64,000 bases of DNA, taken from the NCBI RefSeq assembly GCF_018873765.1, contig NC_057924.1:14843001-14907000 (forward strand), in the 5' to 3' direction. Positions 1-64,000 of this stretch are shown here, in pieces; position 1 is the first letter of the stretch, and each line of letters opens with the position of its first letter. This DNA is from Telopea speciosissima (taxonomy: Eukaryota > Streptophyta > Magnoliopsida > Proteales > Proteaceae). Below the pieces are notes generated by a model. The model was not told the origin of the DNA and did not search any database. It was given only the letters and a program-made list of their open reading frames with translations. The position numbers and the translations under genes were made by a program.

Positions 1-35
1 TTATCATGCTTTGTTCTTGCCTTCCTTCTGTATAG

Positions 36-179
36 GTAGCAGAGACTTCTCTTGGTTTTGGAGCTGCAAGGATATCCAACAGACTAACAAACTTTGTCCA
101 CGAATACTTTGTTCTCTCTGAAAGTGTGCCCCAGACTGTTCAGCAGTGTTCATCCTCTGTCAATCCTCTTTTAAGTTGA
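36..179 (+). CDS. C-terminal coding exon of an unrecognised gene (5' part outside window)
   Basis: An acceptor (tgtatag) ends at 35 and is followed by an open frame of 47 codons ending in TGA at 177-179. The peptide starts VAETSLGFGAARISNR and runs through LTNFVHEYFVLSES to a Ser-rich end. The other two frames close quickly or read poorly, and codon use looks protein-like. I do not recognise the family. The upstream exons lie left of the window. The 3'UTR presumably runs into the AT-rich stretch after 180. The frame rests on one exon only, so this is a moderate call. Confidence 0.5.
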   Translation, partial: VAETSLGFGAARISNRLTNFVHEYFVLSESVPQTVQQCSSSVNPLLS

Positions 180-645
180 AATTCATTGTTTAGAGATTAT
201 GGATTGGAAAGGAAGAACAAGATTCATGTAGCCAAACTCCATATTGTTGCAAATGGTTTGTTGAATTGTGTTGAGAATTTTTACTTGATCAAAAATTTTT
301 TTTTTGTTGAGAGTTTCAAGGTTATAGATTGGAAAGACTAGGTTATCAAACAAGTTTACATGTATGAGGAGAGATTTATGCTTTCCATCTTATTCTTCTT
401 TGTACTTTTAATCTGATAACTTAAATTTATATAGCTGTTTAAAGTTTGAGCACAACAAAAAGTTCATTAAGTTGACAAATAAAAGCCAAACAAAAAAAAT
501 TCTTTTGTTTATCCACTATACTTCACATTTTAGAGCAGGTAAACTGGATAGTTTATAATCCATTAAGGAGATCACTTTTCGTATTAGGCTCCATCCAATC
601 AAGTCCATCAGCCAACATCCTTCCACTAATCCATACTCATACAAT

Positions 646-1117
646 TGTTATTGGTGAAGCTTGATCTCCTTAGTCTACTATTGAATCTTTGGCGGGTTGT
701 TTCAACTTCGAAACGCACCAAAAGGATAAAAAAGTGCATACATCAGTGCCAACGACATTGAACCCTGAAGAGCTCGTCAAGACCTTCAATTTGATATGTA
801 TGTCGCCCTATGTTGGTTCAGGACCGAGCCAGACTGGGTGGACTTCTAGGGGGGTAGTTTGTAATTTCGTGGGTTAGGGTTTCTCTATATTGTATTTTTA
901 TATAGTGGTTATCTCTTTGAGAGATGAGAAGATTGTGAGAGAGGTTTTGTATTTTTGTTTCACAGAATAGTGGATCTAGACTATCGCTTTGCCATAGATG
1001 TAGCCTACCTTCTTGGGGGTGAACTACATAAAATCTTTTGTCTTGTATGTGTGATTTCTCTTTTTCTTTGCTTTCTTCTGCAAAATCACCATTCTGTTGC
1101 ATTGGTTTTTTCTAACA
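646..1117 (+). mobile_element. Solo LTR of an LTR retrotransposon (family shared with 46647-47098)
   Basis: It begins TGTTATTGGTGAAGC and ends TAACA, a TGTTA...TAACA terminal inverted pair. It shares colinear blocks with 46647-47098: the start, 'cctcgaaacg'-like text, 'cttgggggtgaac.acgtaaa' and the C/T-rich end. No internal retrotransposon region adjoins it, so it is a solo LTR. The wording around 'gaaccacgtaaat' is typical of plant Copia LTRs, which is recalled and not tested. Flanking 5-mers (acaat / atgac) do not match, so either the target duplication has decayed or an end is misplaced by a few bases. Short ORFs over it are not genes. Confidence 0.6.
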
Positions 1118-2081
1118 ATGACCAAACGTTTGATGAGATTCGGTAACAATGGAATGCTAACCAAGGAGCTAACTTCTTGTCTAAAGCTCTAAGCTTCACT
1201 CCTTTATCTTTATTTTCCTCTATCTTTTCATACCATTTTCTCAATGAAGAGAATCATAATAATTCCTTGAACTGAGTCTGTTATCCCAAAGATTTAAAAC
1301 TTGGGAACGCAGATAAGATCAAATACTGCCAATCTGTATCAGCATTTTCCTATCATTTCTTAGCAATCAAATACAGCCCAGGATTACTCATTTACTTGCC
1401 TTAGCCACCTATTTTTGAGGGCAAAGGTTGGGCATTAATTGCCTCATTAATGGGTTGGGTAAAAGATATAATAATCTTACCTTACCAATTTAAACACTTG
1501 TCCTTATCACATATCCATATGTGTACATCATATGTACGGTTAGATGATGCCACTTGTCCTAATTTTTTGCTTTTATAAATGCCTTTTCAAGTACTCTTAA
1601 TAGTAAAGGTCCTAAAGGAGAGAAAACGATGGGAGGGAGGGAGGGAGGGAGCTGCAGAGGGAATCTTTTTTTTCCCTAATTATCTATCCAATTAAGGATT
1701 TCATTGATTTCCTTAAAAACAATAACTAATTATTTTCTAAAATCAAGCCTTGTGGGATCTAATCCCATTGAGGCACGATTCTAGGTGTGTTTGAATTTAA
1801 AATTCAAACACACATTTTTATCTCCATTATCTCCATAAAAATGACTTGAGATCACATCTCAAATCTAAGGACTCCAATCCAAAGGATATCTTACAATCTT
1901 CCTAAATCTTGGTGTGAGATCACATCTCATATGAAGATTCAAATCCAGGGGACATCTCACAGGGATAATGGCAAACTTAATAATGTTAATGTGCTCATAA
2001 TGGATGAATCCAAATCGGAAAGGACTAGGATCCCATTAGGATTTTGCCTTGTATGTCATGTGTCACTCAAATACTACATTC
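1118..2081. other. Gene-free spacer
   Basis: No convincing coding region. It holds a short GGGA microsatellite (about 1631-1650) and several repeats of a 'gagatcacatctca' palindrome-like word (about 1848-1930), which suggest further decayed transposon sequence. Confidence 0.5.
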
Positions 2082-2137
2082 CCAATATGTTATTGGATTT
2101 TTTTTTTTTTTTTGGTAAACCAATATGTTATTGGATT
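2082..2137 (-). mobile_element. Micro-retroinsertion 1: 20-bp insert with 18-bp target duplication
   Basis: CCAATATGTTATTGGATT at 2082-2099 is repeated exactly at 2120-2137. Between them lies only a T-run followed by GGTAAA (2100-2119). On the minus strand this reads TTTACC plus an A-tail. This is the signature of target-primed reverse transcription that copied only the last few bases and the tail of an element. Five more copies are listed in this window. Confidence 0.85.
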
Positions 2138-2944
2138 GAGCTCTTCTCCAGGGAGCCCGGCACGTTAAGGGTGTCAAAACCAAATCGAAACCGTTTACCG
2201 AAATCAAACCGAACTGTTTAAATAAAAACCGACAAGCTATTTAGTTAAATAGTCTGGTTATGGTTTTAGAAATGACACCGTTTATTTAATCGGTTCGGTT
2301 CGGTTTAGATCGATTAATCCAACGGTTTCAAATAGTGTAATCCGATTAAAATCGATTATAACCAAACCGTCTAACCATTTAAAAACCTCAGTTTTAGGGG
2401 AGTTATTAATTCGTACTGTTATGTACTTCTAAGTCTCTATATTTTGAAGTTCTAACCATGACTTCCGTTGTTCCTATTTCATTCTTAATTTTTATATGTG
2501 TCTTCCTTAATGGTTATGTGCACCGCCAAAGGCCCTCATTTTCTATTAAAAAATGCAGCAGGTAAACAGTGTAAATTAGACTTATTAAATGGTTTAGGAA
2601 ACTATTTAGTAACCGTCTAACCAAAACCGTTTAAAAACCATTTAACCGAAATTGTTTTGAAATTGTTTAACCAAAACCGTTTACCAAACGGTTCAGGTTT
2701 TTATTATGAGACCGTTTAGTTAAATGGTCTGGTTACAGTTTCTACTATCAAGCAGTCAAAATCGAACTGAACTGAACCGTTTAACCGAAACCGGACCGTT
2801 TAACACCCTTACGGCATGCCTAGGGGGCATCTAGCCGTTGGGCTGTGCTGCACACATCCTTAGGTATGCGCCGAGATGTGTGCGGCACAATCCAACCCTT
2901 GGATGCCCCTTGGGCGCTGGGGTCCCTGGAGAGGAGCCGGATGC
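2133..2944. mobile_element. Foldback MITE (family I) split by a nested MULE-type MITE
   Basis: TATGTTATT at 2124-2132 is repeated at 2945-2953, a perfect 9-bp target duplication. The inner ends are inverted copies (GGATTGAGCTCTTCTCCAGG against the complement of CCTGGAGAGGAGCC). The right half contains an inverted 'gtgtgcggcac' hairpin. The same family sits at 5941-6109. The element at 2168-2811 inserted into it later. The 9-bp duplication is typical of Mutator-like transposases. Confidence 0.8.
2168..2811. mobile_element. MULE-type MITE, AGGGTGTC family (nested)
   Basis: It starts AGGGTGTCAAAACC and ends in the complement (AACACCCTTA). The body is rich in AAACCG/CGGTTT words. Flanks CGGCACGTT and CGGCATGCC agree at 6 of 9 positions, a decayed 9-bp duplication. 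Sister copies at 20909-21707 and 22298-22851 have perfect 9-bp duplications, which supports the family call. Confidence 0.7.
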
Positions 2945-3035
2945 TATGTTATTTACCAACACATACACTGGAAAGTAGGCGTAACCAAAATCTCCTAATT
3001 TAAGTAGATTATGTGTAGCAATCCCTCCACAATAG

Positions 3036-3312
3036 AATATCACATTATAGACTATAAGGCATATATGTGTATTCTGTCATAACCATGTTTATAGAAAATT
3101 CTTTTCTATAGACATGGTTATAGAAATCCCTCCACAATACAATATGTTTATCAATCCTTCCACAGTACAATATCACATTATAGACTATAGGGCATGTGTA
3201 TTCTATCATAACCATGTCTATAGAAAATTCCATAGACATAAGTATACAATATCGCATTATAGATTATAGGGCATGTGTATTCTATCATAATCATGTCTAT
3301 AGAAAATTCTTT
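3036..3312. repeat. Diverged tandem repeat, about 65-78 bp unit
   Basis: Three copies (about 3036-3100, 3168-3230, 3246-3310) share 'cattatagactatagggcat', 'tgtattctatcataacca' and 'tgtctatagaaaattc'. The first two copies are separated by an inverted variant of the last word. No coding potential. Confidence 0.65.
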
Positions 3313-5786
3313 TCTAGAGATTCTATAATTCTGATTGGACCAGTAAAAATATTTTTTTTTAAATTTTTATGAACAAGTATTAATAAATTATAATTTTAAA
3401 AATTTAACAAACAATTTACCAAAATACCACCGGGTTTGGATCTCTGTCCAATCAATTACAGACATTCTCTCCCCTATACAACCAAATACTACGGATCTAG
3501 TACACCAATATATAGCCAAGGAGACATCAACTGTTTGTGTGTTAAAATTTGCAATACGTAACTATATCGATAAGGACCCCTCATGTCAAAGGATTGGCCG
3601 CACATTACATACAATAATTTCGTTCCAATTCAATTGACAGTAACACACATGTGAAATTCGTATGGTCCGGTTCAATGTACACACCGTATGTACATTCATG
3701 CTTGTGCCCTGGAATCTCCATTCCTAGGTACACACAGTGCGACGATCATATGCACGGGGTGTCCAATCCCGTCCCTAATCGTGAACAGTTTTAGATTAAA
3801 ACCTAACGACTACCAAGCTCCATTATAAAATCATGCAAATTAATTTATATATTTTATATAAACATGAATTTGATTGACACATTTCCAACGCTAGTTTCTT
3901 AAGACAGGGTAGATAGGGATGGTAGTTTTGCCTGATCACATATTTACATGCCTTTACTCACCTTGCTCAACCTTGATTGGGGGGGGGTATTGGTGAGGAA
4001 ACCTTAACTATTTAGTTATAGAGGAAGCATAAGGTTGGCCATGCCTTACTGCCTAGCTAAGTACGGTACGGGCAAGAAATTTGTACTCTTCCCATTTATC
4101 GGTTTACCAGTTTACCCATTAAAAGGGATATTTAAATAATTTCATGTTATAAAATAAATTTATGTTTCACTAACGCCGGCGAAATGAGCAGCGAGCTGAA
4201 ATCCATGAATCAAATTTGCAGTGGCGTGAACAACAGCGAGAGAGAGAGAGAGAGAGGATTCTCCAGACCTTCTCTTTGCAGAGGTGACTTCCCTTTGCAG
4301 CGGCAATTTCCCTTTGTAGTGGCAACCTTCAAGCTAGCATAAATGACCTCCTTCAAGCTAAACATGGGTTTCATTGGGTTTTGAGGGAACAACTTTTCCT
4401 AAAACTCATCTTCAAATGAAGAAACTGTAAGAAAAAGAGTCTTAGAAGGATCTCAAACAAGAGATCATATAATTTAAATCCATGAAGAGCAAAATCTTAA
4501 ATAAGATTTATTTATCTATAGATTTTTCAATAAAAGTAAAAAAAAACGGACATACCCTTTTGAAGATGTAAATCTAAATTACTTTGTTGAATGAGTTGAA
4601 GAAGAAGACTTGAACCTCTTTTAGTAAATTTTAGAAGAAAGATTGTAGGTGATCACAATTTGATGAAGCCACTAGAATTTTTAAGAACCTCACAGGCAAT
4701 CAGGGTGCTCACCCCAGCTGGACAGGTATACCACAATCTGGTATTTTGAGCTTCCTAAAGATCCCCTTGCCTGTGTGATCTTGAGATATTTATATCTCTA
4801 GGGTGGAGAAGACCAGCCATAAAGTCCATCCCTAAGTGAGATGCTAGCCACCTAATATCCATATCCAGAATGTCTCTTAAGCTTACCTTGACAATTACCA
4901 AAAATGCCCCCAAACAAAAAGGAACCAAAAATACAAAACTGCCCTTACCGAAAAACAAATCAAAATTGGTTTTACAAAGATAGAAAATAAATAATATTTT
5001 TCATATCAATAAATAAAAATAGTTTTCACAAAACCATTTTGACAATAAAGCATTTTAAATTGGCAGTTTGTAGGTACGCGTATACGTCCGTAATTGTCAA
5101 GTCACTGACAATGAAATATTAGTCACTAAGATCAACACTCAACGTACACGAGGTCTTTCCATGGATGGACTCCATTGACGTTATGTGTACTGACCATCAA
5201 GAGACTAGTCCTCATGTCTCCCATAGTCTGAGTAATTTTGACTTGCACCTCTCAAACCTATCACAGTCCAACAATGTGTACATAAACATGTAATACATCA
5301 TGATAGGTGCGGTCAAGTCGAGAACTACAAAGTGGCTCATCAGGATGATCATCCAAAACACCAGTCCACTAACCAAGTAGACCAAAAACCATGGTACCAA
5401 TTTAATTAATTTTACAAGCCACAAAATATAAATGCCACATGACACATGCCACAAAATGAGAATATAGAAATGTCCAATAATATGCAAAAATTACACAAAA
5501 TAAATTTGTATTGGGCCACACAATTCTAACAGAAACATGGGTTCACATGTTTCGTAAAAGGTCATCCCAAGATGACTTTCGCACATGGTTAGTCCTTGGG
5601 CACAGAAATGCTGATCTGTTTTGCCAAATGCTAGATTTATTCTTTTGTTCCCAAATGGAATAAAGAACATAAAAGATCATCTTGGGAGCGTTATCAAATG
5701 GGCACTAAGTTCGGGTATTATATATGTATCTGAACGTTTTGTTCAAAAAAACGTATTTTACCGTATTCAGTCATAAATCCGTTAAA
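3313..5786. other. Gene-free spacer, nothing recognised
   Basis: AT-rich sequence. The short open frames are scattered over both strands without codon bias. It holds a GA microsatellite (about 4232-4257). I see no transposon ends, RNA gene or conserved coding segment. Confidence 0.5.
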
Positions 5787-5795
5787 TAAAATATA

Positions 5796-5931
5796 GGGAG
5801 AAAATTCTCTGTGCCGGGGGCCCAGGCTGCCCCCAGACACATGGGGGTGGGTGCAATGACCACCCTACCCCCTAGTGGTAGGTCCATGTGTCTGGGCGCA
5901 GCCTGCGCTGCAGTATAGAGAACATGAGCCC
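5796..5931. mobile_element. Foldback MITE (family H)
   Basis: TAAAATATA at 5787-5795 is repeated at 5932-5940 (9-bp target duplication). The element folds back: 'tctgtgccgggggcccagg' and 'acacatggg' pair with 'ccatgtgtctgggcgcagcc' and 'tagagaac'. Related copies lie at 19202-19338 and about 37146-37258. It abuts another family at 5941, using the same 9 bases. Confidence 0.75.
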
Positions 5932-5940
5932 TAAAATATA

Positions 5941-6109
5941 ATATTTAGCTCGTCTCCAAGGAGGCGTACGCCCAGGGTGCTACCAGGGGGCATCCAGAGG
6001 TTGAGATGTGCCGCACACATCTAGGCGCATGCCTAGGGATGTGTGCGGCACAGCCCAACGGCTGACAACGCCCTGTGCGTTCCTTGCTCCCTGGAGACGA
6101 TCCTGATCC
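5941..6109. mobile_element. Foldback MITE (family I)
   Basis: It is bounded by TAAAATATA at 5932-5940 and again at 6110-6118. Its ends are inverted (CTCGTCTCCAAGGAG against CTCCCTGGAGACGA), with an internal hairpin around 'gtgccgcacacatct' and 'atgtgtgcggcac'. It is the same family as 2133-2944. Confidence 0.75.
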
Positions 6110-6122
6110 TAAAATATATATG

Positions 6123-6446
6123 GGTAAATTATACGTCACCCCCTGGTTTTCAAACGAAACTCAGATCACCCCTTGGTTTTTGAAAAAACTCAAATCACCC
6201 TCTCTACACTAATGATGTTAGTTTGATGTTTGTTGTTGGTGTGAAAGGACTATTTTACCCTTGTACTAAAACATTAGAATAAAATTTACAATACTACCCT
6301 TCCTTCATCTTCAACATTGGTCAAGGATAGTTTAGGGATTTAAATTTATTTAACTCACTGACATCATCACTTGCAGCATAAAACTAACTAGGGACTAATT
6401 TGTTATATTGGGGTCTAAACCAGTGTACTAAAAAATTCGAAACTCT
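6123..6446. other. Spacer with a fragment of an unclassified TIR-element end
   Basis: About 75 bp from 6123 (taaattatacgtcacccc and following) recur at 50464-50537 in the same orientation. The wording resembles the long terminal repeats of the neighbouring MULE-like elements, but no partner end was found. Nothing else recognised. Confidence 0.4.
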
Positions 6447-6455
6447 TAAAATTAA

Positions 6456-7073
6456 GGAAAATTTTCAACGAACCCCCCTCAATTGGACCGTGGAATTAAT
6501 GCCACCCCATTAAGTGCCTATATATCAATTTGGGCCCAAAAACAAACGGGGTTAACTGTGTGTAATGGAAATGACTAAACTACCCTCTACACTAAAATAT
6601 TAAAAAACAAATGATAAAATAGAAAAAAGGGTTGGGGTTTTCAAGGGTGTCTTTTGGACCATTGGATCTGAACAAATAAATCTTAAGTGTTGATTTGGAA
6701 TAAAACATAAATTTGGGAATCCACTCTTCCTCTCGAAACCCCATTCCCTCCCTGACCTGCATTTTGCTCCGGCAGCTTTCGTCCCCGACTCCATGCCTCT
6801 GTCGTATTTACCCTCCAATAAATCAGTAGCCATTTGTTTGTTTGGGTATAAATAATAAAAAAAAATCTACGAAGGCAGTCATGGCTGCCATTAAGGGACA
6901 GAGAGACTGGCAATGGTGGCTGCCGGGGTGAGGTCGTCCTCCCTCCTGTGACCTGTGATAGCTTTAATAAAAAAAAAACCTGCAGAAACGGACAGCAAGG
7001 TGATTGGTTAAAGGGCAGCGACAGAGATGGTCGCCGGAGTGAATATCTCTCTCCGGTAACCTGTAACTGTTTA

Positions 7074-7104
<31 letters not shown>

Positions 7105-7892
7105 CTGGGCAGCCAGGCTGCCATAACCGTGATGCTCTCATGGGCCAGCCCCAGTCGGACTTCCCCTTTACCAGTTTTGTTGCGGTTGCCGGCCTCTCGG
7201 GTAACTTGCAGATTTAAAGAGAAAAACAAATTCTGCAAGTCACAGGGTGGGTTAGGTAACCGAATTTGGAAGAATGGGTATTTTTTTGGGTTGTTTTTCC
7301 GGCAAATGGACACCGACCGAAGTTTCATTGTTGTTTGCCGTGGTTTTTGAAAACCGAAGCACCGTCGGGTGAAGCCGCAGTTGGCGGCGATTTAACTCCA
7401 AAGTACCCAGGCACAAGTGTTGATTCCCATCTTTCCATTTCTTCTATGTTGAATCAAACCCTAAACGATTTTAAGATGAATGTTGAAGAAAAAAAATTAG
7501 AGAAATCAGAAGAGAGCAGAGGGAAACCCTTCTTCTTGGTTCGATTCAATTTCTTCTTCCTTTCGATCAAAGGCGAGCATGAGTCCTTGGGAAATCCATT
7601 TGAATTTTTTTTACCTTAATCTGAATCCATTTGCAGGTTTGGGAAGATGAGTTGCAGGTTTGGGGGAAACGATTTGAGGAAGATAGAGGGCATTTTGGTC
7701 AGATGACTTGGTTCACTTGTTTTAAGGAGAAGGGCAAAATAATCTTTTAAAAAAATCTAATCTGCTCATATCACTAATTAACGGTTCAAAGACCTTTTCC
7801 GTTAGTTTTTAAGCCCATATTGATATATTGAGACTTAATGGGATGACATTAATTCCACGGTCCAACGGAGGGGTTGTCGCCGACAATTTTCC
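6456..7892. mobile_element. TIR (Mutator-like) element, 1.44 kb, with internal tandem repeats
   Basis: Long inverted termini of about 100 bp: the left side has GGACCGTGGAATTAATG, ATTAAGT, TATATCAAT and GGGC, and the right end carries the complement in order. Flanking 9-mers TAAAATTAA (6447-6455) and TAAAATGGG (7893-7901) match at 6 of 9. The interior (6840-7330) has three diverged blocks, each with 'ctc.ggtaacctg' followed by 'agatttaaa' and an A-run. It has GC-richer patches and several ORFs that I cannot assign. It may carry captured host sequence. Confidence 0.65.
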
Positions 7893-8490
7893 TAAAATGG
7901 GAAAAACCCTCGCCCCTTCCTATTCGAACAATCGAACCCCAGAGACACCCGACTGTGAGATAACCCCTTCCCCATTCATCTTTTTCATTCGATTCCCCTG
8001 CCCCTTCCTAGTCTCCGTCTCCGTCCACGGTGGCCGACGAGATACCCCCTGCCCCTTCGTATTTTGTACTCTGTAGCTTCCGTAGTGGATGCAAGCCGTA
8101 TTCCTCACTCCTCAGCGATCCGTGTGCGACGAAGAATAAGGTGGGGTGATGTTTTGGTGACATATTTCCAAGTCGTTTATTTCACTCTTTGATATATTTC
8201 ATTGTTCAACTAATCAACTCAAACTTTTGCAGTGGTGCGATCCGTATCCTCTGTTCCTCTTCTTCGTCTCCGGTACCCGACGCCGGACGGTGAGATATCC
8301 CCTGCCCCCGTTCATCTTCTTCATTAGTGGAATGTAAATTATAAATGGCACAACGACCAGATTGGAATTCAGAACCTTTGCCCCAAGAAACTTGAACATG
8401 ATAGATTTCTACAAGCAGGAATTGATACGGGTTTAACAAATCTTAGTGTCAAAGAGAAAGATTAAATCTACTATAAAATTATAAAATTAA

Positions 8491-9638
8491 AGAAAAATTA
8501 CATTGTCACCCCTTAAGGTTTGTATTAAATACAGAGCGATCCCCTGTGTTTTTAAATTATACAGTCACACCTCTTAAATTTCCACTCCATTAGTTAAATG
8601 TTACGGTATTGATTAAGTTTTTATCAAATGATTAATATACTCTTGAGAGTTAGTTTACCATTTTGCCCATAGGGCATCCTAATACCTTAACGATTCTTCT
8701 TCTTCTTCTTCCTATTCTGCAACCCCACTGGCGCCACCACCTGTTGCAACTCATCCCCACCCGCATGAGACATACTAAACGGAAGAAGAAGAAAAAGCAT
8801 CAAACAGAAACAAGAAAAAAATGAAAAAGGAAGAAGATAATCTAGAGAGAGAGGGGTTGAGATTGAGATCAGGTGGAGACGGAATAAAGGCCGATAACAG
8901 GGACCGTTAAATAAGACTCCATAAAGATTCGTTGCTGAGCAGCTCCGAGAGTGGCACCTCTTTCGAGGAGTTCTTTGACCAAAGAATAATAAAAGTGTTT
9001 GAGTTTCTTCAACAAAAGGGAGTACTTGAGCTTCAACCATCGAAGCCGGATCCGCTTCACAAGTCTCACTATGAACAACCCTCTGTGGTGGTGCTTCTTC
9101 CCTCCCAATCTCACCGTCGGTAGCTTCCGTCTCCTTCTAATTAAAACCTTCCTCTGTGTGATCCACCGGAGCTTGGAGCTGCAGCGGGTGGGAGCTCGAT
9201 TCCCATGGTTGCTGATGCTCTCCTCGTGGTAATCCATGAGAATGAATTAAGAAAGAGCTAAGTCAGTGATGAATTTAAGGGTTTCAGAGTTTGATGATCG
9301 AGGTTGACCAAATTAAAAAAGGAGATCCAGATAGACGTGGTGGAGTTGGATTGCAGAAGGGGGTAGCGGCGGGTGGAGTTGGGTTGCAGAGTAGGAGGAA
9401 GAAGAAGAAGAAGAAGAAGAAGGGAGGAGGGATCGTTAAGTTATTAGGGATGCCCTATGGGTAAAACGGTAAACTCACACTCTTAAGGGTATATTAGTCA
9501 TTTGAGAGAAAATTTAACCAATACCGTAACATTTAACTAACGGATTGAAAATTTAGGGGTGTGGTTGTATAATTTAAAAACACAGGGAATCACTCTGTAT
9601 TTAATACAAACCTCAGGGGATGATAGTGTAATTTTTCC
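8491..9638. mobile_element. Pack-MULE-like TIR element, 1.15 kb
   Basis: TAAAATTAA at 8482-8490 is repeated exactly at 9639-9647 (9-bp duplication). The inverted termini are long (about 240 bp): AGAAAAATTACATTGTCACC at the left pairs with the right end, followed by matching words for 'gtttgtattaaatacagag', 'taaatttccactccattag', 'taccgtaac' and '(ttc)n'. No transposase is visible. The central GC-richer part (about 8740-9240) carries the minus-strand ORF listed separately, as in transduplicating Mutator-like elements. Confidence 0.8.
8869..9237 (-). CDS. 122-aa basic ORF carried by the Pack-MULE (probable captured gene copy)
   Basis: Complete ATG-to-stop ORF beginning MDYHEESISNHG. The middle is strongly basic (RRRRKLPTVRLGGKKHHHRG, then IRLRWLKLKYSLLLKKLK). 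The C-terminal part reads LVKELLERGATLGAAQQR followed by FMESYLTVPVIG. From memory this pattern resembles a small plant-specific family of basic proteins without a known role. That resemblance is an inference. It lies wholly between the terminal inverted repeats of 8491-9638, so it may be a transduplicated copy and not a functioning gene. Its start codon is intact; expression is unknown. Confidence 0.4.
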   Translation of the reverse strand: MDYHEESISNHGNRAPTRCSSKLRWITQRKVLIRRRRKLPTVRLGGKKHHHRGLFIVRLVKRIRLRWLKLKYSLLLKKLKHFYYSLVKELLERGATLGAAQQRIFMESYLTVPVIGLYSVST

Positions 9639-10030
9639 TAAAATTAATGGTTTCAGGAAATATTATTCTGGATCAAATCGGCCGGATCTGTCCAAATTAG
9701 CAGAACATTTAAATCTGGGTTTCATGAAATTTTATTCATGATTGAGCTTATCTAATGGTATATACTTGAAAACCTTGAACCCAGTGAAACCGACCTGTAA
9801 CCCAATTATCAAAATATAAGTCATTCTGAGATTTTTGAAACTCAAATCAAATTTCTCTGAGCTGATCAAATAACAAATCAAATTTCTCTTATTTTTGTTT
9901 CTAGTAATTAATCTCTTAATTAGCTGTGGGACCCAATCTAAAGTAGGTCCGAATTAGTCCCAATTCTTGGCAAAATACTACAAGTGCTGCAGGGGTTATG
10001 TGACCGGACATCGATCTCTTGGACTTAAAT

Positions 10031-10205
10031 GGGAAAGAACACCACTCGGTGTCAAACACACCTACGCTTGCACTCTGACACAGAGGCACGCAAAATGACC
10101 ATCACACCCCTAATCATTTCCGGGGGTGTGGTGATAATTTTACACGCATGTGTGTCAAGGCACAGGAATGCGTGCACTGCATGATCGGATGGTGTTCTCT
10201 TTCCC
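10031..10205. mobile_element. Foldback MITE (family G)
   Basis: It begins GGGAAAGAACACCAC and ends in the complement (GGTGTTCTCTTTCCC). The interior has 'cacgcaaaatgaccatcac' pairing loosely with 'gtggtgataattttacacgc'. The same family is at 37838-38023 and about 47930-48110. No clear target duplication here. The 380 bp before it (9648-10030) show nothing recognisable. Confidence 0.65.
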
Positions 10206-10326
10206 TAAAATTATTTATTCCAGTCCTTGCTCAAGCTTGGGTTGGTCTGGCTGAGGCTTGACAGACCAGAGCTCAAGCCCAAAAATCCCAAACAGAAAGC
10301 AGGCCAAGGCTAGGATACCTTCAAAC

Positions 10327-10358
10327 TGGGCCTGGGCCTTCAAAGACCTGGGGGCCCA
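10327..10358 (+). promoter_or_regulatory. Cluster of site II-like TGGGCC/GGCCCA motifs upstream of eIF3d
   Basis: TGGGCC occurs at 10327-10332 and 10333-10338 and GGCCCA at 10353-10358, about 300 bp before the start codon. Such motifs are bound by TCP factors in promoters of plant translation genes (known biology), which fits the downstream gene. The surrounding text is also rich in GGCC-type words that could be transposon-derived, so the regulatory role is an inference. Confidence 0.4.
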
Positions 10359-10648
10359 GCTCAGCCTAGCTGGACCCCTAATCCTATTGCTCTTTTCCTT
10401 CTTTAGGGGTCTCCTCCAACGTATTCCAATCCAACAGTCCGACTTCGATTGGGATATCGTCTCACGTCTGGCTGGGATTTATTCTCCAGAAAACCGAACC
10501 CGATACGCCTGTTAGTGCTAAAGCCTTTCTAGAGAAGATACCTTCGCTTCCACTGCTAGGGTTTATATACTGATATGATCGTTTCCTTGTAATTTCTGTT
10601 TTTAGAAATCTGAACAAGAGCCGAAGCAGCCGCACCATCTCGCTAGCA

Positions 10649-12346
10649 ATGGTAGGATTTGAGATTGGCACGGTTCCGTTCAACCCAGATGGCTGGGGTC
10701 CCCCGGAGACGCCCGCAGCACTCCTCGCCAACCACCCAAGCAACGTCCCCTTTGCTCCATTCTCTCGCTCTGAGAAGCTCGGCCGCATTGCAGATTGGAC
10801 TCGCAACTACAACAACCCCTCTCGCGGCAACAAAAACCCCTCCGACGCTGTCTTTGATTTCACCCTAGACGACTCCTCCGCCGCCCTTGCCGCCGATGAC
10901 GATTCCAATTTTCGCCTTGTCGATGGCAAACCGCCACAGCGCCCAAGGTTCGGTCCCAAGTGGCGTTTCCAACAGCAACGCCAACTCCCTCAGCGCCGTG
11001 ACGAAGAGGTCGAAGCCCGCAAGCGCGAGGCCGAGAAGGAACGTGCTCGCCGTGACCGTCTCTACAACCTTAACCGCTCTGGCGCTAATGTCCAACGCCG
11101 TGAAGCTGCTGTCTTCAAGTCCTCTGTCGATATCCAACCCGAATGGACTATGCTCGAGCAGATTCCCTTCTCTACTTTCTCTAAGCTCTCCTTCTCTGTC
11201 CCTGAACCCGAAGATCTCCTCTTCTGCGGTGCTCTCGAGTTCTACGACCGAACCTACGACCGTGTCAATCCAAAGAACGAGAAACGCTTGGAGCGCTTTA
11301 AGAATCGCAACTTCTTCAAGATTACCACCACCGACGATCCCATCATCCGTCGTCTCGCCAATGAGGATAAAGCTACTGTCTTTGCGACCGAGTCTATTCT
11401 TTCTACTCTTATGTGTGCTCCCAGATCGGTTTATTCTTGGGATATTGTGATTCAGCGTGTGGGGAACAAGTTGTTCTTTGATAAGCGTGATGGCTCGCAA
11501 CTTGATCTGTTGTCTGTTAACGAGACGTCGCAGGAGCCCTTGCCGGAAGCTAAGGAAGATATCAATTCTGCATATGCCTTGAGTGTCGAAGCCGCTTATA
11601 TTAACCAGAATTTCTCGCAGCAGGTTTTGGTTAGGGATGGTAATAAAGTTGCTTTTGAGGAGCCTAATCCTTTTGCTGCTGAAGGAGAAGAGGTTGCTTC
11701 TGTTGCTTATCGTTACCGGCGGTGGAAGCTTGATGATGATATGTACCTTGTTGCACGGTGTGAGCTTCAGGGTGCCACAGATGCGAAAGGGCAACAGGCG
11801 TTCTTGACCTTGAATGCCCTTAATGAATTTGATCCCAAGTATTCGGGAGTTGACTGGAGGCAGAAACTGGAAACGCAAAGAGGTGCGGTGTTGGCTACAG
11901 AGCTGAAGAACAATGCGAACAAGCTGGCAAAGTGGACTGCTCAAGCACTGTTGGCAAGTGCAGACATGATGAAGGTGGGTTATGTTTCAAGAGTTCATCC
12001 TCGAGATCACTATAACCATGTTATCTTAGCTGTGGTTGGGTATAAGCCGAGGGAGTTTGCCACACAGATTAATCTGAACACTTCTAACATGTGGGGAATT
12101 GTCAAGTCCATTGTCGATTTGTGCATGAAATTGGATGAGGGAAAATATGTTCTAGTGAAGGACCCATCGAAGCCGCAAGTTAGGATTTATGAGGTTCCTG
12201 CAGATGCATTTGAAAATGATTACGAGGAAGAGCCATTGCCTGAGGAGGAACAGGTGCAGCCGCTGGCGGAGGAGGATGCTAATGGTGGGGAGCCTTTGGC
12301 ATCTGCTAACAATGTGGAGGAGGAGAAGATTGAAGCCGAAGTCTGA
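10649..12346 (+). CDS. TIF3D1: Eukaryotic translation initiation factor 3 subunit D (eIF3d)
   Basis: Single uninterrupted ORF of 565 aa. The start ATG (10649) opens the conserved N-terminus VGFEIGTVPFNPDGWGPPE. Residues about 110-143 form a basic/charged segment (QLPQRRDEEVEARKREAEK). The central and C-terminal part (about 165-520) is the eIF3d fold with recognisable blocks PEDLLFCGALEFYDRTYDRV, ATESILSTLMCAPRSVYSWD and KVGYVSRVHPRDHYNHVIL. The tail (about 525-565) is acidic, as in other eIF3d proteins. In the eIF3 complex this subunit sits at the mRNA entry side of the 40S ribosome and has cap-binding ability in animals (family knowledge). Length is close to other plant copies as I recall them. 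The 5'UTR may contain an intron (a T-rich tract ending ttttag near 10605). A long ORF on the opposite strand here is a shadow of this gene. Confidence 0.97.
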   Translation: MVGFEIGTVPFNPDGWGPPETPAALLANHPSNVPFAPFSRSEKLGRIADWTRNYNNPSRGNKNPSDAVFDFTLDDSSAALAADDDSNFRLVDGKPPQRPRFGPKWRFQQQRQLPQRRDEEVEARKREAEKERARRDRLYNLNRSGANVQRREAAVFKSSVDIQPEWTMLEQIPFSTFSKLSFSVPEPEDLLFCGALEFYDRTYDRVNPKNEKRLERFKNRNFFKITTTDDPIIRRLANEDKATVFATESILSTLMCAPRSVYSWDIVIQRVGNKLFFDKRDGSQLDLLSVNETSQEPLPEAKEDINSAYALSVEAAYINQNFSQQVLVRDGNKVAFEEPNPFAAEGEEVASVAYRYRRWKLDDDMYLVARCELQGATDAKGQQAFLTLNALNEFDPKYSGVDWRQKLETQRGAVLATELKNNANKLAKWTAQALLASADMMKVGYVSRVHPRDHYNHVILAVVGYKPREFATQINLNTSNMWGIVKSIVDLCMKLDEGKYVLVKDPSKPQVRIYEVPADAFENDYEEEPLPEEEQVQPLAEEDANGGEPLASANNVEEEKIEAEV

Positions 12347-12946
12347 GGGTAATTATTATTTTTTTTCTCTCAAGATAATTGTTCATTTCGAACATAATAC
12401 ATGGTTTTATGTTTCTGGATGCTTTGTCCTTAAATTTTATTTTTGTGTTGAGGCTTTTTTGTTTGTTGCTCTTCTTATACTTTCTCTTCAATGAATGAAC
12501 TTATGGTTTGTAGTGCACAGTATTGCTTACGTCAGAAGAAAGATTGATATATTTTCTGTATAAAATTTACTTTCCTTTCAAGAAAGTCTGCAGTTTCAGT
12601 GCTGCACTCTTAAACTAATGTTTTAAGAGTCAATTCTTTAAAGTAAAAACTTTGTGGGATGGTAAAGTAGGGAGAAATATATAACCCAGATGGACGTAGT
12701 AGGTTTGTGATTGAAATTTCAGTAAAAGATTGAAGTCATCCAATTAAAATTGTGAAGGTATGATGGCTTTCTAGGTTTTCTATTAAATGAGTATCTGCGG
12801 TTGTGGTATGATAAAGTAGAGGCCCATAGTGTGTGATGGTGGAAAAAGATGGAATTTATTTGATTTAAATTTCAAATAAGAAAATCTCTCAAACTTGATA
12901 TTGTATAGTTTGAGGGGGGGGTTTGGATGGAATTTTTCGGACCTAG
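12347..12946. other. eIF3d 3' flank
   Basis: T-rich 3'UTR-like sequence directly after the stop. The bases just after the stop (gg|gtaatt) could act as a splice donor for a 3'UTR intron; the only good-looking candidate exon I see is near 18897. No other gene is visible. Confidence 0.4.
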
Positions 12947-12960
12947 AGTTGAGGTGAGTG

Positions 12961-12999
12961 TAGATGGCGGACCTCGGTGCAACAGTATGCCTTTTTTTT
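12961..12999 (+). mobile_element. Mini-SINE: 39-bp internally deleted Au-like SINE with 14-bp target duplication
   Basis: AGTTGAGGTGAGTG (12947-12960) recurs as AGTTGAGGCGAGTG (13000-13013), 13 of 14 identical. The insert has the head of the SINE seen at 17915 (ggcggacctcggtgcaacag, compare 'ggcagacctcagtgcaatgg') joined straight to a SINE-like tail (tgcc plus T8). Body, box B and 3' region are missing. Confidence 0.75.
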
Positions 13000-13029
13000 A
13001 GTTGAGGCGAGTGGAACGGTGGTATAGGA

Positions 13030-13928
13030 CATGGTATCAAGTATCGATACAATATGGACCGATATGGCAGATTTATATCCAGATTGGCCATGTCGATACG
13101 ATACATAAAAAGATATTTATAGTACCGATATGGTGTGGCCTGATTCAGGTCGATATAACACTTGATACACAGGCAAACAAAATCCCAAAAACCCAGTTTT
13201 TGAAAGAAAACTTCTTCCTATTCTTATATTTTTGGCCAAAGCCTAGGTGGATCTCATCTACCCCCAAAATGACATAGAAGTGATTAAGAAAGCAAAATGT
13301 AATGTTAAGGGCATCAAAGTAGAGATCAAACATCAAAGCTGTGGGTTTTAAGTATGTAAATTTTTTTTTTCTTGTTTTTGCTAAGTATCACAACTCAACT
13401 GGAAGACTGACCTAGATTTGTATATCTTAAATAATTTGTGATGTATAATGTATAATTCTGTTTATTGCTAAGTACTTATTATTATAATTACATACTACTT
13501 CAGGTTTGTTCAGTGTGTTATTAGTAGAGCAGTAGATGGTTAACGCGTATATATGTAAGTGTTAACGAATGTTACTTAAGACTTAGTAGTATGTGTTTAC
13601 TTACATATTGTTTGCTTGGTTTGGACCTTTAGAGGTTACTTTGACCCAGTATCCTAATTCACAAATAAAATTTTACCCCAAATATTATTGCTTAATTGCT
13701 TCTTAGTACTTGTTAATAGGTTTGATGTTGCACTTGCTAATGAAGATTTAAATCACATAGATGTTGTGAAGAAAGATAACCTGATATTATTTATTGCTTA
13801 TTTATGGTGCACGGTGGTTAAATGTATCATAAGTATGTCTGCATATCAAAGTGTATCTAGCGTCTCCGATACATCTCTTAAGCCTAGCTGTCCAATACTG
13901 TTGCTTAATACCGATACTTGACACCATG
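13030..13928. mobile_element. hAT-like TIR element, 'GATAC' family
   Basis: The left end CATGGTATCAAGTATCGATAC pairs with the right end ataccgatacttgacaccatg. Flanking 8-mers GTATAGGA (13022-13029) and GTAAAGGA (13929-13936) match at 7 of 8, the size typical of hAT elements. A second copy is at 49076-49320. The interior holds no transposase. A shorter inverted GATAC pair (13030-13169) suggests a MITE within it. Confidence 0.65.
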
Positions 13929-14989
13929 GTAAAGGATTCATTTAGCTCACCTCAAGTAGATGGGATAGGGTATAGTAGAGTTGCATTTTTGTTTTTAATA
14001 ATTTGAGCTGGTGTGGCTTATTACACCTTTTAGGATTTAAAATAGTACAACACTTTATTTTATCACATGCATCTGGGAAAAAGAAGAAGGAACACTTCAT
14101 TTCATTCCATAGCATTTGAAAATGTTGTTTTTACATTACAAAGAAGTGCTGCAAAGAGGTATTTTATGGATTTTCTTGATTAGCAGCACTGTGAATCGAT
14201 GTTTACACAGGAGATATTTTGTGACCCTTTCTCCTTTCATAGGTGTCAGGAGAAAAATATATTGTCAGTATTTAGATCATATTTTCATGCATTATGAGGT
14301 GCTTCTCTGGATATGGTTTCACTTTCCAACCTTATATATAGTTGTTTGTTTCTCGAAGCATCATTGACTTGATTGGGTTAAATAAAGGTGGATTTTCAAG
14401 GGGTTCATGGTAGGGTGCTTGGCAGTTCCTCTTTCAAGCAAATCCTCTCTTTGTTAGGAAATAATATAAAAAATTTAATAGAAACCTTCATTTACATATG
14501 GAATCATTGATAGGATCAAAGTGAAGAGCCCTCACTTGGATTTTGCCTTAAGAAATCTTTTTTGATTGCCATAGTGGATAAGTTGTTTTCTGCATTTTCT
14601 GGCTGGTTTCCGATTTATTAGAATGCCAGGGTGGAGATTGAGGGGCATTTAAGCAAAAGGAGCCCCCCCCCCCCCCTTCTTTTTTTTTAGCTATTTTTTA
14701 ATACTAAGGACTTCAACTCAGGATGCTAGTAATTTTAAGAAAATTGTATCAACCTCTCTCTCTTTCTCTGGGAGGTAGGTAGGTTCTTGGAGAGACTGTA
14801 TTGTTGGAAACCTTATTGTTTGGTCCTTGTCTTGAGTCTTGATATTTGTTTTTTCCCAGTTCAAAACCTGCTAACCATATGGTGGACCCCTGGAGACTTG
14901 TGCCAGTAGTTGGTTCAAAATGAAACATTTCCACAATAGGTAGGATATGGATTCTTCACTTGCCAAGAGTGTTTAATGCAGCTAAGATT

Positions 14990-15185
14990 GTCCAATTGTG
15001 CCAATCGGGCCTCAGAAGACTATATAGATTCTCCTATAGTTATGTTCTATGGATCTAGGGCTTCTTATTTTTGGTTTATTGATGAAATGAACCTCTTTAA
15101 TAAGCCCATATTTTGGGTCTTAATTCTGCTTCAGATTAAGTTTATAGATAAAGTTGTGTGGGTCCCAGGTGTTGTTAAGCGTGTT
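14990..15185 (+). repeat. Dispersed repeat R1, copy 1
   Basis: Shares 'tcttatttttggtttattga', 'cctcttt.ataagcccatatt' and 'aagtttatagataaa' with copies at 15715-15900 and in both arms of the inverted repeat at 16090-17000. It is probably a fragment of one transposon family. No coding frame spans it. Confidence 0.6.
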
Positions 15186-15484
15186 TCTGGTCTTAATTCT
15201 CCCATGTGGTTTAATGTTGATTTTGATGATATAAGATATATTTCACTGCCTTGGTCACCTTGACAACTATAGGAAGAAGAAAGAATTGATTGATTGTCTG
15301 ATTGAAGTTGTGGAACTCCAAGAAAATATTCCAATTGGAGAAATACCACTTGGTCTTGTTTGTAAGGAGATTGAGACGGTTGATTTTCTTCTTCCTCTGT
15401 AGATAACGTTTGGAGGTAGTCTTATTTTTAAGAGAAGCTTTGGGTTGGCATAAAATTAAAGCAAGTGGTTGATGATGCCTCAAG

Positions 15485-15627
15485 CATAGTTGTCACTGTG
15501 CCAAGTCGAACTAAGGGGGTTAGAGGGGGGGGGGGGGAGGGGAAATTAAGGCGACATCAGCAAGGCGCCAGTCTAGACAAAGCTGCCTGGACGCCTGGGT
15601 GTTGCCTAGGTGACACTTTGACAACTG
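15485..15627. mobile_element. Degenerate hAT-type MITE, CATAGTTGTCA family
   Basis: It starts CATAGTTGTCA and ends TTTGACAACTG. The middle contains 'aaggcgccagtctagac' and 'gttgcctaggtgacac', words shared with the clean copy at 16700-16800, and a G homopolymer at about 15525-15538. No matching target duplication was seen. Confidence 0.5.
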
Positions 15628-15714
15628 AGGCATCGAGTGACGTCGATCCTCCTATCCTACAAAACTCGAGGGAGAATGTTTTCAAACAATAAGAATTGAT
15701 GTAGTCAAGATAAT

Positions 15715-15900
15715 TCAATTGGGCCAACTATGTCTCAGAAAATTTGTTTTAACTCATGGTTTGGTTCTATGGACTTTTGGGCTTCTTATTTTTGAGTTTG
15801 TAATGGCCTCTTTTATAAGCCCATATTTGGGGTCTTTTTTTTTATAATACGGGACTAAGTATGTAGATAAGATTGTGTTGTTCCCATGTTAATGTAGATT
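15715..15900 (+). repeat. Dispersed repeat R1, copy 2
   Basis: Diverged copy of 14990-15185: 'gggcttcttatttttgagtt', 'ggcctcttttataagcccat', then 'actaagtatgtagataag'. It lies in the same orientation as copy 1. Confidence 0.55.
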
Positions 15901-16089
15901 GATCAGAGGATCTGCTGGTGGTGGGTTTCTTTAAGATAAAAGGGAAGAGACCGCTTGCATTGGAGCAGTAAGGATTAGGGAAATGGGGAATCTCAAGGAT
16001 GAGAGGTAGGGAGAAGTTGTGGGGAAGAGAAAGAGAAGGGATAGAGAGAAGAAGGAACAACCTTAATATTAATTAAATCATAGTAATCT

Positions 16090-17000
16090 TCCATTTCAAA
16101 TACCATAAATTCATGTAGGATTACAATCCTATTTATAAAGATCAAATAAACTGATTTTAGGGCCCTTAAACCAAATAAACAACCATTCCTCCAAGTCACC
16201 TAAACAAAATTAACTTAAATTGATCAAATACTTTCTTAGAATGCTCCAAACAACATAAACTACTGACTAACAATAAGACATAAAATACTTAATGGAAAAG
16301 GATTCTTTCTAGACTAAACTAACTTAATTGCACATGAGACCTACACATCTTATCTATATACTTATTTCTGTATACAGTAATAAGACCCAAATATGGATTT
16401 ATAAAAGAGGTCTATTACATGAATAAACTCAAAAATAAGAAGCCCAAGGTGTATAGAATCTAACCATGGGCCAAAATAAAGTCTTTCGAGGCCTGATTGT
16501 TCAATTGGGTTAATCAGGTCTCCGAAGACTTTATTTTGACCCATGGTTGGTACTATGCATCTTGAGCGTCTTATTTTTTGGTTTATTGATGTAATGGATC
16601 TCTTTTATAATGCACGGAATTAAGTATATAATAAGATTGTGCGAGTCCCATTCGTTTTTAAGGAAGTTAATTCTAGAAAGAGTTCTTTTTAGTCAAGTGC
16701 ATAGTTGTCAAGGCGTTGCCTAGGTATCCAAGCGCCTTGGTCGCCTTGATTTTGGACCCTCTCCAATGCCTTGGCTCTCCTAGATTCCGTGACAACTATG
16801 GTCAAGTATTGTATGTCTTATTATTAGTCAATAGTTTATGCTGGTTAGAGCCTTCTATAACACGTCTTTGATCAGTTAAAGTTAATTTATTTAGGTAACT
16901 TAAAGGGATAGTTTTGGTTTATGATTTCTAAAGCCTGTTTATTTGGTCTTTATAAATAGGATTATAATCCTACACACATTTATGGATTATGGACTGAGAA
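16090..17000. repeat. Large imperfect inverted repeat, about 0.9 kb, centre near 16500
   Basis: The left arm (about 16090-16497) read on the minus strand matches the right arm (about 16498-17000) over its length: the R1 words next to the centre, then 'gtcttatt.ttagtca.tagtttatg', 'gttaatttt.tttaggt.act', 'tgtttatttggt' and 'tttataaataggattgtaatcctaca'. The right arm is longer because a 101-bp MITE inserted at 16700-16800. No ORF of note. It is a foldback element or two inverted copies of one transposon. Confidence 0.7.
16700..16800. mobile_element. Short hAT-type MITE, CATAGTTGTCA family
   Basis: The termini CATAGTTGTCA and TGACAACTATG are exact inverted repeats. The flanks GTCAAGTG (16692-16699) and GTCAAGTA (16801-16808) match at 7 of 8. 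The 101-bp body has 'aggcgttgcctagg' and 'aagcgccttgg'. It interrupts the right arm of the inverted repeat, so it is younger than that structure. Confidence 0.8.
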
Positions 17001-17028
17001 ATTGGTTTATTTTAAAAGTGAGTTGTGA

Positions 17029-17033
<5 letters not shown>

Positions 17034-17061
<28 letters not shown>
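17034..17061 (+). repeat. CT microsatellite
   Basis: An uninterrupted run of 14 CT/TC units. Confidence 0.95.
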
Positions 17062-17064
<3 letters not shown>

Positions 17065-17262
17065 CGATTCTGGTTTGTATCTCTTTCTTTACTGCGATCG
17101 CATCTCTCTCCTTCCCTAACAGATCGAGTTCTTCTCTCTCTTCATTCAAACCCACCATCAATAGATGGCCACAGGATCTGCTTTAGTGTTCTTTGGTGAT
17201 TTTTTCTTTAGACATGATTCTTCATTTTGTCAATTATATCTTTCTTACTAAAAGAGAGAACA

Positions 17263-17665
17263 GACTCTATCCTGATTTGAATAAGCAAAGGCATCACAGT
17301 GTCAGTTGAGAATAGTAACTACTCTATTGAATACTGCATGCTGCTTATCCAGTTCTTCCATGATCTTCTAGCCACATTTTAAACTGTGTTGATTCCCATG
17401 TTGGGAGACCAGGTTGGGGGGGGGGGGGGGGGAATGTTTACCTCCTGTCTTTATCATGCATGTGACTCTATCCTGATTTGAATAAGCAAAGGCATCACAC
17501 AGTCCGTTGAGAATAGTAACTACTCTATTGAATACTGCATGCTGCTTATCCAGTTCTTCCATGATCTTCTAACCACATTTTAAACTGTGTTGATTCCCAT
17601 GTTGGGAGACCAGGCTTGGGGGGGGGGGGAATGTTTACCTCCTGTCTTTATCATGCATGTATTGC
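17263..17665 (+). repeat. 201-bp tandem duplication with unequal G-tracts
   Basis: The sequence from 'gactctatcctgatttgaat' (17263) repeats from 17464 with only a few differences. The G homopolymer near the end of each unit is 17 long in copy 1 (17416-17432) and 12 long in copy 2 (17618-17629). No coding potential. Confidence 0.85.
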
Positions 17666-17914
17666 ATCATTGAGTTCTCTAAATACTGAGATTATTCTCT
17701 TGCTATTGTATCTGTCAATGTTATCGTATCCATTCCCTATCTTTGATTTAGCTCCAAGGTGGTCTAGCTAGGTGACTTTCTGCAATCAATGGACACTAAA
17801 TATATTGCCACAGCTGGCGGAATTGTTGTATGGGCAGATTTTATGTGACCTTTAATCTTTTCAGTCCTTTCCCTTTCTTCAGAAGATATATATTGAAGAA
17901 TATGATTTAGCAAA

Positions 17915-18082
17915 GAGAGGGCAGACCTCAGTGCAATGGTAAGGTTGCTCCATTGCGACCTAGTGGTCGTCGGTTTGAGTCGGGAAGCAGCCTCTCCATG
18001 AAGCGGGGTTAAGGCTGCATATATTATGACCCTCCCTTGACCCCGCAGTGGCGAGAGCCTTGTGCAATGGGTACACCCTTTT
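17915..18082 (+). mobile_element. Au-like SINE (full-length-like copy)
   Basis: A box A-like segment (cagtgcaatggtaaggttgc, about 17930-17949) and a box B-like segment (ggtttgagtcg, 17972-17982) form a tRNA-type pol III promoter. The body 'gggttaaggctgca' and 'gaccccgcagtggcgagagc' and the end 'caatgggtacacccttt' match the Au SINE family as I recall it. Target duplication: aatatgatttagcaaa (17899-17914) against aatatgattagtaaa (18083-18097), one indel and one substitution. Confidence 0.8.
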
Positions 18083-18097
18083 AATATGATTAGTAAA

Positions 18098-18870
18098 CAA
18101 TATGAAGGTTCTTGGATAGATGATAGTACAAGAGAGAGTCATTGTCTCATTTAGTGAGAGGTCATGGTACAAAAGTTTTATATTAGAAAGTATTTGCTGA
18201 AATTGAAAGAAATTTCTCTCCTTCTGCCTGTATGTTTTATCACATAACAAGGGTCTAGTTGCACATGGGTGGGGGAAGATGGAAATTCTTGGTTGGAGTT
18301 TTTTTTTTCCTGTAGAATCTTAAATTGTTTTTATTCATCATATGAATCTCATACGTATGTAGAAGAATTGTGGAGGTGGCGTATTCTTTACACTCCATTC
18401 TCTCTTCCCTTTCATGTAGTTATCAACTCATTATTGCCTTAGGGAGTGGACACAACCATGGTTGAGCCTGGTGAGGCCCCATTGGGGATGTCCTCGTAGA
18501 TTATGCAGCAGCACTCGTGCAGATATGAATTGCTTCCCCCCCCCCCCCCCCTCTTTTTTTTTGTCATCACGCAAACCACATGCCAATCCCAAAAGGTTAA
18601 CCACCTTTGGGACGGCGGAATGGCGGATATACATAACACACGCTCGATGTTGAACTAAACCCACGTACCCAGTGCAATTTTGCTTTCATCTTTGAACTTC
18701 TATATAACCTGTGCGTAATGCATTTGATGCTGTGATGTTGTGACTGAATCTGTAATATTTCACAAATTAACTTTTGATGAGCTTCTCTTTACTCCTCTGC
18801 CCTACATTATGAAATTTATCTTTTACTTAAAAACTCTTTTTCCACATGTTTCTCCTTGCTGTAGGTAACT
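18098..18870. other. Gene-free spacer
   Basis: Nothing recognisable except a C-run immediately followed by a T-run (about 18536-18560). ORFs on both strands over that run are low-complexity artefacts. Confidence 0.5.
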
Positions 18871-18896
18871 ATTTTGTTGTGGGTTTTGCATTTCAG

Positions 18897-19125
18897 GATC
18901 AGAATACTGAAAGATTGTAGGAACAATTCAGGAGATTTTGGATTAGACAATTCAATACTACGGTTGGTGAGCCTTGAACTAGTCTGCATATTTTTGCTTG
19001 CGGTAGAACTTCTGAGGCCCTATTATTTGGCCAAAAGGGTTGGGACAACGTGGAAGAGGACTTCATTAATTTTGTTTCATCTTTGTTGATTTTGTACTGG
19101 GTTATAAACTGTTTAATTTAGATTA
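18897..19125 (+). other. Possible untranslated exon (candidate eIF3d 3'UTR exon)
   Basis: A good polypyrimidine/acceptor context (gttttgcatttcag) ends at 18896. It is followed by sequence without a long frame that looks like UTR: 'actgaaagattgtaggaaca', ending in T/A-rich text near 19125. The nearest upstream gene on this strand is eIF3d, 6.5 kb away. Transcript data would decide; this is weak evidence. Confidence 0.25.
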
Positions 19126-19201
19126 TAAGAAGATAATGTTAATTGAGTGGATGGACATACATGCGAGGATATACCATTACATGAATTGGGAAATAATTAA
19201 A

Positions 19202-19338
19202 GGGTCGATGTTCTTTATGTTGTAGCGTAGGCTGTGCACAGATACATTTCCACTGTTCAGTGGGCATGGTAGTCATTTCTCGCACTACCATGTGTCTGGG
19301 CGCAGCCTGTGCCCCTGGTGTGGAGAGAATATTTTTCC
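19202..19338. mobile_element. Foldback MITE (family H)
   Basis: The flanks ATAATTAAA (19193-19201) and ATAATTGAA (19339-19347) match at 8 of 9. The inner part shares 'accatgtgtctgggcgcagc' with 5796-5931 and pairs with 'gtaggctgtgcacagata' at its left side. Confidence 0.7.
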
Positions 19339-19347
19339 ATAATTGAA

Positions 19348-20030
19348 TTTGAAATTGAAATTTGTCATCGGGCTAATCCAAACAATCTGCTAGATATTTA
19401 GAGGTTGGATTTACCATATCGATCTTCTACTACACTCTACAGTGAGAGCCGTAGCTGCAATGTATTTCTTTTACCCTGTGATGATAAGAATTCCCCCTGT
19501 TCATTTTCGGGGTTCCAGATTCTCATGAAACCTAAAATGGATTTGTGTCAATGGTTGGAGTATGGTTAAACTGTACAATATTGAAAACCGAACCGATACG
19601 AAGACCTGTATCAGACTGCATTCTTATTTTGGTCCATTTAGTTCCATCGCCGTTACACTGACAGATGCCTAAAACCATGCGTCTCTGTGTTGTGTTTCCT
19701 GATCATGGATTTTGTAATCAGTATTTGGTTGCCCTATTTTTCATTAAAAATTGGATTATTTTACGTGTTTTACACTTGAATTGATACCAATTTCCGATTC
19801 AAGATCGTTCAGGAATTGATATCGGCCTCTACCGATATAAATAATTATCAGCCATGTTTCCGATAGTCATCCGTATTCACATAGTCACAGTTCACACACA
19901 CTGGTCTATGTTGAATTTGGAGAATCTGAATCTGTATTTGACGCGTACAACTTCCCAAGCCTGTCCATAACTACTATACTGAGTCAAATTCGAGTTTGGT
20001 TAAATCTGGTTGACTTAAGGCTTAAGCTGT
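19348..20030. other. Gene-free spacer
   Basis: Contains scattered 'accgatac'-like words (about 19580-19850) that look like another degraded GATAC-family element. Ends could not be placed. No gene. Confidence 0.4.
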
Positions 20031-20036
20031 GTTTGG

Positions 20037-20857
20037 TATACATTCTTGTACTGCATTTGAGGTTGATTTCGTATTTTTGGGCGATAAAGGGCCTGCATGA
20101 TAACACTTCTGTTTTTAGGACATGATTTTATTCCAGAAATGATTTTTTGTATGTCTGTTATTGGGCCATATTTTTTTGCAAAAGTACATGTTTGGTAACG
20201 TATAATAATTTCTATTTCTTAGTGAGAAAAGAAATAGAAACACATATGTTATGCACAATTATTTCTGTTTTTAGAATTTCTATAAAATTTTAAAAAATGC
20301 CATTAAATACCCAAAAATTTGGTGGAGGTTGACATGATGGTGGTGTTGGTGGAGGTGGTGGTGGTGGTAGAGGTGAAAGAGGTGGTGGTGGAGGTGACGT
20401 CGACGGTGGTGGTGGTGGTGGTGGTGGCGGTGGTGGTGGCAGTGGAGGTACTGTTGATGGTTGTGGTTGAAGTTGCATTGACGGTGGTGTTTTATTTTGA
20501 ATATGAAATTACTACTTTGTCCATCAAATTAAGCATGCGCACATTAAAGAGCAACTCCCCCCTTATTTATTCTTTTTATTTTTTGGATTGGATAGAGAAG
20601 CTTCAAATTAGAGTTTTTTTTTTTTTTTTTGTATTTCTCAGCAATTTTTTTTGTCTTGGTTCATTCTCAGGAACAAAAAAATGAACCGAGATTAACAAAC
20701 GGATTTCTCTTAATTTTTTTGTTCCCAAAAACAAAAAAATAGAAAAATAGAAAAACAAAAGTGATATTATGCAGACCTAAAAACTACTATTTTATCATTC
20801 AAGAATGCGAAATCAGCCTAGAATGCTTACCAAACATTGCCTTAGAAATCATTTTCT
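20037..20857. mobile_element. TIR element containing a GGT minisatellite
   Basis: The left end 'tgtttggtatacattc' followed by 'ggttgatttcgtattttt' pairs with the right end (aagaatgcgaaatcagcc, then gaatgcttaccaaaca). The same terminal sequence bounds the smaller element at 23464-23650. The flanking TTA trinucleotides could be a PIF/Harbinger-type duplication, but three bases prove little. No transposase. Confidence 0.5.
20319..20485 (+). repeat. GGT/GGTGGA-rich minisatellite
   Basis: About 165 bp composed mostly of GGT, GGTGGA and GGTGGC units on the plus strand. The Val- or Pro-rich ORFs over it are products of the repeat and not proteins. Many G-pairs make quadruplex-like folding conceivable (inference). 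Confidence 0.85.
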
Positions 20858-20908
20858 TTGTGCTGTCTTAAATAAAGTTGCATGATAAGGTCCACAATCC
20901 ATGACCTA

Positions 20909-21707
20909 AGGGTGTCAAAATGGAACCGAATATTGGAATTGGAATCAACCATTTACGATTAAATCAAATTGTACTCTAGAAAAATGATCTGGTTTTGATT
21001 TCATAGATTCTCTTATTGGTTCGGTTTTGATTTGCATCACAAAATCGATTTTTCTAAACCAAATAGGAACTGAAAAAAGCTAATAGAAATCAGTACCTCT
21101 CACTTGATAGTACCCATGCACCATTGAGTTAATTAATAAAATAATAATTAATTTATTAAGCAACAATTGTTGCATCATACTTGAAACATAAGATAAGTAA
21201 AATGTCTTAGGACTAACTATATAATATAAGTTTGAGTACAAATTAAAAATGATAGATTATGTTAAAATTGATTAATATATCCCTACCTGCTAATGGAATA
21301 AACAATTTGTTTAGATGTGAGATTAATGAAGAAAAAAAATGGGAGAAGAAGGTACAAGAAAGGAAAAAGACGGGTGAAGATAGGGTTTTTTTTTTTTTTT
21401 TTTAATGACATAGGCATGAGAAATAGGATGAATGAGGGAGACCAAGAGAGAATGGACAAACATGGGAATATATATGGTTTGAAAAGTTGAGATTTTCTTT
21501 GTTACTGTTTCCCAAAACTGGCACTACAAACCACATGTAAACCAGATTGCGAAAACTGAATAGAAATCAATAAAACTAGACCGAATGCAAAACGATTCTA
21601 ATTCTGTTTGATTCCTATTCAGTTCGATTTTGATTTCACCTTGTCAAAATATATATCGAAAATGAACCAAACCAAATAACCAGAACCGGACTGATTGACA
21701 CCCTTAA
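20909..21707. mobile_element. MULE-type MITE, AGGGTGTC family, 0.8 kb
   Basis: CATGACCTA at 20900-20908 is repeated exactly at 21708-21716. The ends are AGGGTGTCAAAATGG and the complement (GATTGACACCCTTAA). The interior is AT-rich with 'ggttcggttttgatttg' words and no coding capacity. Confidence 0.85.
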
Positions 21708-21739
21708 CATGACCTAAAGATGAACTTATTGGTCTCAAC

Positions 21740-23020
21740 TAGGACTGTCAACCGGTTAGGCTCGGCCGGTCTCAGTTGGGTCTAGCCGGGCCTCACGAAA
21801 TTTTACAAGTTGCACCGTGTCTGACCGTTTAGGCATTCGGGCTTGCCTTGGACAGGCATGGTACGGTTTCATTTCGGTCGGTCAATGTTCAGTCTTTAAT
21901 CGGGGCAGCCTTATTCAGGCTAAACGGACCTAAACTAGGTCTAAAACAGGCTAATGAGCCATTTAACTCTAAACGGTTTGGACTTACTAATTGAAATGCA
22001 ACTAGAATTTTAAGTTCAAACCATCACAGCGTTGGGCAGTCACTGTACAGCTCAACTCAGAATCAAATAAAGCTTACTCCAACTAAAATAGCAGCACAAC
22101 ACCGAATAGAAGCACATCTAACAAAGTAAGTAGAGGGAAAAATAATAGCAGCAGAACATCAAATAGAACACACATCTAACAAAGTAAGTAGAGGTGAATA
22201 AAAAAATAGCAGCACCACACCGAATAGAAGCACATTTAACAAAGTAAAATCTAAAAACTAAAACTCAACCTCATCTCACCTACGTTAAGTATATCTAAGG
22301 GTGTTAAACGGTTTGATTTTGGTTAAATGGTTCGGTTTAGTTCGGTCTTGACTACTTGAGGGTAGAAACCGTAACCAGATCGTCTAACTAAACTGTCTCA
22401 TAATCAAAACCTGGACCGTTTGGTAAATGGTTTCGATTAAATGGTTCTAAACGGTTTTACACGGTTTTGGTTAGATGGTTCTGTATACATTTTCTACTCT
22501 ATTTATTAATACTAGTTATTACTTACTAAGTTATTAGTTTTTTTTCTAGAAAAAGGAAATCATTAATGAAGAAACATGACTGCTTAGTAGTTGTTACTTA
22601 CTAGGTTTTGACTTTTTGTTTATAAAAAAAAAAAATTGTTAAGTTTTTAAACGGTTAGGCGGTTTGGTTATAATCGATTTTAATTTGATTACACGGTTTG
22701 AAACCATTGGATTAATCGGCCTAAATCGAACCAAACCGATTAAATAAACGGTGTCATTTGTAAAACCATAACCGGGCCATTTAACTAAACGATCTATCGA
22801 TTTTGATTTAAACGGTTCGATTCGATTTCGATTTGGTTTTGACACCCTTAAGTATATCTAACCAATAAATGTCAAAGACCAACAAAAAAACAAACAAAAA
22901 AAAGGAAATTTGGAGGGAAGAGGAGGGGAAGTTTATAAGTTAAAGGATCAGGCTATAACAAGATGGTCTAAGTCGGGCTCGATCGGGTCTGATGGGCCGG
23001 GTCTGGAATTGACACCCCTA
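21740..23020. mobile_element. hAT-like TIR element carrying a nested MULE-type MITE
   Basis: GTCTCAAC at 21732-21739 is repeated at 23021-23028 (8 bp). The termini TAGGACTGTCAACCGG and the complement of CCGGGTCTGGAATTGACACCCCTA share TAGG.-TGTCAA. An internal three-copy tandem array (about 22079-22255) repeats 'tagcagcacaacaccgaata'-like units. It is interrupted by the element at 22298-22851. Confidence 0.75.
22298..22851. mobile_element. MULE-type MITE, AGGGTGTC family (nested)
   Basis: GTATATCTA at 22289-22297 is repeated at 22852-22860. The termini are AGGGTGTTAAACGG and the complement of TTTTGACACCCTTAA, and the body is rich in AACGGTTC. It sits inside the hAT-like element 21740-23020 and is therefore younger. 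Confidence 0.85.
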
Positions 23021-23463
23021 GTCTCAACACGTATCCAAACCGATTAAAGCTTGACAATAGACCTATATATCGAGAATGATTAAAGCCCAAGAACCGACCA
23101 AATTAATTGGTTGATTTTGGTCTTGGGCCAAATAGTTGAAGGATCGATTAGAGCCCGGCCGAAAACAATTGAGCCAGACTAAGTGACACCACTACCAATA
23201 TAACCCCTTTTCTCTAGGCATTATAGGTTACCTTTTAGACTCAACCACATCTTCTCCCAGTTGTTCGGGGTTAAATCCCTCAATCTTATCCATTATTCCT
23301 CTTTATTCATGCCCTAAAGTTAGAATCTTTTTTCTTTTTTCGAACTTCTCTTTGCCAAATAGAATAAAGTTAATCCATATTGTAGTAAAGTAAAAGAAAT
23401 AGATATCATATATTAACTAAGCGTGAAACTTTTCTTTATTAGGCAATCCGTATCAGGATACCA

Positions 23464-23650
23464 ATGTTTTGCTTGGTATGCATTTTAGGTTGATTTCGCA
23501 TTCTCATATGATAAAAATAGTTAAATTGACCTAGAATGCATTCCAAGAATGCATATCAAACGCAGCTCAAATTTTAGTTCTGCTTTAATTATACGAGATT
23601 GCGAAATCAAACTAGAATGCATTCCAATAATGCATACCAAACGGAACTTA
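23464..23650. mobile_element. MITE with GTTTGGTATGCATTC-type ends
   Basis: The left part 'cttggtatgcattttaggtt' and 'gatttcgcattctcatatga' is answered by the inverted right part (gcgaaatcaaactagaatgc, then aatgcataccaaac). A second inverted partner at about 23540-23570 indicates a compound or rearranged copy. Same ends as 20037-20857. Confidence 0.6.
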
Positions 23651-23944
23651 AGTTTTAGTTCCTTCTATCTTTGCAAAGAATGGAGTGTAATTTTCTGTAA
23701 ATTGAAGCATTGAAAGAAGAATCATGATTTAAGTCTCAAATGTTTTGTTAATTTATATGACTATAAAATTATTAATTTTTGGGTGAATTCATGTGAATGA
23801 AAACTCCATGGCTATAATCATTTTATTAGTCAAATTTTAGTTCAAAACAAGTAAAAAAAAATATATTAATTCAAATTTGATTAAAAAATTTATAAAAATG
23901 TCACTATTCTTTTATTGTATGAAAATAGCCACAATAAATGGTCA

Positions 23945-24345
23945 TGGTGTCAAAGTTCACCCTTAACGGGTCGAAGTGGTTAAGCCCAAACCGAACCTAA
24001 CTTTTGTTGGTTTGTTTTAGGTTGGGTTTTATGAAAATCGATAGAAACAAAACCAAACTGGACCAACCAAAACCGAAACCCAGATCAAACACGATTAAAA
24101 CTAAGACTGGACCAATAATAACTCATAGAAATAGAATGTTTCCATTAATTCTCTTATGTATACATGTAAAATCAAAATTGGTTCGGACCGGAACCAATAA
24201 CAAAAAACAAGTAATAAATTAGACTAAATTGGACCAGAAACAAAATTTCTTAACAATTTGATTTCGGATTATCCTATTAGTAACAAACCACAACCAATGC
24301 AATCCAATAAATCGAATTGGACCGAACTATCCAATTGACACCCCA
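23945..24345. mobile_element. Degenerate 'AACCGAACC' element remnant
   Basis: Rich in 'aaccgaacc', 'ggaccaaccaaaaccgaaac' and 'ttggaccgaac' words, with 'ggtgtcaaag' at the left and 'attgacacccc' at the right. The ends are TIR-like, but no target duplication is evident. Confidence 0.4.
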
Positions 24346-24839
24346 ACTATTAAGGGCTTGTGTGCCTTACCCACCTCTAAAAACCATGTGGGCAAGAGAA
24401 CGGTAACCAGTTGTGTAGACCTTGCTCTACCATAGGGGCCAATGAGAATGTACGTAGAAGCATTAGTTTGGATGGGATTTTTGATCTCATTAAAATTGAG
24501 TGGTGTTTATTCATTTTTTGTGTACTCCAATGTATCTGGTGCAGGAAACACACGATCAAGTAACATTCGTTTTCCATTTCTAGGAACATGCATGCAAAAT
24601 CCTGTATAAGGGGTATGTTTATGAGATTCTTTCCTTGTATCAATCCAGACAAAAGGCAAAGGACCTCGTAATCATCGTTCGGAGGCTCAATGTGGGTCCC
24701 ATGAACTGTTTCTGTCCATTTGATCTAAGCCGTTCATTTTTTTTCTCTCTTATTTATGGCACAGATAAAATGACCCACAGGCCACATGTGGGGCCATACC
24801 CCATTTGCAGAAAATATTAATAAAATATTCTGTATTTAA

Positions 24840-25751
24840 CTACAAAATCTTCTCTCGTCGTTTCTCTCATTCGGGATTTCGTTTTCGGGTAACTAGAATA
24901 GAAATAGACCTTCGGATCCTAAGAACAGTGACGAGATCTGACTTCCCTTTTTACATCTCTCGGCCCTAAAAAAGGGTCGATTCTCTGAGAAATTCTTCGA
25001 TTAGATCATCTTCTGTTCCAGGTAACAACCCTTCTTTTCTGCTTTCTGCAAAATTTTTGATTGAAGTTTCAGTTTTTCCCCCTTTTTGGGGGTGGACACT
25101 CGACGCCTTGATCCATTTCGGTCTAGATTATTTCATGTGTTATAGTTTCTGTTTCGGTGGAAAGCTTGGATTTTTATTCGTTTCTTCGTATTCGATTCGT
25201 ACGTTCTTTCTTTTGCAACTTTTTTTTTGTCGACGATAAAAGCCATATATTGTAGGTTTAGATTTAGTTTGTTTTTTTGTGTTCTTTTTTTCGGTGGAAA
25301 AATTCAATTTTTCCGATTAGAATTTCTTGTAATCTTTTTGTCCTCACGAATGTTCCGATCGCTGTTGAGCTGAGGTCTGCATGTTGGAATTGCTACTACG
25401 AATCTGTTTATTTGTCCTCCTTTAAATGATTAATTGTTGGTTATTTTCTGTTTAGCATCTGTTAATGGAATCATCTCCAATGAAAATAGTTGAATTGCAG
25501 GAATTTTCCCCCCTAAAATTTCCATCTCTCCCGTCCCCTACTTTTCTCTTCCTGTTCTTTCTATTCTCCTTCGATTTTCGGTTAGATACTGCAATATTCG
25601 ATTTCTCTTTTCCCTTTAGCCTTTTCTCTGGTTCAATGGATCTATTTTAGCATTCGGCATTCAGGCGTGGTGGGTTGAATACTCTTTCGTGATAATGGAT
25701 ATCTCACCAGGCCTTAACATGATTCATCCTCTTTATACTTTTCATCATCAG
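24840..25751 (+). other. Leader exon (to 25021) and leader intron (25022-25751) of the PPI1 homologue
   Basis: A C/T-rich leader (ttctctcgtcgtttctctca onward) ends at 25021 in 'ctgttccag' before gtaacaac. The intron is T-rich and ends in 'ttcatcatcag' at 25751, 12 bp before the start codon. The transcription start is not determinable by eye; ORFs within the intron are not used. Confidence 0.6.
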
Positions 25752-25763
25752 GTGGTGGAAACC

Positions 25764-28700
25764 ATGGGTGTGGAGGTAGTGGCAGATGATTTCACACAGG
25801 CACCTGTGAAGGACGGAGCCAACGCGGAACATGGTATATTGAATGAGAAAGAGAGCATAGTACCCAACCAAGAGGCAGGGGGGCTAGACGAACCAATCAT
25901 ATTTGGTTCGCATGGAACACATGCGCCTGTTAAAGGAGAGGTCGATTCCGCTCTGGATGACAAAAACTTCCCCAAGGATGCTGTTGATGAATGGCCTGCG
26001 CCGAAGCAAATCCATTACTTCTATTTTGTCAAGTATCGGGCTTATGATGACCCAAAGCTGAAAGCCAAACTTGATCAGGCCGACAAGGAGGTTCAGAAAA
26101 AGAGTCAAGCTCGTTTCCAGATTATTGAAGCGTTGAAAGCCAAGAAGGTACGTAATGTGTGCTCAATTTTGCTGGTCTTTTCCTTTTATCTTTAGTTGGA
26201 AAAATTGGATAATGAGGCGTTGATTTTACTATGTCTATCAGAATGCATGCAAATTAAAGACGATGTTTGTTAAATAATTTGACGTCTTAAAGTACGCTCA
26301 GAAATGAAATATTTTTCTAGAATGACCCAGCTAGCTGGGTGCCTAAATTTTTATTCTCTTTCCTTTTGTGCAGTCGGATCGAGCACAGGTGATAGCTCAG
26401 TTGAAGCCTTTAACTGTTGAGGGCAAGCGGTACAGAGTGATGATGGATGAGAAGAGGAAGGAAATGGAACCTTTGAATCAGGCTTTGGGTAAGCTCCGTG
26501 GTGCAAACAGTGCTAACCGAGAGAGGGGAGAGAGGGGTGTTGGTATATGTTCATCTGAGGCAGAGCTTAATGCACTTGTAAGCGTATACTTAAATTATTG
26601 AAATCACCATTTAATCTTACTCCCTATTTTAGGCTATATTAATTACTTATTTAACTCCATTGGAATTGTCATTACAGATTCAGAGCTTGAATTATCAGAT
26701 TCAACATGAGAGCCTCACTTTGGCCGAGGAGAAACAAATTATAAGGGAAATTAAACAGCTTGAGGGGACTAGGGAGAAAGTTATTGCTAATGCTGCTATG
26801 AAGGCAAAGATTGAGGATTCTATGGGACAGAAGGAGGCTATTCAAGACCAGGTCAAAGTAAGAATTTTTTTTTAAAATTTATTTATTTTACTTATATATT
26901 TTATTTTTTTTATCTTTCGTAACTTTCAATAATTATCGTTTCTATCACGTGATAAGTCTAAGCTTAAATTTCACCTATGGTTTCATGCATTATAATTTGA
27001 TTGTAGCTCATTGGTGTTGATTTGGACGGAGCAAGGAAAGAGCAACAAGCAGTTAGGGCACAAATCAAGAATTTAGAGGATGACCTGAAAGCAATTGACA
27101 ATGAGATTAGTTCATTGCAAGAAGAACTGAATACTGTGAATCAGAGAAGGGATAAAGCATATGAAACCCTTGTTGAACTGAGAAAACAGCGTGATGAAGG
27201 GGTACGAAGACTCCAGACTTCCAGTTTCATGCTTTCGCACTTTAACTTGTTTGGTGTAATATTGCATTGTTTTGTTTTTCTTTGTTAGGTTATGTACGAT
27301 TTAATCTGTGAATCATGTACAATAGATAAATTGACGAATTGTTTTTTCTTCCTGAACTTTTGCTTAGCTTTTGAATTAGTGCTCTATGTTGTACAAAAAG
27401 TTGTTGAACTCCTTGGTGAGTTTAACTTGACTCTCAGTTATTTAACTTAATTTTTAAGTTTCTTTTTAACATGTTGTCATTTCATATTTACTTATGATAA
27501 CCTAGTAGGGTTACATGGTAAAAGATGAAGAGGTAATTTATTTTTTGAAATGCTAACTCTTGTACCTTAAATATGTTAACAATATGGACATTATGCTTAC
27601 ATTGAAATGAAAGACTTAGATATTTCCATAGCAGAAATAATGGAATTAATGATTATATTATGTTACTTTAACAATTACGTACATTGAAATGAAAGACCTA
27701 TATATTTACACCCAAAAAAAAATTAATGGAATTAATGATTATAATGTATTACTTTAACAATGATTAGTGATTATTGCGAATATGATTTGTTGTAACTATA
27801 ATTAATACATACTACTATTTATCGTAAAATGTAATTAGTAATCATAATTGATGGAAAATAATGAAATTGAATACGATTATTGCACAGAGATTGTAGAGCC
27901 CAATTAATGCAGACAGAGTAAGTAGCCTGCATCAATTTCCCTGTGGATCAGAAAAAAAAAGTTCTTAAATTTTGAAGTGAGGCAGTAACACTTCATCTGT
28001 GAGGCTCTTCCATGGCTCATATTTGTAGAACTCTTTGGCTTCTGTGTAGAGATTGTGAAATCAGTAACACACTTAACATGGCATTCTTCCTTATTCTGGC
28101 TAAAATGATGAGGTTATGAAGAGACCTTTAATGGGCTTCTTATTCTTGCTGCTCCAATAATTCTAGTACTCTGAGAATGTAATCTTGAAGGTTTCCAGAG
28201 TTATCTTCCACCTTGCCTTTCTCTGTACTGAAGAAAATTTGGTTGATTCTTTACTTGTCGAGGAATTGTAGAATGTCTACCATTGACCAAGAAAACCTTT
28301 GGCTCTGGTACCTAGTCAGGCAGAGATCAAGGAGCCTGCATCACCAGTTTACATATACCCACCATTTGATTCTGCAACTTGAATCAATGAGGTTGCAGTC
28401 TTTCATTCGTACATTCTTCCCCTCACATGGACTTGCTTAAACATTATAAGATTACATTTACACATTATAACATATGTACTGCATTATATAATTTATGTAA
28501 TTAATACTAATAATTGCATTATAATATACTTTCTTAAATTGATAACCCTTGTATAGAATTCATGGTATTGTTATCAACAAATGTGAATAAATATCATGGG
28601 AAAATGTTTCCAGCAATAGCAGTGCAGGATGGATTCCAGCACCACTGGCTATTTCTGCTACATGGATTTAGAGACATTATGAACTAAATTGGATTAACAT

Positions 28701-31700
28701 TGAATGTTTTTGTGAGATAGAGAGAGGTGTAGCACATATTTTTTATTTTATTTTGTATTTTTTTTGGAGTAAAATAATTATGTATTGAGAGTGAACATCT
28801 ATTTTTATTTCTTTTGGTATGGCAGACTTCTTGAATAAAGGCATGGGTTTGAGGGGGGCACAAAGCCCTCGGGAAGCTTAAAGGAAGAAGAGCACGTAGT
28901 ATCTGTTACACATTTGTCTCTAGTATAATTTTTAACTTGGTATTTGTTCAATGAAAACATTTTGTAACATTCTGAATTTTGATGAAATTGCTGTAGAAAT
29001 CATACTTGTTAAGGTGTCTACTAGGTGGCCCTAGGTGACTTTTTGGTGTCGCCTTGGTTTTTTTTCCCTAGAGGGCTGACCTTGGTGCAACGGTAAGGTT
29101 GCTCTTCAATTCTGTGGAAACAGCCACTCCATGATGCGGGGGTAAGGCTGCATACATTATGACCCCTCCCCAGACCCCGCAATGGCGGGAGCCTCATGCA
29201 CTGGGTACACCCTTGATTTTTTTGCCACCGCCTTGGATCATGCCTTGTCGCCATGACAACTATGGTATAAATTATTACCATTCAATAATTATAACAAAGT
29301 GAATATCATAAAGAAAAAGATTCTATGATTCCTGATAGGCATTTCATATTCCATATGGAGCATGCTAATAGATGTAAAGAGTTGCCTTCCGAGGGTTGCA
29401 ATGGAGGATTAAGAAATTCATGTTGGAGTTGATGGTTGTCCTCATGAAATCCTAGGGCTCAATGGTCAGGATTTTGTGAGAGTGGTCAATACAGTGAACA
29501 GTAAAGAAGTTTACCAGGGTTTAGTTGATGTACCATACACATAAAGAGGATTTAGGTGAAGGTTAACTTTGATGGGTATTCTTTTGTGTAAATGTAGTTC
29601 AAAGGGAGTTGGGGTTTGGAGCTTATTGTAGCAAATAGTGATATTTTAGAGGTATTCCTGTCCATTTGGCGCTGTTTAGTTAATTCAGTATAATAGGATT
29701 GGCTCTTTTGCAACTTTGATAGGCTGTACAAATCCATTCACTCTGGGCACATGTTGGATGATGGCTCTTTTAGTGCTTGCTATCAATGTTGTATTGGGAG
29801 GGCAAGCATTGAGGCTAACTGAGATCCTCCTTTAAATTGGAGACTTTATACTCTAACCACCATGTATCCCTTTCTCATACCATCAAATATGCAGGAATGA
29901 ATCCTTTTCATAAGTTTTTATATTATCATTAAATAAGGCGATACGTTGCACATGGAGAGTGTTTCTTGAAGATTAACTACAATTCGGGAGATTGGTGATG
30001 AATGAAATAAATACTGGGGAAAAGAGCTATTAAATGGGGGGGGGGGGGGAGAAAAGGGGACAAGGTTTTCAGGTGGCTCATCCTTATTGTCCTTATTCCT
30101 TCAGTATACTTGTTTCCATGGCTAACTTGAGTTATATCACTAGTGTTGGGTTTTTAATTTTCTATTTGAGGAGTGACAAATGTGTTCCACTTATTGAACA
30201 GGGTTCTATGGTCGGTTCGTGACCCCTAATGCCGAAGGCGTCCTTAGGGTGATCCCGTAGGAATGTGTGAAGTGAGTGTCTTTAGCCTAAAGATGACGGT
30301 CAGCCCTGCAAGAGAGGAATATCTTTGTCATTGATGTGGAGAGGTTGCTAGGCATCAAGGTTATAGGTCTCGGTTTTGCCTTTGGTTTCACCCTTGGTTT
30401 CTCCAGGCCACGAAACCGAGTTCTGCCGAGATCTCGGCGAGTTGGTGTATTTTTTCCAATCTTGACTCGGTGGTGTATTTCGGTGGCCATATGGCCAAGA
30501 TAGGTCCTGAAACTTGACATTCACCATATTTTAGGCCTTCTAAATTTAATGGAAACATTTTTTATAAATTCAAACCCAAAATGATACTTTGACTTTGGAC
30601 CGTAGGTTGGTAGTCTACAACGTAGGCGAGTTCTACCCAAGGCTATTCCATACTATATTTAGAACACATAGAATTAAAGTAGAGGTGTAAAAAACTTAGT
30701 TAAGCATTAGGAATTAAAGAATATCAAGCTCATGACAAGTCCTACCATTCAGCTATTTTTTTTTTTTTTTTACCTTAAACTGTTTTTGAGATGCAATGCA
30801 GCTTCAATCTTGAATCTCCAAGCTTTAATCTTCAGTTGATGTGAGATTTGCCAAAAAAAAGTACCAAAACCCTCACTTGGAGGTGTTTTTCCTTCACAAC
30901 AGAGCGAGAGAGGTGAGATTTCGAGTTGAGGTCGAAATCTCGGCGAGACAATGCCTTTTTATAGCCTTGGTTTGGTCTGTTTGACTCGAGATCGAGATAT
31001 AACCTGAGATCTTGGTGAGATACTGAGATCTTGCACAAATCCCGTATCGCCTACCGTCTCGTCTCGTCTCGTCTCTCGTCTCGTCTCGAGACTACACGAA
31101 CTGAAATTTTTACGAGATCTCACCGAGATCTTGTACTATGCTAGACATTTGGCTGATATTCTCCATTTGCACAAAAGATACTTAAAATCTATAGCCATAC
31201 AAAATATGAAGCTCTGTCCTTACAATATGAAGTGGCAGATCACATGATTATGATTGTCCATTAAATTTTTATTTATTGATGCTTTTTGATTAGTGTGCCT
31301 TACCATCTAATTTTGGTGATCATTACTTTATTTGGAACGAATGGTAACTTACAGCTGTGTTTGGTTGTATTCCTGGGAAGATGAGCGGGAAGGGGTTTCC
31401 GTTGCAGTGTTGTGTGGTTGCACTTGGAAAGACAAGGGAAAAGTGATGAAGGGGTTTGCTTCCTGCCTCTTTTTGTGAAGATGTTGTGGAAAGCTCCACA
31501 TTTTTTTTTCGGAACAGATTTCCCTTCCTAAATTTCTAGAAGAGAAACCAATATCTATTTAAATTATGTTAGTTTAGCAGCTCATGTTGCCTTGGGATTT
31601 AATAGATAGGGTGATACCATTTCGTAGTATGTGAGGTATTAATGTGTACAGTGTTTTTTTTTTTTTGGGGGTAAATTAATGTGTACAGTGTTAGTGATAA

Positions 31701-34299
31701 GAAAATGTTATAACTGGTGGTGTTTGTGCATTTTAAATATCTGAATAAGTAGATAAGTAATTAATAATGGTATTGTTGAAACATATGAATTTTAGATTTC
31801 TAATGGTACCATTTTTATTTTCCCGCTAACAATCAAGTGGAGTAATAGCTATGAAGTCTTAAACCGGAATTTATTTTCCTAATGAGACATTGGATTTTTG
31901 AAATGGCAAATTATAAGAAATAACATGCTTCTCTTTCTGGCATATCTTTTAATTAATTTTAATGTACTGAAGGCCAACTGTAAAGTCTTTGTCATAGACA
32001 TATAGAAAAATCCAATGTATATATTGAAACAGATAAACTATGGTGATGCCAAAGTATCCATATAGTCTGTCTTTTTAAAATTCTTGAAGAACATAAACAA
32101 GTCGTTCTGAATTAATAGTCCTCAGAAATATAAAAGATTTACTTACAGTTGATACTTTATGAGAATTCACTGATTCTCCCTTGTGAGAAGGGAGATTTTT
32201 TTGTTTGAGTACTCAAAACAGGATGTGATGGTCCTAAAGCACAAGTATCAGCACATTCCATATGTACATTAGGCCAGGGTGATCCTATTGAATGAGCCCA
32301 TCTTATGAGTTCTTTTTAAAGAAACATAAGCATAACCAGTTGATTTTTGAAAATTTAATGCTTATTTGGCAAATTTTATGGGATTTACAACTTTCCAAAA
32401 GAATATGGTCAAAACCTGTTTGATATTGTCCCCTGTTTGATATTGTCCAATTTTGTTGATTGGTGGTCCTGTTGGTTTTTTATGCTGGATCTATTAAATG
32501 CTGGGTCCTGATTGTTCGCTTGCTTTTATCCATGCATTCTTATATTTGTTCATTGTTTTCCTTGTTTCTTTTGAGGCTATGTTAGTATTCTTAATGTGTA
32601 TTTCCTTTCAAGACTCGATAATCATATTCGGCAACATGTTTTAACCCAGTATGAATCCAAGTATATATGCTTAATGTCAGGTAATCTTATGCCTCTCTGA
32701 AAACAATGTACTGTGCATTGTTTGCTATGATATTATATTGCAAGCTTTTATAAAGAGGGGCTAAGTTTAATGATAGGTGAATTATTATTGTCACAAGGGT
32801 CTGTTGTTTTTTCAAGCATCATAAAGCATCCATTATGCCATGTGGACAGTTGATGTGTCCATTCTGACTGTTGGATAGAGAGGCAATGGTCTAGATCAGC
32901 CACGTGTCGAATTTCAGAGTCTAATTCAATCAAATACCCCCTTTTGAATTGGCATGCATCTCGTGTATGTCCATGCATGTGTACCAGTACGCTAGACATT
33001 ATTATGTACTCTCCCAACACTAAGTGGGAACATACCGTCTAGATTTAAGAAAAATGTAAAAATGGATAGTATCTTGTGATTTTTGGAAACATCACCTGCA
33101 GTTGTTACATGGCTAACTACCCTTAATGATATTTGGTTTCTTTTCTTAGAATGCCGTCTTTTATCAAAATCGTTCACTTTTAAACAATGCTCGAGAAATT
33201 GCTGCAAAGAAGGATGTTGCTGCCCTGGAAGAACTATGTCACACAGAGGTTTGTTGGATTAATCAATATCCAGTTATTAAACTATCCCTGTTATCAACAT
33301 ATTGTGGCCCGTCACTCACCTTTTGTCTGTTCCATGATAGGTTGACAAATTTATCTCCCTCTGGAGCAGTAGTAAGGCTTTTAGAGATGATTATGAGAGA
33401 AGGATCTTGCCGTCACTTGACAGCCGTCAGTTGAGCAGGGATGGACGGATGAGGAACCCTGATGAGAAGCCATTGATTTCAGAAGCACCCCCTCCCATTG
33501 AACCTGAGATAGTGGCTAAAGCTAGTGTGAAACGAGCAAAAGAAGATCCTAAAATCTTTCCTCAAAATGATAGCATTCCCATTCAGAAGGTTCAAAAGGA
33601 AGACAAAAATAAATTAAGGGAGTTGGAAAGCACTACAAAGGGTGTTGACCTTGAGGACAAGGAGAAGATCCCTGCGGTTGAAAAGTCTCAGGTGCCTTCG
33701 GCAGCCAATGTGATTGACGGGGCAAAGTTGAAGGAAATGAAGAGAGAGGAGGAGATAGCAAAAGCTAAGTCAGCTTTGGAGAGGAAGAAGAAGCAGGCAG
33801 AGAAGGCAGCAGCTAAAGCAGCTGTGAGAGCTCAGAAGGAAGCTGAAAAGAAGCTCAAGGAAAGTAGCGTTTTGATTCCTCCACACCCCTCTTTTTTCCC
33901 CCTGTGGATTCATGAACTAAATCGAATTATGCTTTGAATTTAAGTTCCTGATGTAACTCTGTATTTTCCTTCGAATGTTTTCAGGATCGTGAAAAGAAAG
34001 CAAAGAAGAAGGCTGCAGCATCTCAGCCTGAGGAGCAGAATGAAGCAGCAGCATCAGAAGCAGATACAGAGGCTGTTGAACCAGAAAATGTTGATGTGAA
34101 AGATGAACCTCCAGTCCCAACCAAGAGAAAGGAACTAAAAGAGAGTACCATTAGGCACAGGAATCGGCCAAAAGGTCAGGATCATCTTCCCAAAGCCGTC
34201 CTTAAGCGGAAGAAGTCGACCCCTTACTGGGTATGGGCTGCTCCTGCCGTAGCTATAGTTTTGTTGGTTGTGGCTCTTGGATACTACTATTTTCTCTGA
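25764..34299 (+). CDS. PPI1: Proton pump-interactor 1-like protein (7 coding exons)
   Basis: Exons: 25764-26147, 26374-26577, 26678-26857, 27007-27201, 33150-33248, 33341-33859 (or 33868), 33985-34299; all junctions are phase 0. The product is about 631 aa, close to Arabidopsis PPI1. The start [12 protein letters not shown] and the block [20 protein letters not shown] are family hallmarks. Exons 2-5 encode a coiled coil ([20 protein letters not shown], then [20 protein letters not shown]). Exon 6 ends in a Lys/Glu/Ala helix ([20 protein letters not shown]). The C-terminus [20 protein letters not shown] is a tail anchor. PPI1 binds the autoinhibitory C-terminus of the plasma-membrane H+-ATPase and stimulates it; the tail anchor places much of it on endomembranes (family knowledge). 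Odd points: intron 4 is 5.9 kb, and the exon-6 donor reads AAG|GAAAGT, not GT. Confidence 0.93.
27599..27773 (+). repeat. 82-bp tandem duplication in PPI1 intron 4
   Basis: 'acattgaaatgaaagac' at 27599 recurs at 27681, and the following 'aatggaattaatgattata' and 'actttaacaat' words also repeat. Copy 2 has 'tacacccaaaaaaaaat' where copy 1 has 'ccatagcagaaa'. Confidence 0.8.
28999..29275. mobile_element. Degenerate CATAGTTGTCA-type MITE with nested SINE
   Basis: The right end 'gccatgacaactatgg' is clear and the interior 'ccctaggtgact' and 'gtcgccttgg' matches the family at 16700-16800. The left end has decayed. The SINE at 29066-29210 splits it. Confidence 0.5.
29066..29210 (+). mobile_element. 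Au-like SINE lacking box B
   Basis: It matches 17915-18082 ('gggctgaccttggtgcaacg' with 'gtaaggttgct', then 'ggggtaaggctgca', 'cagaccccgcaatggcggga', 'cactgggtacaccc'). The roughly 30 bp holding box B are missing between 'ttgctc' and 'ggaaacagcc'. Target duplication: ccttggtttttttt (29052-29065) against ccttgattttttt (29211-29223). Confidence 0.75.
30347..31140. mobile_element. 'Gagatctcggcgagat'-rich element with GTCTC array
   Basis: Inverted, GAGATC-rich words at both sides: 'cgagatctcggcgagttgg'-like text near 30428 and 'acgagatctcaccgagatct' near 31112. A GTCTC pentamer array lies at about 31053-31090. I cannot fix its ends or class. It lies in PPI1 intron 4. Confidence 0.45.
31638..31692 (-). 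mobile_element. Micro-retroinsertion 2: 19-bp insert with 18-bp target duplication
   Basis: ATTAATGTGTACAGTGTT at 31638-31655 is repeated exactly at 31675-31692. The insert (31656-31674) is T11 followed by GGGGGTAA, that is TTACC-like plus an A-tail on the minus strand. It lies in PPI1 intron 4. Confidence 0.85.
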
Positions 34300-34524
34300 A
34301 GACAATAGTGGACAAAGGAAACAGGTGAGTAGCAGAGTTATGGACCAATTTTCCAGTTGGCTAGCTTTTGACTGGCTTGGTCTTGTAGAAATTAAGGTTT
34401 AGTTATTACTGGTTCTTTACATCCTCAGAAGGGTGGGACTCTAAACTCATAATGTTTGTAGTTCATCATGCAGTGGCATGATATTTTAAGTAGGGGACTG
34501 TCAAAGCATGTAGGATGGGTGGCT

Positions 34525-34835
34525 GAGTTGGATTATTTCGAATCTGTGACTATTTACTTGTTTTGTTGTTCATCCGATGGAACAAAAATCTTCTGTTTCC
34601 CTTATGGAAGATGATGTGCATCTCAATTTTATTTTTCGTTTCTTCTTATAGAAAAGCTATGATTGCATCTCAATCCTGTGAGTTGGATTATTTCGAATCT
34701 GTGACTATTTACTTGTTTTGTTGTTCATCCGATGGAACAAATGTCTTCTGTTTCCCTTATGGAAGACAATGTGCATCCCAATTTTATTTTCGTTTCTTCT
34801 TATAGAAAAGCTGTGATTTCATCTCAATCTTGTGT
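34525..34835 (+). repeat. 155-bp tandem duplication just downstream of PPI1
   Basis: 'gagttggattatttcgaatc' at 34525 repeats at 34680. The two copies then run in parallel through 'ggaacaaa', 'cttctgtttcccttatggaa' and 'cgtttcttcttatagaaaag' with few differences. It probably lies in or just after the 3'UTR. Confidence 0.85.
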
Positions 34836-36249
34836 GGTTGCATTTCTCTGAGATAGTAGAGATCTATATCCCGGCTGATGGTTAAATTAGCAACTTTCTC
34901 ATCATCTTTATATCCAGGCAAGCCTAGCTCAAGTTCAGAGTGATTATGATCAAAGAATCAGATTATTGCAAAAACCCAAATCTGAAGTCTACATGAAACA
35001 TATTCCAAGTATCCACTAACTGGGCTGACTGAAATAAGGGAATTTCGTTGCTGGTTCTAGCAATTTAGCGAAGGCAACATGCTGTGACCTCAACTCCGTC
35101 TGTCAAAGGCCTTTGGAAGACGAGAAGAACAACTCCTGCAGCCATGGGTGTGGTGAAGGAGCTGCATATTATGAAATTGACCATGAATTCAGACTATTCT
35201 CTTACGGCCTTTTTCCATAACAAGGCAAGACTGATGCTTAGAACAGTTGCACATTTAGCTTGGGGAAGCCAGAACCTTAACATCCTCTTCTATTCTCTCT
35301 GTTTTTCTTCCTTCAAAGAGCCCCTGAACTGCCTTGAACCCAAGAAAACTCAAGAAAACAGACTAACCCCAACTGTGGCAACCATGTGTAAGAGAAACAA
35401 AAACACGGATTTTTTTATGTTTGTAAGCCCTTGAATTCAGAGTAGGCAATGTTTTCTGCTTCAATTGCAAGAACCCACAAAAAACCAATAAAGTCAACAA
35501 CTTGTCATTCCATGGAAAATCAAAACTGTCTTTCTACAATCTATCTCCCTTACTCAAGGAGTCGAATGAGGGGGTCTTTGAAAAAGGGGTTGTGAAGGAG
35601 GGGGAGGAAGGCCAAACTTTGAATAACAATTTTCAAAGGGTTTGTCAGGTTCAAAGTCCTTAGCTTGTAGACTGTGAATTCTGTCGATGATCATTCTTGA
35701 CCCATTTTTCTTGCAATCCCATATTTTCTTTATCCCGTTTCTTCACATCTCTCTCTTTCCTCTTCGCAACTTCTTTGTTTTCTAACATTTTCAAAGTCTG
35801 AAAAGCAAAGGTGAAGAAGAGACACTCACCCAGTCAGCCACAAGAATTCTCAGTGTTAGAAAAAAGAGATGTATAGTTATCCCTTTCTCTATCAAATGAT
35901 CAATGGTGTTGTGTTTTTTTTTCTCTCTAGGTTTTAGTCTTTTAGTTCGTCTACATGCATTGATTTCTTTCTTCATTCCTCTTAAGCTTCTATGAGTGGA
36001 GTTTCTCTTTTAGCTGTGCTGGTCGGGTTTTCGGTTGGGGGGTAAATTTGGCCTCTCTGTGCTGCTGCCTTCTTTGTTCGTTGCTCACCGGCTTCGGTTT
36101 TGTTGTCCATATGTACTTCTCCGTCCTCCATTGTTGCCTTTTGAGTTCTTCCCTTTCCCTATTTCTTCTCTATCCTTCATTGACCCTTTCTAGGGTTTGT
36201 TTGCTCCTCTTCTCTTTTCTTTCGCCTTCAGTACATCGTCTATTTTTTT
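34836..36249. other. Gene-free spacer
   Basis: Short frames on both strands have no recognisable domain. The T/C-rich part at about 35980-36250 leads into the gag remnant and may be its untranslated leader. Confidence 0.4.
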
Positions 36250-36740
36250 TGTTTATCCTTTTCTGTTTTGTTGGTGTGGGCCTAGTTGGATCTTGAGGGC
36301 CCATTTTGGTTGGGCCCTGTGGAAGCTCAAAGGCAGACTTCGTTTCATGATCGCAGTTCTCCTGGGTCAGATCCTACCCAAAACTTGGTTCAATCTTCAA
36401 TGTTTCGTGCACCTCGCTTGGATTTTTCGCGATTCAGTGGGAGTGATCCTACTGAGTGGTTATTCAAGGTCGATCAGTTTTTTTTGTTCAATCAAAGTCC
36501 AGAGCATCAAAGATTATCCATAGTTTCTTTTCATTTGGATGGTGATGCATCGAGCTGGTTTCAGTGGCTATTTCATAATCGATTGCTGCGTAGTTAGGTG
36601 GAGTTTGAAGTCTCTATTAAATTGCTTTTTGGCCCTTCTGCATATGAAGATCCTCAGGTACCTTAAGCAAACTTGTTCAAACCAGTACCGTTCTTGATTA
36701 TCAAGCACAGTTTGAATCACTGTCTTTGTAAAGTGTAAAC
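36250..36740 (+). pseudogene. Ty3-type LTR retrotransposon gag fragment
   Basis: Frame 36286-36597 reads MDLEGPFWLGPVEAQRQTSF, then APRLDFSRFSGSDPTEWLFK, VDQFFLFNQSPEHQRLSIVS and FHLDGDASSWFQWL. This is the N-terminal part of the retrotransposon gag domain (F.G..P..WL..V..FF...........FHL.G.A..W..WL). A stop at 36595 and later stops (after 'ydprv'-like text near 36660) break it. No protease, RT or LTR pair was found nearby. Confidence 0.8.
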
Positions 36741-36749
36741 AAATCAGTT

Positions 36750-37145
36750 TAGAAATTTAACATCTGGTCCTATCATGCCCTTTTACTAAAGGAATTTGGG
36801 CTTCAAGACCTCTGGTGTTGTATACTGAGTACCTTCAAGCTCCAACAATCTATGATGTTTTTTTTTGTTTTTCTCTCTTCTCAATGACTCTTTTATTACC
36901 CAACAGTATATAGGATTAAACATAGGAGAAAAAATCAAGAAAGATAATGTAGCCGAATTCCGAACGGTTCACTAGCCGAAAAGTTTTCTCTGGACAAATA
37001 TATCATGTTGATACAATTGCTTTCTCCGTTCGGAAAAGTTGAAAATGTGAAAAATTTTAAACTTACGGGTGTTACCAAAACATAGCTTAACCTAGATATA
37101 CCCAAATGTAATATTTCAAACATAAGATACCCAAAACATAGCCTG
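36750..37145. other. Gene-free spacer
   Basis: AT-rich with no coding frame. Probably the remainder of the decayed retrotransposon. Confidence 0.35.
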
Positions 37146-37258
37146 CATAGATATAATTAGGCACATGGGTCTACCACTCAGGGGGGTAGGGTGGTCATTT
37201 CACCCACCCCATGTGTCTAGGTGCAGCTTGCGCTGCGGCACAGAGAACAGCGCTCCTT
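37146..37258. mobile_element. Foldback MITE (family H), approximate ends
   Basis: Contains 'cccatgtgtctaggtgcagc' and 'ttgcgctgcggcacagagaa' as in 5796-5931, with the left-side partner 'aggcacatgggtctacc'. No target duplication seen. Confidence 0.55.
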
Positions 37259-37837
37259 AGGTTAAATATGTTTCAAAAATTTGAGAAAATTACATTTGGG
37301 TTTCTCATGCTTGTAATATTACGTATGGATTCCTGAATAAGGATTCCAAAGTTGAGTTTTCAATTATTTGAAGAACTCCATACGAAAATGCATTTAGATT
37401 GGAAGAAAAAAATATATTTTGAAGTTTCAAATTGAAGTTTAAATTTCCACAAAAAACAAAAATAATAAAAATTGAAGTTTAAAATTTTCAATAGGAAAAG
37501 GGGAAGGGATTCATGCACATCTGCGGAAGTCCATCGACGATTTGTAAAATAGGGGAGGGTTAGTGCGGTTATTTCAAGGAGGCTATTTGTCCCATCCAAT
37601 GGTTTTGTGTGCGACCGTGCACAAAACCTTTTGTCTTAGGAAAATTAAACTTTGCAAAAGGGAGAAAAAAACAAACAGTGGAAAAACTCACTTGAACAGC
37701 AGGCTTCGGTAAGCTTACCTAATTAGCCCATCTTTGTTGTACCATGTGTAATGATGATGTGAAAATACTATTTGTTGGATAGATAGTTTATGATTTGGAT
37801 TGATCACATGACAAATTTTGAAACCTAATTAAACAAA

Positions 37838-38023
37838 GGGATAAAGAACGCTAGACAGTTGCGCAGCTCACGCCGCACCTACTCCCAAACACAGAGGAGC
37901 GTGAAATACCCACCGTATCCTTAATCATTTACGTCTTTCCTAGGGGTGTGGCAGTCATTTGCACATCCCTCTGCTTGGGCAGGGGTGGCGTACCCTACGC
38001 AACTGGATGGCATTCTTTTTCCC
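37838..38023. mobile_element. Foldback MITE (family G)
   Basis: TAAACAAA at 37830-37837 is repeated at 38024-38031 (8 bp, or 9 with one mismatch). The ends GGGATAAAGAACGC and GGCATTCTTTTTCCC are inverted. The interior 'gagcgtgaaatacccacc' and 'gtggcagtcatttgcacatc' are partly complementary. Confidence 0.8.
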
Positions 38024-38031
38024 TAAACAAA

Positions 38032-39733
38032 ATAACCTCCCATATATTAACACAGCACCTCCATGTAGTCCATGCAAGCCTATGCACTATCCTACTGCTT
38101 GAATTTTGAAATTCAAATCTGCCTCTTAGCAAATTCTATTTGGGATGAAAATTAACATATGATGATGGAACTTTGAGATCTATTTATCCACAAAATTTAA
38201 GGCTCATCCGATTTGGACAACGATCAAGAAAATTTTACCTTTGATTTTACAAGTAAATACAATTGAAAATGCCAATACATGGCTGAGGAATATAATTAAA
38301 TTTTGGGATCATTTGAAAATATCTTCCATGAGAAATTCATAATTACAATAAGACCCTCTTTGATTGGGGATTGCAAACTGATGAAAGGTCAACCTTGACC
38401 ACTTTGCCGTGTGTTGCCTTTTCCCAATTTTACAAAGGATTTAATAGATCAGTGATGAAGGAAAGTTTTAGGGAAGGGTTAAATGCATTCATGATCTGTG
38501 GAATTTTCTGTCTCTTTTAAAAATATTTTGAGCTGCACCATGCTTATAGTAGAGGAATTTATAATCAAAACTTCACTCTTGGAGAAGGAACATGAAGAAG
38601 AATATGCAAAGAGGTGGTACGAGAAAAAATTAAAAAACTAATGATCGAGAGATTGATGTCTGAACATGTAGCACTTGAATTAGTGGGGGGAGGGGGGACA
38701 ATGAGCATACATAGGGGCATCATCATGGATGAGATTTTTTATTTTATAGGGTAGATTGATAAATTCATGTATTCTTGTATATGAGCGTAGGATCCACGCA
38801 ACCAGTCAGCGTTCTAAATAAAATAAAATAAAAACTGATTTGGAATTCTAGCAACACGAAAGGCCATTCTGCACATTTGCCACATGGGATGTTAAATTAA
38901 CAATACAAAGCATTTACAAAATGTAGACGTATCAAGAGGGTGTGAACCGGTACTTGAATTGAAGAGAAGGTGCATGCTAATAGCCTAATACAAGAGAGGG
39001 TTAAAGATTGAGTTTTTTAGTATGGAATTTAATATGTGATCAATCCTGACTGTTTATAGATATTCAGTGAATTAATTACCACATCGCTCTTCCATGTGGT
39101 AGAATTAGGTGTATCCATACATATTTAAGGTATGGTTTTCATATAAGGTCATGTATGTACACGATCACCCTTCATCCAATAGAAGACATAAATGATATGA
39201 TAAAATTGTCATTTCATGTCTTTCTAACAATTGAAGTGACTGCTGGGAGAATAGTCACACATCGATTACCCATAGACTTTTTTGTGTCACTTCATGTACG
39301 CGTGAGTTCCTCTATCTAATAGTTTTCTGTACCTTGTTTCCTAAGTTTATCTTTTTATTTTTTTATTATTTTTTAATTAATCTTTTGTTAATCTCTCTCA
39401 CGTTAATTATTTTCTAATTTCTTTGGTAACAAAAAAAAGATAAAAAATAAGGTCAACCATTTGTTTGTCCCACTCCAAAGAAATATTTTTACTTAAGAGT
39501 AAGGCACGTGGGTAGATCTTTGTACGCTTGACAATTGTTTAGTTCTGAGTTTTTTAATTTTTCACAAAAAATCTCCAACCTTAAGTCTTAAGAAATTAGG
39601 AGGAAAGATCTGAATAAACCAATTTAGGATTATAATTTTATAACTTCAAGCATAAGCAGAAAATAAAAGGTTAATTAATGGGGCACATTTTGTTGTAACC
39701 AATTTGGTCAACAGAAAAGTAACCTTTTTTATT
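38032..39733. other. Gene-free spacer, nothing recognised
   Basis: AT-rich; no ORF with codon bias, no clear repeat boundary, no RNA gene. Confidence 0.5.
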
Positions 39734-40146
39734 GTGGTGTCGAAACACAAACCAAACCGGTGAAATTGGTCCGAACCAACCTGAATGAGTCTGTAACGAA
39801 CCAAACCGATCCTTATTGGATCAGCTTTGTATTGAGATATTGTAAGCATGAAATCAGACTAAAACCAACGTAACTCGAAACCAGACTGAAATCGAGTGAA
39901 AAATCGGATTTGGAAATCGATATAAATTGATAAGAAACCGACAACACCCCAAAATTCATTAAAAAAAAATATTTATCCCATTATTATGTATACATATATA
40001 TCAAACCAAATCGAAACCCCAGCAACAAACTGGTAAGAACCCGAAACCAAACATTTCCGTAGTGGTTTGGTTTCAGATTTAGCATTCCCACACCAAAATC
40101 AATTAAGCCCAAACTGAAACCGGCCCGAATTGAACGTATTGACACC
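39734..40146. mobile_element. AACCGAACC-type MITE, TGGTGTC ends
   Basis: Left 'tggtgtcgaaac' and right 'gtattgacacca' are inverted. The body repeats 'aaaccg' and 'cgaaac' words as in the other members of this group. No target duplication is evident. Confidence 0.5.
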
Positions 40147-40220
40147 AACTTTGATTACACCAAAATTTTCTTAAAAGTTCACCTACTTTTAAGAAAGGAC
40201 CCAGTTTCATTGGAAAATAA

Positions 40221-40395
40221 TCCTCTCTAATTCCCTAAAAGTGTGCAGTGCGGCAGTGCCAGGTGGAGATGTCGACATTTGGCACCTCGAGAAGAAAAAA
40301 AATTTGGACTGTTGAATGTCTAAGCTGCCAAGTGTCAACATCTCCACCTGGCACGGCCGCACTGCACACTTTTAGGAATTGGAGAGAATTAAAAT
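40221..40395. mobile_element. Foldback element with about 70-bp arms
   Basis: The left arm (cctaaaagtgtgcagtgcgg, then cagtgccaggtggagatg) is almost perfectly complementary to the right arm (catctccacctggcacggcc, then gcactgcacacttttagg). The central loop is about 35 bp. No clear target duplication. Confidence 0.75.
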
Positions 40396-40674
40396 TTCAT
40401 CATCACATCCCACTCAACGGTGAATGGGATCCCATTCTTTGAGGGCCGGAAGAGAGTGGGAATGGGTATCAAGAGGGTACTTTCGGACATACAAAAATCC
40501 TAGGAGGGGTTTGTGAAACCTAGGATGGTGGGAGGAAAATTTTGTCCTTTAAAAAATAGTTGTCTTAGTCCTAAAAGTTCATCAAACTGACTCAGCCCAA
40601 ACCGAAACCCTTGTCTTATCCCTAAAAATTCTTTAAGTCAAGATAAAGAATAGGGTTTTCACCAACTTTGATTA

Positions 40675-41100
40675 TGCAGCGGTGGTCATGGTTCTTTAAT
40701 TTGTGCCTTTGATGGTCGTTTTTTTTGTGCCAAGTGTAAGACTAGTTTGGGTTCATCGGCTTTTTTGTTTGAAACTGAGGCTATATCCGTGATGTCCTGC
40801 TTCTCGGGTGTAACTTGTAGATTACCCACCTAATGGTTCTCTCGAACTGTCGTCTTGTGTTGCTGGCCCTTCGGCGATTCTCGTCTTCTTTAGACTGGGC
40901 CACCTATGTTTCCTTTGCTTTAATTTCTCATTTTGTTATACATGAGGCCCGCCTTTTAGCTACAGGTGTCTCCGTTTCTTTTTGTCCTGTTTTTGGGCCC
41001 CCCCCCCCCCCCCACCTCTTGTAATTCTGTAGGTCAGAATTTTTCCCCCGACTATGATCTGTAATAAATTTTCAGATTCTGACAAAAAAAAAAACAAAAA
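40675..41100 (+). mobile_element. Probable 5'-truncated LINE 3' end with A-tail (start uncertain)
   Basis: Ends 'tgtaataaattttcagattc' and 'tgac' followed by an A-rich tail at about 41081-41100, and has a long C-run at about 40999-41013. The remnant frame text resembles plant LINE C-termini. The flank 'aaagattacacc' after the tail and 'tttgatta' before 40675 rejoin to text seen at 40150-40160, consistent with an insertion. Confidence 0.45.
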
Positions 41101-41305
41101 AGATTACACCAAACTTCTTCCTTAATTAATTAATTGAGAAAAAAAGATTAAGCTGATCAAGAAAACAATACATCGAGGAGAGCATCAAAAGAAACTTCTA
41201 CCAGCCTTGCAAGATATCAATTATGAATGCTTGAGGCAGGACTTTCTTCAATCCGAACTGGTATTATGTGTAACCTTGCTCTCATCTAGATGTGCTGTGA
41301 AGCAA

Positions 41306-41499
41306 GGAAGTGGATCTTATCCAGCCGTGGTGGGAGCTGCACCTGTACAGCGACAGAAAAAACAGGGGTAAGGTAGTCATTTCATAGGTGGGTCCCACCT
41401 GAGCCCCACAGGTGAAATGTCCACCCTCCCCCTGTATGTAAGGTGGTTTTTGGTGCTACACAGTGCAGCTCCCGCCACAGCTGCACAAGATCCAAGTCC
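41306..41499. mobile_element. Foldback MITE (family B)
   Basis: GTGAAGCAA at 41297-41305 is repeated exactly at 41500-41508. The ends GGAAGTGGATCTTATCCAGC and the complement of GCACAAGATCCAAGTCC are inverted. It lies in the 5' flank of the first Ole e 1 gene and interrupts text that is partly conserved in the flank of the second. Confidence 0.85.
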
Positions 41500-41807
41500 G
41501 TGAAGCAACATGCACTCCTCGGCCACTTGTCCATTAATATTCCATTGATCAAAGCTTGCGAACAGCTTCTTTAATTGTACGAGTACGATCTTCCTTTTTA
41601 TGTTGACCAAATTCTATAAATAATTAAAAAAATATATTCTATATTATTATTAAACAAAATATCGATAATCACAACACAACACTCCTAGACTGTCCATGCT
41701 TGCATGAGTCTCCAACCTTAATGAATCTGAAGTTGGAGGTGTATAGATGGAATTCACTTACTCTCTTAAATTTCATATGTGGGTCTAAGAGCGTATGAGA
41801 ATGCAAT

Positions 41808-41985
41808 TTGGCTTTCCTTTAGCTGTGATGGGAGTTGGAGGGTGCAACCCAGCAAAACAAGGGGGGTTTTGGTTATGTCACAGGTGGAACCCAAGTGGGC
41901 CCGTGTGAAATGATCGTACTCCCCTTGTTTTTGGTGGGTTGGATCTTCCAACTCCCGCCACAACTGGAGAAAAGTCAAATCCAAG
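41808..41985. mobile_element. Foldback MITE (family B)
   Basis: The ends 'atttggctttcctttagctg' and the complement of 'caactggagaaaagtcaaat' are inverted. The interior 'gatgggagttggagg' and 'ttccaactcccgccac' pair. It lies about 220 bp upstream of the Ole e 1 gene start. Target duplication not clear. Confidence 0.7.
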
Positions 41986-42141
41986 AAAATGGTTCTTATA
42001 CGAGAACTTGATCTACACTCAATGAACCCAGTTTCTTAAAGTTACCTACAACCGATAGAAAATCCTTGCCATCTTTTTAAATTTCACTTTTGGGATCGAT
42101 ATTAAAATTTATAACCGTTGAAAAAAGATTCCCAAAACCAC

Positions 42142-42147
42142 TATAAA
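42142..42147 (+). promoter_or_regulatory. TATA box of the proline-rich Ole e 1 gene
   Basis: TATAAA in the context 'ccactataaaaccc', 63 bp before the ATG. The paralogue has 'tcactataaag' in the same place. Confidence 0.65.
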
Positions 42148-42209
42148 ACCCAACCCATTTTGAGTTCGACTTGCTTCTTCATTCTCAGCAGAAGTGATCA
42201 GAAGAAGGA

Positions 42210-43957
42210 ATGGCGGGTTTTGCTTCAATGAAGAATGTCTTCTTCTCTGTTCTTCAGCTTTCAGTAGTACTACTCTTGTTGAGTAGTGTTGCTGAGTCAT
42301 TGAACGATTTTCCGAGCCACTCTCCTACTACCCTCCCCCGACCAGTTTACCCTCCAAGTGTCCTTCCTCCGGTGAAGCCTTCAAATCTATCTCCTACCAA
42401 CCCTCCTACTCTCCCCCCACAAGTTTACCCTCCAAGTGTCCGTCCTCCAGGGAAGCCTTCAAATCTGTCTCCTACCAACCCTCCTACTCTCTCCACTCCA
42501 GTTCAACCTCCCACTGTCCTTCCTCCAGTGACGCCTCCAAGAACTTTATCTCCAACCAACCCTCCTACTCTCCCCCCTCCAGTTCAACCTCCCACTGTCC
42601 TTCCTCCAGTGAAGCCTCCAAGAACTTTATCTCCAACCAACCATCCTACTCTCCCTCTTCCAGTTCAGACACCAAGTTTCTCTCCAGTCTACCTTCCTCC
42701 AGTTCATACTCCAACTCTTCCTTCTCTGGTTGGATTCCGGTTCTTCTTCCCACATGGGTACCCTTCAAGTCACTCTCCTAGCCACCTTCCTACACTCCCT
42801 CCTCCAGTTCACAGTCCAAGTCTCTCACCAGCTCAACCTCCAAGCTTCCCACCTGATAATGCTCCCGAAGCCCCGCCCGCCAAGTATGTGGTTGTGGAAG
42901 GGGTTGTTTATTGCAAGTCATGCGACAGTGATACCCTTTCAGATCCAGTCGTTGGTTTGTCTCCTCCTCTTTTCCTCTATCTTTTCACTTAATTTCACAA
43001 TTACTACGCTCTCATTCAGTTTAATTTGGCATGAGAAGTATAACGTTTCACTATTTGTCACATGGCAATACATGGGTTAGTCCATGTGATTGTGGACCAG
43101 ACATTCATCGCAAAATTATCCTCTCAAGTTCTCTGTCCGATACAGTTTCCCAATGCCTCTAATAAGAGGGGGGTGGACCCCACCCAGGCAGTGAGGTGTT
43201 CATTTCCACCCCTTATGAGAGGAATCGGATGAACTGTACCGGGCAGGGAACTAAGAGGATAAAGATCAGACATTCATTTCCTTGGTACAATTTCAGCTTA
43301 AAATGAGTAGAGGAAATAGCTATAATTACATTATCGGTTTGAATTAGAGTTTGAACAACTTTTCTTATTTAATTTGGACTAAAATTTGATTGATGAGATG
43401 CATGTGGGTTCTTCTATCACATGGACTAACCCATGTACTACAAAGTGGCAAATAGTGAACTGTTATACTTCACTAGGCATAATGACGCCTAGAAAGACCC
43501 ATATATTCAATTACCCACATATTCTCTCATTTTCTTTCTTCTTCTTCTAAATTTTTTTGCGTTTTGTTGAATTTTTTTGCGTTTTGTTGAATATATGATC
43601 ATCAAAAAAATATATATTTAAATGACAGTAAACTTGTTATGGGCTTTGGTTGCAGGTGCGAAAGTAAAGCTAGGGTGCAACATCACCAAGCTTTTAACGA
43701 TCGAAGAAGAAAAGACTACAGACGAGACTGGTTGCTTCCTCTTTGAAGCATCAAAGAAAATCACCATCTCCTCGGTTTCATACTGTAAGGTGTTCTTGGT
43801 TTCATCACCTTACCCTAAGTGCCAGAAGAAATCTAAACTAAACTGTGGAGACACTGGAGCCACCTTGAAGTACGAGGTCAATCCCAAGAAAGCTTTAGCC
43901 TCGGACACTTACGATGTCTACACTCCTGGGCCTCTTGCCTTCGAGTCCAATTGTTGA
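42210..43957 (+). CDS. Secreted proline-rich protein with Ole e 1 domain (2 exons)
   Basis: Exons 42210-42954 and 43656-43957 (phase 1; GTTTGT donor, TTGCAG acceptor) give 348 aa. Residues 1-29 are a signal peptide (FFSVLQLSVVLLLLSSVAES). Residues 42-147 are four tandem 26-27 aa repeats of the type LPPPVQPPTVLPPVKPPRTL plus SPTNPPT, followed by more proline-rich text to about 224. The C-terminal Ole e 1-type domain begins VVVEGVVYCKSCDSDTL and contains AKVKLGC, TDETGCFLFEA, CKVFLVSSP and LKYEV. Cysteines occur in YCKSC, GC, GC, YCK, KC and NC. The protein is expected in the cell wall. The family includes pollen Ole e 1 and pistil/root extensin-like proteins; tissue and function cannot be read from sequence. 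Tandem paralogue at 51158-52539. The intron contains two nested MITEs. Confidence 0.9.
43034..43472. mobile_element. MITE in the Ole e 1 gene intron, about 55-bp terminal inverted repeats
   Basis: Left arm (gagaagtataacgtttcact, then catgggttagtccatgtgat) pairs with right arm (atcacatggactaacccatg, then agtgaactgttatacttca). The element at 43108-43267 is nested in it. Target duplication uncertain. Confidence 0.7.
43108..43267. mobile_element. Foldback MITE (family C)
   Basis: AGACATTCA at 43099-43107 is repeated at 43268-43276. The ends 'gcaaaattatcctctcaag' and the complement of 'ctaagaggataaagatc' are inverted. The interior holds 'aataagaggggggtggaccc' and 'tttccaccccttatgagagg'. Same family as 47591-47777 and 51630-51881. 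Confidence 0.8.
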
Positions 43958-44086
43958 TAGATTTCTCAAACTCTCAAGTTCCTTGCATGTCCCTAAATAA
44001 GTATCGTTCCATGAATGCCAATGTATGGACTTTGGCTGCATAGCTCGATTCATTTCTATTTATCAGACTTGATTTATATGATACAT

Positions 44087-44092
44087 AATAAA
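44087..44092 (+). promoter_or_regulatory. AATAAA poly(A) signal of the proline-rich Ole e 1 gene
   Basis: AATAAA 130 bp after the stop codon. The micro-retroinsertion at 44099-44121 duplicated most of it (a second AATAAA ends at 44126). Confidence 0.55.
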
Positions 44093-44132
44093 GTGATTCT
44101 TTACCAAAAAAAAATAAATAAATAAAGTGATT
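44088..44132 (+). mobile_element. Micro-retroinsertion 3: 23-bp insert with 11-bp target duplication
   Basis: ATAAAGTGATT at 44088-44098 is repeated at 44122-44132. The insert is CTTTACC followed by A9 and a TAAATAA end (44099-44121). Plus-strand orientation. Confidence 0.75.
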
Positions 44133-44719
44133 AGTTTTTTAACCTTTGCTCTTCCCTCTTTATGATGATGATGATGATGGGGTACATATTATTTAGGGTT
44201 GTAAATGAATAATCAAAAATTCGAATTCGATCTGCATCCGTATTCGTTTAGGGACATCCGTACTCATTTAGAGATGACTGAAAAAAAATCCGAATACTCC
44301 GATAAAAATCCATCTAGAAAAAAAATCTAAAAACTTAATAATAAAAAACTAAGTAAATAATGATCTTGAGGGTTTTTTAATGATCTCTAACTTGAAATTA
44401 TTTTAAGAATACGACAAGGGGCAATTAAAAGAAAATATCAAATTCTAAATACACCTATACAGTTGTCATTCAGACATTAGTTACTTTGAATAATAAAAGT
44501 TTTTGGCGTCAAACAATTACTATCACGAAAATGGCCCAGCATTCCTATCCAAACATTGAAACATGAAGGGTTCCACACGAGACACCTGCTTGGAGAATGA
44601 AATCCTTTTGGTGTAATAATGAAAATTATTGTTTTTTCTCAAAATTCATTGGATTTGAGAGAAAGTTATGGCTGGACTCTTAGACAAACTCAACATCTGT
44701 TTCATGCTGGACATCAAAT

Positions 44720-44764
44720 TTTAGTTGGATTGTCTTTACCCAAAAAAAAATTTAGTTGGATTGT
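44720..44764 (+). mobile_element. Micro-retroinsertion 4: 17-bp insert with 14-bp target duplication
   Basis: TTTAGTTGGATTGT at 44720-44733 is repeated exactly at 44751-44764. The insert is CTTTACCC plus A9 (44734-44750). Confidence 0.85.
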
Positions 44765-45235
44765 TTGTAGTGATCACCCATAGTTAAAAATGTTTGAAAA
44801 TTTCAGGAAAATTAAATCGAATCCAAATTGGTTTAAAATTTTGAAAAGCTTTGTGATTTTTTGAGAGCTATGAATAGTTTGCAAATAATTTGGGAAACAA
44901 ATATTTGGAGAATGGATCATCTGTACATACCAATTGGTGAACATACATTTTAGGGGCAATCACATTTTAATTTTGTTTTCATAAAAACCCCTCCTCCCCT
45001 TGTAAATGACAAAAATAGGACAGGTGGTTGGCTCTCATATGTACGTTCACCTATTAGTACGTGTTGAGGAACCGAACTCATATTTCAGCCCCAAAAATTT
45101 TAAATTTCAAATTTTTTTTTTTTGAGTAATTCATTAATAATTCACCCCAAAAGTTTTGGGATGTAAAATTTTAGGGATTGATGAATTCCCTGCTTAGCGT
45201 ATGTTAGTGCATGTATCTATCTTTCTCTCCTCATA

Positions 45236-45753
45236 ATAGGAGCAGATATCATTTCATAGGAGGGATTGGGGGAAGGAGAGAAATAGACACAACAAGGTGC
45301 TAGCGTATACTACGTAGTCTGATAGCATTTTCTCCCAAAAATTTATTTTTAAGAAACTTGAGCAAAATGTTTGTCTCGATTTATTGAAAAATAAACATTA
45401 ATTCTTGAATTAATCTGAATCTGATTTTTTTTTTCATGACCCATTTCTTTTCTTATTGAATTTTCAATCTTTTAAATATGTAAAATTAATTAATATAGGA
45501 GCAGATATCATTTCATAGGAGGGATTGGGGGAAGGAGAGAAATAGACACAACAAGGTGCTAGCGTATACTACGTAGTCTGATAGCATTCTCTCCCAAAAA
45601 TTTATTTTTAAGAAACTTGAGCAAAATGTTTGTCCCGATTTATTGAAAAATAAACATTAATTCTTGAATTAATCTGAATCTGATTTTTTTTTTCATGACC
45701 CATTTCTTTTCTTATTGAAATTTCAATCTTTTAAATATGTAAAATTAATTAAT
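45236..45753 (+). repeat. 259-bp tandem duplication, nearly identical
   Basis: The unit from 'ataggagcagatatcatttc' to 'aaaattaattaat' occurs twice with a constant offset of 259 and only a few substitutions (for example 'gtctcg' against 'gtcccg'). No gene. Confidence 0.95.
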
Positions 45754-45817
45754 TGTATTTGTTTCCTTCCAAATTTAACACTCTCTCCCTAGGACATATT
45801 TAGCGCCTTGTCTAGCT

Positions 45818-45973
45818 GGAAATGGATTTTCTCCAGCCGTGGTGCTAGCCCCGCTAAACGCTAGCAAAAACAGAGGTGGGCTGGTCTGAAATGACCAACT
45901 CCCCCTATTTTTGGGGTGGTTTCAGAGCGCTGGACCCTCCAGCTCCGGCCACGGCTGGAGGAGAGCCAGATCC
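45818..45973. mobile_element. Foldback MITE (family B)
   Basis: The flanks TGTCTAGCT (45809-45817) and TGTCTACCT (45974-45982) match at 8 of 9. The ends GGAAATGGATTTTCTCCAGC and the complement of GCTGGAGGAGAGCCAGATCC are inverted. Confidence 0.85.
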
Positions 45974-46187
45974 TGTCTACCTTATTAGATTGGCTTTAGC
46001 CTTATGAATTAAGGTGTACTATCTACATCATTGTTGTACAGCTGAGATATATTGTTTACTATACTTTAAAGAGAGCAATCATGGTTTGAGATAACGGAAT
46101 CAGATTGGGACTTGCCAGATTCACACCCGATCTCGATTCTACCTGATTTTTATAACTCTCTTTTGAATCGTTGGATTCATGTTTAAT

Positions 46188-47152
46188 ACTTTTTTTTTTT
46201 GGGTAGAAATAATGAGAAACTTTATTAAGATCAACGTGAATTACACATGGATGAAGTTGAAAATAATCCTTGGATCTATGGATCGAAATTTGGTCAGATT
46301 GTTGTGCACGTTACCAACAACTCTTTCCTCGTCAGGTAGTCAATTACTATTAATCTCCCTTGGAACATATGTAAACGAACAAGAAGTAAAATAAGACGAC
46401 AAATGGAGAATATCATCCACTACAGGTTTTACTTCTAGTGGCGGGTAACATAACCCACGTTGGAGACAAGACACCAAATCTCTATGATCTTTCTCTACGT
46501 ACCACCAAATGTTTATATCCTTCAGAAATAACTTCTAACAATGCCAAACGAATAGACATGGCTTCACCGACAAGCACCGATTTGAAACAACATGGCATAG
46601 AAACAGTATAAAGAGAAGCCCTTGCAGAATTGCGAAATAATTCAAGTGTTATTGGTGAAGCCTGATTTTCGTTCCAAATATGCCGTTGGGGCTTTAGAGG
46701 GCCATTTCAGCCTCGAAACGATCTCGGATTGTCGAAAAGTGGTGTACATTCTGCCGGAAGTGGGGTGTTGTGTTGGGCTAGTCGAGATCTTCAAAACGGT
46801 ATATTTTGGAATATACGTAATGTTTTGGTCCGACCCTGTCTGGTTTGGCAATTTCTGGGTCCAGGGGTATTCTTGTACTTCTTCGGGTTAAGGCTTCTCC
46901 ATATAATGTTCTTATCTCTGTATGAGAGATTTTGTAACATTTCCAAAAGATAGTGAAATTTGATCTATTGCTCGGCCGTGGACGTAGCTTCCCATCTTGG
47001 GGGTGAACCACGTAAATCTCTAGTGTTGTGTGTTGTGTGCTTTCTCTGTTTCTCGTTTTCTTCTGCAAATCATCATTCTGGGCATTGTTTTCTTAACACC
47101 AAGACCATCGTTGGCTGCTCCTTGACAAAAGCTAGCATCACAAATCACTCTT
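46188..47152 (-). mobile_element. 5'-truncated LINE (RNase H end) carrying a nested solo LTR
   Basis: A T-run at 46190-46200 is followed by GGGTAGAAATAATGAG (A-tail and 3' end on the minus strand). The flanks attcatgtttaat at 46175-46187 and 47153-47165 are a 13-bp target duplication, extending to 17 of 18 with one mismatch. The minus strand at about 46625-46490 reads ASLYTVSMPCCFKSVLVGEA followed by MSIRLALLEVISEG, the RNase H-like domain found at the C-terminus of some plant LINE polyproteins. Stops and frameshifts follow. The solo LTR at 46647-47098 inserted into it. Confidence 0.75.
46647..47098 (+). mobile_element. Solo LTR nested in the LINE
   Basis: TGTTATTGGTGAAGCC at the left and TTCTTAACA at the right. 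The flanks tcaag (46642-46646) and ccaag (47099-47103) are a 5-bp duplication with one mismatch. It matches 646-1117 in parts, including 'cttgggggtgaaccacgtaa'. Confidence 0.8.
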
Positions 47153-47292
47153 ATTCATGTTTAATGCTTTGATCTTCCTTTTCTTAGTTTGTAAAATAAT
47201 AAAAATTTAATAAAACGACAACACGAAAAGGTCGCTTCTGCGACATAAAAGATTAAAAGTGGAGGATTTGGGAGCAATTTTTTTATCCATCT

Positions 47293-47337
47293 AAGAGCCT
47301 TTAGCATTCTTACCAAAAAAAACAAAGAGCCTTTAGC
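47293..47337 (+). mobile_element. Micro-retroinsertion 5: 19-bp insert with 13-bp target duplication
   Basis: AAGAGCCTTTAGC at 47293-47305 is repeated at 47325-47337. The insert is ATTCTTACC, A8 and CA (47306-47324). Confidence 0.85.
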
Positions 47338-47590
47338 GATGGGTTTTTGAAAACCACTGCCAATAAAGGTATCCCATACCGTTTAAGGCCCCCCAAGGCC
47401 ACTCATATGGAATCCACTCCAATGGGTCTCACGATATTTGTATAAGGACATGATCTGTGCTCCCAATAAAGGAGTCGTGTTCCTTTGCACGTACGTGCAG
47501 GTACACATATATGTGAGAGGCAATCACCTGTTCTATTTTTACTATTTACAAGAGGAGGAGGGGTATTTATGAAAACAAGATAAACATGTG

Positions 47591-47777
47591 GGACTTAACT
47601 CCTCTCAGGTTCCCTGCCCGGTCAGGTTTGTAGGTTCCTCTCATAGGAGGCCTGAAATGACGACCTCACCCCCTGCCCAAACACACTAACCGGGTGGGGT
47701 GAGGTCGTCATTTCTGCCCTCCCTTGAGAGGAACTTACGAACCTGACCGGACAGGGAACCTGAGAGGAGAAAAATTC
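47591..47777. mobile_element. Foldback MITE (family C)
   Basis: AAACATGTG at 47582-47590 is repeated exactly at 47778-47786. Long arms: 'ctcctctcaggttccctgcc' and 'cggtcaggttt' pair with 'aacctgaccggacagggaac' and 'ctgagaggag'; the central arms 'ctgaaatgacgacctcaccc' and 'ggggtgaggtcgtcatttc' also pair. Confidence 0.9.
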
Positions 47778-47929
47778 AAACATGTGACTAGCTTTGAGAT
47801 GTACATTCATGTACGTGTAGATGATCCATTCTCCCAATAGAGAGCCTCTAACTGTGGTTTTCTAGAAACTGTTGCCAATAAGATCCTTTTAGCGGAATCG
47901 CTTTTCTATAGATATATAAAAAACTTAAG

Positions 47930-48110
47930 GAAAAAGAACACCACCTGGTCATATAGCGCTCGCCACCCCCTGCACCAAACATAGGGGCACGCAAAATGAC
48001 TGCCACACCCTTGATCATTTCCATCTTTCCAGGGGTACAACAGTCATTACGCATGCCCCTATCAGAAGGGAGGCGTGCGCTGCGCAACCGCCTGGTGGTG
48101 TTCTTATCAA
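47930..48110. mobile_element. Foldback MITE (family G), 3' end truncated
   Basis: Starts 'aaggaaaaagaacaccacc' and ends 'gcctggtggtgttctta'. The interior 'gcacgcaaaatgactgccac' matches the copy at 10031-10205. Confidence 0.65.
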
Positions 48111-48294
48111 TTTGATTTTGGTCTAGCCTGGTATATACAAAAAATCAAGAGGGGAAAAAAAAAATCCGATTGAAAGTAAACGAACTAATCGTTTGACACC
48201 TCTAATTTGGGTTATATGATAAAACTTATATTATGTTGAGGGATGATATAATCATTTCAGCCATTGGAATGGTATAGATGCGCCTAGGGATGTC

Positions 48295-48709
48295 AATCAA
48301 TTAGTTCGATCTGGTTCTGGTTTGCCTAAACTGATTTCAGTCGGTATTAGGCCTAACCAAAACCAAATCATTAAGACAAAGTTCGGTTTCGATTGGTTTC
48401 AATCCGGTTCAATTTAGTTTTTTATTAGATTGACTTTACAAACTCTTAGTTCGGCGATTTTTCATATATATATACATTACAAATAATCGAGAGACATGGT
48501 TTTTATATAATGTTTTTCAGTTTTTATCGGGTTTTTAGGTTTCTGATTTTAGTTGATTCAATCGGTCTGTCTGGTCTGGTTCAGTTTTTTAGTGGTTTTA
48601 TAAAAGTCCAAACCAAAACCAGATCGATAAACAATAAAGATTCGATTAGATCCAATCCGATTTGTCCCAGTGGTTTTCGATCTGTTTGGGCTGAAAATTG
48701 ACACCCCTA
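48295..48709. mobile_element. hAT-like MITE, TAGGGATGTCAAT ends
   Basis: TAGGGATGTCAATC at the left and the complement (ATTGACACCCCTA) at the right. Body of 'ggtttcgattggtttcaatc'-type words. Flanking 8-mers gatgcgcc and gatataac match poorly (4 of 8), so the duplication has decayed. Confidence 0.55.
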
Positions 48710-48825
48710 GATATAACTTTTTGGAATAGTTGCACACCAAATTTTCTGGGACATATCGATCCTATGACCTACATTTTATTGGACAGTTTTCAATTTATCT
48801 CCACCTTTATTTCTTTTTTTTGGAA

Positions 48826-48970
48826 AAAAATCTTTGTTCGGGAGTGTGGCCTATGCCAGCACTCCCATGAGTCTATCTCTGTCCTTATGTGAAAAGACAC
48901 TTCTACCCCCTTATTTTAAGGAGGAGAGATAGACACATGGGAGTGTTGGCGTAGACCACACTCCTGGACA
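48826..48970. mobile_element. Foldback element (family E)
   Basis: The arms 'cgggagtgtggcctatgcca' with 'gcactcccatgagtctatct' pair with 'agatagacacatgggagtgt' and 'tggcgtagaccacactcctg'. The loop is about 45 bp. Confidence 0.75.
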
Positions 48971-49075
48971 TAAAACTATTTCCTTTTTTTTTTTTTTTTT
49001 TTAAATGATTAACCAGTTATCAAAGTTTAAACTACACTCCTAGGGACTTAGACGAAGAAAGAGTCGCAGTGGGAT

Positions 49076-49320
49076 CATGGTTCTAAGTATTGGTGTCGGA
49101 TCACCCGTATCGGGCGATCCATATCGATTTTACATATTGTCGATACCGTATTAGTGATACAGTACGGACAAGGGATAACTTGATTATTAAAAAGAAAAAC
49201 TATTTTTAAAAGAGGATCGAGAGCAAATTTGTCTGATAGATCCTTATTGATATTGATCCGATACTATATCGATTTCCGAGTTAATCGATACCTATTCCGA
49301 TACCATGCACTAAAACCATG
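49076..49320. mobile_element. hAT-like MITE, GATAC family
   Basis: The ends CATGGTTCTAAG and CTAAAACCATG are inverted. The flanks AGTGGGAT (49068-49075) and AGTGGGAC (49321-49328) match at 7 of 8. The body is rich in 'cgatac' and 'gatatcgat'-like words. Confidence 0.75.
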
Positions 49321-49328
49321 AGTGGGAC

Positions 49329-49856
49329 AGCCTATTTTTATCTACAAGTGAAGAGGGAGTGTTTCCCGGAAGTTGGGTTAAATTGTCAAAGCAATTCTTG
49401 GTTACTAAAAGATTAGTATATATAGTTGATGCGGTTTGGGATTTTGGGTTTAAAAAAGAGTAGGACATAAAGTCAAAATAGCCTACAAACTACGTAACAT
49501 AGCATCACATGTCATTAATATCCAACCATTGATTAGTTTTTAGTTTGACTGACTCATTATCTAAATCGGTTGTTGGTATATGCTCATCTCACATGCCTTT
49601 CTCTTCAAGTGGAAGTAGAAATTGGGAGTCAGGTTCACATTCATGTAAGTGGATTTCGTCTGAATGGTTGTGAGTCGTTTTTAAACATTGAACGTGAACC
49701 CAACTCGAAGCTGGTTGATTGTACCAAGAAACACAGAATAGAAATTGATTGATTTCCACCCTTCAAAAAAAAAAAAAAAAATTGAAGTATTCACATTTAA
49801 GGGAATTCAATTAACATATTTAATATTTTAAAAATTATGTTTAGAAAATCTAAGCA
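49329..49856. other. Gene-free spacer
   Basis: No feature beyond an A-run near 49767-49783; the short ORF at about 49570 has no recognisable domain. Confidence 0.4.
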
Positions 49857-49909
49857 CAAACGGTGTTAAGATTATTTTTTTTTTTGGGTAAATCAAACGG
49901 TGTTAAGAT
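49857..49909 (-). mobile_element. Micro-retroinsertion 6: 21-bp insert with 16-bp target duplication
   Basis: CAAACGGTGTTAAGAT at 49857-49872 is repeated exactly at 49894-49909. The insert (49873-49893) is TA, T11, GGGTAAAT; on the minus strand ATTTACCC plus an A-tail. Confidence 0.85.
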
Positions 49910-50463
49910 GATGTTAACACATGATTAAGAAGAATGTCCAAAATGCCTGAACTTTGTATTTCTATCAAAATAACTGCAATTGAAAGGATATATATGATTC
50001 AACATCATGCCTTTTTTTTTTTTTAACTTTTGATTTAAATCATGGTTGTTCATGTAACATTTTAAATCATGATATACATTGTGGTATATTTTGTTTTAGA
50101 CCACACCATCAATTGTTTCAAAAAGATTTTAATTGGAATGATAGGATCCAACCATAATATTTTAATATTTGTAGATGTTCAACTTAAATTGTGATCATTC
50201 AATTAACATTTTAATTACTACAAACTTATATTAGATTAGACATAGTTAGAAAATTCTAAAATATTCTCCAAATATTGATTGCAAGATGCAACAAAAATTT
50301 TATTGCACCTTACAATCAATTTTTTAATCTTGAGGCTAGATGGTTTTGATGATCTGATCATATATGAGGCTTTAGCATTGTACTTATCATTATTAAAACT
50401 ATTAAATGAACAGTTATGAAGCAAATCAAAAGTTTAAAAATATTAAAATATAATAATTAAATG
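49910..50463. other. Gene-free spacer
   Basis: Very AT-rich; nothing recognised. Confidence 0.45.
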
Positions 50464-50537
50464 AGTAAATTACACGTCACCTCTTGATTTTCAAATGAAA
50501 CTCAAATCACCCTTGGTTTTTGAAAAAACTCAAATCA
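50464..50537 (+). repeat. Copy of the TIR-element end seen at 6123
   Basis: 'taaattacacgtcacctctt' and 'gtttttgaaaaaactcaaat' repeat the sequence at 6123-6207. No partner end was found near it. Confidence 0.6.
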
Positions 50538-51062
50538 CAAGGTCAATGGTTGAAGGTAAGGCAAAAATGAGAAGTAATTCATGTGATTCAAATTTCAAAG
50601 CATGTATAGAGAGAAAAAGGGTCAAGGGAGTACAGGCTTCCCAACTTTTAGTATCTTAGAGTGCACTCTTCCACCAAAACCCTAGTCTTTTAGTATTTGT
50701 AGTATTCTCTTCCTAGAGGAGCTACAGACAAAGAGAGAGCATCGGGAGAAACTTCTTCAATCCTTGCAAGCTGTGAAAAAAATTCTAGAAAATTTGCAAC
50801 TGATCGAAAGAAATCCTAGCTGCATGTGAAGCAATTAATCCATCCTCCACTACTTGTGCTTATCAGTTTCTTTCTTTTAATGAAAACCCTAATCCCAATA
50901 CACGCTCCATTCTCCGGATGCATCAATCTCTATACTTTAAACCTTGAGATCTTTCCAACCTAAGCTCTCCCGGCCAGCTGATTAAACCCTAGATAACCAC
51001 TGAAAAAATCTCCATTTTTTTTTCCCATTTTTTAAATACCCATTTGATCAACCCAAAGTCAC

Positions 51063-51068
51063 TATAAA
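51063..51068 (+). promoter_or_regulatory. TATA box of the His-rich Ole e 1 gene
   Basis: TATAAA in 'tcactataaagagt', 95 bp before the ATG; conserved with the paralogue's 'ccactataaaa'. Confidence 0.6.
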
Positions 51069-51157
51069 GAGTCCATACCAGTTTGGGTAGGAAAAACCCA
51101 GGTCTTGCCTTGCTTGCTTGTTCTAGCTTTCCCTGGCCTTGTTAGTAGAAGTAAGAG

Positions 51158-52539
51158 ATGGGTTTTGCTTCAATGAAGATTTTTGTTGTTCTTCAGCTTT
51201 TATTGGTCTTGTTGAGTAGTGTCAGTGCAGGAGAGCCATTCGATAAGGCTCACCCACCGAAACCATTTCATATGCCACACCCTATTCATCATTCAACTCC
51301 ACCTAGTTACGCACCAGCTCCTTCTCCTACCGACCACCACCACCACCACTACCACCACTACTCTCACCCTCCGAGTCACGCACCGAGTCATTCTCCTCAT
51401 TCCAATAGAAAGCTTGTCGCTGTGCAAGGTGTTGTTTACTGTAAGTCATGCAAGTACTCAGGCAGTGAAACCCTTACCGACGCTACTGCCTTCTCAGGTT
51501 CGTCACTCTCTCCCTCTCTCTCTCTCTCTCAAACATTGGTTTATGATATTCATTGCACCTCTGCCTGGGGAGTACGTTCGCATGAATGAACCTCAAAGGA
51601 ATTGACGGGCCCCACAAGCCGTGGAGCATGGGATCTTTATCCCCTCCAGCTCCGAGTTCAGATCTGCTACCCACATGGGGGACGGGTGGGGTCAGATCTG
51701 TCCCCACCCATCTCCATGTGGGTAGCTGATCCAGATTCGTTAGTGGCTCAGTGTCCCTAACAAGAGCTACGCAATAGCCATCCTATCCCTATCAAACACT
51801 CTATCCGGGTGGGATCCACCCCCTCTTATTAGAGGTACTGGAGAATTGGGCCAGGTAGAGAACTAGAGGAGATAATTTTCATGGAGCATATCGTTTAATT
51901 CGATGCAAAACGAAGAATCTTCTCAGGGCTTGACATGTCACGAATCCTCTTGAAAGAGAGGGATGCCTTCGGGAACGCGAACAAAGCTGGTACATGACTG
52001 TCGATCAGTTTGTGTAGTAAGGTGTTGGATTAAGTCTCGCAACGAATATAACCCTCGTGTTTAGTTGCCACCGTTGGGTTTAGAATCCTCAGAGTTTTTC
52101 CATGTATTACACATGAGTTCTATGTACGTGAAAGTAATAATATACATTAGATGTGGGACTTATAAGGATATAACGATCGACTAGTTTTTAAAAATGAGTT
52201 CTACCCAAATATGATACACATTGATGAAATTGTTGTGGGTTTTGTGCAGATGCGGTTGTTAAACTAGTGTGTTACAACAGAAAGCACGTTACGGAAGTAG
52301 AGGGAAAGACAGACAAGAACGGCTACTTCTTCATAGAAGCACCAAAGACTGTGAGCACCTACGGAGTTCACAAATGCAAGGTGTTCTTGGTTTCATCACC
52401 CAAACTTACGTGCAGTCTGAAGACTAACCTTCACGGTGGAGTTACTGGAGCTACCTTGATGTACGAAAAGACCAAAACGCCACTCTCCTATGCACTCTAT
52501 AGTGTTGGACCTTTTGCCTTTGACCCACCCAAGTGTTAA
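51158..52539 (+). CDS. Secreted Ole e 1-domain protein with His-rich spacer (2 exons)
   Basis: Exons 51158-51497 and 52250-52539 (phase 1 junction, as in the paralogue) give 209 aa. Residues 1-24 are a signal peptide (MGFASMKIFVVLQLLLVLLS), closely matching the paralogue's MAGFASMK start. The spacer (about 25-85) has Pro/His text (KPFHMPHPIHHSTPPS) and a cluster DHHHHHYHHYSHPPSHAPS in place of the paralogue's proline repeats. The Ole e 1 domain follows: VAVQGVVYCKSCKYSGSETL, AVVKLVC, TDKNGYFFIEAP, CKVFLVSSPKLTC and ATLMYEK. Expected in the cell wall. The His cluster could bind metal ions or respond to pH, an inference only. The intron carries a plastid 16S rRNA fragment and a MITE. Confidence 0.9.
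51561..51629 (+). other. Nuclear insertion of plastid 16S rRNA sequence, part 1
   Basis: 'gcctggggagtacgttcgca' and 'ctcaaaggaattgacggg' are the highly conserved 16S rRNA segment around the 900 region. It continues at 51882 after an inserted MITE. Many differences from the functional sequence show it is a dead copy. Confidence 0.85.
51630..51881. mobile_element. Foldback MITE (family C) inserted in the plastid fragment
   Basis: TGGAGCAT at 51622-51629 is repeated at 51882-51889; with the preceding base (G, later A) this becomes a 9-bp duplication with one mismatch. The ends 'gatctttatcccctccagct' and the complement of 'agaactagaggagataattt' are inverted. The interior contains a second hairpin ('ctacccacatggggg' and 'ctccatgtgggtag'). 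Confidence 0.8.
51882..52095 (+). other. Nuclear insertion of plastid 16S rRNA sequence, part 2
   Basis: It continues the 16S order: 'tttaattcgatgcaaa', 'agggcttgacatg', 'gaatcctcttgaaagagagg', 'tgccttcgggaacgcg', 'gtaaggtgttgg', 'cctcgtgtttagttgccacc'. The wording follows plastid and not mitochondrial rRNA. Differences are mostly C-to-T and G-to-A (for example where 'gagcgcaac' is expected, 'gaatataac' is seen), as expected for a methylated, non-functional nuclear copy. Confidence 0.85.
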
Positions 52540-52722
52540 ACGTAGTACGTAGTACGTTGCTAGTCATGAACCCATCCATTTTCATATTTCAATCCTTTTT
52601 AATTTATCTTTACTTTCTAGGGCTTATGGCCCTTTTTAGTATTAGGGTTTGCTTTTCTCTTTTAGTCCATTACGTACCAGAGTACCTGAATCTGTATGTG
52701 GTAATTCTTGGTCTCTTCTGAT

Positions 52723-52728
52723 AATAAA
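52723..52728 (+). promoter_or_regulatory. AATAAA poly(A) signal of the His-rich Ole e 1 gene
   Basis: AATAAA in 'ctgataataaactcaataa', 184 bp after the stop codon. Confidence 0.5.
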
Positions 52729-53870
52729 CTCAATAACGGATTTCTACTCTTGATAAGGAATAACAATTCCAAATATGAATATACACTAAAAGCATGACTG
52801 AGAAAGAGAGAGTGTGTGTGTGTGTTTGTCAAATTAATGGAATTTTCTTATTGAAACCCTTTAGGGTGTCAAATAATTTATAATCTTATATTTTTTACTC
52901 TTTTAATATAATATTTTTTAAATAGTATAAATTTAATAATTTCACATGCATATTTAAGAAAATATGCAAGAAAATGATAGTTTTTGATAGCGGTGATATA
53001 ATGAACTTTTAAATTGTATTTGAAATTTCTTTTTTATTCTTAATTTAAAGAATTTTTTCGAATAAGACAAAGAGGCAATTAAAAAAAAAAAAGATCAAAT
53101 TCTAAATACACTTATAAAATATTATAAGATATTAGATGAGTCAAGGATGGATTTATTTTTTGGTCAAAGATTCTAACATTTAGTGGCACGTACATCTCAA
53201 CCCCACAACTCCTCATCTGTAAACCCTTCTCTTTGTTTCATTGAAGTTCAACTGTTCCAAAGAGATTTCTTAAAAAATTTTGAAAGAGAAACTAGACTTT
53301 TTGAAATAAGATTCTCCCCCCTCCCCCTTTTTTTTTTAATAAGAAACAGTGTTGAGATATCAAAAAGTAAGCAAGGATTCTAAGAAACTAAACACAGGAA
53401 AATTGTTTCTCATCTTTCTGATAGTCTACACCCCCTCACAAGAAGTTTTTAATCATTTTTATATGAAGAGATATAAAAAAATAAGGAAAAAGAACGCTGT
53501 CCAGCAGCATCTCCTGCACCTTCTCATATGAGAGTGATATGAACAACCCGCACATTCACCCTACATTGGTGAAGAGTCAGGCAGTCCAGCAGCAAACCCC
53601 TTCTCAAAAAATAAACACAATGAGAAAAAGAATGGTGCATGTTACCTATCTCTTGGGCCCATAAACAATGGGAAGGCACAATGACCACCCTGCCCCTCCC
53701 TTATTGGCCACCACTTTGGTGCAAGAGCCAGGAGTCTCGCGAACGAGAAGCAAACCCTTCCTCATAAATAATTTCCATAAATAATTTCATCTGAGGTGTA
53801 AACTACGTAGCGGCTCAGAGAACCATTGCCCTACTTTCACATATTAAAATCAGCCGATACCCAATGGTGT
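52729..53870. other. Gene-free spacer; part is the duplicated 3' flank of the Ole e 1 pair
   Basis: About 53040-53140 ('aagacaaagaggcaatt', 'tcaaattctaaatacac') matches about 44395-44480 downstream of the other paralogue. A short GT array lies at about 52810-52825. From about 53487 there is a left-end fragment similar to family G. Confidence 0.5.
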
Positions 53871-53883
53871 GAGATCGAAAAAG

Positions 53884-54064
53884 ATCCTGTACATCCGGGC
53901 AGCCCGGCTGCATGTGCAGTGCCAGGCTCAAGGCAGTGCACTTTGACCGCCTTACCCCTGCTCGGGCAAGGCGCTTGGGCAAGGGTTAGGCGGTCAAAGC
54001 GCACCGCCTTGAATCTGGCGCTGCACATGCAGCCGGGCTGCCCGGATGCACAGGATCCAGGTCC
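53884..54064. mobile_element. Foldback MITE (family D), GC-rich hairpin
   Basis: GAGATCGAAAAAG at 53871-53883 is repeated at 54065-54077. The arms 'catccgggcagcccggctgc' with 'atgtgcag' pair with 'ctgcacatgcagccgggctg' and 'cccggatg'; the inner arms 'gcactttgaccgccttaccc' and 'gggttaggcggtcaaagcgc' also pair. ORFs on both strands are hairpin artefacts. Confidence 0.85.
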
Positions 54065-54077
54065 GAGATCGAAAAAG

Positions 54078-54990
54078 TGGCCTCCCTTCCACCCAAATCA
54101 TCTCAAACACAAAATGGACTAAAACACAAGTTACACATCATCTTCTATATCTCGCACATAACTTAGCCTTCACAAGACCACAACAAATCATAACTTTAAT
54201 GAATAATCACCATTTCCAGAAAGAAAAAAAAAATTACCCAATTGGGGAAAACAGGTGGGGCCCACAAAATAAGCACATGGGAAATTACCTTTCCAGCTGT
54301 GAATCACCCTTCGATCGATTGTGGCCATTCCCCCTCTTTGTTTCTTCTCTTCTCTCTGAAATCCATTAATGGGACCCCACCAGGCAATAGGAGGGGCGAC
54401 AGAGTGATTGTTGAGGGGAACCTTCAATGAAGAGGAAGCCATAGACCACTAACAGGGCCGCTTAGTTCATTGTGCCCAAAATTTCATGGCTGTTACCAAC
54501 TTCAGAATTTTATCAAAGACTGGTTGAAAGAGCTTCTCATACTGGTGAAGTGAAGATGAATACCCCACACAAGCTGTTTTACAAGCATAGCAAGCTTAAC
54601 GTGCTTAATGGGTCATCCTGGCTCTTTTGGCCTCCGCATTCCTGCGAATGGTGTTCAGCACCACTGCATTTGGCCTCCATATCCCTGTGATCTTTGCCGT
54701 CTGCTTCTCCATCTTTCTCCCTTCTTCCTGTTTCCAACTCCAACTCCTGCTCTAACCTACTCAAATAGCCAAACCTCCATGCTGCCTCCTTTCGCAGTGA
54801 GGCTGCAACCAGCTCCCCTTCCCTTAAGCTCCCTGCATTACTATTAACTGAGAGAAGGCTCGCTCAACTCAATTTGAGTTGTCAATACCTGTCCCGGTGA
54901 CTAATTGCTTCTTAATGTATGTTTTCTATTCTAACATATATAAGATACATCTCCAAAGTTACTCTATTACCATGAGCATCCAAAAGGTTA
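54078..54990. other. Unassigned region upstream of the dihydroorotase 3' end
   Basis: Moderately GC-rich (about 54280-54850) with several overlapping short ORFs on both strands, none with a domain I recognise. Could be a decayed gene or a non-coding transcript. Confidence 0.3.
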
Positions 54991-54991
54991 T

Positions 54992-54997
54992 TTTATT
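54992..54997 (-). promoter_or_regulatory. Poly(A) signal of the dihydroorotase gene
   Basis: AATAAA on the minus strand, 162 bp after the stop codon, in a U-rich setting. Confidence 0.5.
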
Positions 54998-55158
54998 AGC
55001 ATAATCAGATAAACATACAGCATTGTTTTTGCTTTAAATGCACGACAGAACTGAGAACACCCTCCACAAAATTGACATTGCTTTTTAGGAGGATGTCTCC
55101 AACATAACAGAATGAGTTAAAAAGTAACAATTGGTGATTCTTGGTGATTAGAGATGGA

Positions 55159-58100
55159 TCAAATGTTGGTCGATGGCAACCAGTCAAGAGTTTGACCTGC
55201 AAACATGGGAATAATATCTCCAAATGCAAAAGTATATGATTCTGGCACCTTCCATGGGTTCTTCATCAGCTTGATTTTTGATGTATTTCTAGGAAGTCCA
55301 TAGAAGTCTGGCCCATTAAAACTCGTAAAAGCCTCTAGCTTATCAAGTGCACCCGCCTAAATAACAGATTGGTTTATAGACAGTATTAGTGAAATACAAA
55401 ATGACCATATCCATACGCAATAAATGAAAAATATTTTCTTGTATCCCTACTCTCCCCACTTCCAACCCAAAAAATAAAATAAAATAAGAGCACATACTTG
55501 TGAACGGAAGCCACATAGGTTTCCGTGCACTGGTCCATAAGAAGCGGTAAATACCAGACAAGTGGGTTTTTATGTAAAAGATACCAAGCCACGTGGAGTT
55601 TCAGGGATGAAGCCCCCCCCCCCTTCTCCTTTTTTGTTACCTTTACGATTTCCAAGTACTGATAGATGTTAATATTGTTTTGCATAATATTAACGATGGA
55701 GAAGCCCTCCAATCCAAGGCTCAGAAATCATCATCAAGCTACATGGTTGATGAGATTATCAAGGGATGAACCAAACAGATAGGCTCAGTGGGCCCAAAAG
55801 CATGCCTTTGCAGCAAACATGTTAGCATAGCCAGCACTAGATGTGCCACACACACACACACACACCGAGAGAGAGATTACCTCTTCAAATACTTTAGCAT
55901 AAAGTGATAGGGCAACAGGAGCATTATATATACCCGCACATCCACAAGGGCATTCTTTGCGCTGTCTTTCATGAGGAGCACTATCAGTTCCAAGGAAAAA
56001 TTTCTTACTTCCACTAGTCACTGCTGATACAATAGCCTGTCCTAGATGAAGAGCAAAATGAATTGTCTCAGCAGAAGTGGTACATTATATATAATGCGTA
56101 ATGATGTTTAATACCAAAAAAAAAAAAAACATATGTGACAATATCAGAATAAGACAACCAGTAAACCAGAGAAGAGAGATAGAGGAAGAAAGAGAAAGAG
56201 TTCAACAACCGATAGCAGCCTCCCCCTTTCCAATTTTATTTATAGATAGCCAACACATTACAAAGAGCTTTCCTATTCAGACTACGAAAGTACAAAGCAA
56301 AGAAAATAGAAAAAGAATAGACTTCTAGACTCCTAGTACCTAGAACCCTATCATAACACAACTAGGAAAACTAAATATGATAAGAACGAGAGAGGAAAGA
56401 ACGAACCCACAATAGAGGGACTCCCCCTATCGTGGTTACACATATAACCATTATTTAACAACATATATATTCTATCTTGTGTGTATTGTGTGTTCCATGC
56501 AGTTCATAATTCATTTCTGGTTGTTTTGAAGTACAAAAGGTAGAACCATCCTTGAACTGCAAACACCACTCCCAGGCATAGTTAGGAACTCATAGCATAA
56601 AGCTTACAAGTTACAATTTTCAGCAGTACTTCTTTCTGCACATGTTAAAGAAAAAATTACCAAAAAAATAAAATCCCCCAGATTGGATCACAAGGGAAAT
56701 GTTCAATCTCAACATGACCAATCTATTCCGGCCATGATTTGTTCAGAACTTCGGAAGCAACTACAATAATTCTTCAGTTTTTTTTTTTTTTTTTTTGGAT
56801 TGAATAAATAATTCAATACCAAAGGAAGAAAAGGGGGGGGGGGGGGAGGGAACATACAAGCACAAGCCAACACTAAGCCCTACCAAAAGACAAGGTCAAG
56901 ACAAAGGGGGCAAAAGCCCAAACAAAAACAGCACACCAAAAGGAAAAAAATGTCTTGACTTTCCAAAGACAACCAAGCCAGGCTCAATAAAGACCCTCTA
57001 TCCTGGGTTTCTAGTCTCACGACAGAGTGCGTGATCTCTGATAGCCAAGTTGAGAGGTGAAATCTTCTCCAGGCCGAGCAGGGAGTGGGTAAGGTAGGGA
57101 CGTTTCTTAGGGAAAGGAGAGGAGCTGAGATTGCGACGTTGAAAAACATGAAGAGACGGGGGGCAGTAGAGTGATGCGCATGGGGGTTCAACCCAAAATT
57201 GGAGTTAAGACCCAAACCAGGGAGGGTAAGGCGGGAAGAGTTGGAGCAATGAGCCGAGAGGCAAGAGGGAACTGGCCCATTAGACCCAGCTGGGTCAGCC
57301 AAAGAGGGGAAGGGGAAGGGGGAGGGTCGGGTCAAAGAGGGAATGGACAAAGGAAAAGGAGCCATAGGGGGGCCCACAACAGGTGTAGGTAAAATCGGGG
57401 TGAGTGAGGGTCATGGGGACAAAAACAATTTAGCCTGCCTTTTGAGAAAGGAGGTGATCCCCAGGTTTGAGGGGAGAGGGTGACAGATCGACAAGCAAAG
57501 GATCAAAGGAGTCTGGAGGAGGACGATGACAGGTCGATTGGCTAGGGAGAGTAGGTTTAGAGGTCAGCTCCTCAAGGGAAGGGAAATCTTTACCATCACA
57601 GAGGTCAAAAGACTAGAGGATTGTGAATCAATTTGGACAACCGGTAGCTGGAAGGGGGACCAATGGTCCAGAGGGAGGATGATGACGCAGAGAGCCTGAT
57701 GCCGGGAGCTCCTTGCGACAAGATCTTCGTTGATGGCTTCTTATTCAACCACAGCTAGGGTCACGATGAGCAGAGGCTGCCGGAAAATAAGGAAGCGAAC
57801 GGTGGATGGAGGAGCCAGGGCCATTCACCGCAGGTATGGTACTTGAAAAACTTCTTCTCCGACCACGGCTAGGGAACTTCTTCGCACCCATCTAGGGTCA
57901 ACTTCACACACAACAGCATCAGGGTACTTGTGAGAAGAGTCTACATCACACCCAGCGGTAGTAGGAGTCTTGGGATTGCAAGCTTGGATGGGATGTCAAA
58001 AAGCCTTGCAAACAACACACTACGGCAGAAGTCTTTCGAAGAGTATCTTCTGCTGGAAAGAGAAGCCTTCATCATCTAAGATTGTGACTGAGGATGGAGG

Positions 58101-61100
58101 GAGAGCATCAGTAGAGACAAGAACACCAATCCGAGCGAATGACAACCTACCATCTCTTTGGTTCTTTTATCGGAGTAAAGGGGTTTGCCGACGACAGATC
58201 CGATGATCCTAAGACCCTTCTTGCACCAGAAGTGGAGAGGAAGACCAGGCTGCGTGATCCATAGAGGGATGGAGTAGCAATCAACATTTAGTTGCAGATG
58301 GTGATCCCACTGGCAAAGGAAGATGGGATTTTTCCCCACATGCCAAGGACCACCCTCAAGGGCTTTTAGTTTATCAACTTCTTCGAAGAAATTGAAAATA
58401 AATACACCATTTTCAAGAAGATAAGTATCCATGGTCCCTACGGATAACCATAGCTTAGATAGAGAGGACTTGACAATATTGAAGAGAGGTGTGCTCCCAA
58501 GGAAGTGACCTACCAAGCAGTTCGACCATTTAGAGATTTCAGAGTCAAGAATCCCTGACGGACAGAGGCCGACTAATTGGTCACCAACAAGGGAAGGAGG
58601 AATGAAGTGGAGAGGGTGTCCCTCCCTAGCAGAGGAGAGGGCAGGCCTGAAGAGGGAGTTCCAGGTCTTAGCGCCGGTGTCAGGGAGGGAAGGAGAAATG
58701 TTGAAGGAGAGGTATGGAGGGGAGGGAGGAAGGGAGAGGGAGGAACCAGCAGGCAGGGCCGCCAGAGGGATATCAGACATGGCAGAGATCAGACCATGGA
58801 AGAAGGCTCAGAAAAGAGTGCACATCTACAGCAAAAATGATAAAACCCATACCGGATGATGTAATTGAGAGGTGAATTCTTCTCCGGGTCAGGCAGAGAG
58901 TAGGTAATGTAGGGATACTTAAATTTACTATAATACATATGCTCCGACTTTGATGTTCTTATCATACATATGGTTAATAGCGCAATCCACCTTCAATTAA
59001 AGATCAAACCAAGATTGCCCTTTCCTAGTTCCATGTTTGAACCAAAATTGGATCCCAAGTCCTAGTTCATGCTTTCTTGCTTGTATACCATGTAAAGCAT
59101 GAATAAGCAAAAGGTTTACCAAGTATCCAAAAGTGCATGTCACAAGTCACATCCAGCAGGACCAGCACTAACAAAAAAACATCGCCCATAATTACTTACT
59201 TTAGTAGTAGAATACAGACTTTTAAACTGGATGAATAACACTGGAAAAAGACTTACCAGAGGGTAGAAAAAGGATGAGAAAAAAAGGTCGTAACATCCAC
59301 TATGTAAAGAAATGAATGAACTAATTATATATTTATATCAGACATAATTACCAACTCATCTGTCGCTAAATAATTAGTATTCATTTGAGTATGCATACTT
59401 GCTTGATGCCTTAAAAATTTAAGGATTTGCAACAAACAGAAACAAGTCAAAGAGACTGAATTCACACAGGAAAAGTGAAAACCTTAAAATACGCAATGTG
59501 AAAAGACAATGGAAACATACTGTGAATCTCTCTTTTCAATACTGGAAGGCAGTAATTATGTGGTTGTAATCCTCCTTGAAACAATGAGTTCCTATTGAGA
59601 AGGAGATGCTGCGGTGTAACAGTTGCAGCAACAGTTCCTAACATCAAAAAGAGATGGAAATACTTTAAAATAAATACTTCCGATATAGGCATTACAAATA
59701 CAGAGGGCAAACAATACCTTCACTAGAAGATTCGATAAACTTCACAGCATCCCGGGTGGTAATATGCTCCATTACAACCTTCAGCTGCGGAAGCTTCTCA
59801 ATTAATGGTTTCAACACAGTATCAATAAAGACCTTTTCACGATCAAATATGTCAACTTCTGGATCTGTAACTTCCCCATGGACCTGTAAACGAGCCCACA
59901 GAAATGGAGCCATCTAAGTAAACATCCTTCCCCACAAAAAATAAAAGGTGATGCTTGTAACGGTGACAGTTTTCATCATATGAAAGCTTCCTTAAAGTCC
60001 CAACACTAGCTATACCCATTTGAAAATCCCAAATCCCAATTACACACAGGCAACAGTCTCAGAGGTACAAATTTCATGAAGACAAGATAAATGGACCACA
60101 GAATGTCATAACTAGTTACATTGGGTTGGGGTGAAAGTATGCATGCAACTAGGACCAGATCTGGCTGTGAAAATGAGTAACTAGTACATGGAAAAATACA
60201 GAAAATTATTCAAAGTTTACAATTAAAAAAGGAAGTTAATAAACTACCTGTATTCATTATTTATGTTCAAAAACGAGAATTGGATGTTCCCAACTAATAG
60301 AAGGCAAATCGGTTGTTTGTCCTAAAGTACATCATCACTCAGTAAAGCACAGTAAAATCAAAATTTCAAAGACTTTTCATGATGGAACTAGTAGGATATC
60401 TTCAGGAATCTTTGCTTCTAAAGAACTTAACAGTATTACTGAAATCTTTCTCATAAGGTATGGAGAGGAAATTCTAAAGCGTTAAACAAATCAATAGATT
60501 AACTTCAAGTTGGAATCCCATTATATTGGAGTCAAGTCTGCTGGGAAAAATACCAGCAATGGCAAATTCTGCTCAACCATCTCTTCAAGAACAGGTAGAC
60601 ACTTCCCAAAAAGATCTGTAACGCCATCTTGAGAATTTGTAGTAGCACCAGCTGGATACAACTTTACAGCAAAAATCACTCCACTCCTCCCTGTCAAACC
60701 AATCAATATTTTTATTAAAACCAAATGATAAAACATTGATTTGTGCTACACAAGTGCATTTTAGAAAGACTACGATGAGCTAGCTGAGCAACATTTCACT
60801 TATAAAGCTAATAATGAACTCTTTTCCGTCATACCAGAGAAACAGTGTTTTTCAGATGCACACAAAATGTGAACAGCATAATGTTAATATACAGTAAACA
60901 TTTCTATCTTCCTACAACCATATAGGTTCATTAAAATTCCAATGAAACACTCTGCGATCAGGATTCCATTTAGAGCTGAAAATCATCTACTTTGGTAATT
61001 AATTACCACAAAATTTGATAGGCATGTAAATATATAAACAATTAAGTAAGGGTGTGTCTGTTTAGTAACCAAGAAGGTTACAAACAGAATTTGTAACCAG

Positions 61101-63631
61101 ACTTCATAAGCCCCTCGACACAACTGATTTCACTTTTAACATATGGGTAAATGGGGTAATTTCACATATAATAATGTCAAGTAGACTGAAATAACTAAAA
61201 TTCCTTAATTTAAAGGGTGAAAAAGGAATTACGCATTCCAACCAACTCTCTCTCTCTCTCTTGTTTGAAACACCAGTGATGGAGAGGGCCGACAAGTCTC
61301 TCTAGCCATTCGGATAACCAGAAAACCAAGATAGTGTCTCAATCCTTGAGATAGGTAGGGTCTCCAACTTAGAGAGCTGTCCTATCCTATCAGGAATAGA
61401 CCCAGAAAGCCGATTAGTACTGAGATCAAAGAGAATTAAATGTGTCAACATCATCAGCTCTTTAAGGATTTGACCTTCAAAGTGGTTGGACGCAAGTTCC
61501 AATTTTTCCAAAACCATTGCTTTACCAAGTTGGGTAGGAAGAAAGCCATTGAACCGGTTGTAGCTCAGATTCATGCTTATGATTCCAATTAACCCATTTA
61601 ATTGAGAATCAATATTTCCAGTTAATGATTTAAAAGACAAAGTCCAAGTATTGCAACTCACCAAAATCACCAATAGTAGGCAAAAGGCAAGACAACAAGT
61701 TCTTACTTAAATTCAAATTGTTGAGCCCATTAATCCCTACACAGTATCCAATGAACTCATAAGGGATGTTTGTCAACGAATTTTGGAGACATCAAGGGAC
61801 TCTGAAGTAAGAATTTCACACAAATCAGGTATAAAATCAGAGTTAGAGGGTTTCAGATAGGGAAAATAGAGATGAGTGGTTGATCGATTGATTTGCTGCA
61901 AGCGAATTCATTCTATGACATGATTTGGGTCTGTTTTGTTGAGATAAATGTAGAACTTTTTCATGGCATTCTTCTGGCTTTCAGGAAGTTGAGACCAAAG
62001 GGGAAAGAGCAGAAGAGGGCCAGTGGCGATGGGGTTGGGACTGTGAGGAGGGAGATGAAAGGGGAGGGGTGCCGGTGCCGGTGCCAGAGCCGGAGAGGGA
62101 AAGGGAGCCTTGAACTTGGTGGGTTGATGGCTTCATGCAATGCCGGTCTGCCATGGCGCAGGATGGCTGGCAAGGCAGTGCCGTTTAGGGAGACAAAGCG
62201 GTGCATCTATGACCCCTGAGTGTCACAAACCATGTACACCCAGTGCTCGGCGATGCCCATTTGCTTGTCCACAGTGGCAGCCATATGCTATCAATGAACT
62301 GAATCTCCTATTGTGGCAAGCAAGTGAAGTATAATCCGTCGGCATGCAAAGGCAAGTCAATTCAGAGGCTCAGAGCAATTTCATCATGTAGAACAGTTGC
62401 TGCATCTTGGTGCATGGGAGGAGGCTGGGGCAACCTTTCACACCGACCAACAAGGGTGGACTTCCTCACCCTCTTCCGATCCATTGCGCAGCCATTACTT
62501 TGAGGATTGTGAGTTTCATGAGGTTGAAGGATCTCAAGATAGCACATCTGAAACATTGTAGATTTGTAGTTGCAGATGTGCTGACTTCGGAGAAGAAGGT
62601 TGAGAAAGAGAAGGAAAAGAAAAGACTCGGATTGGCTTTAGCAATTGCAAATGAGAAGTTACATAACTAATCTTTTTTCTATTTTAAGATAGAATCTAAC
62701 TTTTTGGAAGTGGTCCCAAACTTTTAAGTCCTATTTCAAAACAATCCCCATCTCAAAATATCGTACTCTATCATGGGCAAGGGTAGAAAAAAGTGGTTAC
62801 AAAATCTGCTGTAACCAGCCTGGTTACAAACAGCTTGACCCATTAAGTAAAAGCAGCCAATATATGTATATATCAAAATTAAGTTTTTTTAAAATTAAAA
62901 AAAAGATCCAAATCACTGCAGAATTTCAAGCATATATTGGATATTGAAAATAAAATTTTCATTTTAGGCATCCTTGTAAGAGAACTTTTAATTTTTGAGA
63001 TGCCCCTTTTCTCTATCAAAACAAGCTTAGCTAACCTTTTAATTGGTAACTTTCTGAACTATATCCGAATATTCTTTAACTGTGTGTTACCCTTAAGTGA
63101 AGATGTTGAATGGATGAAGGAGTTTGACACTGCACAACAAAATTCATCTTTATATTCAAAGTAACATGATTTCTGCAGAATAACTAGACGAGTAGTCCTT
63201 TTTTTGTTTTTGTAGGTATGCATAAGTAGTCATTGTCAATATGTGGAATCGATACAAAACTAGCCACAGAAAGATATATTACACTGCAATTCAGTAAATT
63301 CTAATACCTTATGATGAACTTATATCTGAAGTTATATGGATTTACCATAATAAAACCACAAAAGAAGCAAGGGGGAAAAAAGATAGTAACTTTTGGAATA
63401 TTAAGCATTTCAAATCTAAAATTATATCATATTCACTGGTTGGACTCACTGGCTAGTTTGATCTCCTCAGGACTGGTCTTATCTGTTAAGTAAAGTGTCA
63501 TTAAAGGAGTGAAATCACTATTTGCTGGCAATGCTTTCAATATGGATTCTCGATAAGCCATAGCAGCAGCTGTAGTGGTGACAGGAGGTTTCAGATTTGG
63601 CATCACAATTGCCCTTCCAAAATGATTTGCA
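55159..63631 (-). CDS. PYR4: Dihydroorotase, plant PYR4 type (5' exon(s) beyond window)
   Basis: Exons in transcript order: 63450-63631, 60554-60690, 59718-59883, 59521-59637, 55881-56041, 55159-55356. Phases agree at all five junctions and 320 codons precede the TGA, so about 55 N-terminal residues (with the metal-binding HxH motif) are missing to the right. Visible blocks: [53 protein letters not shown] (active-site lysine), VHGEVTD (His), [12 protein letters not shown] (His), [38 protein letters not shown] (Asp), [17 protein letters not shown], and a C-terminus with [16 protein letters not shown] and [13 protein letters not shown]. It cyclises carbamoyl-aspartate to dihydroorotate in de novo pyrimidine synthesis; plant enzymes are organelle-targeted and resemble the bacterial type II class. 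No stop or frameshift was seen. Two introns hold transposons of 2 kb each. Confidence 0.93.
55847..55864. repeat. CA microsatellite next to a dihydroorotase splice donor
   Basis: Nine CA units on the plus strand, followed by a GA run that ends at the donor of the exon 55881-56041; on the transcript it is (UC)n(UG)n just inside the intron. Confidence 0.8.
56778..58920 (-). mobile_element. Non-autonomous LINE: ORF1 but no ORF2, in a dihydroorotase intron
   Basis: A T-run (56778-56796) followed by 'ggattgaataaataattcaa' is the LINE 3' end and A-tail on the minus strand. Upstream on the minus strand lie the ORF1 remnant (58780 down to about 57990) and a Ser/Pro-rich stretch (about 57380-56880). 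No endonuclease or reverse transcriptase text occurs between ORF1 and the tail. A 57-bp segment is repeated directly at about 58863-58919 and 57046-57105. Target duplication not identified. Confidence 0.7.
58076..58780 (-). pseudogene. LINE ORF1 (DUF4283-type) remnant
   Basis: 234-aa frame containing [60 protein letters not shown] and [15 protein letters not shown]. This is the DUF4283 pattern of plant LINE ORF1 proteins. After a frameshift the minus strand still shows C-VVC-KAF-(stop for G)-HPIQAC, a CX2CX4HX4C zinc knuckle with its glycine codon turned into a stop. It is dead and is not a host gene. Confidence 0.8.
61050..62841. mobile_element. Pack-MULE in a dihydroorotase intron, 1.8 kb
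   Basis: ATTAAGTAA at 61041-61049 is repeated exactly at 62842-62850. The termini GGGTGTGTCTGTTTAGTAAC and the complement of GGTTACAAACAGCTTGACCC are inverted; 'ggttacaaacagaatttgta' and 'acaaaatctgctgtaacc' continue the match for about 50 bp. It carries LRR coding text (61302-61790, minus strand), a GC-rich segment (about 61980-62280) and another unassigned segment (about 62360-62670). No transposase. Its age relative to the intron is unknown. Confidence 0.85.
61302..61790 (-). pseudogene. Leucine-rich-repeat receptor gene fragment captured in the Pack-MULE
   Basis: The minus strand reads [20 protein letters not shown] then GELQYLDF (frame 1). After a shift it reads [54 protein letters not shown] and [17 protein letters not shown]. 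These are tandem LxxLxLxxNxxxGxxP repeats as in LRR receptor-like kinases. The kinase domain is absent and the frame is broken. Confidence 0.8.
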
Positions 63632-63689
63632 CTATATGCAGAGAAAATTATGTTAGAATAGCACTTAGGCAATAAAAGCATAATAAATA

Positions 63690-64000
63690 ATAACAATAAT
63701 ACAACAACAAGAACTAAGCTTTATCCCAACTAAATGGGGTCGGCTACATGGATCCGTGCAAAGACAAACTATAAATAATAATAGTAAAAAGAAAGGAACA
63801 CAGAAATATCCCACATAAATGGAGTCGGCCACATGGATCATTGCCCTCCAATCAGCTCTATTTGAGGTCATACTTGAAACTAGACCTAAGCCATGCATGT
63901 CTTTCCTCACTACTCCTAGGGTCATTTTAGGTTTGCCCCCTAGTTATTTTAGTTCCTTTGACCTGAATCAGATCACTCCTCCATATTGGTGCATCCATAG
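63690..64000 (-). mobile_element. RTE-type LINE 3' end, continuing past the window
   Basis: The minus strand has the LINE C-terminal text KDMHGLGLVSSMTSNRADWR followed by AMIHVAD, then 'catgtagccgaccccattta' and 'gttgggataaagctta' and a TTG-rich tail (63690-63712). This is the usual 3' end of plant RTE elements as I remember them. It lies in the intron between dihydroorotase exon 63450-63631 and the missing 5' exon(s). Confidence 0.7.

Follow-up and report, generated by a model that had tools for sequence, protein, structure and literature searches.

Six short insertions in the window (the whole 64-kb stretch of DNA analysed here) are, with a probability of about 0.93, extreme 5′-truncated copies of L1-type plant LINEs made via target-primed reverse transcription, and extreme 5′ truncation during this process is well supported. 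This reading draws directly on the structure of the sites, their excess over chance, a match to LINE 3′ ends of the same genome, one empty site, and a narrow length. At all six sites (Table 1), exact target site duplications (TSDs) of 12-18 bp enclose an insert of 17-22 bp. Read in sense, each insert consists of 6-9 nt ending in ACC to ACCCCC and then an A-tail, and the 3′ poly(A) tail adjoins the duplicate, as for L1-type LINE insertion. A preliminary description had placed six such structures at these coordinates, where all were recovered with exact direct repeats; the repeat lengths that it gave (18, 18, 11, 14, 13, and 16 bp) are correct for five sites, and the third is in fact 12 bp.

Table 1. 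Micro-inserts and a longer LINE copy of like kind in the window (positions within the window)
Feature	Span	Strand	TSD	Insert or element
Micro-insert 1	2082-2137	(-)	18 bp, 2082-2099 and 2120-2137, AATCCAATAACATATTGG in sense	20 bp, 2100-2119, TTTACC-A14 (A16 if the AA common with the TSD is included)
Micro-insert 2	31638-31692	(-)	18 bp, 31638-31655 and 31675-31692	19 bp, 31656-31674, TTACCCCC-A11
Micro-insert 3	44087-44132	(+)	12 bp, 44087-44098 and 44121-44132, AATAAAGTGATT	22 bp, CTTTACC-A9TAAATA
Micro-insert 4	44720-44764	(+)	14 bp, 44720-44733 and 44751-44764	17 bp, CTTTACCC-A9
Micro-insert 5	47293-47337	(+)	13 bp, 47293-47305 and 47325-47337	19 bp, ATTCTTACC-A8CA
Micro-insert 6	49857-49909	(-)	16 bp, 49857-49872 and 49894-49909	21 bp, ATTTACCC-A11TA
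Longer 5′-truncated LINE	46175-47165	(-)	13 bp, 47153-47165 and 46175-46187, ATTAAACATGAAT	~952 bp, end TTTCTACCC-A11

Exact repeats of at least 11 across the run were found at seven of the 102 A/T runs of at least 7 in the window, six of which are the micro-inserts, while the seventh (43578) is a tandem repeat. When the downstream flanks were permuted 1000 times, the maximum was 2 runs with repeats versus the 7 real ones. The preliminary description had proposed a comparison with other poly-T tracts as a means of refutation; a repeat is present at 6 of 9 window runs preceded by TACC(C) but at 1 of the remaining 93 (Fisher p 4e-7), and since motif runs are thus richer in repeats, the comparison does not refute the claim. 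Its further suggestion that many poly-T tracts are unrecognised insertions applies to 6 of the 102 window tracts, most tracts being free of any duplication. In the sampled loci, which were not random, a scan of 480 A-runs in 320.8 kb without motif bait yielded 17 exact repeats of at least 11 versus 0.28 expected, 13 of them micro-inserts. A variable TSD of roughly 7-20 bp served as the L1-type criterion, and TSD length was approximately 10-19 bp in the other clear cases outside the window set. Some A-run repeats are tandem-like (window 43578, L005, L012, L024 at 1789, and L027), as would be expected if the structures were chance direct repeats or products of local slippage at poly-A tracts, but this explanation is scarcely credible in view of the permutation and cross-pair controls, the dependence of repeats on the motif over 348 kb (Fisher p 3e-10), and the existence of an empty site.

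The empty site concerns a micro-insert that sits within a LINE copy (L078). One paralog (L082) aligns across this site without the insert and without one TSD copy, and another (L069) reads through the insertion site with the insert absent. A spanning paralog was available at 1 of the 34 sites tested.

In the genome as a whole, the motif followed by an A-run is far more frequent than its reversed pattern, with 8,768 versus 1,072 occurrences for YTACC-A9, 791 versus 50 for CTTTACC-A9, and 303 versus 8 for CTTTACCC-A9. Among 38 CTTTACC(C)-A9 loci, 18 were counted as micro-inserts (not 19, L027 being left out as a tandem repeat), 13 lack both a TSD and a LINE, and 3 represent the ends of an inverted-repeat family that is unrelated. 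Positions 1 and 2 of the TSD are A in 28 and 26 of 36 sites, respectively, and the preceding base is Y in 25 of 36, which would fit a YY/AA-like target site, the A share at the TSD start being partly inflated by the A-tail.

The preliminary description had also called for a comparison of the tail motif with LINE 3′ ends of the same genome, and the motif is there: 11 of 23 LINE ends before poly(A) read CTTTACC(C), TTCTTACC, TTTCTACC, or GATTTACC, the other 12 being unlike these four motifs. CTTTACC(C) terminates four LINE copies (L062, L063, L065, and L072), and a 693-bp copy with an exact 14-bp TSD (L003) ends in TTTCTCTTTACC-A11. The spread of micro-insert ends is matched by that of these LINE-copy ends, the match spanning only 5-9 nt per insert. 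The end of micro-insert 5, ATTCTTACC, may be compared with the LINE ends TTCTTACC in L085 and L086, and that of micro-insert 6, ATTTACCC, with GATTTACC in L074 and L087. A zf-RVT and/or RVT_3 (RNase H-like) domain, belonging to the C-terminal end of ORF2, was found in four of six LINE open frames scanned. Judging from these ORF2 C-terminal domains and the poly(A) tail, the inserts derive from L1-type plant LINEs. Truncated LINE copies of greater length that carry TSDs are also present, including the 952-bp copy in the window, where positions 46485-46616 match the ORF2 end with its RNase H-like domain, as well as copies of 693 bp (L003), 1583 bp (L063), and 425 bp (L077).

A-runs also follow copies of another repeat family, with the end GGGGGGTACGTGTAC-TTTACCC (L013, L026, L034, L040, and others), and the inserts might be cut-down ends of it, given that CTTTACCC-A is common to the family and some micro-inserts. 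Such a parentage is highly improbable: 8 of 21 loci have an inverted copy of the end at most 1.5 kb upstream, no locus among the 21 shows a TSD within 1.5 kb that surpasses the cross-pair control, TTCTTACC and TTTCTACC were seen as ends of LINEs and not of this family, and the family accounts for 3 of the 38 pattern matches. The family ending GGGGGGTACGTGTACTTTACCC, the first parent considered, was dropped because of these inverted end copies upstream (8/21), the lack of a TSD within 1.5 kb, and upstream parts with long open frames that appear gene-like by eye.

Several look-alikes were set aside as well. A tRNA CCA end does not fit a C number that ranges from 2 to 5, and telomere-like repeats do not fit because TTTACCC differs from TTTAGGG. 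An RNA polymerase III promoter head, as in SINEs, is absent from the six inserts, in which no more than 6-9 nt accompany the A-tail, and a long inverted-repeat (MULE-like) element is inconsistent with inserts so short and without terminal inverted repeats. A pair of 217-bp repeats in L004 belongs to a tandem duplication, and a 150-bp insert in L076 resembles, by reading, a tRNA-derived SINE and not a LINE.

The new aspect of these insertions is their sharp templated length, which is 4-9 nt in 16 cases (the 13 of 17 bait-free exact duplications and three near-matches). Inserts of other lengths may occur, such as one of 31 nt at L097 minus 1331 and, at window position 22545, one of 42 nt whose repeat is imperfect. 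A common RNA stem that might cause the stop was sought in 23 LINE ends, for which alifold gave no structure, while single LINE-end sequences do fold (-3 to -15 kcal/mol). In a survey of plant L1-clade LINEs with poly(A) ends (PMC3747384), which the source elements resemble in ORF2 C-terminal domains and poly(A), a conserved 3′ hairpin is reported for one monocot LINE lineage, in contrast to the lack of a consensus fold in the 23 ends here.

With regard to mechanism, the composition of the target sites suggests that the LINE endonuclease would nick the target at approximately YY/AA in sense and that the T-rich 3′ end at the nick would prime on the poly(A) of the LINE RNA. The reverse transcriptase would then copy the A-tail together with the adjoining 4-9 nt of the 3′ UTR before halting, and the short cDNA would be joined to the far side of the staggered nick, giving a duplication of approximately 10-19 bp. 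The sharp stop might come, as a guess, from an early abort or from something in the enzyme's way close to the stop codon of ORF2. The proposal that LINE target-primed reverse transcription halted about 7 bases in is supported because the motif occurs at LINE 3′ ends, a paralogous empty site exists, and the motif with an A-run is in excess genome-wide; the word abortive, which accompanied that proposal, names one of several possible causes.

A different cause, which we consider rather unlikely, is that decay of the LINE RNA from its 5′ side had reached the segment shielded by the bound reverse transcriptase, so that about 7 nt and the poly(A) were left and copied to the end by ordinary target-primed reverse transcription. 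The sharp end point would then be a protein footprint and premature termination would not be needed, with which the lack of a consensus fold near the LINE end to stop the enzyme agrees, but the longer truncated copies with TSDs count against it. Less likely still is a roadblock variant of the main explanation, in which something (e.g., a terminating ribosome) that occupies the ORF2 stop codon and the poly(A) signal in the LINE RNA would halt the enzyme, given how close the stop codon is to the poly(A). The in-frame stop is 16-19 nt from the poly(A) in 15 of 23 LINE copies examined, and in a small-sample tally CC and CCC ends have a similar number of bases before ACC. However, L1 reverse transcription is believed to take place in the nucleus, and the spacing may simply reflect polyadenylation, because an AATAAA-like signal overlaps the stop codon.

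SINEs and processed pseudogenes share the architecture of TSD plus A-tail, whereas the inserts here have no promoter head or mRNA body and contain only the last bases of a LINE. A close precedent is offered by 5′-truncated L1 insertions, among them human inserts that consist of hardly more than poly(A) (PMC4498532); TSD, A-tail, 5′ loss, and almost no element left are common to both. The truncation of human L1 in that account is variable, whereas the inserts analysed here form a recurrent class whose end points fall narrowly, 4-9 nt before the poly(A). In the samples, this class outnumbers the longer copies that have ends of TACC type. The accessible portions of the literature on LINE insertions that are short or abortive contained nothing conspicuous about plant micro-copies; as evidence of absence, this is weak.

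Micro-copies are too short for homology-based repeat annotation. If they outnumber recognisable LINE copies, plant LINE insertion rates and host control have been misjudged, and retrotransposition is the origin of many of the short indels next to A/T tracts. The inserts and their flanking duplications are also possible markers with little homoplasy. Tentatively, and at somewhat less than even odds, the extreme truncation may reflect a defined early checkpoint, at which the plant LINE enzyme usually quits about 7 bases past the poly(A) or runs into a fixed obstacle next to the stop codon of ORF2; most integrations would then leave only about 20 bp, and their true number would be many times the annotated count. 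With so sharp an end point, the early steps of target-primed reverse transcription could be read from genome sequence, by comparing a tally of thousands of natural end points with the 3′ ends of the subfamilies.

The six micro-inserts of the window, which had been described from the sequence alone as a few LINE 3′-end nucleotides plus an A-tail between target-site duplications (TSDs), were confirmed as real structures by re-reading (see table), and in sense orientation two TSD copies enclose 6-9 nt, which end in ACC to ACCCCC and are followed by an A-tail. Among all A-runs of at least seven on both strands of the window (n = 102), seven are spanned by exact repeats of 11 bp or more, namely the six micro-inserts and a tandem repeat at 43578, and 1000 permutations of the downstream flanks gave 0 repeats in 848, 1 in 139 and 2 in 13. 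The expected enrichment of duplications at TACC(C)-A motifs was borne out both in the window (6/9 runs preceded by TACC(C) vs 1/93 others) and in the window plus loci fetched from the same genome by sequence pattern (L numbers; 348.3 kb), where a TSD was found at 11/33 such runs vs 7/483 others (p 3e-10; where a TACC-A pattern had been used to fetch a locus, its target run was excluded; one LINE end entered twice, as L065 and L089). The latter seven comprise micro-inserts with interrupted tails (L018, L075), repeats that look tandem or local (L005, L012, L024 at 1789, window 43578) and a possible 31-nt insert with A10 and an imperfect 21-bp duplication (L097 minus 1331).

Table. Features of the window and of one fetched locus
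Feature	Location	Strand	Repeat	Details
Micro-insert 1	2082..2137	-	18-bp exact TSD	
Micro-insert 2	31638..31692	-	18-bp exact TSD	
Micro-insert 3	44087..44132	+	12-bp exact TSD	
Micro-insert 4	44720..44764	+	14-bp exact TSD	
Micro-insert 5	47293..47337	+	13-bp exact TSD	
Micro-insert 6	49857..49909	-	16-bp exact TSD	
5′-truncated LINE copy	46175..47165	-	13-bp TSD	ends TTTCTACCC-A11
Weaker case	7593-7633	-	10-bp direct repeat	around CAGATTAAGGT-A8TT, not TACC type
LINE-like element	58807-56778	-	no TSD of at least 10 exact bases within 7 kb	DUF4283 open frame 58079-58807; possible 3′ end CAATCC then A19 at 56796-56778
Diverged tandem duplication	27598-27761		~86 bp	TATATTTACACCC-A9 in second unit only; GATATTTCCATAGCAGAAA in first
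Tandem duplication	45236-45753		259 bp, 98% matches	
Tandem duplication	17263-17660		201 bp, 95% matches	
Long open frame	10574-12343	+		Pfam eIF-3_zeta (eIF3 subunit 7/d) match over entire profile
Insert reading like a tRNA-derived SINE	L076 877-1070		14-bp TSD	~150 bp + A11; AATTAACC precedes A-run

Genome-wide (822.9 Mb, 1287 contigs), exact patterns were counted against their reversed forms: CTTTACC-A9 occurs at 791 places vs 50, CTTTACCC-A9 at 303 vs 8, YTACC-A9 at 8768 vs 1072 and TACCCC-A9 at 717 vs 142, counts that miss decayed copies and also take in longer LINE ends and other repeats. The 38 loci retrieved with the pattern CTTTACC(C)-A9 were sorted by script into 19 micro-inserts (18 once L027, a tandem repeat, is removed), three LINE ends (L003, L016, L030), three ends of another family (L013, L026, L034) and 13 loci in no class. 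A repeat family ending GGGGGGTACGTGTACTTTACCC was seen at L013, L026, L034 and L040-L058; an inverted end copy lies within 1.5 kb upstream at 8/21 loci, and by eye the family may be MULE-like.

At the LINE end L003, an exact 14-bp TSD flanks 693 bp of inserted sequence, which ends in TTTCTCTTTACC-A11 and codes for part of a plant LINE ORF2, namely its RNase H-like end. A 23-mer from it matched 57 places with up to three mismatches (reversed control, 0), of which 30 were fetched (L059-L088). An A-run lies at the distance expected in 23 of these, with L003 standing in for the identical place L059. Pfam domains in six open frames of LINE loci were zf-RVT plus RVT_3 (L085, L073), RVT_3 (L082) and zf-RVT (L081), with no domain in 2/6. 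When the micro-insert tail motif was compared with these 3′ ends, as had been suggested, it matched 11 of the 23, carrying CTTTACC(C) (L003, L062, L063, L065, L072), GATTTACC (L074, L087), TTCTTACC (L085, L086) or TTTCTACC (L081, L082), and the remaining 12 differ, e.g., TTTCTATC, TTTCACC and TTGACC. This variety resembles that among micro-inserts, which include the window ends ATTCTTACC and ATTTACCC, L073 with TCTACCC and L078 with CTACC.

The L078 micro-insert (TSD AATTGTGATGCTACTT, insert CTACC-A) sits within a LINE copy, and its empty site is preserved: the paralog L082, whose own 3′ end is TTCTACC-A13, aligns across the position without the insert and with one TSD copy, and L069 runs through it as ACTAAAATTAACTGTGATGCTACTTGGAATAG. 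It was the one site of 34 tested with a spanning paralog in the sequence fetched.

A motif-free search for exact TSDs at 480 A-runs in 320.8 kb gave 17 matches vs 0.28 expected, comprising 13 micro-inserts and four tandem- or local-looking repeats. Together with three cases having one TSD mismatch (L061, L090, L097), added after ACC ends had been seen, 16 cases hold 4-9 templated nt with a median of 7 (one calculation of the median used lengths read off, with L024 entered as 5), in agreement with the proposed stop after about seven template bases. In four (L018, L061, L075, L090), AATAATT, AAACAC, AT and AAAAATT, respectively, lie between ACC and the A-run and are read as interrupted tails. 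Longer TSD-flanked LINE copies measure 425 bp (L077), 693 bp (L003, bait-found), 952 bp (window) and 1583 bp (L063, LINE-pattern-found). However, the L097 minus 1331 candidate, a possible 42 nt + A8 at window 22545 (-) with 15/16 repeat bases in a repetitive spot, and 9-11 nt in L017, L023, L035 and L090 (found by pattern) speak against a clean length gap. The word AATTTCTCTTTACC-A9, which covers more of the 3′ end of the CTTTACC subfamily, has only 5 sites genome-wide vs 791 for CTTTACC-A9; this ratio is overstated, since exact matches to longer words are lost sooner by decay and the upstream sequence is different in other subfamilies.

A YY|AA-like target is the preference of the L1 endonuclease, and YY|AA was found in most of 36 sites, where the A-tail can lengthen the match. 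An in-frame ORF2 stop lies 16-19 nt upstream of the poly(A) in 15/23 LINE copies; in 7 others the ORF2 frame is closed by an earlier stop, and in L003 it holds no stop. Reverse transcriptase would thus copy the poly(A) plus about seven further bases and halt with roughly ten bases left before it reaches the start of the stop codon. Early abort of reverse transcription fits as the cause of this stop, as does an obstacle over the stop codon and poly(A) signal; a consensus RNA fold sought across the 23 3′ ends was not found. A tail-only RNA template would also fit the short inserts. In L060-L088 and L003, the ORF2 stop often overlaps an AATAAA/AATGAA-like signal, and the 3′-UTR is very short and even.

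Human L1 inserts with little beyond poly(A) are on record in passages of PMC4498532, so the micro-inserts are of an already known kind; the literature listings surveyed on short or abortive LINE insertions showed no class that recurs across a genome with a single narrow end point. The 13 strict cases in 320.8 kb correspond to about one per 25 kb, and, since the loci are non-random and six of the thirteen come from the window, it is as a rough extrapolation that the genome may hold some tens of thousands of micro-inserts.
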